In this document: positions 1-64,000 of the stretch, one piece after another
Layout of the letters: the number at the start of each line of letters is the position of its first letter
How positions within the stretch are numbered: position 1 is the stretch's first letter
From: Utricularia gibba
Taxonomy: Eukaryota; Streptophyta; Magnoliopsida; Lamiales; Lentibulariaceae
Assembly (NCBI GenBank): GCA_002189035.1
Contig: NEEC01000012.1
Coordinates: 1,116,001-1,180,000 of the forward strand
Direction of reading: 5' to 3'
Length of the DNA: 64,000 nucleotides
The notes under the pieces: model-generated
What the model was told of the DNA's origin: nothing
Seen by the model: only the letters and a program-made list of their open reading frames with translations
Database searches by the model: none
Translations under genes and position numbers: made by a program

Positions 1-944
1 TAAAACGAAATACAATAAAGAAAAGTAATAAGTTCTAGGGTTCGGTTGTTTCTAGAATGGAATGGGTGATGCCTTGGGACTCCTAGGGGATGTATGCTCA
101 TCACTAAACAAACTCACACAATCCACAAATCATACAACTAACTCACAAGATCTAGGTCTACCCGAATTCTTGTTTTTCCCCCTAATCTTTGGTCTACCTC
201 TGATTAGGGTTGTTAAGTTGGGTTTCACTACTTCCCCCTCCTAGATCTATCCTGGTTTGTTAAGGAAGTGGCGTGACTCATGGGTGTTTAGATCTAAAGG
301 TTGAATAACATGTTTCTTCTCTTTTTACCCCAAAGCACCCCCCTAAGTACTTAACCACTCATGTTTAAGGTAAACGAAAGTGGAAAAGAAAACATCACAC
401 ACAGTGTGCTCATTTCATAGTTAAAGAAAAGCAAGTAATGTGAAGTGTCAACAAAAACTGAAAAACGTCACTAGCTACTCTTAGCTAGGATTAATATTCT
501 TAGAAGACAGAAATTAATCTTAAACTTCAGCTTCGTTCCTCTTTGTCTTCCTTCTTCTTCCTCCCCAGAAACCTTCTCTCCAGAAAATGTGTTCGTGAGT
601 CTCCAAGGGGAGATCTGTCTTCTCTCTCATCTTCCCTCCTTTTTTGTCCAAAATCTCCCTTTTTCACCTCCTTGGACTTTGTGTGTACTCTTTTTCAGAC
701 TACTATCACCTTCTCTACCACCAAACTGTTCATATTCGGCTCCTTGGGATTTGTGTTGTGACCTATGCTGCATTGCTTGAAGGGAACTGTTAGAAGGTTG
801 GGACTAAATCGCACAACTAAGACTAAAAGTGCAGTTGTACGGTACTTATGTGCAAAAATATAGAAACAGGCAATTAAGCTAAATCTTTGTAGCACAAAAT
901 GAGTGAATTCCATGCATTGAGCCACTCAAAAACATCTGTTATCA
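1..944 (-). repeat. LTR of the TGATAAC family, copy A (cut by window edge)
   Basis: On the minus strand the element begins with TGATAACA at 944 and runs off the left edge of the window. It matches 37930-38600 (copy F) over the block with the shared text GGAGACTCACGAACACATTT and the downstream block around GGGTAGACC-type sequence. By alignment to copy F about 200 bp of its far end is missing, so the full length would be about 1.15 kb. No reading frame is conserved with another copy in a coding manner. The similar short open frames in A and F reflect DNA similarity, not a gene. It is probably a solo LTR of a Ty3/Gypsy-type element; that class is inferred. Confidence 0.7.
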
Positions 945-1097
945 TCAGTGCTAATAGCAAAACCCCTAGCACCAACACATTCTGGAATATCACCAACGAT
1001 CTCTTCATCATCTTCCTTTTCCCACAATTGATATTCTTCAGAAATATTGAATCGAAGTCTCAACTTTTTTGATGTGTTCACCTCTGCATAAAGAACA
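945..1097 (-). pseudogene. Fragment of a gypsy-type transposon-domain protein, cut by LTR A
   Basis: The minus strand is open for about 50 codons and contains the segments KLRLRFNISEEYQLW and VGARGFAISTDD. These line up with a second minus-strand fragment at 7142-7360 (FRVPDEYQ ... VGTKGIAISTEHFRCGLRLPI). The layout resembles the plant family known as putative gypsy-type transposon domain (pattern: FRVP-D ... GY/G-AIS/Y...AGLRLPLHPF). In this copy the frame stops making sense exactly where LTR A begins (944), right after AISTD, so the LTR seems to have inserted into the gene. Family assignment is from remembered pattern only. Confidence 0.4.
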
Positions 1098-1126
1098 ATG
1101 AAAATGAATACTTTCTAATCCATAAA

Positions 1127-1378
1127 CTGCAATGAAAGCATTTTAGGGACTAAAATTTCATAATAAAATAAAATTCGCATAATTTCATAGCCACACACTG
1201 CAATGAAAGTATCAAAGTAACTAAAATTTCACAATAAAATAAACTTCATATAATTTCATAGCCACACATCGCAATGAAAGCATTACAGTGACCATAATTT
1301 CAAAATGAAAAAGAATGGCGATACTTTCAGAGCGACACATTATAGTCAACACATTAGGATGACTATAATTTCAAAAAC
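1127..1378. repeat. 71-bp tandem repeat, 3.5 copies
   Basis: Units start at 1127, 1198, 1269 and 1340 (partial). Each begins with a variant of CTGCAATGAAAGCAT, continues with ACTAAAATTTCA and ends with CATAGCCACACA. The spacing is exactly 71 bp for the three full units. Units 1 and 2 are very similar, and units 3 and 4 more diverged. No coding content is apparent. Confidence 0.85.
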
Positions 1379-2284
1379 AAAGAAAGCAATCCATTCTTTT
1401 CAGATTCATGCACAACATTGATCAATACATTGATAAAAATTTTCAGATAAAACAAATGTTGAATGATTTCAGATCCTCTTGAAATAGAGTACACAATGCT
1501 ATGACCTGAAGCTATAAAAAAAAGTAAACAAAAATTGCACATAAAGCATACCTGTTATACATGAAAAAACCTTTGAAATTTGCAGATAAATGGTGGTGTA
1601 AGAAAGAAGAGTAGAATTAGAATAGTGTAAATGAATTTTTAAAATAATAATTTTTTTTGTAAAATATTATTTAATAAATTCAGGAAAATATCTAGGGTTT
1701 AGGGTAAACCTCATTTACCCTAAACCCTTAACGCTATAAATCCATTTGATTAATGCTTTAAAGATGAGATTAAAAACTATGATCATATATTGAACATACT
1801 TATGAATTACATATGATTTCCAACTTATTACAATTTTTTTACATACATGATTGATATTCAAAAGAATGTGAAATGAATGTGTATGTAGTGTTTTAGATAT
1901 AGTAATAAGAATGTATTCCATTGTGAAGAATTATTCGAATTTTATTTTTTTTACTCGAAAAACAGTAAAAGTATATACATACTCTCTATTGTATCATACA
2001 CGTACACTTAATCACACATTTTTAAGTTGTTAAACATACTAAATATTTATTAATTTGTGTAATTTTTATTATATCTTTGGATGCTCACTGGTTTCTCCAT
2101 TGCGGTGTGCCGCCTATCTTCCATTATCAGCCGACAACACCGATAGCTACATATTCCAAGACCAATAAATCGACTGACATGTGTCTCCATATTTGGGACT
2201 CACATGATCCAATTATTCAAATTCAATGGCCTTTTTAAAATCATACTTTCATCTCTCTCCTGAAGCTCATCTTTTTACAAGCTC
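1379..2284. other. Non-coding stretch inside MULE-1
   Basis: AT-rich sequence between the divergent gene remnant and the MULE-1 transposase. The only structured item I see is the perfect hairpin at 1694-1728, listed separately. This interval probably holds the promoter region of the transposase. Confidence 0.5.
1694..1728. repeat. Perfect hairpin made of telomere-like repeats
   Basis: Two perfect 15-bp arms (AGGGTTTAGGGTAAA at 1694-1708 and its complement at 1714-1728) are separated by the 5-base loop CCTCA. The arms contain the plant telomere heptamer TTTAGGG in inverted orientation. Confidence 0.9.
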
Positions 2285-2308
2285 ATGCTCACATATCTCT
2301 TTATTTTG

Positions 2309-4609
2309 ATGACTTTTAGATCTGTCTCATACAAGGTCTTCTTTGGAGGTCAAATTTATGATTACGGGAATTATGTAAGTTATATTGTGGCACCAATCCA
2401 GTTTTTTCAGTCTGATGCCGATATTTCATTGGAAGAATTAAAAGCAATGTTATATGAGATTGTTCAATTGTCTTCTTCGAGGTTCAATCTTAGGTTATCG
2501 GCCTAGTTTTTTAATGTTGTGACTAGAGAAACGAGGTACTTGAATTTAGAGACATAGAGCAACCTGGATTATCTTCACGAACCCAACCAACCATGTTATC
2601 GCTCTGGTGGATTTATTTGTGGAATACGACCCATTTTTTTCAGAAGAACCTCACTCGCAAATTGGAGACAATGGTAATGAAGATAAGTTTGAGAATTTTA
2701 AGAAGAAAGGTGATCTGTTTGAAGATAAAGAATATTTTCGAAGACAAGTTGGAGAATTTTCTATTAAAATTGAAAAGCAGTTCACTGATGGTGACACTGA
2801 GCCTATAGTCTTGGAGATGTATCGCAAACAACGTGACATTCGAAATTGTCACTGGAGGATTTGTGTAGCACATATTGGGAAAATGGAAGATCTCAAAGCT
2901 TATTGAGCCTCACACATGCAAGCGGCATGGGATGGGATTCTTTTATCACAGAAATATCAATCATGATTATATCTTTGAGATTGCCAAGCCGTATATTGAA
3001 GCAGACATTGGGATCAAAGTGTCAACTATTATTGTAGTTGTGTTGGATAGAACTGGTTATGAAGTACCGTACAAACGTGCATGGTATGGAATCAGTGAAG
3101 AAACTCTCAACTTTCTTAAATGAAGTTGCCTTACAAAATCCAAGCACCATAATCCAATGGAGGAATAAGAAAGATGGACTTACATTGCACTATTACTTTT
3201 GGGCGTTTTGACCATGTATACTTGCCTACCAGCACACTCGCCCAGTTATTTTAGTCGATGCAATACACTTGTATGCGGCATATAGGCACAAAATGCTAAT
3301 TACGGTGACCGTCTCTCAATGTGGAAAGATTTTGCCACTTGCCTTTGCCATAGTAGATGAAGAAACGGATGCTTCTTGGCTATGGTTTCTAGAGCTAGTG
3401 GGAACTTAGCTCTATTCGAAAGGTAGCAATCAGAGTTACAGCATTCAGTAAGAATTTGGAGGATGTCATCACAATTGCTTTCACCATTTTCGAGCAAATA
3501 TCTTCGACAGATTCAAATATGAGCCGGTTCGAACATTATTCCTTAAAGCATCATTCACCAAGTACGTGGAGAAATTCTATGATTATATGGAAGAGCCCAA
3601 AATGATAAATATCGTAACTTGGAACTACTTAATGAATATTCCTCCCGAGGCTTGGACAATATCTCACGATCGTGGCCGAAGATATGGAACAATGACTACC
3701 ATCCAAGTTGAAGGAATGAACGGTGTGTTTTGAAAGGAGCGCGACATCTCCCACTTACGGCATTAGCTCAGATATGATTAATTTGTGTTTTATATTTCAG
3801 AAAGTTTGGAGTTGGCACTAGAGGCACAAAGGAAGAATCAAGTCATTTTTACACAAGCGCAACAATTATTTTATCATTGGGACAAGCCTAATCCTTATTC
3901 AAGAGTAGAGATTTATGATCACTATGAAATGATAGTTCATGTAATCACCCGAAGAAAAGCAAATGGGAAAGATAATGTTTGTGTGGTGCGCATCAAGGAG
4001 GGCAAATGCATGTGCTACAAATAGAAAAATTATGGAATACCATGCTCATATGCACAATAGGTTAGACTATGATTTAATATTCATTTATTCAATATCAAAG
4101 TCATGTTTATTTCAAGCGTGCAAGAGACTTGGAGTTGATTCAAGACAATATGTGGATCCCATGTATTTTCAACAACATTTGTTGAAAACATACAAGGTCC
4201 AATTCCATCCACTTCGAGTAGAGAGACATTGGCCAGCAACAATGCCTCAAATTCAAATGCTACACATAAAAAGGTGATTAGACATGGTCGTGCATGTAGT
4301 TCACGATATAGGATGAATATTAACCGGGGAAGGAGCGCAAGAAGGAGAAGTGGACATAGTGGGAGACCAACATTTTCACAAGATACAGCTTCACTTGCAC
4401 ATAGTCCACCTCAAAGTCATCGGGTATCTATTGATGTACCATATCACTGTGATTTCGAAGGTGTTTCTCAACAAGCATGGTCATCTCTTCAACAACGACC
4501 TCAAGGTATGAACACAAGGTTTGATCTTCTTAGATTGTCTACTCAACAGCCTAGGAAGCAGAAGTCACTTGTGCATAAATTTTTTGAATCGTTTACGAAA
4601 TTAGGATAA
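2309..4609 (+). pseudogene. MULE-1 Mutator-like transposase pseudogene
   Basis: Broken coding region of a MuDR-type transposase. In order: an N-terminal segment starting near 2309 with YKVFFGGQIYDYG (same domain as MULE-2); an acidic region near 2607-2800; a DNA-binding region at 2830-3120 (NCHWRICVAHIG, WKISKLIEPHTCKRHG, KAWYG-like RAWYGISEE); the catalytic region at 3226-3400 (RPVILVDAIHLYAAYRHKM, LPLAFAIVDEE, SWLWFLE); the later region 3540-4000; a SWIM-like zinc-finger remnant at 4008-4050 (CMCYK...GIPCSYA, with the expected final His replaced); and an Arg-rich tail after 4229. Several stops and frameshifts between 2506 and 4030 mean it cannot encode an active enzyme. Domain identity is strong, and the details of each frame change are by eye. 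Confidence 0.85.
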
Positions 4610-4641
4610 ATATTATCAATATGTCAAATACTATTTGACTC

Positions 4642-4930
4642 ATAACTATAATTGATGAATTACAATGATCGGCAAAAATATGCAATTATCGTTTTCTTTA
4701 TATTACTTTTATTTTTGATAATTGTAATTCACGATTACAGTGATTGTAAAAAATAGATTATTATCGTATTGCTTATATTACTTTCATTTTAGGTAACTAT
4801 AATTGATTAATTACAATGATCGGTAGAAATATGCAATTATCGTTTTCTTTATATTACTTTTATTTCTGATAATTGTAATTCATGATTACAGTGATTGTAA
4901 AAAATAGAAACATATCGTATATAGTAAAAC
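4642..4930. repeat. Tandem duplication, ~151-bp unit, 3' of MULE-1 transposase
   Basis: Two copies start at 4642 and 4793. Both contain AATTACAATGATCGG, ATGCAATTATCGTTTTCTTT and a later GATTACAGTGATTGTAAAAA block. The repeat is AT-rich and non-coding. Confidence 0.8.
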
Positions 4931-5673
4931 ATGAATTCTATTATCATATTGTAAAAAAAAATCGAAACATTATAGATATATATGTATTATAATGATACAT
5001 GCAAGATATATCTTTGTATTTTTTAAAAAAATTCGAATATTTTGTGGAATATTATAAATATAAATATTTTATTTTTTTATTATTTTAAAATTCTTGTACA
5101 TTTCAAGTAACTGTAATAGATTATTACGGTTATAGAAAATCTCAGACAACATAATTTATATTGTAGACATCAATTTCAATATAAATTAATATATATAAAA
5201 TTTGTTTACACTAAACAAAATATAAGTATAATATATAGGAAAACATGATTTCTATTAGTGTATGTTAAAAAATAATGATACATATATAATATATACATAT
5301 AATATATATGCATTATATTTGTAATTTTAAAAAATGCAAATATCTTTAGGAATATTAGAAATATAAATATGTGTATTTTTTTAATTTTAAAATTATACCA
5401 TTATAATTATGATTAGCTTTTTTAAAAATATTTTATTTATTTAGTAGTTTGAGTGATATAAACAGTTTTTTTAAAAAAATTGAAATATTTATATCAGAAA
5501 TTATATTATTTAAATGTTATATATTTATTTTGTTTTAATATATACGATATCTAAGAATAAAAGTAATTAAAAAAAGAAGGAAAAAGTTAGAATGGATGTT
5601 TTCATACACATACTACACAATATGGGTGGTTTTGGAATTGGATTTTTTTTACAGTGGGTGATTTTTAAAGATG
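4931..5673. repeat. AT-rich right end of MULE-1 with TIR-like terminus
   Basis: No gene is present. The last part (about 5590-5673) resembles the right TIR of MULE-2: both read ATGGAT...TTTC...ACACA...GGAT-type sequence, then TTTTTTTACAGTG, then GATTTT/AATTTT and AAATGAC/AGATGAC. I take 5673 as the probable right end of MULE-1. Its left end was not found and probably lies left of position 1. Confidence 0.5.
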
Positions 5674-5723
5674 ACTAGGTGATCTATCGAAAATACTATA
5701 AGCAAATTCAGATCAATCCTTTC

Positions 5724-5732
5724 AAGCGTATT
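5724..5732. repeat. Target-site duplication of MULE-2 (left)
   Basis: AAGCGTATT directly before the left TIR. The sequence directly after the right TIR is AAGCATATA (10437-10445), a 7 of 9 match, as expected for an old Mutator-type 9-bp duplication. Confidence 0.6.
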
Positions 5733-6165
5733 GGGTCAATTTGAAAACTACCCATTGTAAACAAGTATCTTTAGAAAACAATCTACCATGTAAACTGTAT
5801 ATATTTAAATTTAGAAAATTACTCATCTTATTGTTTATTTGTATATACGTATTATAAATGCAATAATTTTTATTTTATTAATATAAAACATCTAATTTCA
5901 AAACAAATGGAATCTACATATTTTTTATTATAATATTATTTGAAAATATTTTTATTTTCTGAAACACGTATCTATAATATGAAAATTATTAACTAAAAAA
6001 ATATTCATTATGAAAAAAGAATTGGTTATTATTACACAAAAATAATAATATATTATTTATTTAAAATATAAGTTTCAAAAACTTTTCATTAAATTGTTAG
6101 GACAATCTAAATTTTTTTTAAAATAAATATTATAAAAGTTTTGAAAAACAATTATTCTGGTTTTT
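5733..6165. mobile_element. MULE-2 left terminal inverted repeat
   Basis: The reverse complement of 10000-10436 matches this interval almost end to end. Shared blocks include TTTGAAAA-TA at the tip, TTTCTAAA, TATGTAGATTCCATTT, AGTTAATAATTTT and ACTTATATTTTAAATAA (given in right-arm sense). The arms are about 430 bp with frequent substitutions (roughly 80% by eye). Long TIRs of this kind are typical of MuDR-like elements. Confidence 0.85.
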
Positions 6166-6432
6166 AAGAATCACAAATCTCTAATTCTTCAAAACAATTC
6201 TAAAAATTTAAAAGTATTAATTTTCATTTTTCAAAAATTTTATTATTAAACACTTTATTATTAAAGTTTCAAAATTACATATTTCTAAATATTTCTAAAT
6301 TAAAAATGTCTATAATAAAATGAACAATTGCCTACATACAAATATAGAAACGAAAGGTTGTAGTATAGTCATTGTAATTAATCGATTGCAATGACTATGT
6401 AAATAATATTTTTAAATGGATAAGTCATTGTA

Positions 6433-6610
6433 ATTAGAGATGTTCATGAGTCGGTTCTGGGTCGATTTTAAGCTAACCAAGAACCAACCCAACTAGAAAG
6501 ACAAAGACCTGGAACTGACCCTGACGCGATTAAGAACCGATAGACCCAAAACCACGGTTCTTTATTGGTTCTGGGTCGGTTTTGGGTCCTTGCTAGTTCC
6601 GGCTTTAACT
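6433..6610. repeat. GGTTCTGGGTC-type non-autonomous repeat inside MULE-2
   Basis: The interval starts with AGAGATGTTCATGAGTCGG and is rich in GGTTCTGGGTCGG and its complement (AACCAACCCAA, AGAACC). This pattern is common in short non-autonomous plant DNA transposons of hAT type. The interval is GC-richer than its surroundings, which suggests a later insertion. I did not find clean ends. Confidence 0.4.
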
Positions 6611-6914
6611 AAAAACATTGAATTTGAAAGCTTTTAAATAATATAAGAATAATGCATTAAAAGGCGTAGAAAGTTGACAAACACTAGAAAAAATGTCCAT
6701 ATAAATTAAAAGGCCTACGTTAATTTTTGATACAACAAAAGGGCTATTTCACACATTTGAACACACATTTTTGTAAAAATCACATTGAAAACAAATGTTT
6801 TCTAGTATTTAATTGATTTGATGCAAATGTTTTCGTAAATTTAATTTTGAAACAAATGTTTATCAAAACACATTGTTTTCAACCCAAACGTTTACCAAAA
6901 AATCTTATTAAACA

Positions 6915-7190
6915 CCCCCTTCTCAGACACACTCACGATACATGTGGGTGCTTGGAAAATGGTTTCAGGCGCTCTAACGACACACTCTCTTAAATTGTCT
7001 CAAATACTCCTTCCGAGACACTCATATAAGAAAAGTAGGTGCCTCAAAATGATATTACCCACTTTTTCCAGACACCCACACAATGCATTGTTTTGTAGAT
7101 GCCGTCCAACTCTATTTCCATACACCCTCTTGAGACACCCACATGAGCCGAGTGGGTGCTTGGAAAACTTTCTTAAATACTTCTTCTCGT
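6915..7190. repeat. Degenerate minisatellite, ~60-bp units with inverted motifs
   Basis: Four or five diverged units each contain GAGACAC(C/T)CA(C/T)A followed some 10 bases later by GTGGGTGCTTGGAAAA or a variant. GACACCCAC and GTGGGTGC can pair, so each unit can form a small hairpin. Boundaries are approximate. Confidence 0.5.
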
Positions 7191-7360
7191 ACAAAAATAA
7201 ATTGTAAGATTGGTAAGCGTAATCCGCAACGAAAATGTTCAGTAGAAATAGCTATACCTTTAGTACCGACCCGTTCCGATAATGGATCGGTAATCTTCTC
7301 ATCACTCATTTTGTCAAACTTTGATATTCATCCGGAACACGAAACCGCACCTTGAGCTTG
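7142..7360 (-). pseudogene. Divergent gypsy-type transposon-domain remnant in MULE-2
   Basis: On the minus strand one frame reads RFRVPDEYQSLTK and then, after a frameshift near 7309, continues MSDEKITDPLSERVGTKGIA followed by ISTEHFRCGLRLPILQF. This resembles the plant 'putative gypsy-type transposon' domain (a proline-rich entry, then an aliphatic AGLRLP segment). The fragment at 945-1097 is a homologue. Its position, minus strand and about 1 kb upstream of a plus-strand MULE transposase, is the same in both elements. The fragment is too short and broken to be functional, and family assignment is by pattern only. Confidence 0.45.
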
Positions 7361-7596
7361 AGGGAAGTATTCATTCTAGGGGCCATAAGAGAAACAAAGA
7401 AATGCTCAAAATGACTTAAAGATCACCGTAATGCTCTCATATATAGAGGTAAAAACATGGAAAAGCTAGTTTTCAAAAAAAAATATATCATTACAAATCA
7501 AATCTAAGATAATAAAGTATCATTTTCAAAAGAAAATATTATAGTATGTGTTATTAAATGTAAAAAAAAGTCAAAAACATCTAAATTTTTGAAAGT

Positions 7597-8200
7597 TTTT
7601 TTTAATGAGTACTACCTAAATATAATTTATCATGTTTTCAATCATTGCATGCTTTTAATTTAGTTTTTGTACTTTGTAATTAATTTTTTCACATAACTAT
7701 ATTTAATTCACACACTAAGACTCACTGTAATTGTATTCTCAAATCATAATCTTGTCGTTTTGTATGATGCATTATTGACGCAAGATGGAGTACAACTATA
7801 CTCCACATATTAAAAGAATCCATATAATATTTTGTTATTTTAATAAATTATTCAATTCAAATGTATTTTTTTATATATTATTAAATATATAATAAAAATT
7901 ACTTAAATTGAAGTGCATACTTCTAAATATTGCGGATATTCAAAAAATCAATTGGTTTAAAAGTTTTTTTTTAATAAATGTCACGTCAATATACTATGTT
8001 TGCAATTAATTTAGCTTTTGCACCTTCTAAATAATTTTTCACAGAATTACATTTAATTAAAACAATAAGACTTACTATAATTGCATTACCAAATTACAAT
8101 CTTGTCATTTTCTCTGATGAATAATTGACATAATGTGGAGTACAGCTATGTCTACCATATTTAAAGACTCAATATAATATTTTGTTAATTTATTAATATT
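7597..8200. repeat. 350-bp tandem duplication upstream of MULE-2 transposase
   Basis: Blocks recur about 350 bp apart: GAAAGTTTTTTTTAATGAG (7597) with AAAAGTTTTTTTTAATAAA (7959); CACATAACTATATTTAATT (7690) with CACAGAATTACATTTAATT (8040); GGAGTACAACTAT (7786) with GGAGTACAGCTAT (8136). The duplicated unit lies in the putative promoter and leader of the transposase gene. Confidence 0.75.
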
Positions 8201-8307
8201 ATATTGTTGTGGTATCCTTAAATCAATTATGACACAATGGATGTGTCTACAATTCAATGTTCTTCTTCTCCACAAAAAAATTTGCAAGCTTTTGCTTTTC
8301 CAACATC

Positions 8308-9890
8308 ATGGCTTCTGAGTTTGTTACATATAAAGTATTTTTTGAAGGCAATATACTCAACTATGGAAGTTATATTTCTTATGACAAACCACCAATACAA
8401 ATCATACAATTTCACATTGATGCTACACTGGATGATCTACAATCCGAGCTATATGAGGTAATTCAAGTTTCAACCTCTCTATATGATATGCGGCTCTTAG
8501 TGCAGTATTATGACTCTGAAAGCAGCGAAATGCACTATATGCAACTATCACCACAAATGGATTTACTCTTGTTGCACAACCCTAGTCATACCACTATTCC
8601 GGTGGATTTATTTATCATACTTGATAGTTATTCATTCACTACAAGCTCTAGTGGAGTTTATATTACAGGACATTCATCTCAACTGTTTGGTTATTATCAA
8701 ATACCAGATCTGAATGGGGTGGTTATGTGGAATATGACTTCGGTTCAGCCCCAAATATTGATGGTGATTCAATGATAAATTACAATAATGATTATGAAGT
8801 TCCTGGTGCAGATATTTCCCCTAAAGGAGATCATGATAACTTAGATTTTGAGACAGAAGATGAAAATCAAGAAGAAGATTTAGGAGATACAGAATGGGTA
8901 CCAATGGCTGCTTTGGCAGAAGGGGGAGATCCCTTAGATGAACCACTTTCACCTGCCTACGTTGATATTTTCTCGGAGGGACAATGGTTTTCTACAAAAA
9001 AAGATTTTCATAAAGCAGTCCAAGACTTTTCAATATAATTTGGAATAGAGTACACGGTCGCTAATAATGAACCGGGGGGCTTGGTATGATATGTAAACAT
9101 CACAAAGAAACCAATTGCAATTGGAGAATTCGTGCCGCTTATCATAAAAGGATTGGAGAATGGAAAATTACTAAGCACACTAACCCTAATACGTGTAGAT
9201 GGCTCGGAGTTGGTTTTTTCGGACACAAAAATGTTAATTCAGCATACATTGCAAAGATAGCGAAACCATTTGTGGAAGCAGATACAGGTAAAAAGGTGGT
9301 GATAGTAATTATTGCTGTTGAAACTACTACTGGTTACAAAATCCCGTATCATCGTGCATGGTATGAGCTATATAAGGCTTTCAAGCTCATTTATGGTACT
9401 TGGGAGGTATCTGTGCAAAAACTTCCGAGTTTTTTGAATGAGGTGGCTATTCAAAATCCTAGAACAGTGATTGATTGGAAACACAAAGATGATGGTGTTA
9501 CTATGCACTATGTTTTGGTCATTTGGTCCATGTATCCGTGCATATCAACATTCAAGACCAGTTATATCAGTTGATGCAACTCATCTATACAATACTTATA
9601 GACACATGCTGCTAATCGCAGTAACTCTATCACCTGAAGCATGATCCAACACGTACGAGAGCTATTAGTAGAGGCCGGTACCGTAGTAAACAATTTCAAA
9701 TGTCGATGGATAGGGGTCGGTACCATAGTAAACGATTTCAAATGTCGATGGATAGGGGTCGCGGGTACGAGGTTCAAGGCAAATCAACGAGACATTCCGA
9801 TCAACCTGATGCTGAATCCCCCCAACTATGCATAGAGTTTCAATGGATGAGGACCATGGATGAGGCAAGTTTACAAGAGATACCATAGCA
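8308..9890 (+). pseudogene. MULE-2 transposase, catalytic core deleted
   Basis: The likely start is ATG at 8308 (MASEFVTYKVFFEG), matching the N-terminus of MULE-1. Domains: an N-terminal ~150-residue region to 8773; an acidic linker (EDENQEEDLGD) in a shifted frame at 8727-9038; and the DNA-binding region at 9086-9574 (NCNWRIRAAYHKR, WKITKHTNPNTCRWLG, YHRAWYELYKAFK). The catalytic domain begins at 9555 (RPVISVDATHLYNTYRHMLL) but stops at about 9640, where sequence jumps to an Arg-rich C-terminal tail (RGRYHSKRFQMSMDRGR). Most of the DDE core and the zinc finger are therefore missing. There are frameshifts near 8770, 9040 and 9520. It is dead as an enzyme, although its TIRs are still recognisable. 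Confidence 0.85.
9677..9760 (+). repeat. 42-bp tandem duplication in the MULE-2 tail
   Basis: Two 42-bp units (GGTACC(G/A)TAGTAAAC... to GATAGGGGTC) encode a doubled 14-residue Arg-rich block (RYRSKQFQMSMDRG, then RYHSKRFQMSMDRG). The two copies differ at two bases. Confidence 0.85.
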
Positions 9891-9999
9891 ACCCAATTTG
9901 AATCACCCTCATCTATGCCACCACGAATGCATAGAACATCCGTCGACATTCAAAGAGAGGAACTATATGATCATTTCCATCATCCGCCGCATGCCTCTG

Positions 10000-10436
10000 T
10001 TTAAGAACTATATGATAATTTTTTTTCAAAAATTTTTAAAATATTTATTTAAAAAAAATTAGATTGTTCTAACAATTTAATAAAACGTTTTTCAAACTTA
10101 TATTTTAAATAAGTAATATATTATTATTTTTATGTAATAATAAATAATTCTTTTTTTATAATGAATATTTTTTAGTTAATAATTTTGATATTATGGATAC
10201 AGTTTTCATAAAACAAAAATATTTTATATAAATATTATAATAAAAAGTATGTAGATTCCATTTTTCTAAAATGAATATTGCATATTAACAAAATACAAAT
10301 TATTATATTTATAATATGTATATATATTAAATAATAAGATGGATAGTTTTCTAAATTTGAATACACATAATTATTCACATGATGGATAGCTTTCTAAAAA
10401 GATTTTTTTACAGTGTATAATTTTCAAAATGACTCC
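10000..10436. mobile_element. MULE-2 right terminal inverted repeat
   Basis: Inverted copy of 5733-6165. It ends at ...TTTTCAAAATGACTCC (10436) and is followed by the 7/9 target duplication AAGCATATA (10437-10445). The full element therefore spans 5733-10436, about 4.7 kb. Confidence 0.85.
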
Positions 10437-10445
10437 AAGCATATA

Positions 10446-11282
10446 AGGTAACTGATTTTCTCAGAAATATGTCAGTGGATGGTGTTCAATAGGAGCCAAG
10501 TTTAGAAGAAATTTATTTTGCATTCATTGAAATCTTTGGAATTCCCTTACTTTCACCTAGTAAAACCTCTTTCTTCGATGAGTTCCTCTATATTCATGGT
10601 TTCGCGTGACAACGATTATCGCATACAAATCCTCGTCTGCTTTTCTTGTTTTCCAAATAAATCAACAAATTAGTCTCAATCTAATTTTAAACCACAACAC
10701 GATCAAAGAAGATGCCTCAACATATAGGCCCTTTCTAGGCCCTATCAACATTTTATACTTGTTCACCACCTAAGATGTTGGGACATATTTCTTAGTGAAA
10801 AAATACCCCACAAAGTAGTGAACCTGGGAGTTACATGTTCACCTCTAAGATAAAAACCAGTTGAAATATTTGGAAAGGACGATGGAAAGACTCCCAAACG
10901 GTATTGAAAGAAGAACAAGTGAAGAGAGTCTGTAAGAACACTTCCAGAAAGTTGAAATGACTAGGGATGGTATACTTAAAGCCACTTCCCCTTTTATTTA
11001 ACATGTCAAATTGATGAGAATTGTGTGATGAAACGGCACTAAGGAATTCAGAATGACACTGGAAAAATTCACTACAAATCCAGAATATCCATCATAGATA
11101 CCAAGAATGCATTCATTGCATTATTTACTTTTTACCTCATCCCAAGGGGCAAAAGGAATTTTCCGTCACACCGGCCTCAACTATCCTTGTCAGGACTTTC
11201 CAAAGTTAGATACTCTTCCTATCTAACCTGAAAGTCTTTCAAGGGTGGAGTGAGTGTAATGGAGAAATGTTGTAAAGATGAT
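10446..11282. other. Anonymous stretch
   Basis: No recognisable gene, repeat or RNA. Some of it (10500-11230) is less AT-rich than its surroundings and could hold remnants of host sequence, but no open frame of useful length supports that. Confidence 0.4.
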
Positions 11283-11955
11283 TGTATTAGAACATACAAT
11301 CCCACATTGAGATTTGAAAATAAAATAGTCAAATATATAAAAGATTATGGATTATTAATAATTGATTGGGTCTAATCTTTTCGAATGTGATTCTTGTTTT
11401 CTATGTACTTATATTTCACGTTTACTTGACTGACTATTAGATCCTGAATTTTAACATGTTTTCTGTCTGAGATTTGGTTAATTAAAAAAAAAGAACAAGA
11501 AGATGCATCGGGCTTAGATGATAAAAAATAAGAATGATGTACGACCTGTGCACTAATCACAAAAAAAAAAAAACAAATGTTAACCAGATCGAATACTAGA
11601 TCAACTTGAGGGGAGAGGAGGATGTTAGAATACACAATACCACATTAGGAAACGGAATTGTAATGATTAAGTATATAAGAAATTGCATATCACTATTAAT
11701 CAGTTAGGTCTGATTTTTTTTTATTGTGATCTATATTTCTTGTGTATTTTAACATCACGTGTGCGCTCGCCAATCCATCGAATACTGAATTTCAATATGG
11801 TCAGAGCATTTGCCTCATGGCACAGCTTGAGTGGCCAAGAAGGGTTTCATATTGGTCTGAGATTCAAGTTAAAAGAATAAGTTTTAATCAGATTAAGAAC
11901 TAGTTCAACTTGACGGCAGCTATCAGAACAAACAATCCCATGTAGTAGAGGAAAC
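11283..11955 (+). mobile_element. TRIM-like element: LTR-internal-LTR-internal-partial LTR
   Basis: LTR-1 is 11283-11455 (TGTATTAGAACATACAATCC ... TTTTAACA). LTR-2 is 11623-11797 (TGTTAGAATACACAATACC ... TTCAATA). LTR-3 is a start fragment at about 11930 (TATCAGAACAAACAATCCCA). Before LTR-2 is a purine-rich tract (GAGGGGAGAGGAGGA). After LTR-2 is TGGTCAGAGC, which looks like the initiator-Met tRNA primer site TGGTATCAGAGC lacking two bases. The internal parts are 120-170 bp and non-coding, which fits terminal-repeat retrotransposons in miniature. The three-LTR order suggests tandem recombination. Confidence 0.7.
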
Positions 11956-13026
11956 TCTTAGTGAAGTTGCCAGGAGCACTGGAAACAGCCCCACTGAGAA
12001 AGAAAACATATTCTATTGATACATTCAAATAATTATTCATTGCACAATCAATAAACTGGAGTTATTGTCAAAACAAGGAGAAATTGAACTCTTGAAACCA
12101 TATTCCTAAGCAAAGACATAAATACACTCCTAAAGATAAGTAGATGTAGGAAGTCATGTTGCTGAAATCACTTTAACCATAGTGTGTAAATACGTTTCTT
12201 TAGTTCATCCAACGTATATTAACATTAGTGTTTTAAATTTGGAAAACAATTGTTAATCGCTTCAAAAAGCAACTAGTTTTACTGACTAAACCGACATTTC
12301 AATCGTGATTCAAATTAAAAAATAAATTTTAAATATTATTATTATGAAAAACATCAAATCATCATTGATGGTATTTAAAACGTGGTTGAATCGTGATACA
12401 TTTTTTATGCTTTAAAACAATTCAAATTAAACTCAATCGCTATCCTAAATGATTAACCCAAATCATCATTTTGTTTTAGAAAAAACTTATTTATCAGTAT
12501 AATGATTCTTTTCCACATATGGTTACTTAGAAAACTATCTACTGTTAGTAAATGGTTTAGAAATCTATCACTCCTGCCATATACTTAGAAAATTATCCAT
12601 CCTTTGATTTTTATAGAAATTATAGTATAATTTTAAATTACTATAATGATATAATCATTATGAAGCTATTTCATGTATTTAAAAAGACTAAAATAATCAA
12701 CTTTTTTTTTATTAAAATTCCCAAAACAATCTACATAATGACTATTTATTTAAGATTTTTACATTTCTAGAGTATTATGTTTTTGTCCATTACAATTGTC
12801 GATCAATCGTGCCGATAATAATTGAATTAAATATAATTTATAAATTCAATAAAGAAATAAGATTTCTTTATATTGATTTTATAGTTATAATAATATAAGG
12901 ATATATTATATACTTTTTAAGCAACCTTTTAAACAACTCATTTTCCAGTCATCCAGATGAATTATAAATTGGAAATTGTTTCTAGCTTGACGTTTGGGTT
13001 TGATACCATATAAATGAATTTAATTA

Positions 13027-13069
<43 letters not shown>

Positions 13070-13602
13070 TTAAATATAAAGTTTCTATACATGGCCACTT
13101 ATATTAGAAAAATCAAATGATGGAAAAGTTTCTTAAAAAAAAAAACAATTGATATGTTGGGCCCCTGGTGTAATTTCATATCATGATTTAAAATTAAAAT
13201 AATTAAATATATATAAAATTATAAATTACTAATAATCGTTTAAATTTTAATTTTTTAATATAATTTATATTTTTTATGTATTGAAATTTTATACATGATC
13301 ATCTAATCCATTAAATTGTTAATTTCAACATGACTCTCTTGCAGTAAATTTGTGGTATAGAACAGGAGGGCACAATGTACATTGCACTGCTGTTTGGTTT
13401 CAGTTACTCTCAGGAAACCCTATATTGCCGTCCCCAAATTGAACTAGCAAGCTCTATCTTGCCGTCCTGAACTTCGAAAGGTATTTACAGTCACATGAAT
13501 CATGAATGTAATCAATCCAGATATTCAAACATTTTCTTCTGTTTGTCAGGTCGTGCTTCTGCATTTTTTCCTTTTAATACTACTGACACGCAGATGCAAA
13601 TG
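11956..13602. other. Upstream region of the GGPPS gene
   Basis: AT-rich sequence with no gene. An (AT)n microsatellite sits at about 13025-13065. An in-frame TAA at 13603-13605 lies just before the GGPPS start, so the coding region cannot extend further upstream. I could not place a confident TATA box because the whole interval is AT-rich. Confidence 0.5.
13025..13065. repeat. (AT)n microsatellite
   Basis: About 20 AT dinucleotides with one or two interruptions, some 550 bp upstream of the GGPPS start codon. Confidence 0.9.
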
Positions 13603-13605
13603 TAA

Positions 13606-14770
<1,165 letters not shown>

Positions 14771-16115
14771 CATTCGCTCCAAGCAAGATTGCCCTACGTA
14801 ATAACTCAAATTTGAATAATCAAATTTATATTACTTTTAAAATTAGTTTTATTAATAAATATGATGCATTCATATTTCAAAAATATTTATTATTATTTAA
14901 AAAAATAAGCACATCATAATTTATATTTCATTAGAAGTGATTTTTTTAAAAAATAGTTTAAAAATAATAAGATCGAATACTTGATTCTTGTGGTTTGGAT
15001 GTAACATCACTATCATCTATAAAAGTACTTATACTTCATTTATCTCTTACATACTTAGCACAAAAAATTATATATAGGGTGAGTAATTTTATCACACAAT
15101 CATTTATTCATTTCGACTGACCTTTTTGAGTTCCAGGAATTGAACAAGTTTTTGGGACTATCCAACATAGTCTCGTTGCTCCTCCTATAAACATGCTTCC
15201 GCATCCATATTTTTTTATGGTGATCTAAAATTCCTAAAAACATTCAAACCATCTCTAGAACCATAATATATTTTTAGCTTTTAAATTAAAACGATTTTCT
15301 AATAGGTTACATAAAATACCAAAGATGTCTCATCTGATTCTCAAGTTCTCAATGAATGCGCTATTCACATTACTCACCAACCAACTAATATACTCAACTT
15401 GTTTAATAATCTTTTCTGTAAGGGAATACCTGAGTCTCACCCTATATCCCGTACGACAATTTTTCGAATATAAGTATATTAACACATTTATTCCAACCAA
15501 GTATTCGATTAATACTGCCACAACTGCACTCAAGATGACATGACCCTCACTGGAAAAATCTATATCCCCTCAACAATAACCAAAATCGAGCAAAAGAAAT
15601 CCACACACACAAGACCACTGATTTTGAAATTGGAAAATCAGAGAACACAACCACTATAGACATGATGTAGTAAATAAACGCACCAAGAACAGAAAAAAAA
15701 ACGTACCGTAAGACCCAACTATTTGCGCCCAAAGTGCATGAATGCGACGCCGCCAGCAATTCGCAATCCTTGCAGCTGATGTTTGTATATTTGTGTTCAA
15801 ATTTATACGAGGTTGAGGGTAAAATTGGAAAGTGATTGAAGTTAATAAATAATTTGTCTCACTCACATTTATATTTTTTTAGAACTATCTTAAATGGTTT
15901 TTGTATCCTTTTGATTTCAGTTTTCCTATGTTTTTAAATGAATTTTATATCTTTCATATTATTTTTATCTTTTTGGAGATAAAAAGTTATTGTAATTTTT
16001 CATTACAATTTTGGCTTAATTTAAAGGAAATTCAAGCTTACCTTTAAATGGACAAATATTTAGTCTATTTGAATGAATATTTAATCAAGATTATTATATA
16101 AGATAAGATTTAAAT
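14771..16115. other. Anonymous stretch downstream of GGPPS
   Basis: AT-rich, no recognisable gene or long repeat. The part from about 15900 to 16115 may be the 5' portion of LTR copy B (see that entry), but the similarity is weak. Confidence 0.4.
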
Positions 16116-17433
16116 CTTATTGTTGTGTGTCGTTTCCTCAACAAATTTTAAATATTTTAAAACGTAAAACACTAGAAGGCGTAGTACGAGTATCAATCTC
16201 AGGGAGTTGTTTTTCGTGAAAAGTGTTTGCAAGCAACTTCTACAAAATGTCACGGTTTTGTAAAAGGGGTTTTTAAGATGCAGAAATGAAAGATACAACC
16301 TAAGTAATGGGCTTTGACTACGGGACGCAGTTCCTGGAAATAAGACTCCATCTCCTTCCTTTGTCCGTCCTTGCCTCGGTTTTCACTGATTTCTTCCGAA
16401 TAGCTGATTATAGGAGCAAGGAATAGCCTAATCTCCCTTACACTCTGATTGACAAGGAGGCACGGGAATAGCCTCATGTGATTCCCCTTTGGACGATTAG
16501 GAAGACAAGAGGATTGCCTTCGATTGCCTTCAAAACCGAATTGTGCGCGTATGCCCAGCTATTGCCAATGGCCAGTGGCAGGTCTGAGGTCACAACCTGT
16601 CCACTATCGCGGTACCTAGGCCACAAACAATCTGCTACTTCCCTCAAACCAGTAGGGTTGGAGTTGGTGCTCTTCACCTTAATCTTCACCAAAATCCGCA
16701 AGAAGTGGCCTGCTACTCATGGATCTTGACTAAGAGTCGTTATAGAAAGACTGCAACAAGATGCGTGGAAGTATGCGGAATCCGAATTGAATTCAGTGAA
16801 GAACCGAGTGTATTGCTCAGGACTTGGAAGGAAATTTCATCTACTTCCCAGAAACTAAAGGTTTTTAGCCCGAAAGGGCCATGAAAACAGAAACGAAAAG
16901 AAACTAAGTGTTCTTCCTCCTTGAGAGGAGGAAGAACTCAAAAGTTCTAAGTACAAGAGAAAAATGTTCAAAAGTCCTAAACTAAGTGCTCCAAGTGCCT
17001 TTTATATGACTTCCCACGTGCATTAACTCCTTTGGGTCCCCTTCCCATCATTCCTTCTGTCTTGCGTGCGCCAACAGACTTTCTTTGCGTGCAAGTTTGC
17101 GCCCAATAATTGCTGCAGACTCTGACATGCCGTAAGTCATGGGCCTTGACCAGTGTCAGTCTTCCGCCCACAATCATTCCAACTTGCGTACAAGGCACGA
17201 AAACTCAGAGTCTGACCACCTGCAATACTCCTGCAACACTCCTGACAGTCTCCTGACATGCCTCGGTCAAAGTGTGAGAAAAAAATGCATAAAATATACA
17301 CAAAATGGGAAAATAGGAATTTTCTAGTAAAAATCAAATACTTAATAATAAGACTCATAATTGGGCGATTTAGCACTTAATTAATACATAATAATACCTA
17401 AATAATAACTAGAAAATGACAAATCACACTTAT
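16116..17433 (-). mobile_element. Solo LTR H (second LTR family) with perfect 5-bp target duplication
   Basis: The repeat is 16121-17428. It starts TGTTGTGTG on the plus strand and ends ...CAAATCACA, so both strands read TG...CA. It is flanked by CTTAT at 16116-16120 and CTTAT at 17429-17433, a perfect 5-bp duplication. There is no internal region or second LTR, so this is a solo LTR. Copies I (19581-20140) and G (36780-37860) share its 3' part, including GGGAATAGCCTCATGTGATT, AACCGAATTGTGCGCGTATG and GGTACCTAGGCCACA. Orientation (minus) is inferred from the 3' end order in the family. Confidence 0.9.
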
Positions 17434-18396
17434 TTATGTCTTATCCTAGAAGATTCGGATAGAAGATTTAATATGAGTGCATCAAAAAAGCTTAATAAAT
17501 CTCTACCATTATATAAAAACTTGAGTACCAAATTGTTGAAAGAGACCAAAGACCTGAGTCTTAAAGTCAGTCTTGAAGTCAAGGATCAAGTCTTGCACCT
17601 TTGAATTCATTTTACATCTTTTTTCATCTATTCTCATGTGTTAAAGTGAAACAAGTGCATGTTAGACCTTGTGGCTAAGGATCTATGATGATTAGCTAGA
17701 ACCCTAGAAATATCTTAAGGTGAAGCATGGTGGTGTGGGTCTAGAATTCTTAGTAAAATTCATCATTGTTCCTTAGTTCTTGTTTCTAACATTCCATGGG
17801 TAGACCTAAGGAGGGGAGCAAGTAACTTTGCAACTAAGAAGCTTGGTTTAGAGATAAACCAACAAATCAAGGCGGGCATAGTAGGTGTTAGTCCGGAGTA
17901 AAACCAGTAGAATCAGGTAGACCTAGTTCTATATACTTTACATACGAGTCAACCTAATTGCAAGGTTGGTAATGATATTTGAGACTAGATTAGCCGAAAA
18001 TTTAACAAATAACCTGAGTAGACCTAGGTGATTTGAGGTTATGAGTATAGGAACATGGTATGTTAACTTGCATATTTTAGCACCATCTGCAAACCCTTAA
18101 GGCATCCTCGTATTATTCTGAATTAGAACCAGTTGTTGTTACCTTCTGCATTGAAACTTGACTTCATTTATTGAACTTACTTGCCATTGCTATTCCGAGC
18201 TTAGACTAAAATCATTGTATTCCAAATTATGCATCTATTAAAATACTTAGCAAGCACAAGCTTTTTGTGATCGACCCTGAATTTCACTATACACTTTGTA
18301 TTTAATTTGTATTTTGTGAAGATTAGGGATTATAAATTTATTTGATACGGGGATCTGCTTTATTTGTAATGACATTGCTCAAATTTCCATTTATCA
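17434..18396 (+). repeat. TGATAAC-family LTR, copy B (3' part)
   Basis: Clear similarity to copies E and K from about 17690 (CTTAAGGTGAAGCATGGTGG, CATGGGTAGACCTAAGGAGG) through GTGATCGACCCTGAATT and ATAAATTTATTTGATACGG to its end ATTTATCA at 18396. The 5' third is not recognisable in the stretch right after solo LTR H. It may lie on the other side of H (about 15900-16120), in which case H is nested in B. That is a hypothesis. Confidence 0.7.
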
Positions 18397-19580
18397 GTAT
18401 GACTATAACCCCATACATGTTTTGTAGGGACGTTTGCGAATGAGGGCATGGATGGGATCGATGTGGTGGATGGTGAGGATGGGGCAGCCGAGTGATGGTG
18501 GTATCACGCACACGCGCAAGATGCACGTCACAGGACGCCTTGCGGGTGAAGTGTGCTGTTGCAATCACGCTAGTAGCATGTGGAGATGCTTTGCCTGACT
18601 AGGGTGTCGTGATGGATTGTCACACTGGGCCATATCCTCAGAGTGGGTTAACGCCATGAGACTAGGATAATCTGTTTAAGGTAGGGATAAATTGGTGTTT
18701 TCATCTTTTACAGCAGTCACTATAGATGAAAGTGTAGTCCCAACCGACCCTGCCCGGCCCAGCTTTCATGTAGGACAATAGTAGTCGCCATGCAGTGCTT
18801 CACTTTAATAATTTGGGTAAAAATGTCTTTCATCTTGCACAATAGTAGTTGACATACAAAACTTTGTTGTTCATAATTTAGAGAAACACTATTTTTTTTC
18901 TTTTTCTTTTCCAAAAATTGTAAGATTCTCACACAATTTAAATAAATAAATAATTAATTACACAATTTTGGTAAAATCAACTTTTGACGGAATATTATAA
19001 AATTGTGTTCAACTCATTATTCTATTTATGTTTGAATTAATTGAAAAATTAAACATATTACAAAAAATAAAAATAGTTTTGAATTTAATATTTTAAATTC
19101 TATATTAAAATTTTTTAATTAGATATAAAAAATAATAAATTCAAGTTGAAGTAAATTTAACTAAGAGACGTCATGAGTGGGAAGGAGCATGTTTTCAGAG
19201 TATCCAAAACTTGCCATCCTAGAGTGAAAAAGTTTAGGAACAACTTTCATAAGGTCAATGGAATGTGAGGACTTAGAAAAGCATGTTTCATTATTTCATC
19301 TAAATTTTCAAGGTGAATGGAGGAGAAAAGATCAAGATTTTCTGTCAAAGTTATAAGCAACAGTTGAACTTTTGGACAAGGATACTTTCACCAAGGGAAA
19401 GTGAATTGTAGCTGAGGCTAACAAAGGGGAAGTAGGAGAAAAGAAAACAATGGAACCATTGGAAAATTGACAAGTGGTTGGAACCATGTCTTTCCTAAAT
19501 TGCATCGGAGAACATGGCTTCACTCAATATTTATTCAATTGTAATTTTATATGAATAATAATATATTATTTGAGACAAAG
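18397..19580. other. Anonymous stretch with a GC-rich island
   Basis: Sequence from about 18430 to 18640 is clearly GC-richer than its surroundings, but I find no long open frame or known motif. Around 18765-18890 a ~65-bp segment is imperfectly duplicated (TTTCATGTAGGACAATAGTAG, then TTTCATCTTGCACAATAGTAG). 19145-19530 could be old coding sequence, unidentified. Confidence 0.4.
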
Positions 19581-20140
19581 TGTTGAATGTTGTTTCCTCA
19601 ACAAATTTTAAATATTTAAAATGTAAAACACCAAAAAGCGTAGTACGAATATTGATCTCAGGGAGTTGTTTTTCGTGAAAAGTGCTTTGTAAGAAACTTC
19701 TACAAAATGTCATGGATTTGTAAAAGGGGGTTTTTAAGATACAGAAATAAAAGATACAACCTAAGTGATGGGCTTTAACTACGGGACGTAGTTCTTGGGA
19801 AGACGATTCCATCTCCTTTCTGCGTCCGTCCTTGCCTCGGTTTTTACTGATTTCTTCCGAATAGCTGGTTATAGGAGCAAGGAATAGCCTACTCTCCTTT
19901 ACACTCTGATTGACAAGGAGGCACGGGAATAGCCTCATGTGATTCCCCCTTGGATGATTAGGAAGACAAGAGTATTGCCTTCGATTGCCTTCAAAACCGA
20001 ATTGTGCGCGTATGCCCAACTGTTGTCAATGGCCAGTGGCAGGTCCGAGGTCATAACCTATCCACGGTCACGGTACCTAGGCCACAAACAATACACTACT
20101 TCCCTCGAACCGATAGGGTTGGAGTTGGTGTTCTTCACCT
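19581..20140 (-). repeat. LTR fragment I (second LTR family, truncated)
   Basis: Matches the first ~560 bp of solo LTR H (16121-16690) base for base with scattered differences, then stops at ...TTCACCTTAA. The remaining ~750 bp of the LTR is absent. Confidence 0.9.
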
Positions 20141-20333
20141 TAACATATACATAAGGATTCAATTTCGAATCATTGCGAAATTGTATATTTCGTAAAATTA
20201 AAATTAATTAAAAAATATAAAAACATTAAAAATGATTAATTAAAATATTGAAAATTTTAATTTTCATTAATTACAAATTTTCATTAAACTAATATTATCA
20301 AAATGAAATATTTTATTTATCATAAAATCTATA

Positions 20334-20372
<39 letters not shown>

Positions 20373-21248
20373 AGTTTGTTTTATAGTTTTTCTAATAAAA
20401 ATTTGTTTATTATTATATTAAATATAATATATATAAAACTTAGGGCTATTTAGCAAAAAAAATAAATAAAGTAAGACTATTACGTAAAGGTTTCTAAAAT
20501 AGGGTCATATAGCAAAGTGATTTTTGGCAGAGGACTAATTGACCAATTTACCCATCAATTTTGTCAAATTTGAGTGTTGCACTAAGGGGAACAAGCAAGG
20601 GTAAATTGGCTATGTGTCTGTCTTAGAATGTATTGGTAAAATACCCAAGTTTGATATTATATTTATCATTTATTTATATTTATGACCTTTTAAAATACAT
20701 GAAGTTCAAAAGTTCTTTGCAAATTAATTTTTAAATTTAATTTAGCATTTTAAGTTATTAATTTTTTAATTTTAAATAATATTATATTTTTTAAAACCAA
20801 AAATATTAGTTACAAGATTAAATAGAGTGTTTATATCTTTATAAATTCTCAATAGTTGGGGATTTTCGATAGAACTTCATCCTTGCAATTAATGGTGGAC
20901 AATCAACTCATTGTTTAAAAATTTTTATAAGGTATACCTTCTTTCTTTGGTTAGAATGATGGCATCTATTTTCTTCAAATATCTCAATAGCTTCATACAT
21001 TATATATTTGCTTCGATTTTAAATGTAATAGAGGAAGTATTGATTACAAGAATCTACAAGTTCACAAGTCCTCCAATAAGATTAGGAGCAACATTGAACT
21101 TATCTCTAGCAATCAAACAAAGGTATCTCAGATGGATGAGTAGCGTTATTTTCATAGGAAATAATGAAAATTTCAAGCTATTTCCAATAAAGATCCTCCG
21201 AAGTAATAAACTAATACAATAGAGAAAACTAATAAACTTCTGAATTTG
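20141..21248. other. Anonymous AT-rich stretch
   Basis: Contains a (TA)n microsatellite at 20336-20367. An open frame at 20911-21222 has no recognisable domain and I do not call it a gene. Confidence 0.5.
20336..20367. repeat. (TA)n microsatellite
   Basis: About 15 uninterrupted TA dinucleotides. Confidence 0.9.
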
Positions 21249-21749
21249 ATTGTACCTAAAATGAGATAGATGATGTCTTGGGACTCTTAGAGTTAACATG
21301 CAAATTGCTACAAAAGCAGAAAAAATCTTCAAAAGTAAGCTTGTTTTCTTGGATCATCTTCCTCATTCTTCTATGAGTTCTTCCCTCTCTAGATACTTCT
21401 AAGAAGTATGTGCCGTGATGTTCAAGGGTCAAGATATTTATTCTCTATCCCATCATTTTCAAAAATCCTTTTCTTTTCTTCCTTGGGATTTTGTTGTACT
21501 CCTTTAAGCCTTTTATTCATATTCTTTACAATTTCACTATGTTCTTTTTGGCTCCTAAAAAATTGGATTGTTGACATATACTACATTACTCTAGAAAATT
21601 ATTAGAACTAAGGTTTAGTCCCAACTAAGAATAAAAGATGCAAAAGTGGTACTAGTTGTAAAAGTATCAAAATACATAATAAACTTGAGTTTTGTAGCAT
21701 AATATGAGTTATTTTTTTATCCTTAAATACTCAAAAATATGTGTTATCA
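21249..21749 (-). repeat. TGATAAC-family LTR, copy L (internally deleted)
   Basis: Minus strand starts TGATAACACATATTTTTGAG at 21749 and matches copy A: the GTAGCA(C/T)AA(A/T)ATGAG block, the GGGACTAAA/GTCCCAACTAAG block, the TCCTTGGGATTT block and the ATGATGTCTTGGGACTC block. It is about 450 bp shorter than A over the same span. Confidence 0.65.
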
Positions 21750-24700
21750 ATTTGAATATTACCAATAACCAAATGATCCAAATAAAAGATTACTATCTGT
21801 CCATTAAGATAGAGTACTATATGTGAATAAATCATTACCTCGATCGAACTAAAAGGATAGGAGATGACGATTTTCACCCTATTTCAAAGCAACGCTTAAC
21901 TACTCATAAACTCTAACCAAGATGCATGGTAGTAGAGGTGGGCATACAAATGTTTATTATAACAAAAAATACTTTGGAACAATGTAGTGATCCTTTTTTT
22001 TTTGTCTAATCTACTTATTAGATCCAAGCCCAAGTCAAAAAAATAGTATTGTGAGTTTAAATATAACTTTTCAAATCTCAGATTTAGGATTTGAAAGAAT
22101 TTCATTTTTACTATTTTTTACACGTTTTTAGTAAAATTTTCAATCCGATTTCCTCTAGTATTTTGTTGCTTTTCACCACTTGTGACTTTTATCTGAATTC
22201 TATGTGTTTTTATTTGTGTATGATCTTTGTAGATGATTGAATCATTGAACCCTTCTATCCCACAGCACCACAATGAAAGTATCTATATCGATGCCATGGA
22301 CATGGAGGATGAATGTATTGGAGATTCTAGAGGAGCTTCTTCGATCTCAAACAAGAACAATCATCTTTCAAGACTGACATGATCATTGCATGCATAACAA
22401 GAACACATATTCTGCATAAGTATGTAGTATAGGTCATTTTTCTTTTGTTTCATCAAGTGTTTTTCTCTTATTAATTGATTCTACTTATATCGATTGCTGA
22501 CTCATACATTAATTGAGTAAAGGATCAACTTGTGGCGGCGGGTTGGACTCGGCAAGTCAACTAGCTTGCCCTTTACTCATCTAACTCAACTAGAACACAT
22601 ACAAGTCAGACTTGTACCTTTACATTGCAGAAAGTCTAGAATATATATACCTATGGAAATATGTGAAATCCTAAAGAGATCTAGAGATAAAAACGAGATA
22701 ATTGCTCAAAATGTAAACCGAATCCCATCCATACCCTCATTGATAAAGTGTGCCTTGCCAAGGTTTCACCAAGCAAATCTTATCTTGTGTCACACTAAAT
22801 ATTTTCTTTTCTTTACTTTTTTGAAACAAAAACAGAAAATAAAATACAAAGGATCTAGGCACACAAAACATTTAAGTTGATCATAGTACAAGTTGAAGCT
22901 TAACATGTGAACTAGAGGAAAATTTGAATTTCTGAGGTAACCAGCAATGTTCAAGAACCGATGTGTGCACATGCACAAGCTTGTTTGAATCATGAAAGCT
23001 TTTGGAGACTTAAGAAGCATGGTGTGAGATGTACATTAAAAGAAAATTAAAATATATATATAAAAAAAGAACAACTGCAAAAGCGTATACAAAGCATGGT
23101 TGCAAAACATCATTCATGTAATCCTAGTGCCCAGAATATTTATGAAAACATGGATAATAAATGCCTCACCTACACTTAATTATGAGGATATTCTCATCAT
23201 GGAGTATGGGAGATTCTACCTTAGTCATAGAAAATCGTGTCTTTCTTCACAAAAGGAATTCAAAATGCTATTAATTCTTCACCATAATGTCCCTATCTAT
23301 TTTCTTGCTTCTATGCACCTTAAAAAAAAAACAGATGGAAAATTTTTCATTGATTTTATCTAGCATCTCAATTACTTCATCAAAACTACTTGCTTTAGAG
23401 ATTTGAAGTAGTTGTTGGTCAAAAAGTAACATCTGGATGATTGTCAAAAGAGGCACATGACAATAACATTATTCACTGTTTCTCATGTACCAAAAACATT
23501 TAGAGGTCATATGCTTTAGAATTTTTATTTCTTAGTTAAATTGTAAATTGGTAGTAGAAAGACTGCCTTCCACACGCGCCTTCTCAAAATATCTCTCACA
23601 AGAACTTTCACCTTTCTTTGTAATTTTTTCAGTAAATAAATAATACAATAATGAACTTACAAACATAATTAATATAATATATAATATACCTTGATAAAAA
23701 AATATTTAACCCAAATGATACAAAAAAATACGAAAATGTACTCGATACCTTGATTGTGGGAAGTACACATTTGATTGTAGGAATTAAACTGCTCCCATTC
23801 AGGATAATGAGCTTGATACTCAAAGTTTAGTTGGGATTAGAACAAAGTGTATAGAGCCAAGCTCTATGGGGAGAGCTTCAGGAAAGATATCAAGTGTCTC
23901 GGATTGAACTAATGAAGATTAATACAGATGACAATATTGCAAATATGATGATCAAAATGTTAGCCTTTTGCCTAACACAAGATGTTGGTTAAAGACGTAG
24001 GTGTGCTACAACAATGATAATGTCAGTGTCACACTTCCACCCAGGAAGTGATTGTGCTAAAATGTGGTGACGATTTCCCTCATTGTGTGGCAGTTGCACA
24101 AGGTGAGTGTGTTTAGGTGACAGAATGCTATGGTTTGGGGGTTGATGGTTAGAGAATAATGAATTTTAGTTTTATTGTGTGTGATAGCTATGCTTTGAAT
24201 TAGAGTATTAGGTAGTAGGAAGGATAAGTGATTATTTGAATAGCATAATGAACTGACTGCTGTCATATTTCTCTAATGTATTGTGTAATTTAATTCTAGT
24301 GAGTTTATCGGTTGAGACAAGTTCTCAACAACCAGAGTTTTCCCCACTATTGAGGGTTTTACCTGGCTAAATTTTTTGTTCCCTATTTTTCATTAAGCAC
24401 ACACATCCAACAAACTATAGAGTGTTTACACCGTTGTAGGGGTTTACTGGAGATCTATATGGTTATACTATGTCGATGTTTAGAAATGAAACAAAACAGT
24501 ATATTTGGATGTTTGCTAAAGATAACAAAGCAAGACTTGCACTTGTACGTAATGAATATGATATACATTGTGACAAGTTGAAGAAAAGCACACAAGGAAG
24601 CAGCTTCCCAAATGATTTTCTATAGGTGTTTTTTTTAAGTTTAACTAGTACAACATGTATTTTCTTAAGGTTTTTGCTGTATGTTTCCTTAGGAAAACTA

Positions 24701-25087
24701 CTACAGCAGCTATCTTATTACGGTTTTTGTTATATGGCTCCTTAGTTGAACTATTGTGGCAACAACTAGTTCATGTTACATTTTGATATTATTTACAATG
24801 ATGTAAGTACTAAATTCAATTGCACTACACATGACTCACGCACAAGATGGACTACAATTTTTGTAGTACAAATTAGACAAGTATGAATTTTTGAAGACAC
24901 ATTGAAACCATAAATGGGTAAAGTAAAATACTAAGCTACTACTGTTCTAATATTATTGTAGTAGTATTCCAAAGACTACCAAGTATCATCAAACCTCCAT
25001 AAACAAGTACAAGTATAAATGATCAATACTTAACACACTATGCAAACCAAACAAAAAGTTCTCAAGTATCAGCTTCCATTCTCAATT
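21750..25087. other. Anonymous stretch
   Basis: No recognisable gene. A 49-codon frame at 22232-22380 follows a possible splice acceptor (TTTGTAG) and contains an acidic block (IDAMDMEDECIGDS). It has no family resemblance and is not called. The rest is AT-rich with short open frames only. Confidence 0.4.
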
Positions 25088-25407
25088 GAAGCTATCTCGA
25101 AGTGCATTGATTTCATAGTCCATAGTGTCATCTAGATCATTTATCATGTATTCATCATTATACTCCACTACATCTTCCTCAAAATCTGGATCATTCATAT
25201 TCATGATTTAAATGAAATTATATATAGACATTGTAGCTATAATTATTTGAACCTGCATTTTCCAATGAATTAAAGAAGGGATATCATTAACCAACTTAAA
25301 TTTCTTTTTTCATATGTGGAATGATCATTCAACAGCAGACTGAAGAGATGAGTGCTTGAAGTTAAACAATTCCTTTTCATTCATCCACTTGGGATTTCTT
25401 TGAAATT
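25088..25407 (-). pseudogene. PIF/Harbinger transposase C-terminal fragment
   Basis: The minus strand reads, with three internal stops, WMNEKELFNFKHSSLQSAVE, then SFH...KKKFKLVNDIPSL, QVQIIIATMSIYNFI, then an acidic tail (DPDFEEDVVEY, DDTMDYEINALRDS). This follows the C-terminal order of plant Harbinger (DDE-4) transposases: ELFN-RHSSLR-IE-FG, then the A-C-LHNFI block, then an acidic tail ending near an ALRD-type sequence. The catalytic N-terminal part is missing, because the left end of LTR copy C begins at 25409. It cannot be active. Confidence 0.7.
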
Positions 25408-25408
25408 T

Positions 25409-26781
25409 CCATAAATGGAAATTTCTCAATGTCATTGCAAAAATAGAAATTTTGTTATCAAATAAATTTATAATCCCTAATCTACACAAAATAAAAATTT
25501 AGAAAACTTATATAGTGAATATCGGGGTTGATTACAAAGAGCTTGTGCTTGCTAAGTCTTTTAGTAAATGCATAATTCGAAATAAAAGTTATCTTAATCT
25601 AAGCTCGGATCAACAGTGGTAAACAAGTTCGGTAAACAAGATCATGTTTCAATGCGAAAGGTAACAAGTACTTGTTTTAACTCAAAATAATACGAAGATG
25701 CCTTAAGGATCTGCAGGTGGTGTCATGCTAAGGTGCCTAATTTAATTTACCATGTTCCAACACTTACAACTTCAAATAACCCAAGTCTACCCAGATCATT
25801 CATCATATTTTCGGCTGAATTAGTCCCCATTATCATAACCCACATTGCAATTAGGTCTACCCTTATGTAAATCATATAAAACTAGGTCTACTAGGTTCTA
25901 CCCCGGACTAACACCTACTGCACCCGTCTTGATTTGTTGATCTATCTCTAAACCAAGCATCTTAGTTGTGAAACTACTTATTCCTCTCCTTAGGTCTACC
26001 CATGAATTGATAGGAACAAGAGCTAAGAAATGAACATAAATTTCATTATCAACCCTAAGCACACACCACCATATTTCACCTTAAGGCATCCCTAAGGCTT
26101 TAGCTACTCATATTTTGAAGGTAAAACATGATAACATTCACATAAAGCAACGAAAATGTCAAGAACATCGTGAAAGAGTTGGTTGCATAAACTGAAAAAC
26201 ATCAACAAATGAAAATAAAGCAGTAAGAGTTCTGGTTTCCGTATGCTACTGTTCCTGGGCCGGAACTATAGCGCTAGACTGGGCTCTGATGCTATTCTTG
26301 AGGATGAAGTTCTTCTACTCTCCTGGTTGAGTGCTCGTCGTGTTGGGGGAGAAGCCCCTCCTCGGGTTTGCCCGTCTACTCTTCCTTCTCCCTTCTCCAA
26401 AAATATCTTCATATCTTTTTACCATTTTTCAAAATCAGTCTACTATTTCTGACATCTGTACTATTCCTGGCCTAAGCCTGTAGACTATAGGCGATTGAAT
26501 AGTGCATTATGTATCCTCTTTTAATGCTGCCCATTCTTCCAAATCTTCACATGCACGAAATTCATGTCTCCTTCCTGATTTTTGAACGTTGATGCTGGAG
26601 TAGAAAAAAATGTTAATAACATGGGATGGGCTAAATCCTGTGATTTAGCCCATTAACACATAAAAAAACATTATGTCCTAAAATTTGGTAAAAATACTAA
26701 AAGATATAAGATAAACACTTAAAACATGATTCAAAAACATAATTTTCTTATTCTAATAATAGGAAAATTCGTATGTTATCA
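25409..26781 (-). mobile_element. 3' LTR copy C (TGATAAC family), full length
   Basis: Minus strand begins TGATAACATACG at 26781 and ends near 25409, about 1373 bp, the same length as copies E and K. It contains the family landmarks GGGTAGACCTAA, GATCAACCCCG-type and ATAAATTTATTTGAT sequence and the conserved hairpin at 26626-26653. Immediately upstream (plus-side 26782-26850) is GGACTTGAGGACAAGTCTAG (minus strand), the same leader that precedes copy J. So C and J look like 3' LTRs still joined to internal sequence, not solo LTRs. Confidence 0.8.
26626..26653 (-). repeat. Conserved hairpin in LTR copy C
   Basis: Arms ATGGGCTAAATC (26626-26637) and GATTTAGCCCAT (26642-26653), loop CTGT. Equivalent hairpins lie in copies J and K with compensating changes. 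Confidence 0.9.
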
Positions 26782-27690
26782 CACTATGCTACAAAGACAC
26801 TAGACTTGTCCTCAAGTCCAAACTAAGACTAATAAAATCCTGTTTTCGAAAATTTTCATGATAGACATGAATGACCATGTTCAGATTTCAGATGCATGAA
26901 CCATAGGTGTACTTGTGTGCAAAATAGGTAACACTTCAACATGCATGAATAGATTATTCTTGGAGAGTGCTTTCAAAGATTAAAACAATGAATTAACATA
27001 TTCAAAGCAACCAAAAGATTGTGATTCTCAACTCGGTTTTTTCGTTTCTTGCATCTATCCCTCTCTTTTTTTTTGATATATATGAGATAGCAAATGAACA
27101 AACATTTCAAAATCAATCTAGACATAATTTCAAGACCTCTCTTAATACAAAGAGTGTTGGCCAAGTACTCTCACCTTATGAATCCAGGTCAACTTCCACT
27201 CCTCTAAACAAATTCATCCTGTCTTATTCATTCACTTCTCAACGAGTCTACACACGCTTTTCAATTGTGCGTTGCTTTTTAGACTCGGGTCTCATTGCTT
27301 TTCAAATGATGATGCTTTTCTTGACCCTTATTCTCTCTTTTTTTTTCATCAGCAATCCTTGTAGCAATGAAATATATCAACTCATGGAAACAAATCTAGA
27401 TTGTACTCTTTAGGTTCCTCTAATCATGCTTGCACTCACATAACAAAATAATTGGGATTCATGCTCACAAGGTTTCAGAAGGCTTCAAACAAAGCTCGTG
27501 CATCCTAATCATCACAAGGCTATCATATCCCATGATTGAATTATTCGAAACGGGATTTGGAGTATCAAGTAAAAACACATTCTACAAAAACAAACAAATA
27601 ACTCCTAGCATAGAATTAGAGACATAAATGGTCCAAAGTGGATGGACTCAAATTGTGTGTAAGAAAACCTGAATAAAAAAAAATAGACAA
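26782..27690 (-). pseudogene. 3' internal non-coding region of a Gypsy (Athila-like) element
   Basis: On the minus strand this joins LTR C and matches the sequence upstream of LTR J. Both have the GGACTTGAG(G/A)ACAAGTCT leader next to the LTR and the TGCTTGGCCAACACTCT-type block (minus strand of 27140-27165; plus strand of 44478-44500). No open frame is convincing; it is the untranslated 3' part of the element. Confidence 0.55.
27613..27674. repeat. 62-bp direct repeat, copy 1
   Basis: From GAATTAGAGACATAAATGG to GAAAACCTGAAT. It is repeated at 28941-29002 with a single base difference. Confidence 0.95.
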
Positions 27691-27700
27691 ACAGCGCTTG

Positions 27701-28836
27701 TGATAACACCATTTTTATGGTATTTTTATATATGTTTTTAAGTGTGTTTTGTAAGGTTAAATGTTGCTTAGGGTGCTAAAATGTCTTCTTTTGCGTATTT
27801 GGACTATTGAAATATGTTTATTGTGAAAATAGCCAAAACCTCTAATATTTCGTCTAATCTGTGTTTTAAATCATACCAGGGTAAGAGCTAGTATTGCAAT
27901 AGCGTACTTTCCAAATTGACAAGCCAGAAGGGACAAGAAAAGCTATGTAAAAGCCACCTTTTGTCGAAAGTAGCCACTCTTCTAAGAGTATAAGATTTGG
28001 AGCAAAGATTTCCCTTCTAAAAGCCTGAGGAAAAGATGACGCTACCCTTACTTTTAAGCTGCAAAAGGGGAAAAAGAAGAGAGAGAGGAGAGGGCGGACA
28101 CTGTGCACATAGAGTGCACAAAGGGATGAATAGGAGCGAGTGGGAGCAAGGAGAACTACTTTTCTCCGGCAGATATATGATCAAGAGCAAACACTAGACA
28201 CTTCATTTTCTATTTTCTGCACTTATATTTCGTTGACAAACTAGCTGTTGTTTCCTTCTGCGCTTTCATGCTTTCAGTTACGTTTCGGTGCCTTATTGTG
28301 AACGGAAAATTGTCTGTAGACCTTGCTTTAACTTATAAACATGTTTCTGTTTAAGATCTTCACGTTTGGTTTTAAGCTTAATATGCTTTTTACATTTCCT
28401 GCGCACACATACTCTGTTTTCGCACACACTAACTCTATTTTCAAGCGTTTCAAAGCTAGGTTAAGCCTATGGGCTCTCTTGAGTAATACAAGAGACAGAC
28501 CATGTCGTAAAACCTAGCCAAATTACTTTTATTTTATGTTTTCTGCACCTTCACGTTAATTTCAGTGCTCCTTCAACCCTTCAACTAGTTTATTTGAATT
28601 ACTGTTATTTTAGATCTTACCCGCGTTAGAACTAAATCCCAGAAAACCCCTTGTTTCCAGTAAATGCAACGAACTTCAAGAAATTACAATCATTCCCTGT
28701 GAATTCGATCTTTGCTTGTCACACTACATTAATTCATGTGATTTGTGTAATAGAATAGCTAGGTTTATAAATTTCTTTTGATGCGTTGAATGTGCTAGGT
28801 CGTGACATTTAGCAATCTCATTTCCTACGTTCATCA
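27701..28836 (+). mobile_element. LTR copy D (diverged TGATAAC-type)
   Basis: Starts TGATAACACCATTTTTATGG and ends CCTACGTTCATCA, 1136 bp. Its 3' landmarks resemble the main family (TTTATAAATTTCTTTTGATGCG; CGTGACATTTAGCAATCTCA) but are clearly diverged, so it is a related subfamily. It contains a small palindrome, TGTGCAC-ATAGA-GTGCACA, at 28102-28120. Five-base flanks are GCTTG and GGTTC, not a convincing duplication. Confidence 0.65.
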
Positions 28837-28940
28837 GGTTCAGAAACACTAGTCTATTGTTATTATATTATAATGTGATGTTATTCTTTATTTTGATATT
28901 TCAATATTTAGATTTTATGAAAACTGTAGTTAAAATGCAT

Positions 28941-29002
28941 GAATTAAAGACATAAATGGTCCAAAGTGGATGGACTCAAATTGTGTGTAAGAAAACCTGA
29001 AT
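28941..29002. repeat. 62-bp direct repeat, copy 2
   Basis: 61 of 62 bases match 27613-27674. The two copies are 1328 bp apart and bracket LTR D. Confidence 0.95.
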
Positions 29003-30158
29003 CAGCCCAATTTTGTATTACTCTGGTACCCAAGTGGGCATAATGCTATATTGTATTTGTACCGGCCTAGTCCAAGCAACGCACAATCTAAACATTGTGT
29101 GAGAATTTTGTGGGAAAAAAATGGAAGCTCAAGTTCTAGTGGGAAACTGAAATAGGAAAGAGAATGTAGAAAGAAAGAGTGTGATGATGAGGGGAAAGAA
29201 TTCCATAGGGGAGAGGGATTCCAGCATGGGGCTGGAAGAGATTAAAGATCAAAACTTTAAGGGAAGATGGTTACAATGATTTGAACATCGAAAACCTAAA
29301 GAAGAAAAGCAAACAACCAAGTATAAGTACTAGACTCTTAATACTTTGCACTTGTCAGAAAAACAAGAGCATACTGAGGGAAACAAAGGAAATAATCAAA
29401 ACATACATGTTTGAAGATGAAAACCAATCAAAAAATTTCAGAACTTTTTTTATTGCTTTCATTATTTAGACGTATCAACTTTGAAACAGCTTATTTCAAT
29501 GCATTTATTCTGCCTCATTATGCTTATTTACCATTATCATTAAAATTGCATTAACTTGGAAATGTGTTTACCAACATTTAATCAAAACATGTTTTACTAA
29601 AAAAAAGAATACTTAGCAAATTTTGGTACGTGATTTTCCTAATTGGGGTCTCTGCTTTTATTTGTGAATTTCATCTAAAATAACTTATTTAAATATTGAA
29701 GTACCGGTTAACATCTTGTCAAATGCTGTGTAGTTTAGCTTATTCATAAGATTTACGGTTGAAAGCCCATTTTTTCTTTTACAAGTCAATTTGGACTTAT
29801 TGTTACTACATTTATTTTTTAATAGAATATTTGTAGGATATTTATTCAGTATATAAATATTTTGATGGAGAAATATTTTTAGACCCATGGAAACTAGAGA
29901 AATTTCCATCCAATCAATCAGTAGAAAAGAATCCTTTCAGATAGACCTTTGTGGCTCCATTGATTCCTAGATCAACATGCTAAGAGAAACTCCTATTGAA
30001 GTTCACTATCAATCTTTAGGTAATTATTATGAGATTTATGGAGGAAATTTGAGAGTAAGAAGAATACACCAATAAATTCTCTTTTAAACATTGGAGACAT
30101 TGTTGGTCACATTTTTCTTTATCAAGAAGTTGAAGAAGCCATGTGGGGTTTTGTGAGG
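29003..30158. other. Anonymous stretch
   Basis: AT-rich with purine-rich patches (29110-29260). No recognisable gene or repeat. Confidence 0.4.
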
Positions 30159-31546
30159 CCTCTTGATAACACATATTTCATTAGTGTTTTAAGTTATAAA
30201 ATTGATATGTTTAATGATAAAATTAGGTTTTTTAATTATAATTTTTAATATTTTTTTAATTATAGTATTATTTGTTTTTTTATGCATAATATAAATTAAA
30301 TCCATGATTTAGTCTATATTTTGATTTCTAATATTCTTCCGAGTGTTAGCAGCAGCATTATGAATCACATTTAGCTAGTTTATGAGAATAATTCAAAGGG
30401 GCACAAGACATAAGGAGGAGACATTATTAATATTCAGCCCTCTATAGTCTTCAGGTTCAGGTCAGAAATAGTACAGATGTGAAGAATAGTGGATTGACTT
30501 TGGAAAATGAAAAAAATTTTATGTGAAGATATTTTAGGAGAGGGGAGGAGGAATATAATACAACCAGACCCTAAGAGGGGGAGGAAGAATACGAAAGAGG
30601 GAAGATGAAGGTGATTTCTCCAGAAGTAAGACTAAAGACTTGAAGAACAGCATTAGAGACTCAATTCAGCACTACTCTATCGAGCAGTGAACAGTAATAG
30701 ATCGCGAACAAAACACTCTACTTTATCTTTAGTTGCTGGATGTTTCGTTACTTTGACTGTTTTTTTACAATGTCTTTGTTATTCTCTTCAATTTATCTTA
30801 ATGATATTATGCTTTATCTTCTATACATGAATAGCTAAGCCTTAGGGAATGTCTTAAGGAATAGAATGGTGGTGTGAATTTAGGGTTAATAATGAAATTT
30901 ACATTTCTTTCTTGTTTCTATTATTCCATGGGTAGACCTAAGGAGGGGAACGATTAACTTCGCAACTAAGATGTTTGATTTAGAGGTAGATCAACAAATT
31001 AAGACATGAGCAGTTGGTATTAGTTCAAGGTAAAACCAGTAGAATCGGGTAGACCTAGTTTGATATATACTTTGCATGCGAATAGATCAATTTACGGGAT
31101 AGGTGATGATATTGAGGACTATATTTGCCAAAAACATGATGAATAACTTGGGTAGACCTAAATTATTTGGAGTTGTGAATATAGGAACATGGTAGATTAA
31201 GTTAGACATTTTAGCACCACATCACCTGCACACACTTAAGGCATTTTAGTATTACTTTGAATTAGAACCAGTATTTGTTACCTTTAGCATTGAGACGTGA
31301 TTGTTTTTTTTTTATTGAACTTGCTTACCACTTTTAGTCCGAGCTTAGATTAAGAACTACCATTATTCCGAATACTACATCTACTGAAACACTTAATAAG
31401 CACAAGCTCCTTGTGATAGACCTTCAAATTCCACTATACATTTTGTGTTTAATTTTTATTTTATAAGGATTAGGGCTTATAAATTTATTTGATACGAAGA
31501 TTTCTATTTTTGTAACGACATTAGAAAATTTTCATTTGTTACCTTT
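30159..31546 (+). mobile_element. Solo LTR E (TGATAAC family), full length
   Basis: The LTR is 30164-31541 (1378 bp), starting TGATAACACATATTTC. It carries CATGGGTAGACCTAAGGAGG, CGGGTAGACCTAG and ATAAATTTATTTGATACG and ends CATTTGTTA. Flanks are CCTCT (30159-30163) and CCTTT (31542-31546), a 4 of 5 match to a target duplication. No adjoining internal region is seen. Confidence 0.75.
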
Positions 31547-31844
31547 TCATGTATGTGATACCTAACTAGGCAAAGGAATCCTACGATGCTAGCAAGAATT
31601 AAGATCTCTCACGACATTTATTTATGGAGTTTTGCAATTTCAACGTATCAAGAAAAGCAAGTTTTTAAACAAAAAAATAAATTTTCGAATCATACTCAGC
31701 AAAATATGGAGATATTTATGACATAAAAGAATAACCCGAAATTTCACAATAAAATGATAGACATAACTACCATGAAACTACTTATTAGCGAGTTAATAGA
31801 TAATTTGTAATGGCATGCATCCCACATCCTGGACCAAGCAAATT

Positions 31845-32590
31845 CTCTAAGTTTTGAACAAGTTAAGGGTTTAGACCCTAAACAAGTTACCTCTGCATCC
31901 AATTCATTAGGATTTGATGATCTTTTAACAAAACTGTTAGTTCAATATATTGAAGAAAAAATTTTTATTTTGGAAACAACATCATCATCAAAATGTAAAT
32001 GTAGTATAAAGTTATGTCAATCTATTGAAATATGCTATGCCACAAGTGAATGTTTTCAAAAATAAATAAATCCGAATTGTAGGATGATTGACCCCCCCTT
32101 AATTCAGTTCGTATGAATCTTTTTCGGGAGCTGAGGTAAATGCATCACAAGCACATCAATTAGTAGATTTGGGAGGATTAATGTCGAGGACAAATGATTA
32201 ATTCACCCATCCAAATCAAATTAGGGGAAAGACTTTCTTTAACAAAGCATATCATTTATTGCCATACGGATGTCGAATGCTAAATATCATATGTGTAGAA
32301 TTGTTCAAGTATAGTTATACACTGAACCGATTTGGTACTATCCATGCTATTTCTTTGAGTCCTCCCGATGCAATGATACTAAAAAGAATTTTTATCCAAA
32401 CATTAAAGGGTCATAATGTATATATTGGCATCTGGGTGAATGGCCACCCAAAATCAAGACAATGGAATTAAATTTATGAATAAAATCATAAATCAAGAAA
32501 ATCTATCGTATTCAAACTCCTTTTACTTGAGTGCATCTTGATTCTATGGACTATGCTATGGCCCAAGGGATCTATAAGAAAAGTGACCAC
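31845..32590 (+). pseudogene. Degenerate coding remnant, unidentified
   Basis: A 73-codon stretch at 31845-32063 stays open (QANSLSFEQVKGLDPKQ, SLGFDDLLTKLLVQYIEE). After breaks, 32340-32470 reads LKRIFIQTLKGHNVYIGIWV and NGHPKSRQW, and 32485-32595 reads IYRIQTPFT, VHLDSMDYAMAQGIYKKSDH. Residue composition is protein-like and one frame hands over to the next, as expected for an old broken gene, probably from a retroelement. I do not recognise the family. Confidence 0.35.
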
Positions 32591-32595
32591 TTTTT

Positions 32596-33530
32596 TACCT
32601 AAATATATAATGTACTTTTTGAAATAAATACATGAATTTTCTTATTTTAAAAAAATAAATTTATTTAATTTTGAAGTTGTTGTTATGTATGTTGTTACAT
32701 TTATTTTATGAAGTAATGATTCTTAATTTTGAATGGCTATGATATAACGTGGTACCTTAGGAAAAAAGGGGAAATGTGTATAACCTTTGCCTAGGATTTG
32801 AGACTTATGTTAATGTATTTTTCTAATAAATCAAAATAGAGACAAAAGGAGAAAGGATTAATGCATGTAAGTTAAAAAATCCAACTTAGAAGTATACTTA
32901 ACCCTAAATCCAACCTTAGAAATATACCGAAAAGATGAGATGTGCTTTCATAGATAATATGTTTGGTGAGAGATAACAAGGATAGGGACATTGTCTTATT
33001 TGGCATACGCAATGGTATACCTAAGTATAAAATGGTTTGGAAAACTTAAGAAGATAAAAATAAAAAATCATAGAAATGGGTTGAGTTAGATTTCGACAAT
33101 GTTGGGTTAATAAACACTTTAGAGTTGTATGGTCATGAGTGAATGCATTCCCCTATAATCAATCCTTCACACACCCAAGTTTTCATTAAATGAAATTAAG
33201 TTTTAGTATTTATTGAATTGTTTTCTAAAATTTATTATATTATCATTGACACATTATTAATTTTAGTTAAGATTTAAAAATTGATTATAACAATCAGAAT
33301 GCATGAACTTTTACACCACAAGCATGTGTTCTTTGAGTTCAACCTTGAATGTACTTTACATTTTTTTCGATTTTTAGTTTGTATTCATTAAAGCTTTATA
33401 AATTTCTTTGATTAAAAATTTTTAATATTACAATGACTAGAAATTTTTGTATATCACATGAGAAGAATTGCGTATGTTTGGTTTTATAGATTCCTATTTT
33501 GTAAGATCTAAAAGCACTTTGGGTTATTTT
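32596..33530. other. Anonymous stretch
   Basis: AT-rich, no gene or repeat recognised. Confidence 0.4.
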
Positions 33531-33532
33531 TT

Positions 33533-33960
33533 TACTCTGGAAGTGGCATGGTTTGTTTTTCTTCAATGGGGCAATTTGTTATTGCTGAATCGATTGTAGA
33601 AGCTGAGTATTATGCTGCTTCTAAAGTCTATAACCAACCTCTTTGGCAGCACAAACTTCTCGGCAATTTGAACCTGAGGCACTATGGTCCAACAAATATT
33701 CAACACCGCTCAAATTCTGAAATTTCAGCCACTAAGAATCCTATTTTCTTCTGGCTGCATGAAGATTATTAATGCCAAATACCATGCTCTCAGTGAAGCT
33801 CAAAGTGGTGGATTTGTGAAAGGTAGTGTTCTGTTCAACTACAGAACAAGTTGCCAATTTACTCACCAAACCTTTGACCATTTCCAGATTTGAAGATCTC
33901 TTAGCGATTTGGAATTGAATATTCTCCACATTATTGAGGAGAAGAATGTAGAACATGTAT
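33533..33960 (+). pseudogene. Copia RNase H C-terminal fragment
   Basis: Copia RNase H landmarks occur across shifted frames: GSGMVCFSSMGQ (for SWCSKKQ), ESIVEAEYYAASKVYNQPLW (for STEAEYMAAS-A-IW), then KNPIFF-HED-NAKYHALSEA and TEQVANLLTKPLT-like sequence, ending near 33960. The upstream RT and integrase are absent. Sequence after it (TGTAGAACATGTATAATAAT at 33947 on) may be the start of its LTR, of which a second copy is not seen. Confidence 0.7.
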
Positions 33961-35049
33961 AATAATGTATTATAAGATGCAATCTTCGACTATTAGATTA
34001 GGGAAATTACTTAGCAGTTAGTGTGGATAAATAATAGTTAGTTATAAATTGATGTTTTCTAGTTGGTCACATACATGTAGCCTTATTAAAGGCATTATCC
34101 GTTATCAATAAAATGTGGTTAAAAAATGTATTACAGGATTTTTTTTGAAAGGTCTTTAGTTCTTTTGATGGATTCAATATCAATGAATTTAGAAAAGAGT
34201 TTTGAAGGTTAGAATGTATGTATAACAAAGGTTCTTGGAATTCTATATCCATTCTTAAGCTAAGTATAGGGTAAAGTCGTAAATTTATTGTAAATAAGAT
34301 TCAAAAGATGCTGATTTTGGAAGATGGAATGTCAAATGCTCTTTTTTACCCAGAGAACTAATCTGGGTGTCGCGAGTAGAATGAATGAGATTCACGTTGA
34401 AGTGGTTTGTTACCTAGCACTATTGTTGATAATAACTTGAATATCTTTGAATACTTAAAGTTTTGTATCTGAAACTAGTTATAAAGAAATGGCTAGAGTT
34501 TTAGCAAAAGTACCTCTATAGGGTTGAATCATTTGGTTGAAACAATTGAAAGAGAACATATTTAATAAATGAAAAATCCAGAATATTGTAAAATATTGGA
34601 TTTTTTTGAAAACAAAGAGTTTAATGCTCGTTGTGTGAAAGTTCATAAGTTATGATGTCGAATACAATTTTTAATTTTAACTACCATTTGCATAAATTAA
34701 ATAGTAATTGGGAAATGAGGAGGAGGAGGAGACGGTATGTATAAAAGATTCGAATTATAGAATGATGCAAATGTCCCTAATTACATCAAATTTACACTAA
34801 TGTTGTTAAATTCAACGTTCGACAGTTTTGACCAAATCATTTTTGATGAATCAGTATTGATTAGATCATAGATGCTATAGATTATCCCAATAAAGATAAT
34901 GGATAAAACATTAATAATTCCCCAATGATTTCAGTTTGGCCAATCACTAGATTAAGAGCAATAAGGGATCAAGAAACGCTTAAGAGCTTATAGGTCAATC
35001 AACCAAGCTATGAGGTGTTTGGCATGCCATTCAACATTATAAAAGTGGA
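33961..35049. other. Anonymous stretch
   Basis: Possibly the decayed LTR of the Copia fragment at its start (to about 34130). The rest shows no recognisable feature. Confidence 0.35.
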
Positions 35050-35425
35050 TTAACTTAATTAGAGAAGACCCATTATTACCCAAATACATTATTATTATTA
35101 CTTTTTCTCAAATAAGGCCCAACTCTTCATCTATATAAAAAGGTCTTACCGTTGTTTTGGACAACTTTGATTGTAATCACTTTTGAGAGCTATTATATTT
35201 TCTTGAGTTCTTGTGGAACTTAGACTTATTAAGCCTTGCTTGTGGTGTTTAGTGTGTAGTTTATCACTCTCAATTCCTTCCTTAATTATGTGAGTGTGGT
35301 ACCAATTTATAATTTGGGTTGTAAGGATATTTTCATTTTTTAGGTTCAACTTCTTTTATTTGAGGAATTGCTTCTTTTCATCTAATATCTGGTTTGCCAA
35401 TCACTTATTGATTGGAGCGTCGTAT
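35050..35425 (+). repeat. Probable LTR remnant with TATA box
   Basis: TATATAAAAAGG near 35132 is followed by a stretch typical of plant LTR R-U5 sequence, then by GTCGTATCAGGTATAAAT (about 35420), reminiscent of a primer-binding site after an LTR end. No second LTR or coding region is seen, so this is a tentative call. Confidence 0.35.
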
Positions 35426-35973
35426 CAGGTATAAATATTTGTTCAAAACTCCACTATAATTAAATAATATATAAATACAATATGGCAATAAAATACATAA
35501 AAATGATTCAACTTTTGAGATCCCAATGTGATCAATACACAGCTCAAAACTGTAAAATTCACTCAAGTACTAAAACTATGGCAGCTAGTTTTGGTACAAC
35601 TCGTAAACATTTAGGCAACAGTTAATATTAATATCATATAATACATATTGTTCACAAAAAAGAGAAAATAATATCCTCTAAGAGGAAATGAGATATACCC
35701 ATATTTAGGATTTAATCACTCTTAAAACTTGAAAGCTGATTCATCTTTTTGAAAATCAAATAGTAAAAGCAAAGTACAGAAACAATACATTAGAAGTTGA
35801 GGAACTTGAGAATGGAAAAACAAAAAGACAACCATTTTCCAAAAAGTGACACGGTTGTCATGACCATTTTCCTTTTGGTCTGCTACCATTCATGATTTAT
35901 TTTTTTTTTGTTTTTCCAGATAACCACGAGCTAGTCTTCTTGCATTTTTCCACAAAATCATCCGTCACACTAG

Positions 35974-36550
35974 GGATGTTAAATGAACGAACAATTCGTG
36001 TATGAATTATGTTTGACTTGATTAAGATCATTTCTTTTTGTTTGAATACTATAAATAAACGAACATAAACAAAATATATGTTAGATTACACTATTGACAA
36101 ATATAAACAAGATCAATATTTGATTATGTTCAATTATAATATATAATAATATATTATAATTATGATTTTTTAATTCATATAAAATATGTTATATTAATTA
36201 ATATATAAATATAATATAATTATTTTTACAATATATATAATATTAGAAATTATTTTTTCTGTTAATATTTAGATTATAAATAATTTTAAATCATTTTTTT
36301 CAATTAAAATACGTGAAATACTTATTGTATTAAAAATATTATATTTATATTCATGTTAAAATACTAATTTATTTATATTTATATTAAAATATAAATATAT
36401 TATATTTATTCATGAATTTTCGAGAAAATTCATAAACTTTAAATAGATAAATATGAACAAAATTTTTGTTCAATTAACTCAAATAAACGAACATAATCAA
36501 ATTTTTTTATTTGATAAAATTAAACAAATGAACATAAATATAGATGTTTA
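35974..36550. repeat. Non-autonomous DNA transposon-like repeat (hAT-type pattern)
   Basis: Begins AGGGATGTTAAATGAACGAA and ends near AAACAAATGAACATAAATA. The two ends share AATGAACGAACA/AAACGAACATAA motifs in both orientations around a very AT-rich core. The AGGGATGT start is common in plant non-autonomous hAT-like elements. Ends and target duplication were not defined. Confidence 0.35.
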
Positions 36551-36779
36551 TATTTGTTCAGGGTTCAAATAACATATAGTACAAAAGACCTTTAAAAATA
36601 CCAAAACTCCATACCACTATCTAAGAAATCCTCTAATTATATGATAAAATCTTGTATTTAGAAAATACATTCAATTTTTTGAATCAGTTATTTTTTATTA
36701 AAAAATCTATCAAATAGATGAAAAGAATTAGAAATATTATTTGATTAGTTGGTATTCAAAAAGAAAGTTGATAGACCAA

Positions 36780-37860
36780 TGATGCGTGTTATTTTCACAA
36801 CAAATTTTAACATTTTTAAAACTCGTAAAACACAAAAGCGTAGTATGGGTGTTGAACACGAGGAGTTGTTTTCAAGTGAAAGGTGAGATATCCCGAATAC
36901 AACTATTACAATTTATAAACGGTTTTGAAGCTAAAAGTTGCGAGAACATTGATGGTGATGCTTGAGTAAGGGAATAAGAGGTGTTTTGAGCAAACAACTA
37001 AAATAAACGTAAGCGATGAACCTTAAATAAAGTAAATGTTCTTGGGTTTGGAATCCTATTCACCTATGTTCGTTGCGTCTTCACTCTTCTCTGATTCTCT
37101 CGAGTAGTCGATTATAGGAGTAAGAAATTGTCTACCTCCACTTACACTCTCTTGCTATAAGGCACGAGAATAGCCCGATGTTGTTACTCCTTGGACGAAC
37201 GTGAGAATAAGAGGTCCTGCCAGCGTACCCTCACAGCCGAATTGCACGCGTGTGCCCGAGTGTTGCCAATGACCCAATGAATCCAGATACGAGGTCACTA
37301 CCTATCGATTGATCCTGAGGTACGGCCACAGACAAAACGTTGTCTTCCTCCTGCCAAAAGAGCTCGAGTTGGTGCTTTCCACCTTGATCTTCTCCATAAT
37401 CTGCGGGTTGTGATCAGCTAACCATGAACCTTGAATAAGGGAACTGTTACAGAAATACTGCAACATAGACGCGCGAAGACATACGAAACTCGTTTGGATT
37501 CAGAGAAAATGTGAAGTTAAGCTAACGAAGCATAGTTTTGGAGGTGTTCCAACCCAGAAACGGAAGTTTCTTGCCGTGAACGGCTAGACAAACTGAAGGA
37601 AAGGAAAACAAAGTTCTAAAGGAAAATCCTCTAGAGAGAGAAACAAAAGAGGAAACTAAACTTACTACTAATTGCCTCTCGTCTGAACAGAACTCCCACT
37701 TTATTGAGGGTGTGAGATTTAGTGTCTTTGTGATTCTGCTGAACTTGGGATGACTTGCAAGCAACATCTGACACTGGTACGCTAATGATGTCGCCTGTCA
37801 GAGACTCTCGTGTTCTGCACATCAAGGCTCATAATTAAGCGTCTACAGTCTTCCGAAAAT
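36780..37860 (-). repeat. LTR copy G (second LTR family)
   Basis: Starts TGATGCGTGTTATTTTCACA (36780) and follows copies H and I: ACACAAAAGCGTAGTATGG, GATTATAGGAG, GGCACGAGAATAGCC, AACCGAATTGCACGCGTGTG-type block, GGTACGGCCACAGAC and TTGGTGCT-TCCACCTT. It runs into copy F near 37860-37930; the junction is not clear. Confidence 0.75.
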
Positions 37861-37929
37861 CAAGGGAATGTCAGCTTGGGAAGATCCAATTTGTTGCCAT
37901 CTGATGATTTATTTCTCTCTTTTTCTGCC

Positions 37930-38804
37930 ACTTGTGCGTCTCTATAAAAACTCAGGAAAGGTGGAGAGAGAAGCAAATCTCCCTTTGGAGACTCACGAAC
38001 ACATTTTCTGGGGAGAAGGTTTTCTAGGGAGGAAGAAGGAAGACAAATAGGATCGAAGCTGAAGTTCAAGATTATTTTCTGTCTTCGAAGAATATTACTC
38101 TTAGCTAAGAGTAGCTAGTGACGTTTTTCAGTTTTTGTTGACACTTCACATTACTTGCTTGTTTGCTTTCTGGTATTTGACTGTGAAATGAGCACATTGT
38201 GGGTGATGTTTTCTTTTCCACTTTCGTTTACCTTAAGCATGAGTGGCTAAGTACTTAGGGAGGTGCCTTGGGGTAAAAAGGGGAGAAACATGTTAATCAA
38301 CCTTCAGATCTAAACACCCATGAGTCACGCCACTTCCTTAACAAACCAGGATAGATCGAGGATGGGGAAGTAGTGAAACCCAACTTACCAACCCTAATTA
38401 GAGGTAGACCAAAGATTAGGGGGAAAAACAAGAATCCAGGAAGACCTAGATCTTGTGAGTTAGTTGTATGATTTGTGGTTTGTGTGAGTTTGTTTAGTGA
38501 TGAGCATACATCCCCTAGGAGTCCCAAGACATCACTCATTCCATTCCAGAAACTACCGAATCCAAACTTGTTACTTTTCTTTACTGTATTTCGTTGTAGT
38601 CCTAACTTAGTCCTAGTTAAGATCAATTTTACCAACGTGACACTGATTTCATGCTTTGGCTAATCACTTGACAAGCACCTGCTCTTCGTGTTCGACTCTA
38701 ATCACTATGCTCATAATTGTTTTATGCTTGAATGTGGGTTAGGTTATAAATTTATTTGATAGGAAAATTTGCATTTAACGACATTGCATAATTTTTCGTT
38801 TATC
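37930..38804 (+). repeat. LTR copy F (TGATAAC family)
   Basis: Inverted relative of copy A. Shared blocks include GGAGACTCACGAACACATTT, GAATATTACTCTTAGCTAAG-type and GATGAGCATACATCCCCTAG sequence. It ends with TTTTTCGTTTATCA at 38804, which shows the 3' end that copy A lacks. The 5' third is missing or too diverged. Confidence 0.75.
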
Positions 38805-38859
38805 AAAAAGTAAATCAAAGCATTTTGTTCTGAAATGCTAGTCTGCTCAAGCAACACAA

Positions 38860-40620
38860 TGCGACTTTCACATTCGTATATGAATCAAAGAGAGATGTGA
38901 TTTGGCAATTCAAAATTTTTCAGGCGCATTCTTGTAGAAGTGAAATAGAGGGCAACAAACATAGAAACATTACAGTGAGTTTTATTGGATGATATTTGGT
39001 AGATTATGTTTGGAATATGCAAGGTAATATTTTTATAGTATTTAATAATACTTTTTATTTTTTATTAATTCGAATTAAAATTTTAAATCTATTTAATTAT
39101 GTTAGAATTGATCGTGGGTATAGCAATAGTTGAGATACAAGTCAAGTATAATTATACTATTGATTATGATAAAGCATGGTTTGGTGTGCAATATGCATTT
39201 GAACTTGTACATGGATGTTGGAAATCTTCAATGAATAAATTACCACGTCATATGTTAGCTGTTCAAATGACGAATCCCGGTACAATTGTAGAGTGGTCTT
39301 TTTATGATACACAATCATGACCTAATCATAAAATATTCCGCTAATGTGTTTTGGGCTTTTTAGCCTTGCCTTGATGCGTATCAACTATGTGCTCTGGTGA
39401 TTCCTATTGATGCAACACATCTTTATGTAACGTAAGGTTTTTAATTTTAGAATTTTGATTTATATATTTTATTATCTCTAATTTACAATTTTATGCATAG
39501 GTATGATTATAAATTGTTATTCGTTGTTTGTTGTGATTCTGGTGAACATATAATACCAGTAGCATATGCTATTGTGGTTGATGAAAACATAGAATCGTAT
39601 TCTTGGTTTATAGAGAAGCTAGATGCTTTCATTATTCGATGTCAAACATGTACAATCATCTCAGATCGTCATGCTCGTATATTAAGTATTGTTAGTTCTA
39701 TGTAGGCATTTACAGATGGCAAGCTTATTCATCGTTGGTGCCTTCAACATTTTGTTTCCAATTTTTACAAGTCTGTAAAAATAAAGGCTTAAAGGAGCAT
39801 TTATATGTGATTGGTGCTACACCAAATAAGGTAAAATTCCAAGGATACATGAAGAAAATCTTTACTCATCACGCGGCAGCACAATGGCTGAATCATTGTG
39901 AGATTTTGAATAATACTGACTAATAGATGCTTGCATTTGACAATGGCAAGTGTCACGGATATTTGATTGCAAATCAGGTAGAATGCATGAATAGAGTTTT
40001 TAAAAAAATTCAAAGATATCCAATTTGCAGCATTGCATATTCTACTTTCTCTTGGACACAAACAATGTTTATTACAAGGCATAAGAGATCACTCATTTAA
40101 ATGTTAATAGAGAGGTATGTTATTTCAAATTATTTTGTATTGAAATTCATAAATGATACATAATGTATTTGATAATAAAACACATTTCACGGACAAGAAA
40201 AATGCATGGTTTCATAAACAACAACAAAAAGTATGGCAGTTTCAGTTATACTATTGGGATCTTTATCGTCTTGTTGGTTATGTTTATGTTGTTTCGTGAA
40301 AACAAGCAAAATGGAATCGAAAAATAGTTTATTTACAATCACAAACATGCACATGTGCAAAATGGTTGATTCACCCACTTCCTTGTGCTCATGCTCTAAA
40401 ATGTGGGAAAATATGCCTATTGGCATTAAACCAAATGGTTATTCATGAATCGACTTTGGATTTGTTGCAGATGCAGTATGCAGATAAGATATTACAAGAT
40501 TTAGGTCAAGAAGACAGATGGCCTCAATCAATTTGGTACTTGTATCATGACAAACATTGTGAGAAACATGGAAGAGGTCATCCTCATCGCACTAGAATTC
40601 CAAATGAAATGGATGCCTGA
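38860..40620 (+). pseudogene. MULE-3 Mutator-like transposase pseudogene
   Basis: A MULE lineage different from MULE-1 and -2. The DNA-binding segment (VEIQVKYNYTIDYDKAWFGV, ELVHGCWKSSMNKLPRHML) is at 39120-39310. The catalytic entry IPIDATHLYVT at 39400-39430 is followed by a possible GT-AG intron (about 39432-39500). Then RYDYKLLFVVC, EHIIPVAYAIVVDENIESYS, TIISDRHARIL and HRWCLQHFVSNF run to 39775. Later blocks are at 39790-40100, a SWIM zinc finger (CTCAKWLIHPLPCAHAL) at 40345-40400, and the C-terminal HGRGHPHRTRIPNEMDA at 40566-40620, a tail typical of plant MULE proteins. Another possible intron is at about 39023-39104. Multiple stops make it a pseudogene. Confidence 0.8.
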
Positions 40621-41189
40621 TGTATTGTATTTAATGTTAGTGCTTTTGTTTTTTGACTCTAAGTAACCATTGAATAAATAAAATATTGTCCTTCAATAAA
40701 TATTCTTATTCCTTAGTATATTAAGCACTATATATGTCATGACTCAGACCATACTTTCAGAATTTCTTTCATTTTCCTAATTCACATCACACATATTACG
40801 CATAGTATGCATAAAAATAGTTCTACAAATGCTTAAACTAGATATATTTTGGAAGCCTTAAATTTAGCTGAAAATCGTGAAAATTCATTTGAAAGATAAG
40901 AAGTAGATCTACTTAAAGAATCAAAAATCATATAAATCCAATCATCCAATATTAAGTTACAAATTTTTGAAGTTGGACCCCGAAAACTGTTTCGGAAAAA
41001 GTGCATAACTTTCTACTCCTAGCTTCAAATCCAAACATTCATTTTAAGCATGAAAGGCAACACACTAAACTACAAAAGTCATGTTTATAAGATCTTTAGA
41101 TTTGCAGCTAGGTATAATATAAAAATGCATGAACAAGCAATAATTGTTCAAGACACACCAACACAGAAATAAACAAAAGTCAAGTTCTA
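40621..41189. other. Spacer between convergent MULE-3 and mobile-domain genes
   Basis: 570 bp of AT-rich sequence with no gene. It is the shared 3' region of the two convergent pseudogenes. Confidence 0.5.
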
Positions 41190-42600
41190 GTTGTTTTCAT
41201 CCTCCTCTTCATCATATCTATTTTGCCTAATACCCAAGCTAGATGAAGGTACCATTGGATTAGGTCTTGAAGGTACAGGTGGAGTGGTAAAATTCTCATA
41301 TAACCATGAAGAAGGCCTTTCCACCATCGAAGAGAACCTCATATTCTTGTCAACAACCTAAGGTGGTGTCTGAAATTCATAAGGTGTACTCCACTATGTT
41401 GGGCATGGATGCATGTAATGGGGGGTAAATTGTGGATCAAAACTCTCCTGAGTTGGATATGTCAGCATCGAATTACCAGAAAACTACAAAGCCTGCAAAT
41501 AATCCTATGATGGATATCCTAAAATAGAAGGGTTGTTTACATGCATCAAAGGCCAATATGATCTATTAAATACATAATTTTGTGGGATGCAGTCTCGGCT
41601 AACTCCCTCATCTTGGTCGGATCAGTAGAGGACGTATTGGCCATGTTCTCAAATTGAGATGTCTGCATAATGAAATGTAAGAAAAAAAAATATTACTAAC
41701 CAAACTAGTTATATAAGACTCTTCAAAATTTAAAAAGTAGATAAAATTATACTATTATTACATATGCAAGAGGCTGTGCAACTTCTCCTAATAAACCTTT
41801 ACTGAACATTATCGGCATGGTACCAAGAAATCTTATTGAAACTCTTTCATACCACTCACAATATTTTTTCTCACTTGCTACGGAATCCGGGGACTGATAG
41901 TGGTTCTCCATCCTTACATTCCAAGTCTCAAAATAGAGATAATTTCTTGATTCCCAGCGTTGATCTTTAAAAGTCCAACGTTTTGGTGGAGGGCCGATTG
42001 GATTTGGTGGAATGCACAATGGTAATCCATACTGATGTATCACTCTGTATACATTGTGCTGTTCAGATATTCCAAAAAAGAGTAATGGCCCACAATATGT
42101 CTGAATTTTACGTCAATCTTATTCAACAACTTGAAAATCTTCATTCAAATACAGTTGCCAAATAAACTGGAAATAAAAAACTTAGAAAGATACATTAAAA
42201 AGTTATTTAGTTTGATTTTCACCGTGTCATGTCCAATAAAGTATAGACTATCTCTAAAAAAAATTCAGTTGATTGTGAGCCGTAGTCGTCTATTCCATAT
42301 ATGTAACATACCTTCATTAAAAAACAACAATTATTACGAAAAATATATTTATGTTAAAAATATTCATAAATTGTTTACCTCCAACTTTAAATCATGCAGC
42401 ATTATACATCATATGATGTATCAGGAATCAGCATGTGCAAACTAGGTGATAAAGTCCAGATTCAACTCAAATCCCATATCTAAAAACAGTCTTTTATATT
42501 TTGAAGAATTAAAAAAATATGTATGAAAATTTTATTAACAAACCTGTAAAAGTTGCATAGGTCCACCTAAAGTCCAACGTTCCTAGATAGATCCCTTGGT
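41190..42600 (-). pseudogene. Plant mobile domain (MAIN-like) protein pseudogene
   Basis: Minus strand. A segment WTLGGPMQLLQ at about 42543-42590 fits the GGPLTLLQ-W block of the plant mobile domain and is followed by a GT donor. The main piece at 41747-42100 reads YGPLLFFGISEQHNVYRVIH, then QYGLPLCIPPNP, RWTFKDQRWESRNYLYFE, and CEWYERVSIRFLG, matching the domain's RQFGL-Q-IP ... Y--WY---TR-F- order. A Pro/Ser-rich tail in the region 41190-41660 ends RQNRYDEEEDENN just before a stop at about 41190. Stops in the tail and the broken exons mark it as decayed. Mobile-domain genes are known both as host MAIN/MAIL genes and as passengers of MULE and Gypsy elements. The tail-to-tail placement with MULE-3 favours a transposon passenger. 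Confidence 0.65.
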
Positions 42601-42897
42601 TAACATACAATAAAGATAAACCAAAACAATTGAACCCCAACTAAATCACTTGAAAGTTTTTTATGAAAATTCTAACATGTTCACAGGAAATCTAGAAGTG
42701 ACCAAGCTGATGGATGCTCCAGAAACGTAGCCACACGAGAAGTCGGGTCCAAGACTATAAACAAGGGTGCTTATGGGAGGCAATCCATGGTTAAGTTTTT
42801 AATTTCGACATTTTAATTTTAGTTTAATGTTGTTATTTTAGGACTTTTTTCCGTATTTGTGCTGTTGGGAAATGATTTTTGGTGTTAAGAGGAGTTA

Positions 42898-44710
42898 TTG
42901 ATGGGGAGTTACAAAAATCAGACCGTTGAGATGAGTGGGAAGTTGCACCGGAGGGGAATGACAGAAATGCCCCTACTGCTTGAAAGTACTTGGAAGAACA
43001 GTTACTGTTCTTCACTTTACCCATTTGTCTACGATTTTTCTGCAAAAAATTACAGCTGTAGAAACATGATGCCAGCGACACGAAGCGCAAAGAAGGCCAC
43101 AAAGGAGAAGTCTGGCCAGAAAAAGATGAGAAAGGAGCAAGCGAAGGAAAGAACAGGAGATGCTGAAGAATCCACCGCTGTTGCTCCGACCCAGGAAGAA
43201 GTGGTTCAGCCTACCGCTGATCCCTCAAACAGCAGAGGTGGGAGAGCCCTCTACACGGAAAAAGCAGAAGGAACCATCCTCCAAATTGGAACACACCAGT
43301 CTGCATCAACGATTGAAGGGCATGCATGCGACTTACAAGAAGAGAAAAGCTCCAGTGGAAGAACCACCTGCAGAGCCGTAGGTCTCGCCTAAGAAACAGG
43401 GGAAGAAACATGGAAAGAAAATGCAGAAGGCACCACTGGAGGAACCTATGCCTGAGAAAGAATCTGCTGCACCGGAAGGACACACGCTGTCCACCACGGA
43501 GAAAAATGCAGAAATTTCCAGAAACTAAGAAGCAGCAAAGGAAGAGCCTAAGGCTGAAAATAAAATTCTGGAAATAAAAATATAACGGGACGTGCATAGG
43601 AAATGGACGAAAGGGGTGTGCAGCCACTAGTCCGAGGTCAGAAAGAGTAGGGAACTCCACCTGCAGAAACTGTTGTGAGCACAACCAAAGAGGAGCAGGG
43701 AGAGATAGAGAAGGTAAAGAAATTCCTCCCAAAATTAGTCCCTATGTTCATGAATGCAGGGAAATTTGTAATGGAAAGGGAGCGGTTTCAAAGACAAATG
43801 ACCGGAAAGGGAATCCCTTACTTCAAGCATCATGCAAACATGTTGAATGAAAAGTACCTGAAGTTCGAAATAGCAGAACATATGGATCGGAATGGAGAGG
43901 TAAAAGGTATTACCCTGCCGTCATATTGATTTCGAAATTCTTGTTGAATTGAACATAGTAGACAAGGTTTACACCATGTTTGAGAATTCTGACTTCATCA
44001 TTTTATTTGAGTTAAAACTCCCTGCTTATGTGGAACTGTCCTACGAATCTGCCTCCACATTTACTTACAAAATTCCAGAAACTGTTTTAGAGCCTACTGT
44101 TGTTTCCTTTTGTTTGATGTGCGCTGAATTTTTGTTTTCATTGGCTGAGTGGAATGTTGCCCTTGGTTTTTGTTCAAAACACCAAGTAGATTCGCATAAT
44201 TTTGCTGCTTCTTTATTCGATTATCCAGTAGACTTTGATGCTGAAGAATTTTATGGAATTTTGACTAATCAGCATGTCATTGAATTTAAGGCAAAAGGAA
44301 CAAAGGGTGAAAGGGTGAGCAAAGATATTAAAAGAGTATGTGCGAACTCAATAAGTAGTGAAAGGGTGAGCAAAGATATTAAAAGAGCATGTGCGAACTC
44401 AATAAGTAGTGAAAGGGTGAGCAAAGATAAACTAATCCGGAGGAGTATGAAGGAGCCTAGTGTTATAAGGTGTGAGTGCTTGGCCAACACTCTGATGAAG
44501 AAAAGGGGCAGTCACATTATGGCTGGATTAGTCTGGAACAAGCTGCCCCTTCACTACCCAAAAAAAAAAGAAAGGAAAAGAAAAAAAAAGGAGAAGAAAA
44601 AAATTGAGTTGGCAACCGTGATCTTAAGTGACTTTGGAGGGATCAATTCTATAAGGTATTATCTTCGAAAACACTCCTCAAGAGGAATCTACTCATTCAC
44701 ATTTGAGTGA
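42898..44710 (+). pseudogene. Athila-like (Ty3/Gypsy) gag/ORF1 remnant
   Basis: Starts with a basic region after MMPATRSAKKATKEKSGQKK (43069) and a Glu/Pro-rich region with frameshifts to 43577. It resumes at 43675-43929 (KKFLPKLVPMFMNAGKFVME, IPYFKHHANMLNEKY) and 43949-44710 (YVELSYESASTFTYK, VVSFCLMCAEFLFSLAEWNV, DYPVDFDAEEFYGILT). The order 'Y-EL--EF-S/ F-L---EF--SL-E-N--LGF / YP-DFD-EEF' is that of plant Athila-type ORF1 proteins. No protease, RT or integrase follows. It runs directly into 3' non-coding sequence and LTR J, so the element lost its pol region. Confidence 0.6.
44307..44430 (+). repeat. 51-bp tandem repeat in the Athila-like remnant
   Basis: Units start at 44307, 44358 and 44409 (partial). 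Each encodes ERVSKDIKR(V/A)CANSISS. The single difference between units 1 and 2 is GTATG to GCATG. The repeat keeps frame (17 codons). Confidence 0.95.
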
Positions 44711-44858
44711 TCAAATGACATGCTCACTTGCATTTCTGTAGCTCTTGCACCGAAATTTAGTCTTAGTTTTTATGTTCATCACTGATGCTAAAGGAATCGG
44801 TTTTCTGTTAGTCTTAGGTAGGACTTGAGAACAAGTCTGGTGTCGTTGTAGCATAGTG

Positions 44859-45778
44859 TGATAACACACAAATTTTCATGTTTTAGGATATGAAAAATCA
44901 TAAATTTTTAATTATGTTTAAGTGTTAATTTCATAGTTTTAAGTATTTTTATTTGATAAGGGAAAATATGATTGTTGGTGTATTAGTGGGCTAAATCAAA
45001 GGATTTAGCCCACCCCATGTCTAACCCGATTTCGGAATCTAGCAGCAACCCGAAAGTCAAGTAAGAAATCTAGGTGTCATGCAAGTCACCAGGCTGCAGG
45101 GGGCAATGAGTACACTGTTACGGTGGCAGTCTGCAAGTCAGGGCCATGAGCAGCAGATTTGTTAAAGAATGTACTTGCCTTGGAGGCGAGAGAAAGATGA
45201 GGAGGAGAGAGAGTCACAAAAAAAGAGGGGGGGAAACAAGCAGCATTTTCAGAACACACACGAGGGGTTTTCTCCCCCAACTCGAACACGAAGAATAGTG
45301 AAGGAGAAGGGGAATCGAGTAAACCTAGTTCTAGATGCTTTGCATGCGGGTAGACCTAATTGCAATGTTGGTGATGATATGGGGGACTAGCTTAATCGAA
45401 AATATGATGAATGATCTAGATAGACTTATGCTATTTGAAGTTATGAGTATAGGAACATGGTAAATTAAATTAGGCATCTTAGTGTCATTTTGAGTTAAAA
45501 CCAATACATGTTACCTTAGCGTTAAGACTTGATGTTGTTTACTTATTTTTTTTACTGAACATACTTGCCATTGCTAGTCCAAGTTTAAACTAAGGCTTAC
45601 CATTACTTTGAATTCTGCATCTGCTGAAATACATGACAAGTACAAGCTCCTTGTGATCGACCCCGAATTCCGCTGTACACTGTTTTTAATTTGTATTTTG
45701 TGATGGTTAGGGACTATAAATTTATTTGATACGGAAATTTGGTTTTAGTGCAACGACATGCTAAAATTACCGTTTATA
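44859..45778 (+). mobile_element. 3' LTR copy J (TGATAAC family, internally deleted)
   Basis: Starts TGATAACACACAAATTTTCA and ends ATTACCGTTTATAT. It is preceded by GGACTTGAGAACAAGTCTGG, the same leader that precedes LTR C, so it is a 3' LTR of the Athila-like remnant. It is about 450 bp shorter than C, E and K because a middle block before GTAGACCTAATTGCAATG is missing. It contains the conserved hairpin at 44986-45013. Confidence 0.8.
44986..45013 (+). repeat. Conserved hairpin in LTR copy J
   Basis: Arms GTGGGCTAAATC (44986-44997) and GATTTAGCCCAC (45002-45013), loop AAAG. Confidence 0.95.
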
Positions 45779-48743
45779 TATAGAAGTACATTCCAGCTAT
45801 TCTTTTTTTTTAATTCCTACGTTTTTCAAGATCAAATATTTATTTTTTAAAGATGATAATTTTATTTTATGTGATATCTTACCATGCCCATGCTTGGTCA
45901 ATGCTGCTTTATGACAATCTCGATGAGTCGTTGAGACTCCCTGACATTTGGTCAAGATAGTCAAACAGTCTAGATGAGTCATCAAGATTGTTCATTTTCT
46001 AGATGACTTATCGAGAATGAATCCTATTTCTCCAATTAATTGTAAAAGTAGCCTATATTTCGCTTTTCCCGTGCCTGGATGGACTGTATTGTTGAAGAAA
46101 TGTACAAGCCAATTGTCTCAATTATCTCTCAAACTGTACATCCAGCATTTCACACTTTTTTTTTCTAGGAACTAGCTGCTGATATGTTTAAGTGCTTCCA
46201 GGCTAGAGCCTAAGACAGCAGAGTAAAGCCGGTTTGCTATAGATAAATAATGAATTATATTGTTCGGCCCATAACCCCATATGAAGTATATGTTGTTAAA
46301 AGTTTATATAAAAGCATATAATATAAAAGTATATTATACTTGCCTTATCATGCCGACTTCCCAGAGGTCACTCATCCTAGCACTACTCTTACCCAAGCAC
46401 ACATAACTTTAGAATTATGATGGAATTCGGTGTATCCGTGTTGGTATAATAAACTATACATCATACTCTTCAGTTTAGGAATTAACAGTTACCAATTCTT
46501 TCCGAGCTCGACACTCTCGACAAACTCCTCCGTGTGCTACCAATTGTTCAATTGTGCAATTAACAGTTACCAATTGTTAAAATACTCAAAGGAGCATATT
46601 TATTATTTATTTTGTATATAATGCATATAAATAAAATAATATACATATGTCAGCTCAACGGCATATGCATATTAATGACAAATTTGATGTTTATGTAGCA
46701 ATGTGAAATTCAATGTTTCGTACGGATGAGTTGGCAGCCTCGTTCACATGCAGCAATAAAAAATGAAATGTGAATTTTCCTGGCATTTTGGTCGACGCAT
46801 GTCGAGCAGAGGGATGGACTGGGAATGGCCCTATTGGGGAATCGGATTGTTTAATTAAAAGAAAGCATTGGGATGATCCCAGCGGATGCTCACGCACAAT
46901 TAATAATCACAACTTAATACAAATTATGCCTAAACTACATAAAAGCCCACATTTTAGTAAATTAGTCTTAAATTGCAAAAAATGACTAATCTACAGTGAC
47001 TCTTTCCATTGAATATATTGAGCATTTTTACTAGTAGCCGCTGAACAGATTTTCGTTTCTAGAAAGAAATAATCCAAGTCAGGTTTTTTATTGTAACTCT
47101 TATTAATGTAACTCTCATTACTATGCCTACCGGTAACTGATTTATGCTCAATATAATAGTTCATAAATTGTTTTTAAATTGATATCTCCTTGATTTCTTA
47201 AATATTATAGATGCCTAACGATGATCTTGATGTGCCGTATACATTAATCTCCGAATGATGAAATCATTAATGTACTAGTGTAAGAATAGTAATTCTCTGA
47301 CAAGTTACTCTAGTCTACAATAAGACTAGAAGTATATGAAAAATTAGATAGAAATAGTTCAATTTCAGTTCAGATTTGGATTCTAGTTTCAGTTTTAATT
47401 TTAGACTTTAATTTATCTCTATAGAGTATTTTACTATAATTTTTCTTTAGAACTTGCTTTGGTTTTCCTAGCTTTATGTGGTTGCTCATGGCTAGAAATT
47501 TTTGTTTTTGAATTAGGAGACTCCCAATTTTATATTTCATTAGTTAATCTTCATTTCTTATTTGAATCTAATTAAGTTCTATATATCTTCATGTAATTAT
47601 ATTGCAGTTTTTCTGTAACATACTATTTATTCAAGATTTATAACTAGATGATGGGTCCAACCAAAAGGGTGCTACTACCTCTATACATTATTTCTAAGCA
47701 ATTTACTTCCATTGGTACTACTACATGTATACATTCTTTATTATAGGTAGGCGACACCAAGACATCTTTGGACACTACTCATTATCCATTAAATACATGC
47801 AATCAACGCTAAATGTTATTACACATAAGCAATGTTCAATGTTGTTTGGCTGTTTCTCATTGTTTTTAAGCTGAACCCAAACATCTTTCAACCTTGCTTA
47901 TTGTTTTTTTAGATGATTAATCAAATGGGGTATTTTGCATGATTTTTATTATTATTGACTTTTAAGTGAATGAACATATAAGTCAATTATAAGCAAATAG
48001 TGTTTGATTTGATAAATGTATTAAAAACTTAAAAATTAAATTGTTATAATTTGAATATCTTAACTTATTCTTATGTTCAATACTAATCTACCCCTTATTA
48101 TTAAATAATATTAAGTATGAAAAGTTCTGTTTGATAAACATATATTAACATTTTATTTGATCAGTATTGTACATGAATTTTGATTAGAACTTTCCATAGC
48201 AGGATACTATTTATTTATGGCACGCTTAAATTGCCAGTTACAAAAATGGACACAAACGTCTTAGACTAAAATTTTAAAATAATAAAACATGATATATTAA
48301 ATAAATTATAAAATACATTTGTTTGATATCATAGTTCATGATTAGTAAAAAAAATTAAAATTTCTAAATATATGCTTGCTATAAATAATTATTATTTCTA
48401 AATAACTAGTTGGACCTATACAACAGTGTGAAAAATAATCCACATTCTACGAGGTAGAGCAAGTTTAAATGTCCTAAAAACAAATCGGTAGCAGCAGTCC
48501 GTCGGTTTAAAACGTACACATTAAATCTAATTTTTATCTAATACCCATGAATAATATTTTATTTTGGAACAAATGCTAATATTTATTTTTTATTTTAAAT
48601 TGATAATTATATGATTTGAAATAAAATGAGGATTAAATTTAATACACAGTATACACCTGTAAATCTTCTAGGTTTTCTTTTTTAGTTTTTATCCTCTGAG
48701 ATATTAATATTTAATATGTAGTAAATGGTGTTTGGCTGATCTG
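45779..48743. other. Anonymous AT-rich stretch
   Basis: No recognisable gene. Small repeats only: GATGAGTC/GATGACTT motifs at 45920-46015, and a duplicated ATTAACAGTTACCAATT at about 46482 and 46559. Confidence 0.5.
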
Positions 48744-48893
48744 ATGGCGGATGGGGGATGTTGTCCCTTTCACGTCTCCATCCTCCGGCTTGGAATTATT
48801 CCTGCTTCGGATTGTATTATGTTTTTTCAAGGTTCTCCATTACGAGCACCTCTCGCATCCCTTTTCTTGCTACTTTTTAGGTCATATTATTGA
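48744..48893 (+). CDS. Candidate small ORF, 49 residues, unidentified
   Basis: ATG at 48744 to TGA at 48891. It begins MADGGCCPFHVSILRLGIIP and has a hydrophobic, Leu-rich second half (APLASLFLLLF). Local GC is higher than in the surrounding 3 kb, which is why I list it. No family is recognised and no introns or partner exons were found. It may equally be a chance frame in old host sequence or in a transposon. Confidence 0.2.
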   Translation: MADGGCCPFHVSILRLGIIPASDCIMFFQGSPLRAPLASLFLLLFRSYY

Positions 48894-49262
48894 ATGAAAT
48901 TGGCCGCCGTATGTCCAGTGGCTTTGTGAATTTTGCTGGGTTTCTATTAAATTTTGAAGAAATCAATATTCGCTCGCTGTGGTGCCTGAGATGGGGTCAC
49001 ACTTTGCGCAAGATAAGAATGATATGCGATCCACTACAGAGGAGATGATTCTTGCGCGCCACCCAAGACGAAAATTGTGTCGAGAGCAACATGTTGGCTT
49101 GTTAACAAGCTTGTTCAACATGTTGCAATCGAACATTCGTCAATTATTTTTATCTAACTGACGAATCTTCGATTAAAGAAGCAAGAACAGGTTCTCTAAC
49201 AATTCTTCATAATGTTTTTAAGGTAACTTTTTGTTATATATATTTGGTATGCTCATATATAT

Positions 49263-49717
49263 TTGGTATGCTCACAAAAAATCATCTATTAGAGTAAGAC
49301 GACAATTTGTAATAGTTTATTGTTTTATGTGATTCCCAAACATCGCACTAAGTAAGATCACAAGATTGTTTAGAAGTAGATGAATTGAGTGAAAATGAAA
49401 GTCGATGAAATTTAGAATATATACAAATATCGCATGATTCTATCATTTAAGCTAAAAGTAAACATCATTCTATTTGCATTAAATTGTCTTATTGCTTACA
49501 TTTGATTATATATGTCATTTTATTATAGCTTAAATGATGAGCCATGTAATATTTGTAAATATTCTAGATTTCATCGATTTCTATTTTCTCTCCGTTCATT
49601 CAATTCTAAACAACTTTTTTATCTTATTTAGTGCCATGTTTGGAGCTCACATAAAACAATAAACTATTACAAATTATCGTCTTACTCTAGTAGATGATTT
49701 TCCATGAGCATACCAAG
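49263..49717. mobile_element. Foldback MITE
   Basis: Left arm 49263-49453 and right arm 49527-49717, each 191 bp, are reverse complements with roughly 85% identity by eye: GGTATGCTCA tip, AATCATCTA(T/C)TAGAGTAAGAC, TTTGTAATAGTTTATTG, AATTTAGAATAT-TACAAATAT, ATTTAAGCT. The spacer is 73 bp. There is no coding capacity. The tip TTTGGTATGCTCA also occurs once more just outside the left arm (49243-49255), which hides the true boundary and target duplication. Confidence 0.85.
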
Positions 49718-49854
49718 CATCTATAATTTTAGCAGATCTATTGAAGAGCAGTTTGCGAAACTTCAGCAATGTTCGTCTTTTAATTCGTTTTTCTTTTGCT
49801 GTTTGTGGATTTTTGTTTTTATTGTTTATGAGATTTCTTCAGCTATGTTCAAGA

Positions 49855-49975
49855 GGAATAGGAAGAAAAAGAATAGATGAAGAAGGAGAAAAAAAGAAGG
49901 AAAAAAGAAGAAGAAAAAGAATAAGGAGAAAAATAAGAAGAAAAAAGAGAATAAAAAGAAAAAAAAAAGTATTAC
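49855..49975 (+). repeat. Purine (AAG)-rich low-complexity tract
   Basis: About 120 bases, almost entirely A and G on the plus strand, with GAAGAAAAAG-like repeats. The Lys/Arg-rich open frame here is a product of composition. Confidence 0.85.
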
Positions 49976-50354
49976 AATTGTAAAAAGGTATTACATTTTA
50001 TTATTATATTGTGCTTACTACAAAATATAATTAAAAGATTGGATTTTTTTAGAATAGGTATATTAGTAATTTTTAAGAGGGTTATTTTATTACCAATCCG
50101 TTGAAAATATACATACCCGGACTTTCAGATTTTTACTCTGTCACATCTATCAACGTACAATTGAAAATCATTAGTCGATTAGCATAGATCAATTGTAGTT
50201 AATTAATTGGATTTTTACTCTTATAAATTCACATACTATAATTTTAAAACCCTAGAAAACCATGATCCAATTCAATTGTGATTACGTGGAATTCATCCCA
50301 ATTCAATTTGAGGCCCGTTTAAGTTTTTGCAACACTGTTTTGTGAGAAGAGGTA

Positions 50355-50374
50355 GGGGGGGGGGGGGGGGGGGG
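50355..50374. repeat. G20 homopolymer
   Basis: Twenty consecutive G residues after GAGGTA, followed by CGAAATTTTAG. Confidence 0.95.
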
Positions 50375-50974
50375 CGAAATTTTAGATAAATTTTGTAAAA
50401 ATTTTGAAAATTGTAATTGAGTTTCACCTTCATTTTCTAGTTTCGCCCCCCTCCTCCGAGTCTAGCCCTACACAAAATCCTGGGTCCACCACTTTATACA
50501 ACCTTATTTATAACAGAAAGTAAACATGAAACTGGCTGTTGCATCAAGATAGCCGTCCGTGAACCATCAAAATATCTTTAACTGAATAACTCCCTGCGGC
50601 TTCTGTGCTGATGCACCCGTGGGTTCATGAGGTTTGATAGGAGGCCCGAACCGAGACTCTGTCTTTAGTTGTTTGCATCATTCGGACTGTATTGTTGTGG
50701 ATGCTCTATGCGACTGTTGGCCTTTATCCTCTTCTTCGTCTCCTATGGTTCGTTTGCTGTGGCAAATGGCCCGTTCAGAGACTCCCAGCGGCTCATTTCT
50801 TTCAAGTTTTCTCTCCTCTCAATTGGAGTTTTCTCCAGTTGGAAACCGGGGGTGTCTTGAAAGAACCGAAAGGTAGAATGGTTACCAATGTGTGCACTGG
50901 TTGTTATGGGATCAGGATTTTCATACTAGTTATACAGCTAGTGAGGGTTGGACGAATCAAAAGAGCAATGCACT

Positions 50975-51252
50975 GATTTGATAAAAAAACAGTTTTGATT
51001 GATGAATATTAGCACATTACCAGCAGCTATTCTTGTGACAAAAACCATAAAAGACTAACACAAACGAACAGAACTTAAAGACAACAGAAAAAATAACAGA
51101 AACCCGTAAGTAGGTGAGTGGACTTGTTCATGACACCATAATTTTCAAGGAGGCGGTTGAGGACTTGAAGCGTGGCTGACTAAGTCAAGAACTGACGTGG
51201 ATCATGTATTTATCACTGATATTGAGGCTTGCTGACTTCATATGATCCAACA
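50975..51252 (-). repeat. Copia LTR remnant next to an RNase H fragment
   Basis: Minus strand: the RNase H end is followed by AAGGGGGAG (purine tract, about 51258-51266) and then TGTTGGATCATATGAAGTCA from 51252, a typical PPT-LTR junction. The far end of the LTR is not defined (about 50975). Confidence 0.55.
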
Positions 51253-51655
51253 AACTCCCCCTTGAAGTCAGCACTACTCACAAGTCCAAGCTTGCTCCGG
51301 AACGCTGCAAATATACCAGCTGACAGAGGCTTGGTCAGCATATCCACAAGCTGCAATTCTTTGGTACAGTATTCAACACATATTTACTGATCCTTAAGCA
51401 ATTCTCTCATGGCATGATACTTGATAGAAATATGCTTGGTTCGACCATGAAACACAGGATCTTTGATCATAGCAATTGCACTTGAAGAATCACAATGAAG
51501 CTTAATTGCCACAGTCTGTTCCAAACCTAGATCTTTCAGCATTTTTCACAACCATACAGCATTGTTTGCTGCTAAGAAAGCAGCAATATATTCAGCTTCT
51601 GCTGTGGATTGAGCAACCAGGCTTTGTTTTTTGGAACTCCAGCTGATCATTGCAG
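51253..51655 (-). pseudogene. Copia RNase H fragment
   Basis: Minus strand reads SWSSKKQSLVAQSTAEAEYI, AAFLAANNAVWL, LHCDSSSAIAMIKDPVFHGR, TKHISIKYHAMRELL and LVDMLTKPL, the C-terminal half of Copia pol, with two stops. It breaks off at about 51655 with no upstream RT. It differs from both Copia elements further right, so it is a third, truncated element. Confidence 0.85.
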
Positions 51656-52463
51656 TCCAATGTGGAAAACATTGATAAACCTAAGCAGAACATTTGTGGC
51701 TACACCAATATAATAAAATATGCTTATTTAAGAATAACATACTTCCTAAAATAATTGGAATTCTCTCAACTTGTCAATGAACGAGTGTAATAAATGAGTA
51801 ACTTTAAGTAAATACACACACACATATACATAAGGTATTTGTGAGACATTGAATTGGGGTAGGTCACAATTCACTTCATTCCAAAAATGAGTTTGCCTAA
51901 TTATTTGGCCTACATTCACCTAAGTAGTTGTAAATCTGGATCCCACTCTTGAAGCAATAATCTACGAAATTTCTTCGTAGAAGATCCTTTAGCATTTACA
52001 AATGAATTCTTGTTCCACGCATGCATTGAAATTATATGATACTTTAAGTAGTTAGTGTTTGGTGAATCTATTCTAAAGAAGTATAAAGTATAAAAGGGGA
52101 AAAAAACAATTGGTCACTATAGTTCTAAATCATACATCCATATACTTTTTTTTTTCATACAACTAATTTCATTACAAAATTCATTTATTAAATTTGATAT
52201 GTAAAAATACTGTCATTCATGTCCTATGTCCTAGTTCAAAGGTTATGAATGTGAGAAGTAGAATCCCATAAAGTGACTAGAAGCGACCGTTTTAAAGGTA
52301 AGGAGAGAAATAATTGCCTAAAATAGTATGGAGTAGACTCTGGAGGATTGTTAGTTAATTAATTTAAAAAAGGTAAAATGATGCAATTTTCTGAATAAAA
52401 AATAAGATACGGATAATTTGTGTAATAATTAATGTCATACTTGGCAAATATATCAAGACGGCA
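51656..52463. other. Anonymous stretch, possible promoter of the exon at 52464
   Basis: No gene. AT-rich sequence upstream of a possible host first exon. Confidence 0.35.
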
Positions 52464-52589
52464 ATGGCTTGTCGATCTCTGTTTCTTCCCTCTTGTGCAT
52501 TTCGATTCCTCGCTTTCGTTTCCATTCTTGTATACTCACTTCTTTCGCTGCTTTTTGCTGTAAATTTAGAGGTTTTCACCACTGACTGG
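52464..52589 (+). CDS. Possible first exon of a host gene, cut by Copia insertion
   Basis: ATG at 52464 opens a 42-codon frame that ends exactly at the outer Copia LTR (52590). It begins MACRSLFLPSCAFRFLAFVS and continues ILVYSLLSLLF, then AVNLEVFTTD: a basic start, a long hydrophobic core and a polar end, which looks like a signal peptide or single membrane anchor. Base composition is less AT-rich than the flanks. No family is recognised. If real, the rest of the gene would lie beyond the right LTR outside the window. Confidence 0.35.
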
Positions 52590-52973
52590 TGTACAGAATA
52601 TGGCAACCTAATTCTGACTAGTAGCAACTAATACTCAACCTAAACATCCTAGAACCTGATCCCAACAATTAACAGCAAAAAAAATTTGAAGAAATGAAAA
52701 TTACACCAGATTTTTAGCATGGAAAACCTTGTACTAAAAACCATGGGTGCTCTACACACCAGGCATAAACCATCCACTAAATCACTGGTTTAAATGTCCA
52801 AACGAAATCAAAAACAGATTTCAAAACAAGCTCATAGGCTTATAAACATCAGAATGAATTCCCCTTTCAAGGTTTACAAATCAATGAAACCAGATGAATA
52901 CTTCCACAAAATGAGCACATAAGGTGGATTTAGTAGCTGACTTAGATGTGACCCCTTTTATAGTCAGCCTACA
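52590..52973 (-). mobile_element. 3' LTR of the outer (minus-strand) Copia element
   Basis: 384 bp. Minus strand starts TGTAGGCTGAC, has a TATA box (TATAAAAGG) 11 bases on, and ends CTGTACA. It matches the partial LTR at the right window edge (63856-64000): CTCAACCTAAACA, TAGAACCTGATCCCAACAAT, TTTTAGCATGGAAAA-CTTG. A purine tract (GGGTGAGAT) directly precedes it on the minus strand. Confidence 0.8.
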
Positions 52974-55795
52974 AATCTCACCCAATAGCTAAACTTCATA
53001 CGTCCTTCAAACTTGAGTATGAGACATCAATCCCATTTTGAGCAAACAGGATTGATGCTGAGTTGATGACAATAGTTTTATTAAAACATCCACTACATTC
53101 TCTTGAGTAGATACCTTTTTCAATTCAAGTTCATTGCCTTTCAAAACTTCTCTTATCCAATGCCACCTTTAATCAATGTGTTTTGTCATTGCATGAAATG
53201 CTGAATTCTTGCTAAGTTGAATAGCACTTTGACTATCACTTAACACTTATGGTTTTCCCATTAAGAATCCTGGTTCATCCAACAATCTGTCTATCCAAAG
53301 AGCTTCCTTAAATGCCTTAGTCAATCCCATATATTCAGATTCCATTGTAGATAATGCAACCATTTTCTATAGCTTAGAACTCCAAGTTACTGCTCCACCA
53401 GCCATAACAGTTATCATACCAATTGTAGATTTCCTGCTATCAAGATCTCCTACTTAGTTAGCATCTACATAAACCATAGGAACTATATTTTCTTTGCTGT
53501 AACATAACTTGAAGTTCTCGTTTCCCTTAAGATATGTGAGCAACCTCTTTGCTCCTTCCAAGTGTTGCTTTCCTGGATCAGACATGTATCGACTAACAAT
53601 GCTAGCAGCAAATCTGATATTTGGTCAAGTACAAGTTGTGAGATACATCGCTGAGCCAACAACCAGACGCATATGGTACCTTGGACATGTGTTCTCGTTC
53701 AAGATCTATTTTTGTTGACATAGTCTTATAGAATTTAAGGTGTGGAGGCAGAGGGCAAGAAACTGGTTTTTTTTCACTCATGTTGAACCTATTAAGAATA
53801 TGGTTAATATAGCTGGTTTCTGACAACGTAGGTAGATTCCTTGATTTGTCCTAGTAGATCTCTATTCCTAAAATTTTCTTAGGAGGTCCCAAATCTTTTG
53901 TGCAAAAATCACCAGCCATTTATTGCTTCAAATCATTGATCCTTTGCTTGTTTGGGCAGGCAACGAGTATATCATTGATATATAGTAATAGAAAAACAAA
54001 CTCTGCATGATTGAATCTCTTCCAATATGCAAAATGATTACCTAATGTTCTATGAAATTTATTTTGTGTCATAAACTCATCAAACTTCAAATACTAATAT
54101 CTTGGTGCCTTTTTTAATCCGCAGAGACTTTTCTCATACCCTTCAATCTGCTTCATATATATTTCTTCAGTTAGATCTCCATGAAGAAATGTAGTTTTAA
54201 TGTCTAGTTGCTTGAGTTCCCAATCATAATATGCTGTTAAAGTAAATATGATTCTAATAGTGGATAGCTTCATTATAGGATCAAAAATCTCTTGAAAGTC
54301 TATGCCTTCCTTTTATCGAACCACAATTCTAGCCTTGTGTGTAATTGATCCATCCAAGTGTGCTTTCATCTTAAACATCCATCTGCTATCAAGTGATTTT
54401 CTATCAACAAGGAGTGGTACCAAGTCATAGGAATTATTCTATCATATAGAATTCAGTTCCTCATCCATAGCTTCTTTCGACAATGCTTTATCTTTCATTT
54501 CCAGTGCTTCTTTTACCAACTCTTGTTCTCCTTTCTTAGAAATAGAGATATACTTATCTATAGTATATTTGGTTGATGGCGTCTTTAATCTGGTAGATCT
54601 TCTTAGAAGCTGACCATCATTACCGATTTCTACTAATGGTTCTCTATTTTCTATATTTCGAGCAGCACCATTCTCTAACAATTGATCTTCATCCTGCACA
54701 GGTAAAAGGGAGTTAGAAGCTGAATTTAAATGTAGCTTGATTACCTGATTTTTCTCAACAACAAGGATGTCATCAATGGTCTGATCCTTATAAAATCTAG
54801 CATCTGTAGAACTGAAAACCTTCTTTTTTCAATGCCCCAAAGCCTACATCCCATCTGATCTTCTCCACAGCCAAGCAATATACACAATATTGTTCTTTCA
54901 TCCAATGTCTATCTATTTTCTTTCAGAATATGAGCATAGGCTCTACACCCAAATACCTTGGTTTCCTTCCTATCCAGATTTCTTAAGGAATGTAAAACTT
55001 CAAAGGTGTTTTTGGAGATCTGTTTGATAAAAAACATGTGGTTTTCAAAGCTTCTCCCTCAAAAAATTTAGGCAGCTTAGCAGTCCTCAACATGCATCTT
55101 ACTTTGTTCATAAACCTTTCTCCATTTGCATTATATACTGGAGTCTTTAGTGTTGTTATTTTCTTGATTCCTTCAGTTTTGCTGTAGTTTTCAAACTTAG
55201 TTGAACAATATTCATCACCGTTATGAGACTTGAATATTTTTAGTCTTTTGTTTGTTTGTCTTTCGAGCAGATCTTGAAGCTCTCTGAAGTGCTGAGATAC
55301 ATCACTTTTTTTTTCCATTAATGTAACCCAAGACTTTATTGAAGCATCATCAATGAAAGTGACATGAAATCTTTTTTCCCCTACTAATGCAACTTCAACT
55401 AGGCCTCTCACGTCAAAAACATCACTTTAACAGTTCTTCACTTTTCTTAAAAACATTTTTAGCTCCTATTCTATAATCTTTCCCTGCTATGCAATTTTCA
55501 CATATGATTTTAGGAGGTATCTCTTTTTCAATTAGATTATGCTGTTCTAGAAATCTCATTCTTTGCTATAGAGGTGTCCTAGTCTCTTTTGCCACAGAAT
55601 ATGACTAGTTTCTATGTAGCTAGTGAGATTCAAATCAGATGGATCTAACTTAACTGCTATTCTATACGAGGTTCCATTTAGCTCTCCTTTGGCCACAACT
55701 GTGGATGCTTTGACTAGTTTTCATATGTTATTTCCAAAGGACCTGATATATCCTGCTTTATCTAGGTGATTTACTAACATCAAAGTTAATCTTAT
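52974..55795 (-). pseudogene. Outer Copia pol: integrase, RT and RNase H (broken)
   Basis: Minus strand, read right to left. Integrase core remnant at 54983-55411 (FHVTFIDDASIKSWVTLME, LKIFKSHNGDEYCSTKFENY, YNANGERFMNKVRCM); the family's D,D,E positions are partly kept but the frame is broken on both sides. Linker with RRSTRLKTPSTKY at 54590-54620. RT near 53950-54380 (FQEIFDPIMKLSTIRII, ELKQLDIKTTFLHGDLTEEI, CGLKKAPR, LLLYINDILVACP with the YVDD motif changed to YIND). Degraded RNase H to about 53000. Many stops and frameshifts show this is an old copy. The gag half lies at 62715-63840, on the other side of the inserted younger Copia. Confidence 0.85.
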
Positions 55796-56160
55796 TGAAA
55801 TAAATGGTCATCTGAGTGATAAGGAAGAATGAAGAGATAAGGCTGATTGGAGTAATAAGGAGGCTGACCATATTATGTTGGAATGTGCTGATCATCTAAT
55901 GATTCATGCTATCCCTCCTATACACGATGAAGTTGAAAGATGCCATCTCTATCCAAGAAGATGAGGGTTACTTAATGCAAAGATCACAACGGCACCAACA
56001 ATTAGGAGATTATACTTAGTCTTCTCCAATATTTTAGGAAATAGTTTAGGACCCTTAACTAACGTTAACCATCTTTTTCTATTTAAGTTGTATCATTGTA
56101 CGCTCCTGGTGTGAAGAAATCAATTTGCTTCTTATCCGGTTGTCATCCATCGTCTTCCTA
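55796..56160 (+). mobile_element. 5' LTR of the inner, young Copia element
   Basis: 365 bp from TGAAATAAATGGTCA to GTCTTCCTA. It differs from the 3' LTR (62350-62714, also 365 bp) at about 12 positions by eye, roughly 3%. It contains ATGTTGGAATGTGCT and TTTCTATTTAAGTTGTATCA. Confidence 0.9.
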
Positions 56161-56161
56161 T

Positions 56162-56173
56162 TGGTATCAGAGC
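56162..56173 (+). promoter_or_regulatory. Primer-binding site, initiator Met-tRNA type
   Basis: TGGTATCAGAGC two bases after the 5' LTR. This is complementary to the 3' end of plant initiator methionine tRNA, the usual primer for Copia elements. Confidence 0.95.
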
Positions 56174-56252
56174 AAGCGGCTGTCATCCTTCAGCCGTCCT
56201 TTTCTCTTTCCTCTCACATTCACGCTTCCGCACATCCTTCCTTCCCTCCACC

Positions 56253-58952
56253 ATGGCAACTGGAAATGCTATTAATGTGTCAAACTTCATCACCGTCAAA
56301 CTAACCAGCAGCAATTACCCGCTCTGGAAAGAAATGGCTATTGGGCTTGCAGATAGCCAAGGTCTCTCCGGCCATCTAACCGGTGAGACAACACCACCAC
56401 CAGAATTTGATCTCCAACCAGGAGTGCAGGATTCATCTACACCAGCAAACCCATCTACAGAATTCATAAAGTGGAAACAATCAGACCGTCTCTTGCGTAG
56501 CTGGCTCTTAGGTACAATTTTTGAAGAATCATGGCCGCTGGTTATCGGTTGTGAAACCGCCGCCAATCTTTGGTCTGCTCTTCGAGATGCATATGCCAAA
56601 AAATCTGAGGAGCGTCATTATACCGTGAGGTATCAATTCGCTCAAAACCGAAAACGCGCAGATCAAAACCTGGATGAATATCTCCGTAAATTTAAGTCCA
56701 TCTGTGACCAATTAGCTGCTATTGAAGACCCAGTCGCTGAAGATGAGAAGGTTTATTTCCTTCTCACAAGTCTTGGATCTGGCTACGAGGCGTTCACCAC
56801 TTCCATGCTCAAATATCCACGTCCCTCGTTTAGGGATTTAATCTCACAACTGCAAAGTTTTGAGATGCGAAAACAAATCAATGAAGACATTGAACGGCAG
56901 TACACCTCACTCTCTTCCCCTATGGCATATCAAACCCAATACAAGAGTGCACCGTCAACAGCTCACTTTACCTCTGACGGTCGTGGGTTTCAAGCACAAC
57001 GCAGCCAATTCCCTCAACAACAACAACAACAACCTCTTGCAATGACTCATCAACAGCCTCGCACTCAATCTCGCCAAGGACGTGCACCCCCACCCCCACC
57101 AGGAAAACGTCAGATGACACCATTTGAAAGAGATCTCTATAAAAATGAAGTCTGTCAAATCTGCAATGTGACAGGTCACATTGCCAAAATCTGCTGGAAA
57201 CTCCCAGGTCCCCAAGCTGAGCCAAAGACTGATGCAATTCCACAAACCCTGGCAAACCTGACTCTCGACAACTCCCTCACCGAAACTGAGTGGATTGCAG
57301 ACACTGGTGCTACCAATCACATGGCAGGTACAAAAGAAGTTTTTATTGATCTTCAATCTTATACAGGTCATGATGGAGTTAAAGTTGGTGATGGCACATC
57401 ACTACCCATTACGGGTATCGGTACATCTAAACTCACACAGGGAACATCCACTATGCCATTAAAAAATGTATTATTTGTACCAAAACTAACAAAAAATCTC
57501 CTTTCTGTTGCACAGATGACAACACAAGAACCTGTTAATTGTGAGTTTACTAATTTTGGTTTTTTTGTCAAGGATCGAGCAACAGGTCTTCCCAAGTTGA
57601 CCGGCCATCGCACGGGTGATTTATATGTAGTGAATCATTCACATGAAGCCTTCTTTTCATATCGTTTTCAGTCTTCCACACCAGACATATGGCATCAACG
57701 TCTTGGGCACCCCCAGGATTCCATGGTGCCAATTCTTAAAAATAAAGGCTTGATTACAGTTATTAAACCAAATCAGCCTTCCTTCTGTGATAGTTGTCAA
57801 TTTGGAAAAATGTCAGAACTTCCATTTGCTGAGTCCGAAAATATTACTACTATTCCTTTTGAAAAACTTTACTGTGATCTTTGGGGCCCTTCACCTGTCA
57901 TTTCTCGAAATGGGTTTCGTTATTATGCTTGTTTCGTTGATGCATATTCACACTTTATGTGGTTTTTCCCATTACGAAAAAAAGTGATTTTGTGGATACC
58001 TTTCTTCAATTTGAAACCTATATAGCTCGACAGTTTGACAAGACCATTAAAGTGCTTCAAACCGACAATGGTGGAGAATTTGTCAATGAATGTCTCAAAT
58101 CTCATTTTTTAAAAACCGGTATGATTCATCAACTCTCTTGTCCGTACACTCATGAACAGATGGGAATGGTAGAGCGACGACATAGAACGATCAGAGAACA
58201 CGGAATGACCCTACTCTTCCATGGCGGATTACCACTATCCCTGTGGGTTGAAGCCTTTGCTACAGCCGTTCATCTTCAAAATAGACTACCATCTCCTTCA
58301 CTCAAAAGGGAGTCTCCTTACTCAATCCTATATAATCGCAGCCCCGATTATTCAATATTACGTGTTTTTGGTTCGAAATGCTTTCCGTATTTATGGGATA
58401 GTAGGAAGAATAAATTTTCTCCAAAAACTGCATTATGTGTTTTTATTGGATATAGTGAAAGCCACAAAGGATACAAATGTTATGATCCACAAACAAAAAA
58501 AATACACATTTCAAGACATGTCATTTTTTATGAAAAATCGTTTCCCTTTAAGCATCTTGTAGTACCGACATGCTGTCCCCTGAAAAGGTCTCTAAACTGT
58601 TTGCACTGTGGATGCAGGAAACACTAGGTTCAAAGACTTCTCAAGAACGTGCTCCTACACTAGAACACAACGTTGCAACCACCGGAGAGTTATCACCGAT
58701 AACTTCATCAATGACTTCTACTCTACCTACAATAATTCAGACTGAATCGGTGGCCCTTCATCCCGTTGATTCAGAGCCGAGTCAGAATGATAATTCAGAA
58801 TGATGAGCATCAACACCAGACATAGAGTCTCCAACTGGGTTAACAAATGACACCATTACTTCGAGCGCCACCAGCCATGATTGCTTGAGTGACCCATGTG
58901 AGGTGGGGACACTCTCCCTTACACCCGTCAGAGTAGAAGATGGAGTCCATAT
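56253..58952 (+). pseudogene. Inner Copia gag-protease-integrase (first part of polyprotein)
   Basis: Start ATG at 56253 (MATGNAINVSNFITVKLTSS). Gag domain to about residue 220 (NYPLWKEMAIGLADSQGLSG). Zinc knuckle CQICNVTGHIAKIC (CX2CX4HX4C) at about 57151. Protease WIADTGATNHMAG near 57291. Pre-integrase IWHQRLGHP with CDSCQFGK. Integrase YCDLWGPSPVISRNGFRYYA, LQTDNGGEFVN and MVERRHRTIREHG hold all three catalytic acids. Defects: one A is missing from an A8 run at about 57978 (frame lost after FPLRKK); a second frame change near 58565; stops at 58801. The coding sequence then continues, readable, up to 58952, where a solo LTR interrupts it. Confidence 0.95.
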
Positions 58953-60329
58953 TTATAACACAAAATAGCTATATTTTATTATGATTTGAGTTAGATAAAT
59001 ATGGGTTTTAATGCTTTAGTGGTGTTTATGTTAATCTTATTTGATTATGTTAAAAAGTGGACTAAATCCTTTGATTTAGTCCACAACTTTTGTTACTAAT
59101 GTTTTAGTAAGTTTAGCAGGGAAATCAGCAGAAAATCAGACGTGCAAACATGTGGAACAAGTGAAGAAGGGCGCAAAATCCGGAGAAGAACAAAGAGCAA
59201 TGTTTTGCTGCTACCGTAGTCTGCAAGTTCAGAACAGGAACAGTACTGACAGTCAGAAACAATGCAATGGAGTGAAGCAAAAGAAAAGGAAATTAATTTG
59301 AAAAAAGAAGGAGAGCGTAAAGAAGCGAGGAGCGAGGGGGACGCAAAGGGGGGTCTTCTTCTCCAACAGGAAAAACACCAACCAGAAGGGGGAAGGGAGG
59401 CCTCCATCATCAAGAACAGCACCAGAGCCCAGTCTAGCGCTACTGCTCCGGGCTGTGAACAGTAGATAGCGGGCGGAAAAACATTATCTATTTGCTTTCC
59501 GTTTTTCTGAACATTTCAAGTTTCTGAATTTGAATTGTTACAATGTTTCTGCCATTTTGGCCAGCTTATGTGAATGAAATTGTGTTTTATTTCCAAAGCA
59601 TGAGTGACTAGAGTCTTAGGGATGCCTTAAGGTGAAGGGGTGTGGTGTGTGCTTAGGGTTAATGATGAAATTTATGTGTATTCCTTAACTCTTGTTTCTA
59701 GCAAACCATGGGTAGACCTAATGAGGGAAACAAGTAGTTTCACAATTTAGAAGCTTGGTATAGAAGTAGACCAAAAAACCAAGATGGGAGCAGTCGGTGT
59801 TAGTCTAGAATAGAACCAGTAGAACCGGGTAGACCTAGTTGTATATACCTTGCATGCGGGTAGACCTAATTGCAATGTTGGTTATGATATTGGGGACTAG
59901 CTTAAGCGAAAAAAAAAGATGAATGACCTGGGTAGACCTAGGTTATTCGAAGTTGTGAGTGTAGGAAGATAGCAAATTAAGTTAGGAACCTTAGTATGGC
60001 ACCACCCGTAGATCCTTAAGGCGTCCTCGTATTAGTCTGAGTCAAAACCAGTACCTGTTACCTTAGCGTAGAAACCTGATATTGCTTATCTACCTTGTTT
60101 ACTGAACTTGTTTACCTCTGTTGGTCCGAGCTTAGACTAAGACTTCCTGTTATCTCGAATTATGCATTTACTAAAACACTTAGCAAGCACAAGCTCTTAG
60201 TGATCGACCCCGACATCCACTATACAAGTTTTCCAAATTTGTATTTTGTGTAGATTAGGGATTATAAATTTATTTGATACGGATTTTCTATTTTTATTAC
60301 AACGATATTAGGAAAATTTCCGTTTATCA
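58953..60329 (+). mobile_element. Solo LTR K (TGATAAC family) nested in the inner Copia
   Basis: 1377 bp, starts TTATAACACAAAATAG (family start TGATAAC with a changed base) and ends TTTCCGTTTATCA. It carries the landmarks CATGGGTAGACCTAATGAGG, CGGGTAGACCTAG, GTGATCGACCCCGACA and ATAAATTTATTTGATACGG. Flanks are CCATA(T) and CCATG, an imperfect 5-bp duplication. It separates the integrase and RT halves of the Copia polyprotein, whose frame can be read across once it is ignored. Contains the conserved hairpin at 59057-59084. Confidence 0.9.
59057..59084 (+). repeat. Conserved hairpin in LTR copy K
   Basis: Arms GTGGACTAAATC (59057-59068) and GATTTAGTCCAC (59073-59084), loop CTTT. Compared with copy J, one base pair is changed on both sides and the loop is the reverse complement. 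Confidence 0.95.
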
Positions 60330-62386
60330 CCATGACACGCTTCCCCCCTCCTATGACATGTCCTCTCTCTCTCCTGCATCATCTAATGATGTTCAAGACT
60401 TAGATGGAGATGATCGTATCAGCTCACCACCAAGTGCAACAAAGCAGCAACCTCCCGCTCAACCTGCTGGTGTCTTACCCCTACGTGTTGGGACTAATGA
60501 AAACTACCCACTATCAGGAGATGCACCAGATAATGAGAATAATGAAGGCGACAGGGAGGAGTGCACGCCTACGGATCCAGGACCTCAAGGCGATGCACCA
60601 GATAATGAGAATAATGAAGGCGACAGGGAGGAGTGCTCACCTACGGCTCCACTACCTCAAGGTACAACAAACTATGATAGTGTGTTTGATACCTCGAATT
60701 TCCCTGTGCAGAGAACTCATCCGATGACAACAAGGTCACGAAGTGGGATTTTCAAAGCAAACCCGAAATATGCTCTCCATGTTGCACAACATTATTCCAT
60801 ACCGCCTGAACCACAAAATGTTCGAGACGCTCTTCACCATCCTGGTTGGAAAAAGGCTATGATTGAAGAGTTAGAGGCATTGCATCACAATGACACATGG
60901 ACATTAGTCCCTCGGGAAGAAGCTCAACATATTCTAGGGTGCAAGTGGGTGTTCAAAGCTAAACTCAAATCCGACGGCACACTTGATCGCCTAAAGGCCC
61001 GCCTCGTAGCAAAAGGGTATGACTAGGTAAGATGGTCTTGACTATATAGAAACCTTTTCGCCAGTCATTAAACCAGGTACTATTCGCCTTATCATTTCAA
61101 TTGCAATTATCAACCATTGGGAAATTAGACAACTTGATGTGAAAAATGACTTTTTGCACAGTACAATTCATGAGGATATCTATATGGAGCAACCTCCAGG
61201 TATGAAAAATGCTCACCTTTCTTCTCATGTTTGCAAATTGAATAAGGCATTATATGGTCTTAAGCAAGCCCCACGAGCTTGGTTTGATCGTTTTAGTTCT
61301 TTTCTTCTATATCTTGGTTTCTTTTGCAGTCTGGTAGATCCCTCATTGTTTATTGCACACTCTGGAAAGGATACTCTGATCCTACTTCTTTATGTAGATG
61401 ATATCATTATGACGGGGACAACATCTGAATTGATACATAAGCTCATCAAGACATTGTCTATAGAGTTTGCTATGAAAGATTTAGGAGTTTTGCATCACTT
61501 TCTTGGGATTCAAGTCACACACACTGATGATGGTCTACATCTCTCACAAACTCACTATGGGTTATCTATCTTCGACAGGTTTGGACTAAGAGATTGCAAA
61601 CCATCCACTACTCCTCAAGTTTCTAAACTAAAAGACGTTGGCTCTTCAAGATTCCTCCCTGATCCAACATCATTTCGATCTCTAGTTGGAGCTCTACAAT
61701 ATCTTACTTTTACAAGACCTGACATTGCATACAGCGTGAACTATGTCTCCCAGTTTATGCAATTACCAGCAGACCATCACATGTCATTGGCTACTCGTAT
61801 TCTGAGATATGTGAAGAACACCCTGGACCTTGGAATCTCCTACTATAAGAACTCATCCATGCAACTTGAAGCCTATTCTAATGCAGATTGGGCAACTTGC
61901 CCTCTTACTCGACGATCCGTTACTGGATACTGTGTTCTTCTAGGGATAAATCCGATCTCACGGAGCTCAAAAAAACAGCACACCGTATCACGCTCAAGCA
62001 CAGAAGCATAATATCGAGCCATGGCACACACAGCTGCTGAGGTGACATGGTTACAATTTGCCTGGAAAGATTTGAAGGTCAAGCTAAAGGGAACTCCCAC
62101 TCTACACTGTGATAACATGAGTGCCTTGCATCTTACTGTAAACCCAGTCTTCCACTCTCGGAGTAAGCATGTTGAAATCGACTATCATTTTGTACGGGAG
62201 AGAGTAGCATTGGGTTATTTGGTGACTAGGCACATTCCAACTCAGCACCAAGTTGCTGATTTATTTACAAAGAGAATCTCCTCACAACGGCTGATATTTC
62301 TTAGAGGCAAACTTGGCCTCAACCCACGGCCTAGTTTGAGAGAGGGTATTGAAATAAATGATCAGCGAAGTGATAAGGAAGAATGA
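60330..62386 (+). pseudogene. Inner Copia RT-RNase H (second part of polyprotein)
   Basis: Continues the polyprotein after solo LTR K. A variable linker with a 24-residue tandem duplication is followed by HPMTTRSRSGIFKANPKY, WKKAMIEELEALHHNDTW and the RT start CKWVFKAKLKSDGTLDRLKA. Defects: TAG at 61024 (probably a former CAG) with one inserted base shortly after. RT then reads IRQLDVKNDFLHSTIHEDIY, LNKALYGLKQAPRAWFDRF, LLLYVDDIIMTG. RNase H reads EAYSNADWATCPLTRRSVTG and SRSSTEA, then TAA at 62009 where the family has Glu (STEAEYRAM), then HCDNMSALHLTVNPVFHSRS, HQVADLFTKRIS. The purine tract GAGAGAGGG (62339-62346) precedes the 3' LTR. Only a few lesions, consistent with a recent insertion. 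Confidence 0.95.
60517..60660 (+). repeat. 72-bp tandem duplication in the Copia linker
   Basis: Units 60517-60588 and 60589-60660 each encode GDAPDNENNEGDREEC followed by a Pro-rich end (TPTDPGPQ, then SPTAPLPQ). The duplication keeps frame. Confidence 0.95.
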
Positions 62387-62714
62387 AGAGATAAGGCTGA
62401 TTGGAGTAATAAGGAGGCTGACCATATTATGTTGGAATGTGCTAATCACCTAATGATTCATGCTATCCCTCCTATACACGATGAAGTTGAAAAATGCCAT
62501 CTCTATCCAAGAAGATGAGGGTTACTTAATGCAAAGATCCCAACGGCACCAACAATTAGGAGATTATACTCAGTCTTCTCCAATATTTTAGGAAATAGTT
62601 TAGGACCCTTAACTAACGTTAACCATCTTTTTCTATTTAAGTTGTATCATTGTATGCTCCTGGTGTGAAGAAATCAATTTGCTTCTTATCCGGTTTTCAT
62701 CCATTGTCTTCCTA
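62350..62714 (+). mobile_element. 3' LTR of the inner Copia element
   Basis: 365 bp, TGAAATAAATGATCA to GTCTTCCTA, matching 55796-56160. I found no clean 5-bp target duplication at the outer edges (CTTAT on the left, TAAAT on the right). Confidence 0.9.
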
Positions 62715-63840
62715 TAAATCTCAATTCAGGTACATGTTAGACATCATCAAGTTTCAATTGGATCCAACTAGATCACCTATTCCAACAATATCTTGCTATG
62801 GTTGAGTTTCCCATTCGAACGGGTTGCGTGAAAACTTGCTGCTGAGTCAATCATCCAATTTGAAAAGCTACCCTTGGTACATGTTTCCGCTACCATTAGT
62901 GTTGGTAATTCTTCTTCATTTATGACTAAGGCTGAATTTCCAGGTTCAGTTTTCTGTTGATTTTTGGCTGCATCACTACCTTACACTATCCTAAGCCAAA
63001 ACTTACATTGTTTCTTGATGTGCCCAATCTTCTTGTAATAAAAACATATTCTAGTTTCCTTCTATCCACCTGAACAAGTACCTTTGTGATGTTCCTGAGC
63101 ATTATTTTTATCTTACCAAACTTTCTTATTTCCGTAATGTTCTTTATCACCTTTTTTTCTTATCTTTTTTATCAGTAACAAACAGAGTACCCTAAGTGTC
63201 TTGCCTAGATCATGTTCTTCTTAATTCTTCCTATAGTAGAGCATCTGAAACATAATCAAGTGTGAGATTTCTATGAGCTGAATGCGTAAGTGTGATCACC
63301 AAAACTTCTTAGTTAGTTGACAATTTTTGTAGTAACTTAATAGCTTTTATTTTATCATCTAGATTCATTCTTATAGCTGCCGTGTCACCTATTTTTTTCT
63401 TAAAACTTACTCAAGTGATCACTCATAGAATCTCTATCTTTATTTTTAAGGTCTATTAGCTTTTAATCCAATACTATTTTATTCATTGTACTTGATACAC
63501 GAAATGTATCTTCAATCTTTTTCCACAGCACCACTACATTATCATCTTCTTTAAACTTGTTGTGAAGTGAGTTCTCTATGGATAGTTGCATATATGCTGC
63601 TGCCTTGAGTTGCATATTGCTCCAAGTTTATGTATCAATCTTTTCTGGTGTTTTAACCCCAAGAACAATAGGGCTCCATAGATCTTTGCATATAAGAATA
63701 TCTTTCATCTTCGATCTCCATAGAGAATAATTTTGACCATTTAACTTGATCATTCCTATAGAATCTTCAATATTTTTGGATAAAAAAACACTGAAAAACC
63801 TCTACAATCTATTCCAAAAAAGTCCAATACGTATAACCAA
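62715..63840 (-). pseudogene. Outer Copia gag and protease (broken)
   Basis: Minus strand. The protease region at about 62820-62865 reads SNWMIDSAASKFSRNPFEWE, a Copia W-IDSAA-type active site. The zinc knuckle at about 63003-63050 reads CFYYKKIGHIKKQC, where the second Cys is replaced by Tyr, so the knuckle is broken. Gag remnants run to about 63800. This is the 5' half of the element whose pol half lies at 52974-55795. The inner Copia sits between them, soon after the protease. Confidence 0.8.
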
Positions 63841-63852
63841 GTTCTTATACCA
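63841..63852 (-). promoter_or_regulatory. Degraded primer-binding site of the outer Copia
   Basis: Minus strand TGGTATAAGAAC, two or three bases after the LTR end. It differs at two positions from the initiator-Met primer site TGGTATCAGAGC. Confidence 0.7.
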
Positions 63853-63855
63853 ATT

Positions 63856-64000
63856 TGTGAGGATTATGACAATGGAATTCTGAGTAACAACAACTTATAC
63901 TCAACCTAAACAATCTAGAACCTGATCCCAACAATTAATAGCAAAGAAAGTTTTAGAAAAATGCAAAGAATACAAGATTTTAAGCATGGAAAATCTTGCG
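63856..64000 (-). mobile_element. 5' LTR of the outer Copia (cut by window edge)
   Basis: 145 bp matching the start of 52590-52973, with clearly more differences than between the two LTRs of the inner element. It continues past the window. Confidence 0.8.

Follow-up and report, generated by a model that had tools for sequence, protein, structure and literature searches.

Three copies of one family of long terminal repeats (LTRs) in the 64-kb window, that is, the whole stretch of DNA that was analysed, carry near their starts a hairpin whose arms differ between copies at paired positions and whose loops are reverse complements in two of the copies. What keeps the arms paired, and what turns the loop around? 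The initial annotation offered two answers: selection maintains a DNA or RNA structure in the U3 region, or repair templated by the hairpin keeps the arms equal and flips the loop. The hairpins themselves are exactly as annotated, each with 12-bp arms, 12/12 pairs and a 4-nt loop. Hairpin J (44986–45013, plus strand; arms GTGGGCTAAATC and GATTTAGCCCAC) has the loop AAAG, here called the flipped state, and hairpin K (59057–59084, plus strand; arms GTGGACTAAATC and GATTTAGTCCAC) has the loop CTTT, the common state and the exact reverse complement of AAAG. Hairpin C (26626–26653, minus strand; arms ATGGGCTAAATC and GATTTAGCCCAT) reads ACAG in the sense of the LTR, which is AAAG-like with one base off. 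Two pairs have changed on both sides between these copies, pair 1 between C and J and pair 5 between K and J.

LTR J (44859–45777, plus strand) starts with TGATAACAC, and its approximate end was placed by eye, guided by the GTTTATCA with which other copies end; it is a 3′ LTR, given the internal sequence upstream. LTR K (58950–60329, plus strand) has an approximate start and ends in GTTTATCA, and LTR C (25408–26781, minus strand) starts with TGATAACAT at 26781 and has an approximate end, the boundaries of both being set by eye. A diverged relative carries a decayed hairpin (30291–30317, plus strand; 12-nt arms, 3-nt loop CAT), found by eye, that lies 127 nt from the start of its LTR at 30164, the same distance as in J. 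Inspection by eye gives it two non-Watson–Crick pairs (pairs 4 and 6) and an A:T at pair 3, versus G:C in J, K and C. A 24-nt degenerate hairpin pattern, allowing three or fewer mismatches, has three sites in the window and none in 100 shuffles of it. The notable point is not the hairpin alone, but that it recurs at a constant position within one LTR family. Further perfect hairpins with arms of at least 10 are present in the window, many of them AT repeats. The window gives no Rfam match at gathering scores, and the ORF upstream of LTR J contains none of the Pfam families.

The family has the features of an LTR retrotransposon, namely TG...CA ends, a 5-bp target site duplication (TSD) and, recognised by eye, a stretch resembling a primer binding site downstream of the 5′ LTR. 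In long loci, LTRs that end in GTTTATCA measure 1.2 to 1.5 kb. An exact 5-bp TSD flanks one LTR at its GTTTATCA or TTTTATCA end in 10 of 39 long loci, which are solo LTRs, and two further TSDs match by eye across LTR pairs. The stretch ATTGGCGCCGTTGCCGGGGA after the LTR may point to the Tat/Athila-like lineage of Ty3, which it resembles.

Copies were collected from a single genome of 100,091,633 bases, presumably that of a plant judging by the types of element in it, in which the core CTAAATC-N4-GATTTAG occurs at 278 places. Most were gathered via sequence outside the hairpin, with four query sets: the flank upstream of J (best 40 of 333 candidates), the conserved part downstream (best 40 of 482 candidates), the LTR start (the first 100 of 232 places, which gave 71 new copies) and the left flank of K (best 40 of 123 candidates). 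Added to these were 14 copies from whole-LTR queries built on flipped copies and 12 picked by hairpin pattern, some of them by loop, whose rows were flagged. Rows without a match to the references (L059 and L074), a second row for one copy (L003, the same as L066) and rows with short flanks (L053, L058, L076 and L182) were dropped. The resulting tree holds 207 copies, the three of the window included. The 28-nt hairpin region is kept in 151 of the 178 tree copies from the four outside-hairpin sets. Loop counts leave out 34 of the 207 copies, 30 lacking the 28-nt hairpin and four with an unclassed loop.

The 173 classed copies divide into 142 with a CTTT-like loop and 31 with an AAAG-like one. 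Based on the four outside-hairpin sets, which are the least selected, the counts are 125 and 22 (of 147 copies). The near 50:50 orientation looked for in the initial annotation does not appear in these counts. Genome-wide, the 54 copies with the exact J-type right flank comprise 36 CTTT, 13 AAAG and 5 others, and the 58 with the exact K-type right flank comprise 52 CTTT, 3 AAAG and 3 others. Opposite loops are found in copies that differ by just 2.5% in their flanks.

The flipped state shows no detectable inheritance. On a tree built without the hairpin, AAAG requires 29 changes against a shuffled mean of 28.8 (P(≤) = 0.652), whereas arm position 1 (7 changes versus 15.6 shuffled) and arm position 5 (6 versus 42.1) follow the same tree. 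The presence of any arm mismatch has no tree signal (55 changes versus 58.2). Inside subfamilies the tree is weak (in its first version, 122 of 190 inner branches were open), so that arm positions 1 and 5, as inherited controls, probe mainly the deep branches, and for this reason the recurrence test was repeated without the tree. Of the 31 AAAG copies, 25 lie closest to a CTTT copy and 6 to another AAAG copy (shuffled mean 5.4, P = 0.447). At flank distances of up to 4%, 14 of 77 pairs are discordant in loop and none has AAAG on both sides; across the distances tried, loop discordance goes from 0.15 to 0.25, where the random expectation is 0.29. Just two nodes of the tree group AAAG copies to the exclusion of all others, with support of 72 and 0. 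Branches sum to 4.1 internally and 14.7 terminally (terminal branches capped at 0.3 each), and by our own arithmetic a uniform rate over the whole tree predicts about 8 inherited flips, whereas few or none can be found. This near-absence fits flipping in resting copies.

The two LTRs of one element should match at insertion, save for reverse-transcription errors. In the TSD-matched pair L208/L225 (L225 being L027) the loops are AAGG in L208 and CCTT in L225. With TSDs compared by eye, L208 is preceded by GTTTT and followed by TATCA and then by AATTGGCGCCGTTGCCGGGGA, which we read as a putative primer binding site, and its partner, also by eye, lies between internal sequence and a downstream GTTTT. 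The arms of L208 are perfect and those of L027 have three mismatched pairs. Because L130, the nearest tree neighbour of L208, has CCTT too, the loop of L208 was inverted in place and is not an imported AAAG. The spacers of close relatives can be exact reverse complements with the arms unchanged, both in CTTT/AAAG neighbours and in this CCTT/AAGG pair. A second TSD-matched pair, L223/L220 (L098/L030), has loops of the same sense, TTTT and CTTT. No partner LTRs of the flipped copies L008, L001, L151 and L146 were found nearby among the best 40 of 207 to 337 candidates in each search. Two other candidate pairs were set aside. L014 and L020 (AAAG and CTTT, about 8 kb apart on C460) are sisters with 81% support, but internal sequence lies upstream of both, and for that reason they were left out of the tally of simple pairs. 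L233 and L234 carry different loops, but they share 77% similarity and L234 is flanked by a TSD of its own, so they do not form a pair.

Flipping is linked to the state of the arms. Perfect arms are present in 24 of 31 flipped versus 58 of 142 unflipped copies (P = 2.7e-4), in 21 of 28 versus 52 of 133 without the 12 pattern-picked copies (P = 6.9e-4), and stratification by terminal branch in an earlier set of 162 copies gives P = 1e-4. Median terminal branches are alike (0.045 flipped, 0.047 unflipped). The link was found and tested in one single data set. With flagged rows out, it is seen in J (17/22 flipped versus 31/89 unflipped) and in C (2/2 versus 1/9), and is absent in K alone (2/4 versus 20/35). 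The loop inverts repeatedly, without detectable inheritance, and mainly where the arms are perfect.

We propose, at a probability of roughly 0.7, that the palindrome is constrained in the transposing lineage and that its spacer is inverted by template switching in inserted copies. A 28-bp palindrome (12-bp arms, 4-nt spacer) in U3, about 127 nt from the LTR start, would be constrained in transposing lineages and would drift freely once a copy has inserted. Where the arms are still perfect, the spacer would occasionally be turned round: by intermolecular template switching, a polymerase would move to the complementary strand while in one arm and return while in the other, and the loop alone would change sense. 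Template switches in the chromosomal DNA of inserted copies are the most likely events, ahead of cruciform cutting and of an event in reverse transcription; cruciform cutting followed by religation would yield the identical product.

The alternative that survives best, which we nevertheless consider unlikely, places the flip once per transposition cycle, during reverse transcription or in linear cDNA, in about 15–18% of new copies, with flipped daughters leaving no progeny. Inheritance would then not be visible, as is the case (29 changes for 31 copies). Its main support is the constant flipped share, which is flat over quintiles of terminal branch length (5/35, 6/34, 9/35, 7/34 and 4/35) and speaks against a simple clock: the fits give lnL −81.34 for a constant share, −84.40 for a perfect-arm-limited one and −87.54 for a clock. 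Branch length is a poor age measure because mismatch load barely tracks it; mismatches per unflipped copy go from 0.70 and 0.46 up to 1.39, about a doubling, while mean branch length rises 13-fold. Dating the flips by branch length was dropped as too noisy. Flips at birth are disfavoured by the perfect-arm count: with decay as in unflipped copies, 14.0 of the 31 flipped copies would be expected to be perfect, and 24 are. The expectation is 19.4 (sd 2.5) if flips need perfect arms at any time and 20.8 if flips reset the arms at a uniform time, so the 24 observed does not separate a need for perfect arms from arm repair during the flip. The discordant LTR pair is allowed, but not predicted, by one flip per cycle. 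More unlikely still is that the loop flips in about one sixth of new copies during retrotransposition, that its orientation matters and that the hairpin is a switch silencing flipped daughters; if this were true, which way the loop reads would define a functional state of the element.

We regard it as highly improbable that selection alone keeps an RNA or DNA structure, the pair changes being compensatory and the two loops functional alleles. Differences between subfamilies are what this reading accounts for: the subfamilies are set apart by two-sided, paired changes at pair 1, at pair 5 and possibly at pair 3, and the palindrome is more alike between subfamilies than a typical flank window. 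Based on 28-column windows in 40 of 149 J copies, 46 K copies and 6 C copies, J–K identity is 0.77 in the hairpin, compared with a median of 0.46 and a maximum of 0.70 in other windows, and the arms agree between J and K (0.84 and 0.79) as they do among J copies themselves (0.84 and 0.80). In the J–C comparison the hairpin (0.77) is surpassed by one outside window (0.80), and in K–C the best outside window (0.75) comes close to the hairpin (0.76). This conservation fits selection on the palindrome before insertion, in the active lineage. The few paired differences suit an RNA structure and a dimer binding site alike and cannot tell them apart; our guess is that the palindrome forms a hairpin near the 3′ end of the genomic RNA, in its 3′ part, or else serves as a dimer binding site. 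Selection alone is at odds with a flipped state that lacks phylogenetic signal, and with the way in which arms change within subfamilies. Among 161 copies with flagged rows out, 138 changes affect a single side; of the three that affect both sides, where chance predicts 2.7, one leaves the bases paired and two leave them unpaired. The initial annotation had looked for more paired than unpaired changes, and the reverse is found. The sole two-sided paired change is in an unflipped copy (L051), and there is none in the 28 flipped copies examined. Of the one-sided changes, 92 of 138 are C to T or G to A, which is expected of methylated repeats. Ongoing compensatory change in the arms of inserted copies is not confirmed; restoration of an arm to its old base would leave no visible trace in the count of two-sided changes.

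Each half of the original either/or may stand in part. As to hairpin-templated repair, the loop flip is real, recurrent and linked to perfect arms, but an equalising of the arms is not seen in inserted copies: at least one pair is mismatched in 91 of 173 28-nt hairpins, and the changes are one-sided. As to selection on structure, conservation between subfamilies fits selection in the active lineage. Since the palindrome is conserved between subfamilies in this way, selection and hairpin-templated flipping may each hold at a different stage.

That the elements pass two old loop alleles among one another, by gene conversion or by exchange of templates, deserves very little credence. Conversion between LTRs is known in general, and there are many copies in one genome. 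However, in all six flipped copies of type K, pair 5 has stayed in its K form on both sides, which limits imported tracts to 18 nt or less, and the AAGG of L208 is the exact inverse of the CCTT in both its LTR partner and its nearest neighbour.

The same LTRs contain a second hairpin (GCTACTGTTC, an 8-nt loop, GAACAGTAGC) that serves as an internal control and was located in 66 of 73 long copies. With a perfect inner 10 bp, none of 19 second hairpins is flipped, compared with 15 of 59 first hairpins in that copy set. By a distance rule, one of the 63 second hairpins with 8-nt loops looks inverted (L045), and 1/63 versus 15/59 gives P = 7e-5. Predicted DNA stabilities are −9.3 to −10.0 kcal/mol for the second hairpin and −10.8 to −12.3 kcal/mol for the first; as these lie only slightly apart, loop length is the likelier reason that the second hairpin stays unflipped. 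Least credible of all is an assembly or library artefact at palindromes, for although inverted-repeat artefacts are known in sequencing libraries, 22 of 147 first hairpins are flipped in the least selected sets versus 0 of 19 second hairpins with perfect inner arms.

The loop-flip process assumed in the template-switching reading is already known elsewhere, as three reports describe (PMC8604942, PMC8794818, PMC6824564). In genes of S. cerevisiae, spacers are inverted by intermolecular template switching at short inverted repeats, which was seen only with arms longer than 9 bp (PMC8604942). According to the same report, the arms were already perfect in 9 of 10 genes, and arm homogenisation is not required, being absent in 9 of 10 (PMC8604942). 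The LTR hairpin is like the yeast cases, which are reported to be reversible and recurrent, in that the perfect repeats are short, spacers of a few bases are turned and the arms are mostly unchanged; it is unlike them in that the yeast data are ten events in different genes, whereas here 29 parsimony changes fall on one homologous hairpin in dispersed LTR copies (PMC8604942).

A similar comparison holds for rRNA, in which 69 loop inversions are inversion-only and 6 come with a compensatory change (PMC8794818). There too, loop inversion is the footprint of a strand switch, and the affected loops typically have four bases (PMC8794818). In rRNA, however, inversions are rare and loops conserved, whereas the LTR copies are apparently free of selection after insertion and 15–18% of them are flipped; the compensatory changes carried by six rRNA inversions have no counterpart seen linked to LTR flips (PMC8794818). 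The strongest evidence for template switching maintaining short stems is called circumstantial in that report (PMC8794818). In plastomes, stem-loop flip-flop has made five to seven changes on the tree at six of 11 sites (PMC6824564). As in the LTRs, hairpin loops are inverted with stems unchanged, and with several changes per site; the plastome sites are single loci of the plastid, whereas the LTR hairpin is nuclear and multicopy, which makes the link to perfect arms testable (PMC6824564).

The initial annotation knew of no such description for an LTR. We found none of loop inversion in an LTR retrotransposon hairpin among the matches listed, which is weak evidence of absence, and a literature search with the letters of the hairpin and the LTR start found no paper. 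Most likely, the mechanism of spacer inversion is of a known kind, and its place in an LTR palindrome and the many replicates are new.

For the family, the loop is unfit as a subfamily marker, and its four-base differences are probably single events. Elsewhere, selection on loops makes it hard to test what template switching contributes to the origin and upkeep of hairpins. The copies of this LTR hairpin, 173 of them classed out of 207 aligned and apparently selection-free after insertion, offer a countable flip, an internal control and a few LTR pairs that can be dated. What they show so far is mixed: the loop inverts often, in association with perfect arms and with no visible inheritance, but compensatory changes by the same route are unseen. 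The flipped copies constitute a set of natural replicates for studying what is most likely a known error of DNA copying at perfect hairpins.

Target site duplications of solo LTRs (exact, 5 bp, on both sides) place the start of the LTR at TGATA. Upstream of the 3' LTRs, the internal sequence contains a small inverted repeat resembling GACTTGGGGACAAGTC (for example, the region at 44811-44858 of the window), separated from the LTR start by a gap of about 25 nt. This spacing would be unusual if the GACTTGGGGACAAGTC-like repeat contains the polypurine tract.

The LTR copies have a second hairpin, in most of them approximately 500-550 nt from the LTR start, with arms GCTACTGTTC / GAACAGTAGC and an 8-nt loop that is highly variable across copies. 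No clear loop flip was found at this second hairpin in the LTR copies. Elsewhere in the window, telomere-like repeat units form a hairpin at 1694-1728 (AGGGTTTAGGG ... CCCTAAACCCT), and an ORF at 13612-14286 encodes a polyprenyl synthetase domain. A further perfect hairpin with 12-bp arms and a 4-nt loop, GTTCTTCCTCCT TGAG AGGAGGAAGAAC, lies at 16910-16937 and is a candidate for the loop-flip test applied to the LTR hairpin.

On one side of LTR K, ORFs at 56253-58627 encode copia gag, GAG-pre-integrase and SH3 domains; on the other side lies an RVT_2 ORF (61139-62011), and a sub-cut-off match was also detected in 60274-61026. Based on the flanking ORFs, LTR K thus appears to be inserted in a Ty1/copia element (56253-62011).

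In some genome copies with a shortened or half-lost first hairpin (L099, L108, L132, L150, L158 and L185), what is left of the loop is AAAG-like, not CTTT-like. Loop flips and hairpin deletions may, as a post hoc idea, share one event.
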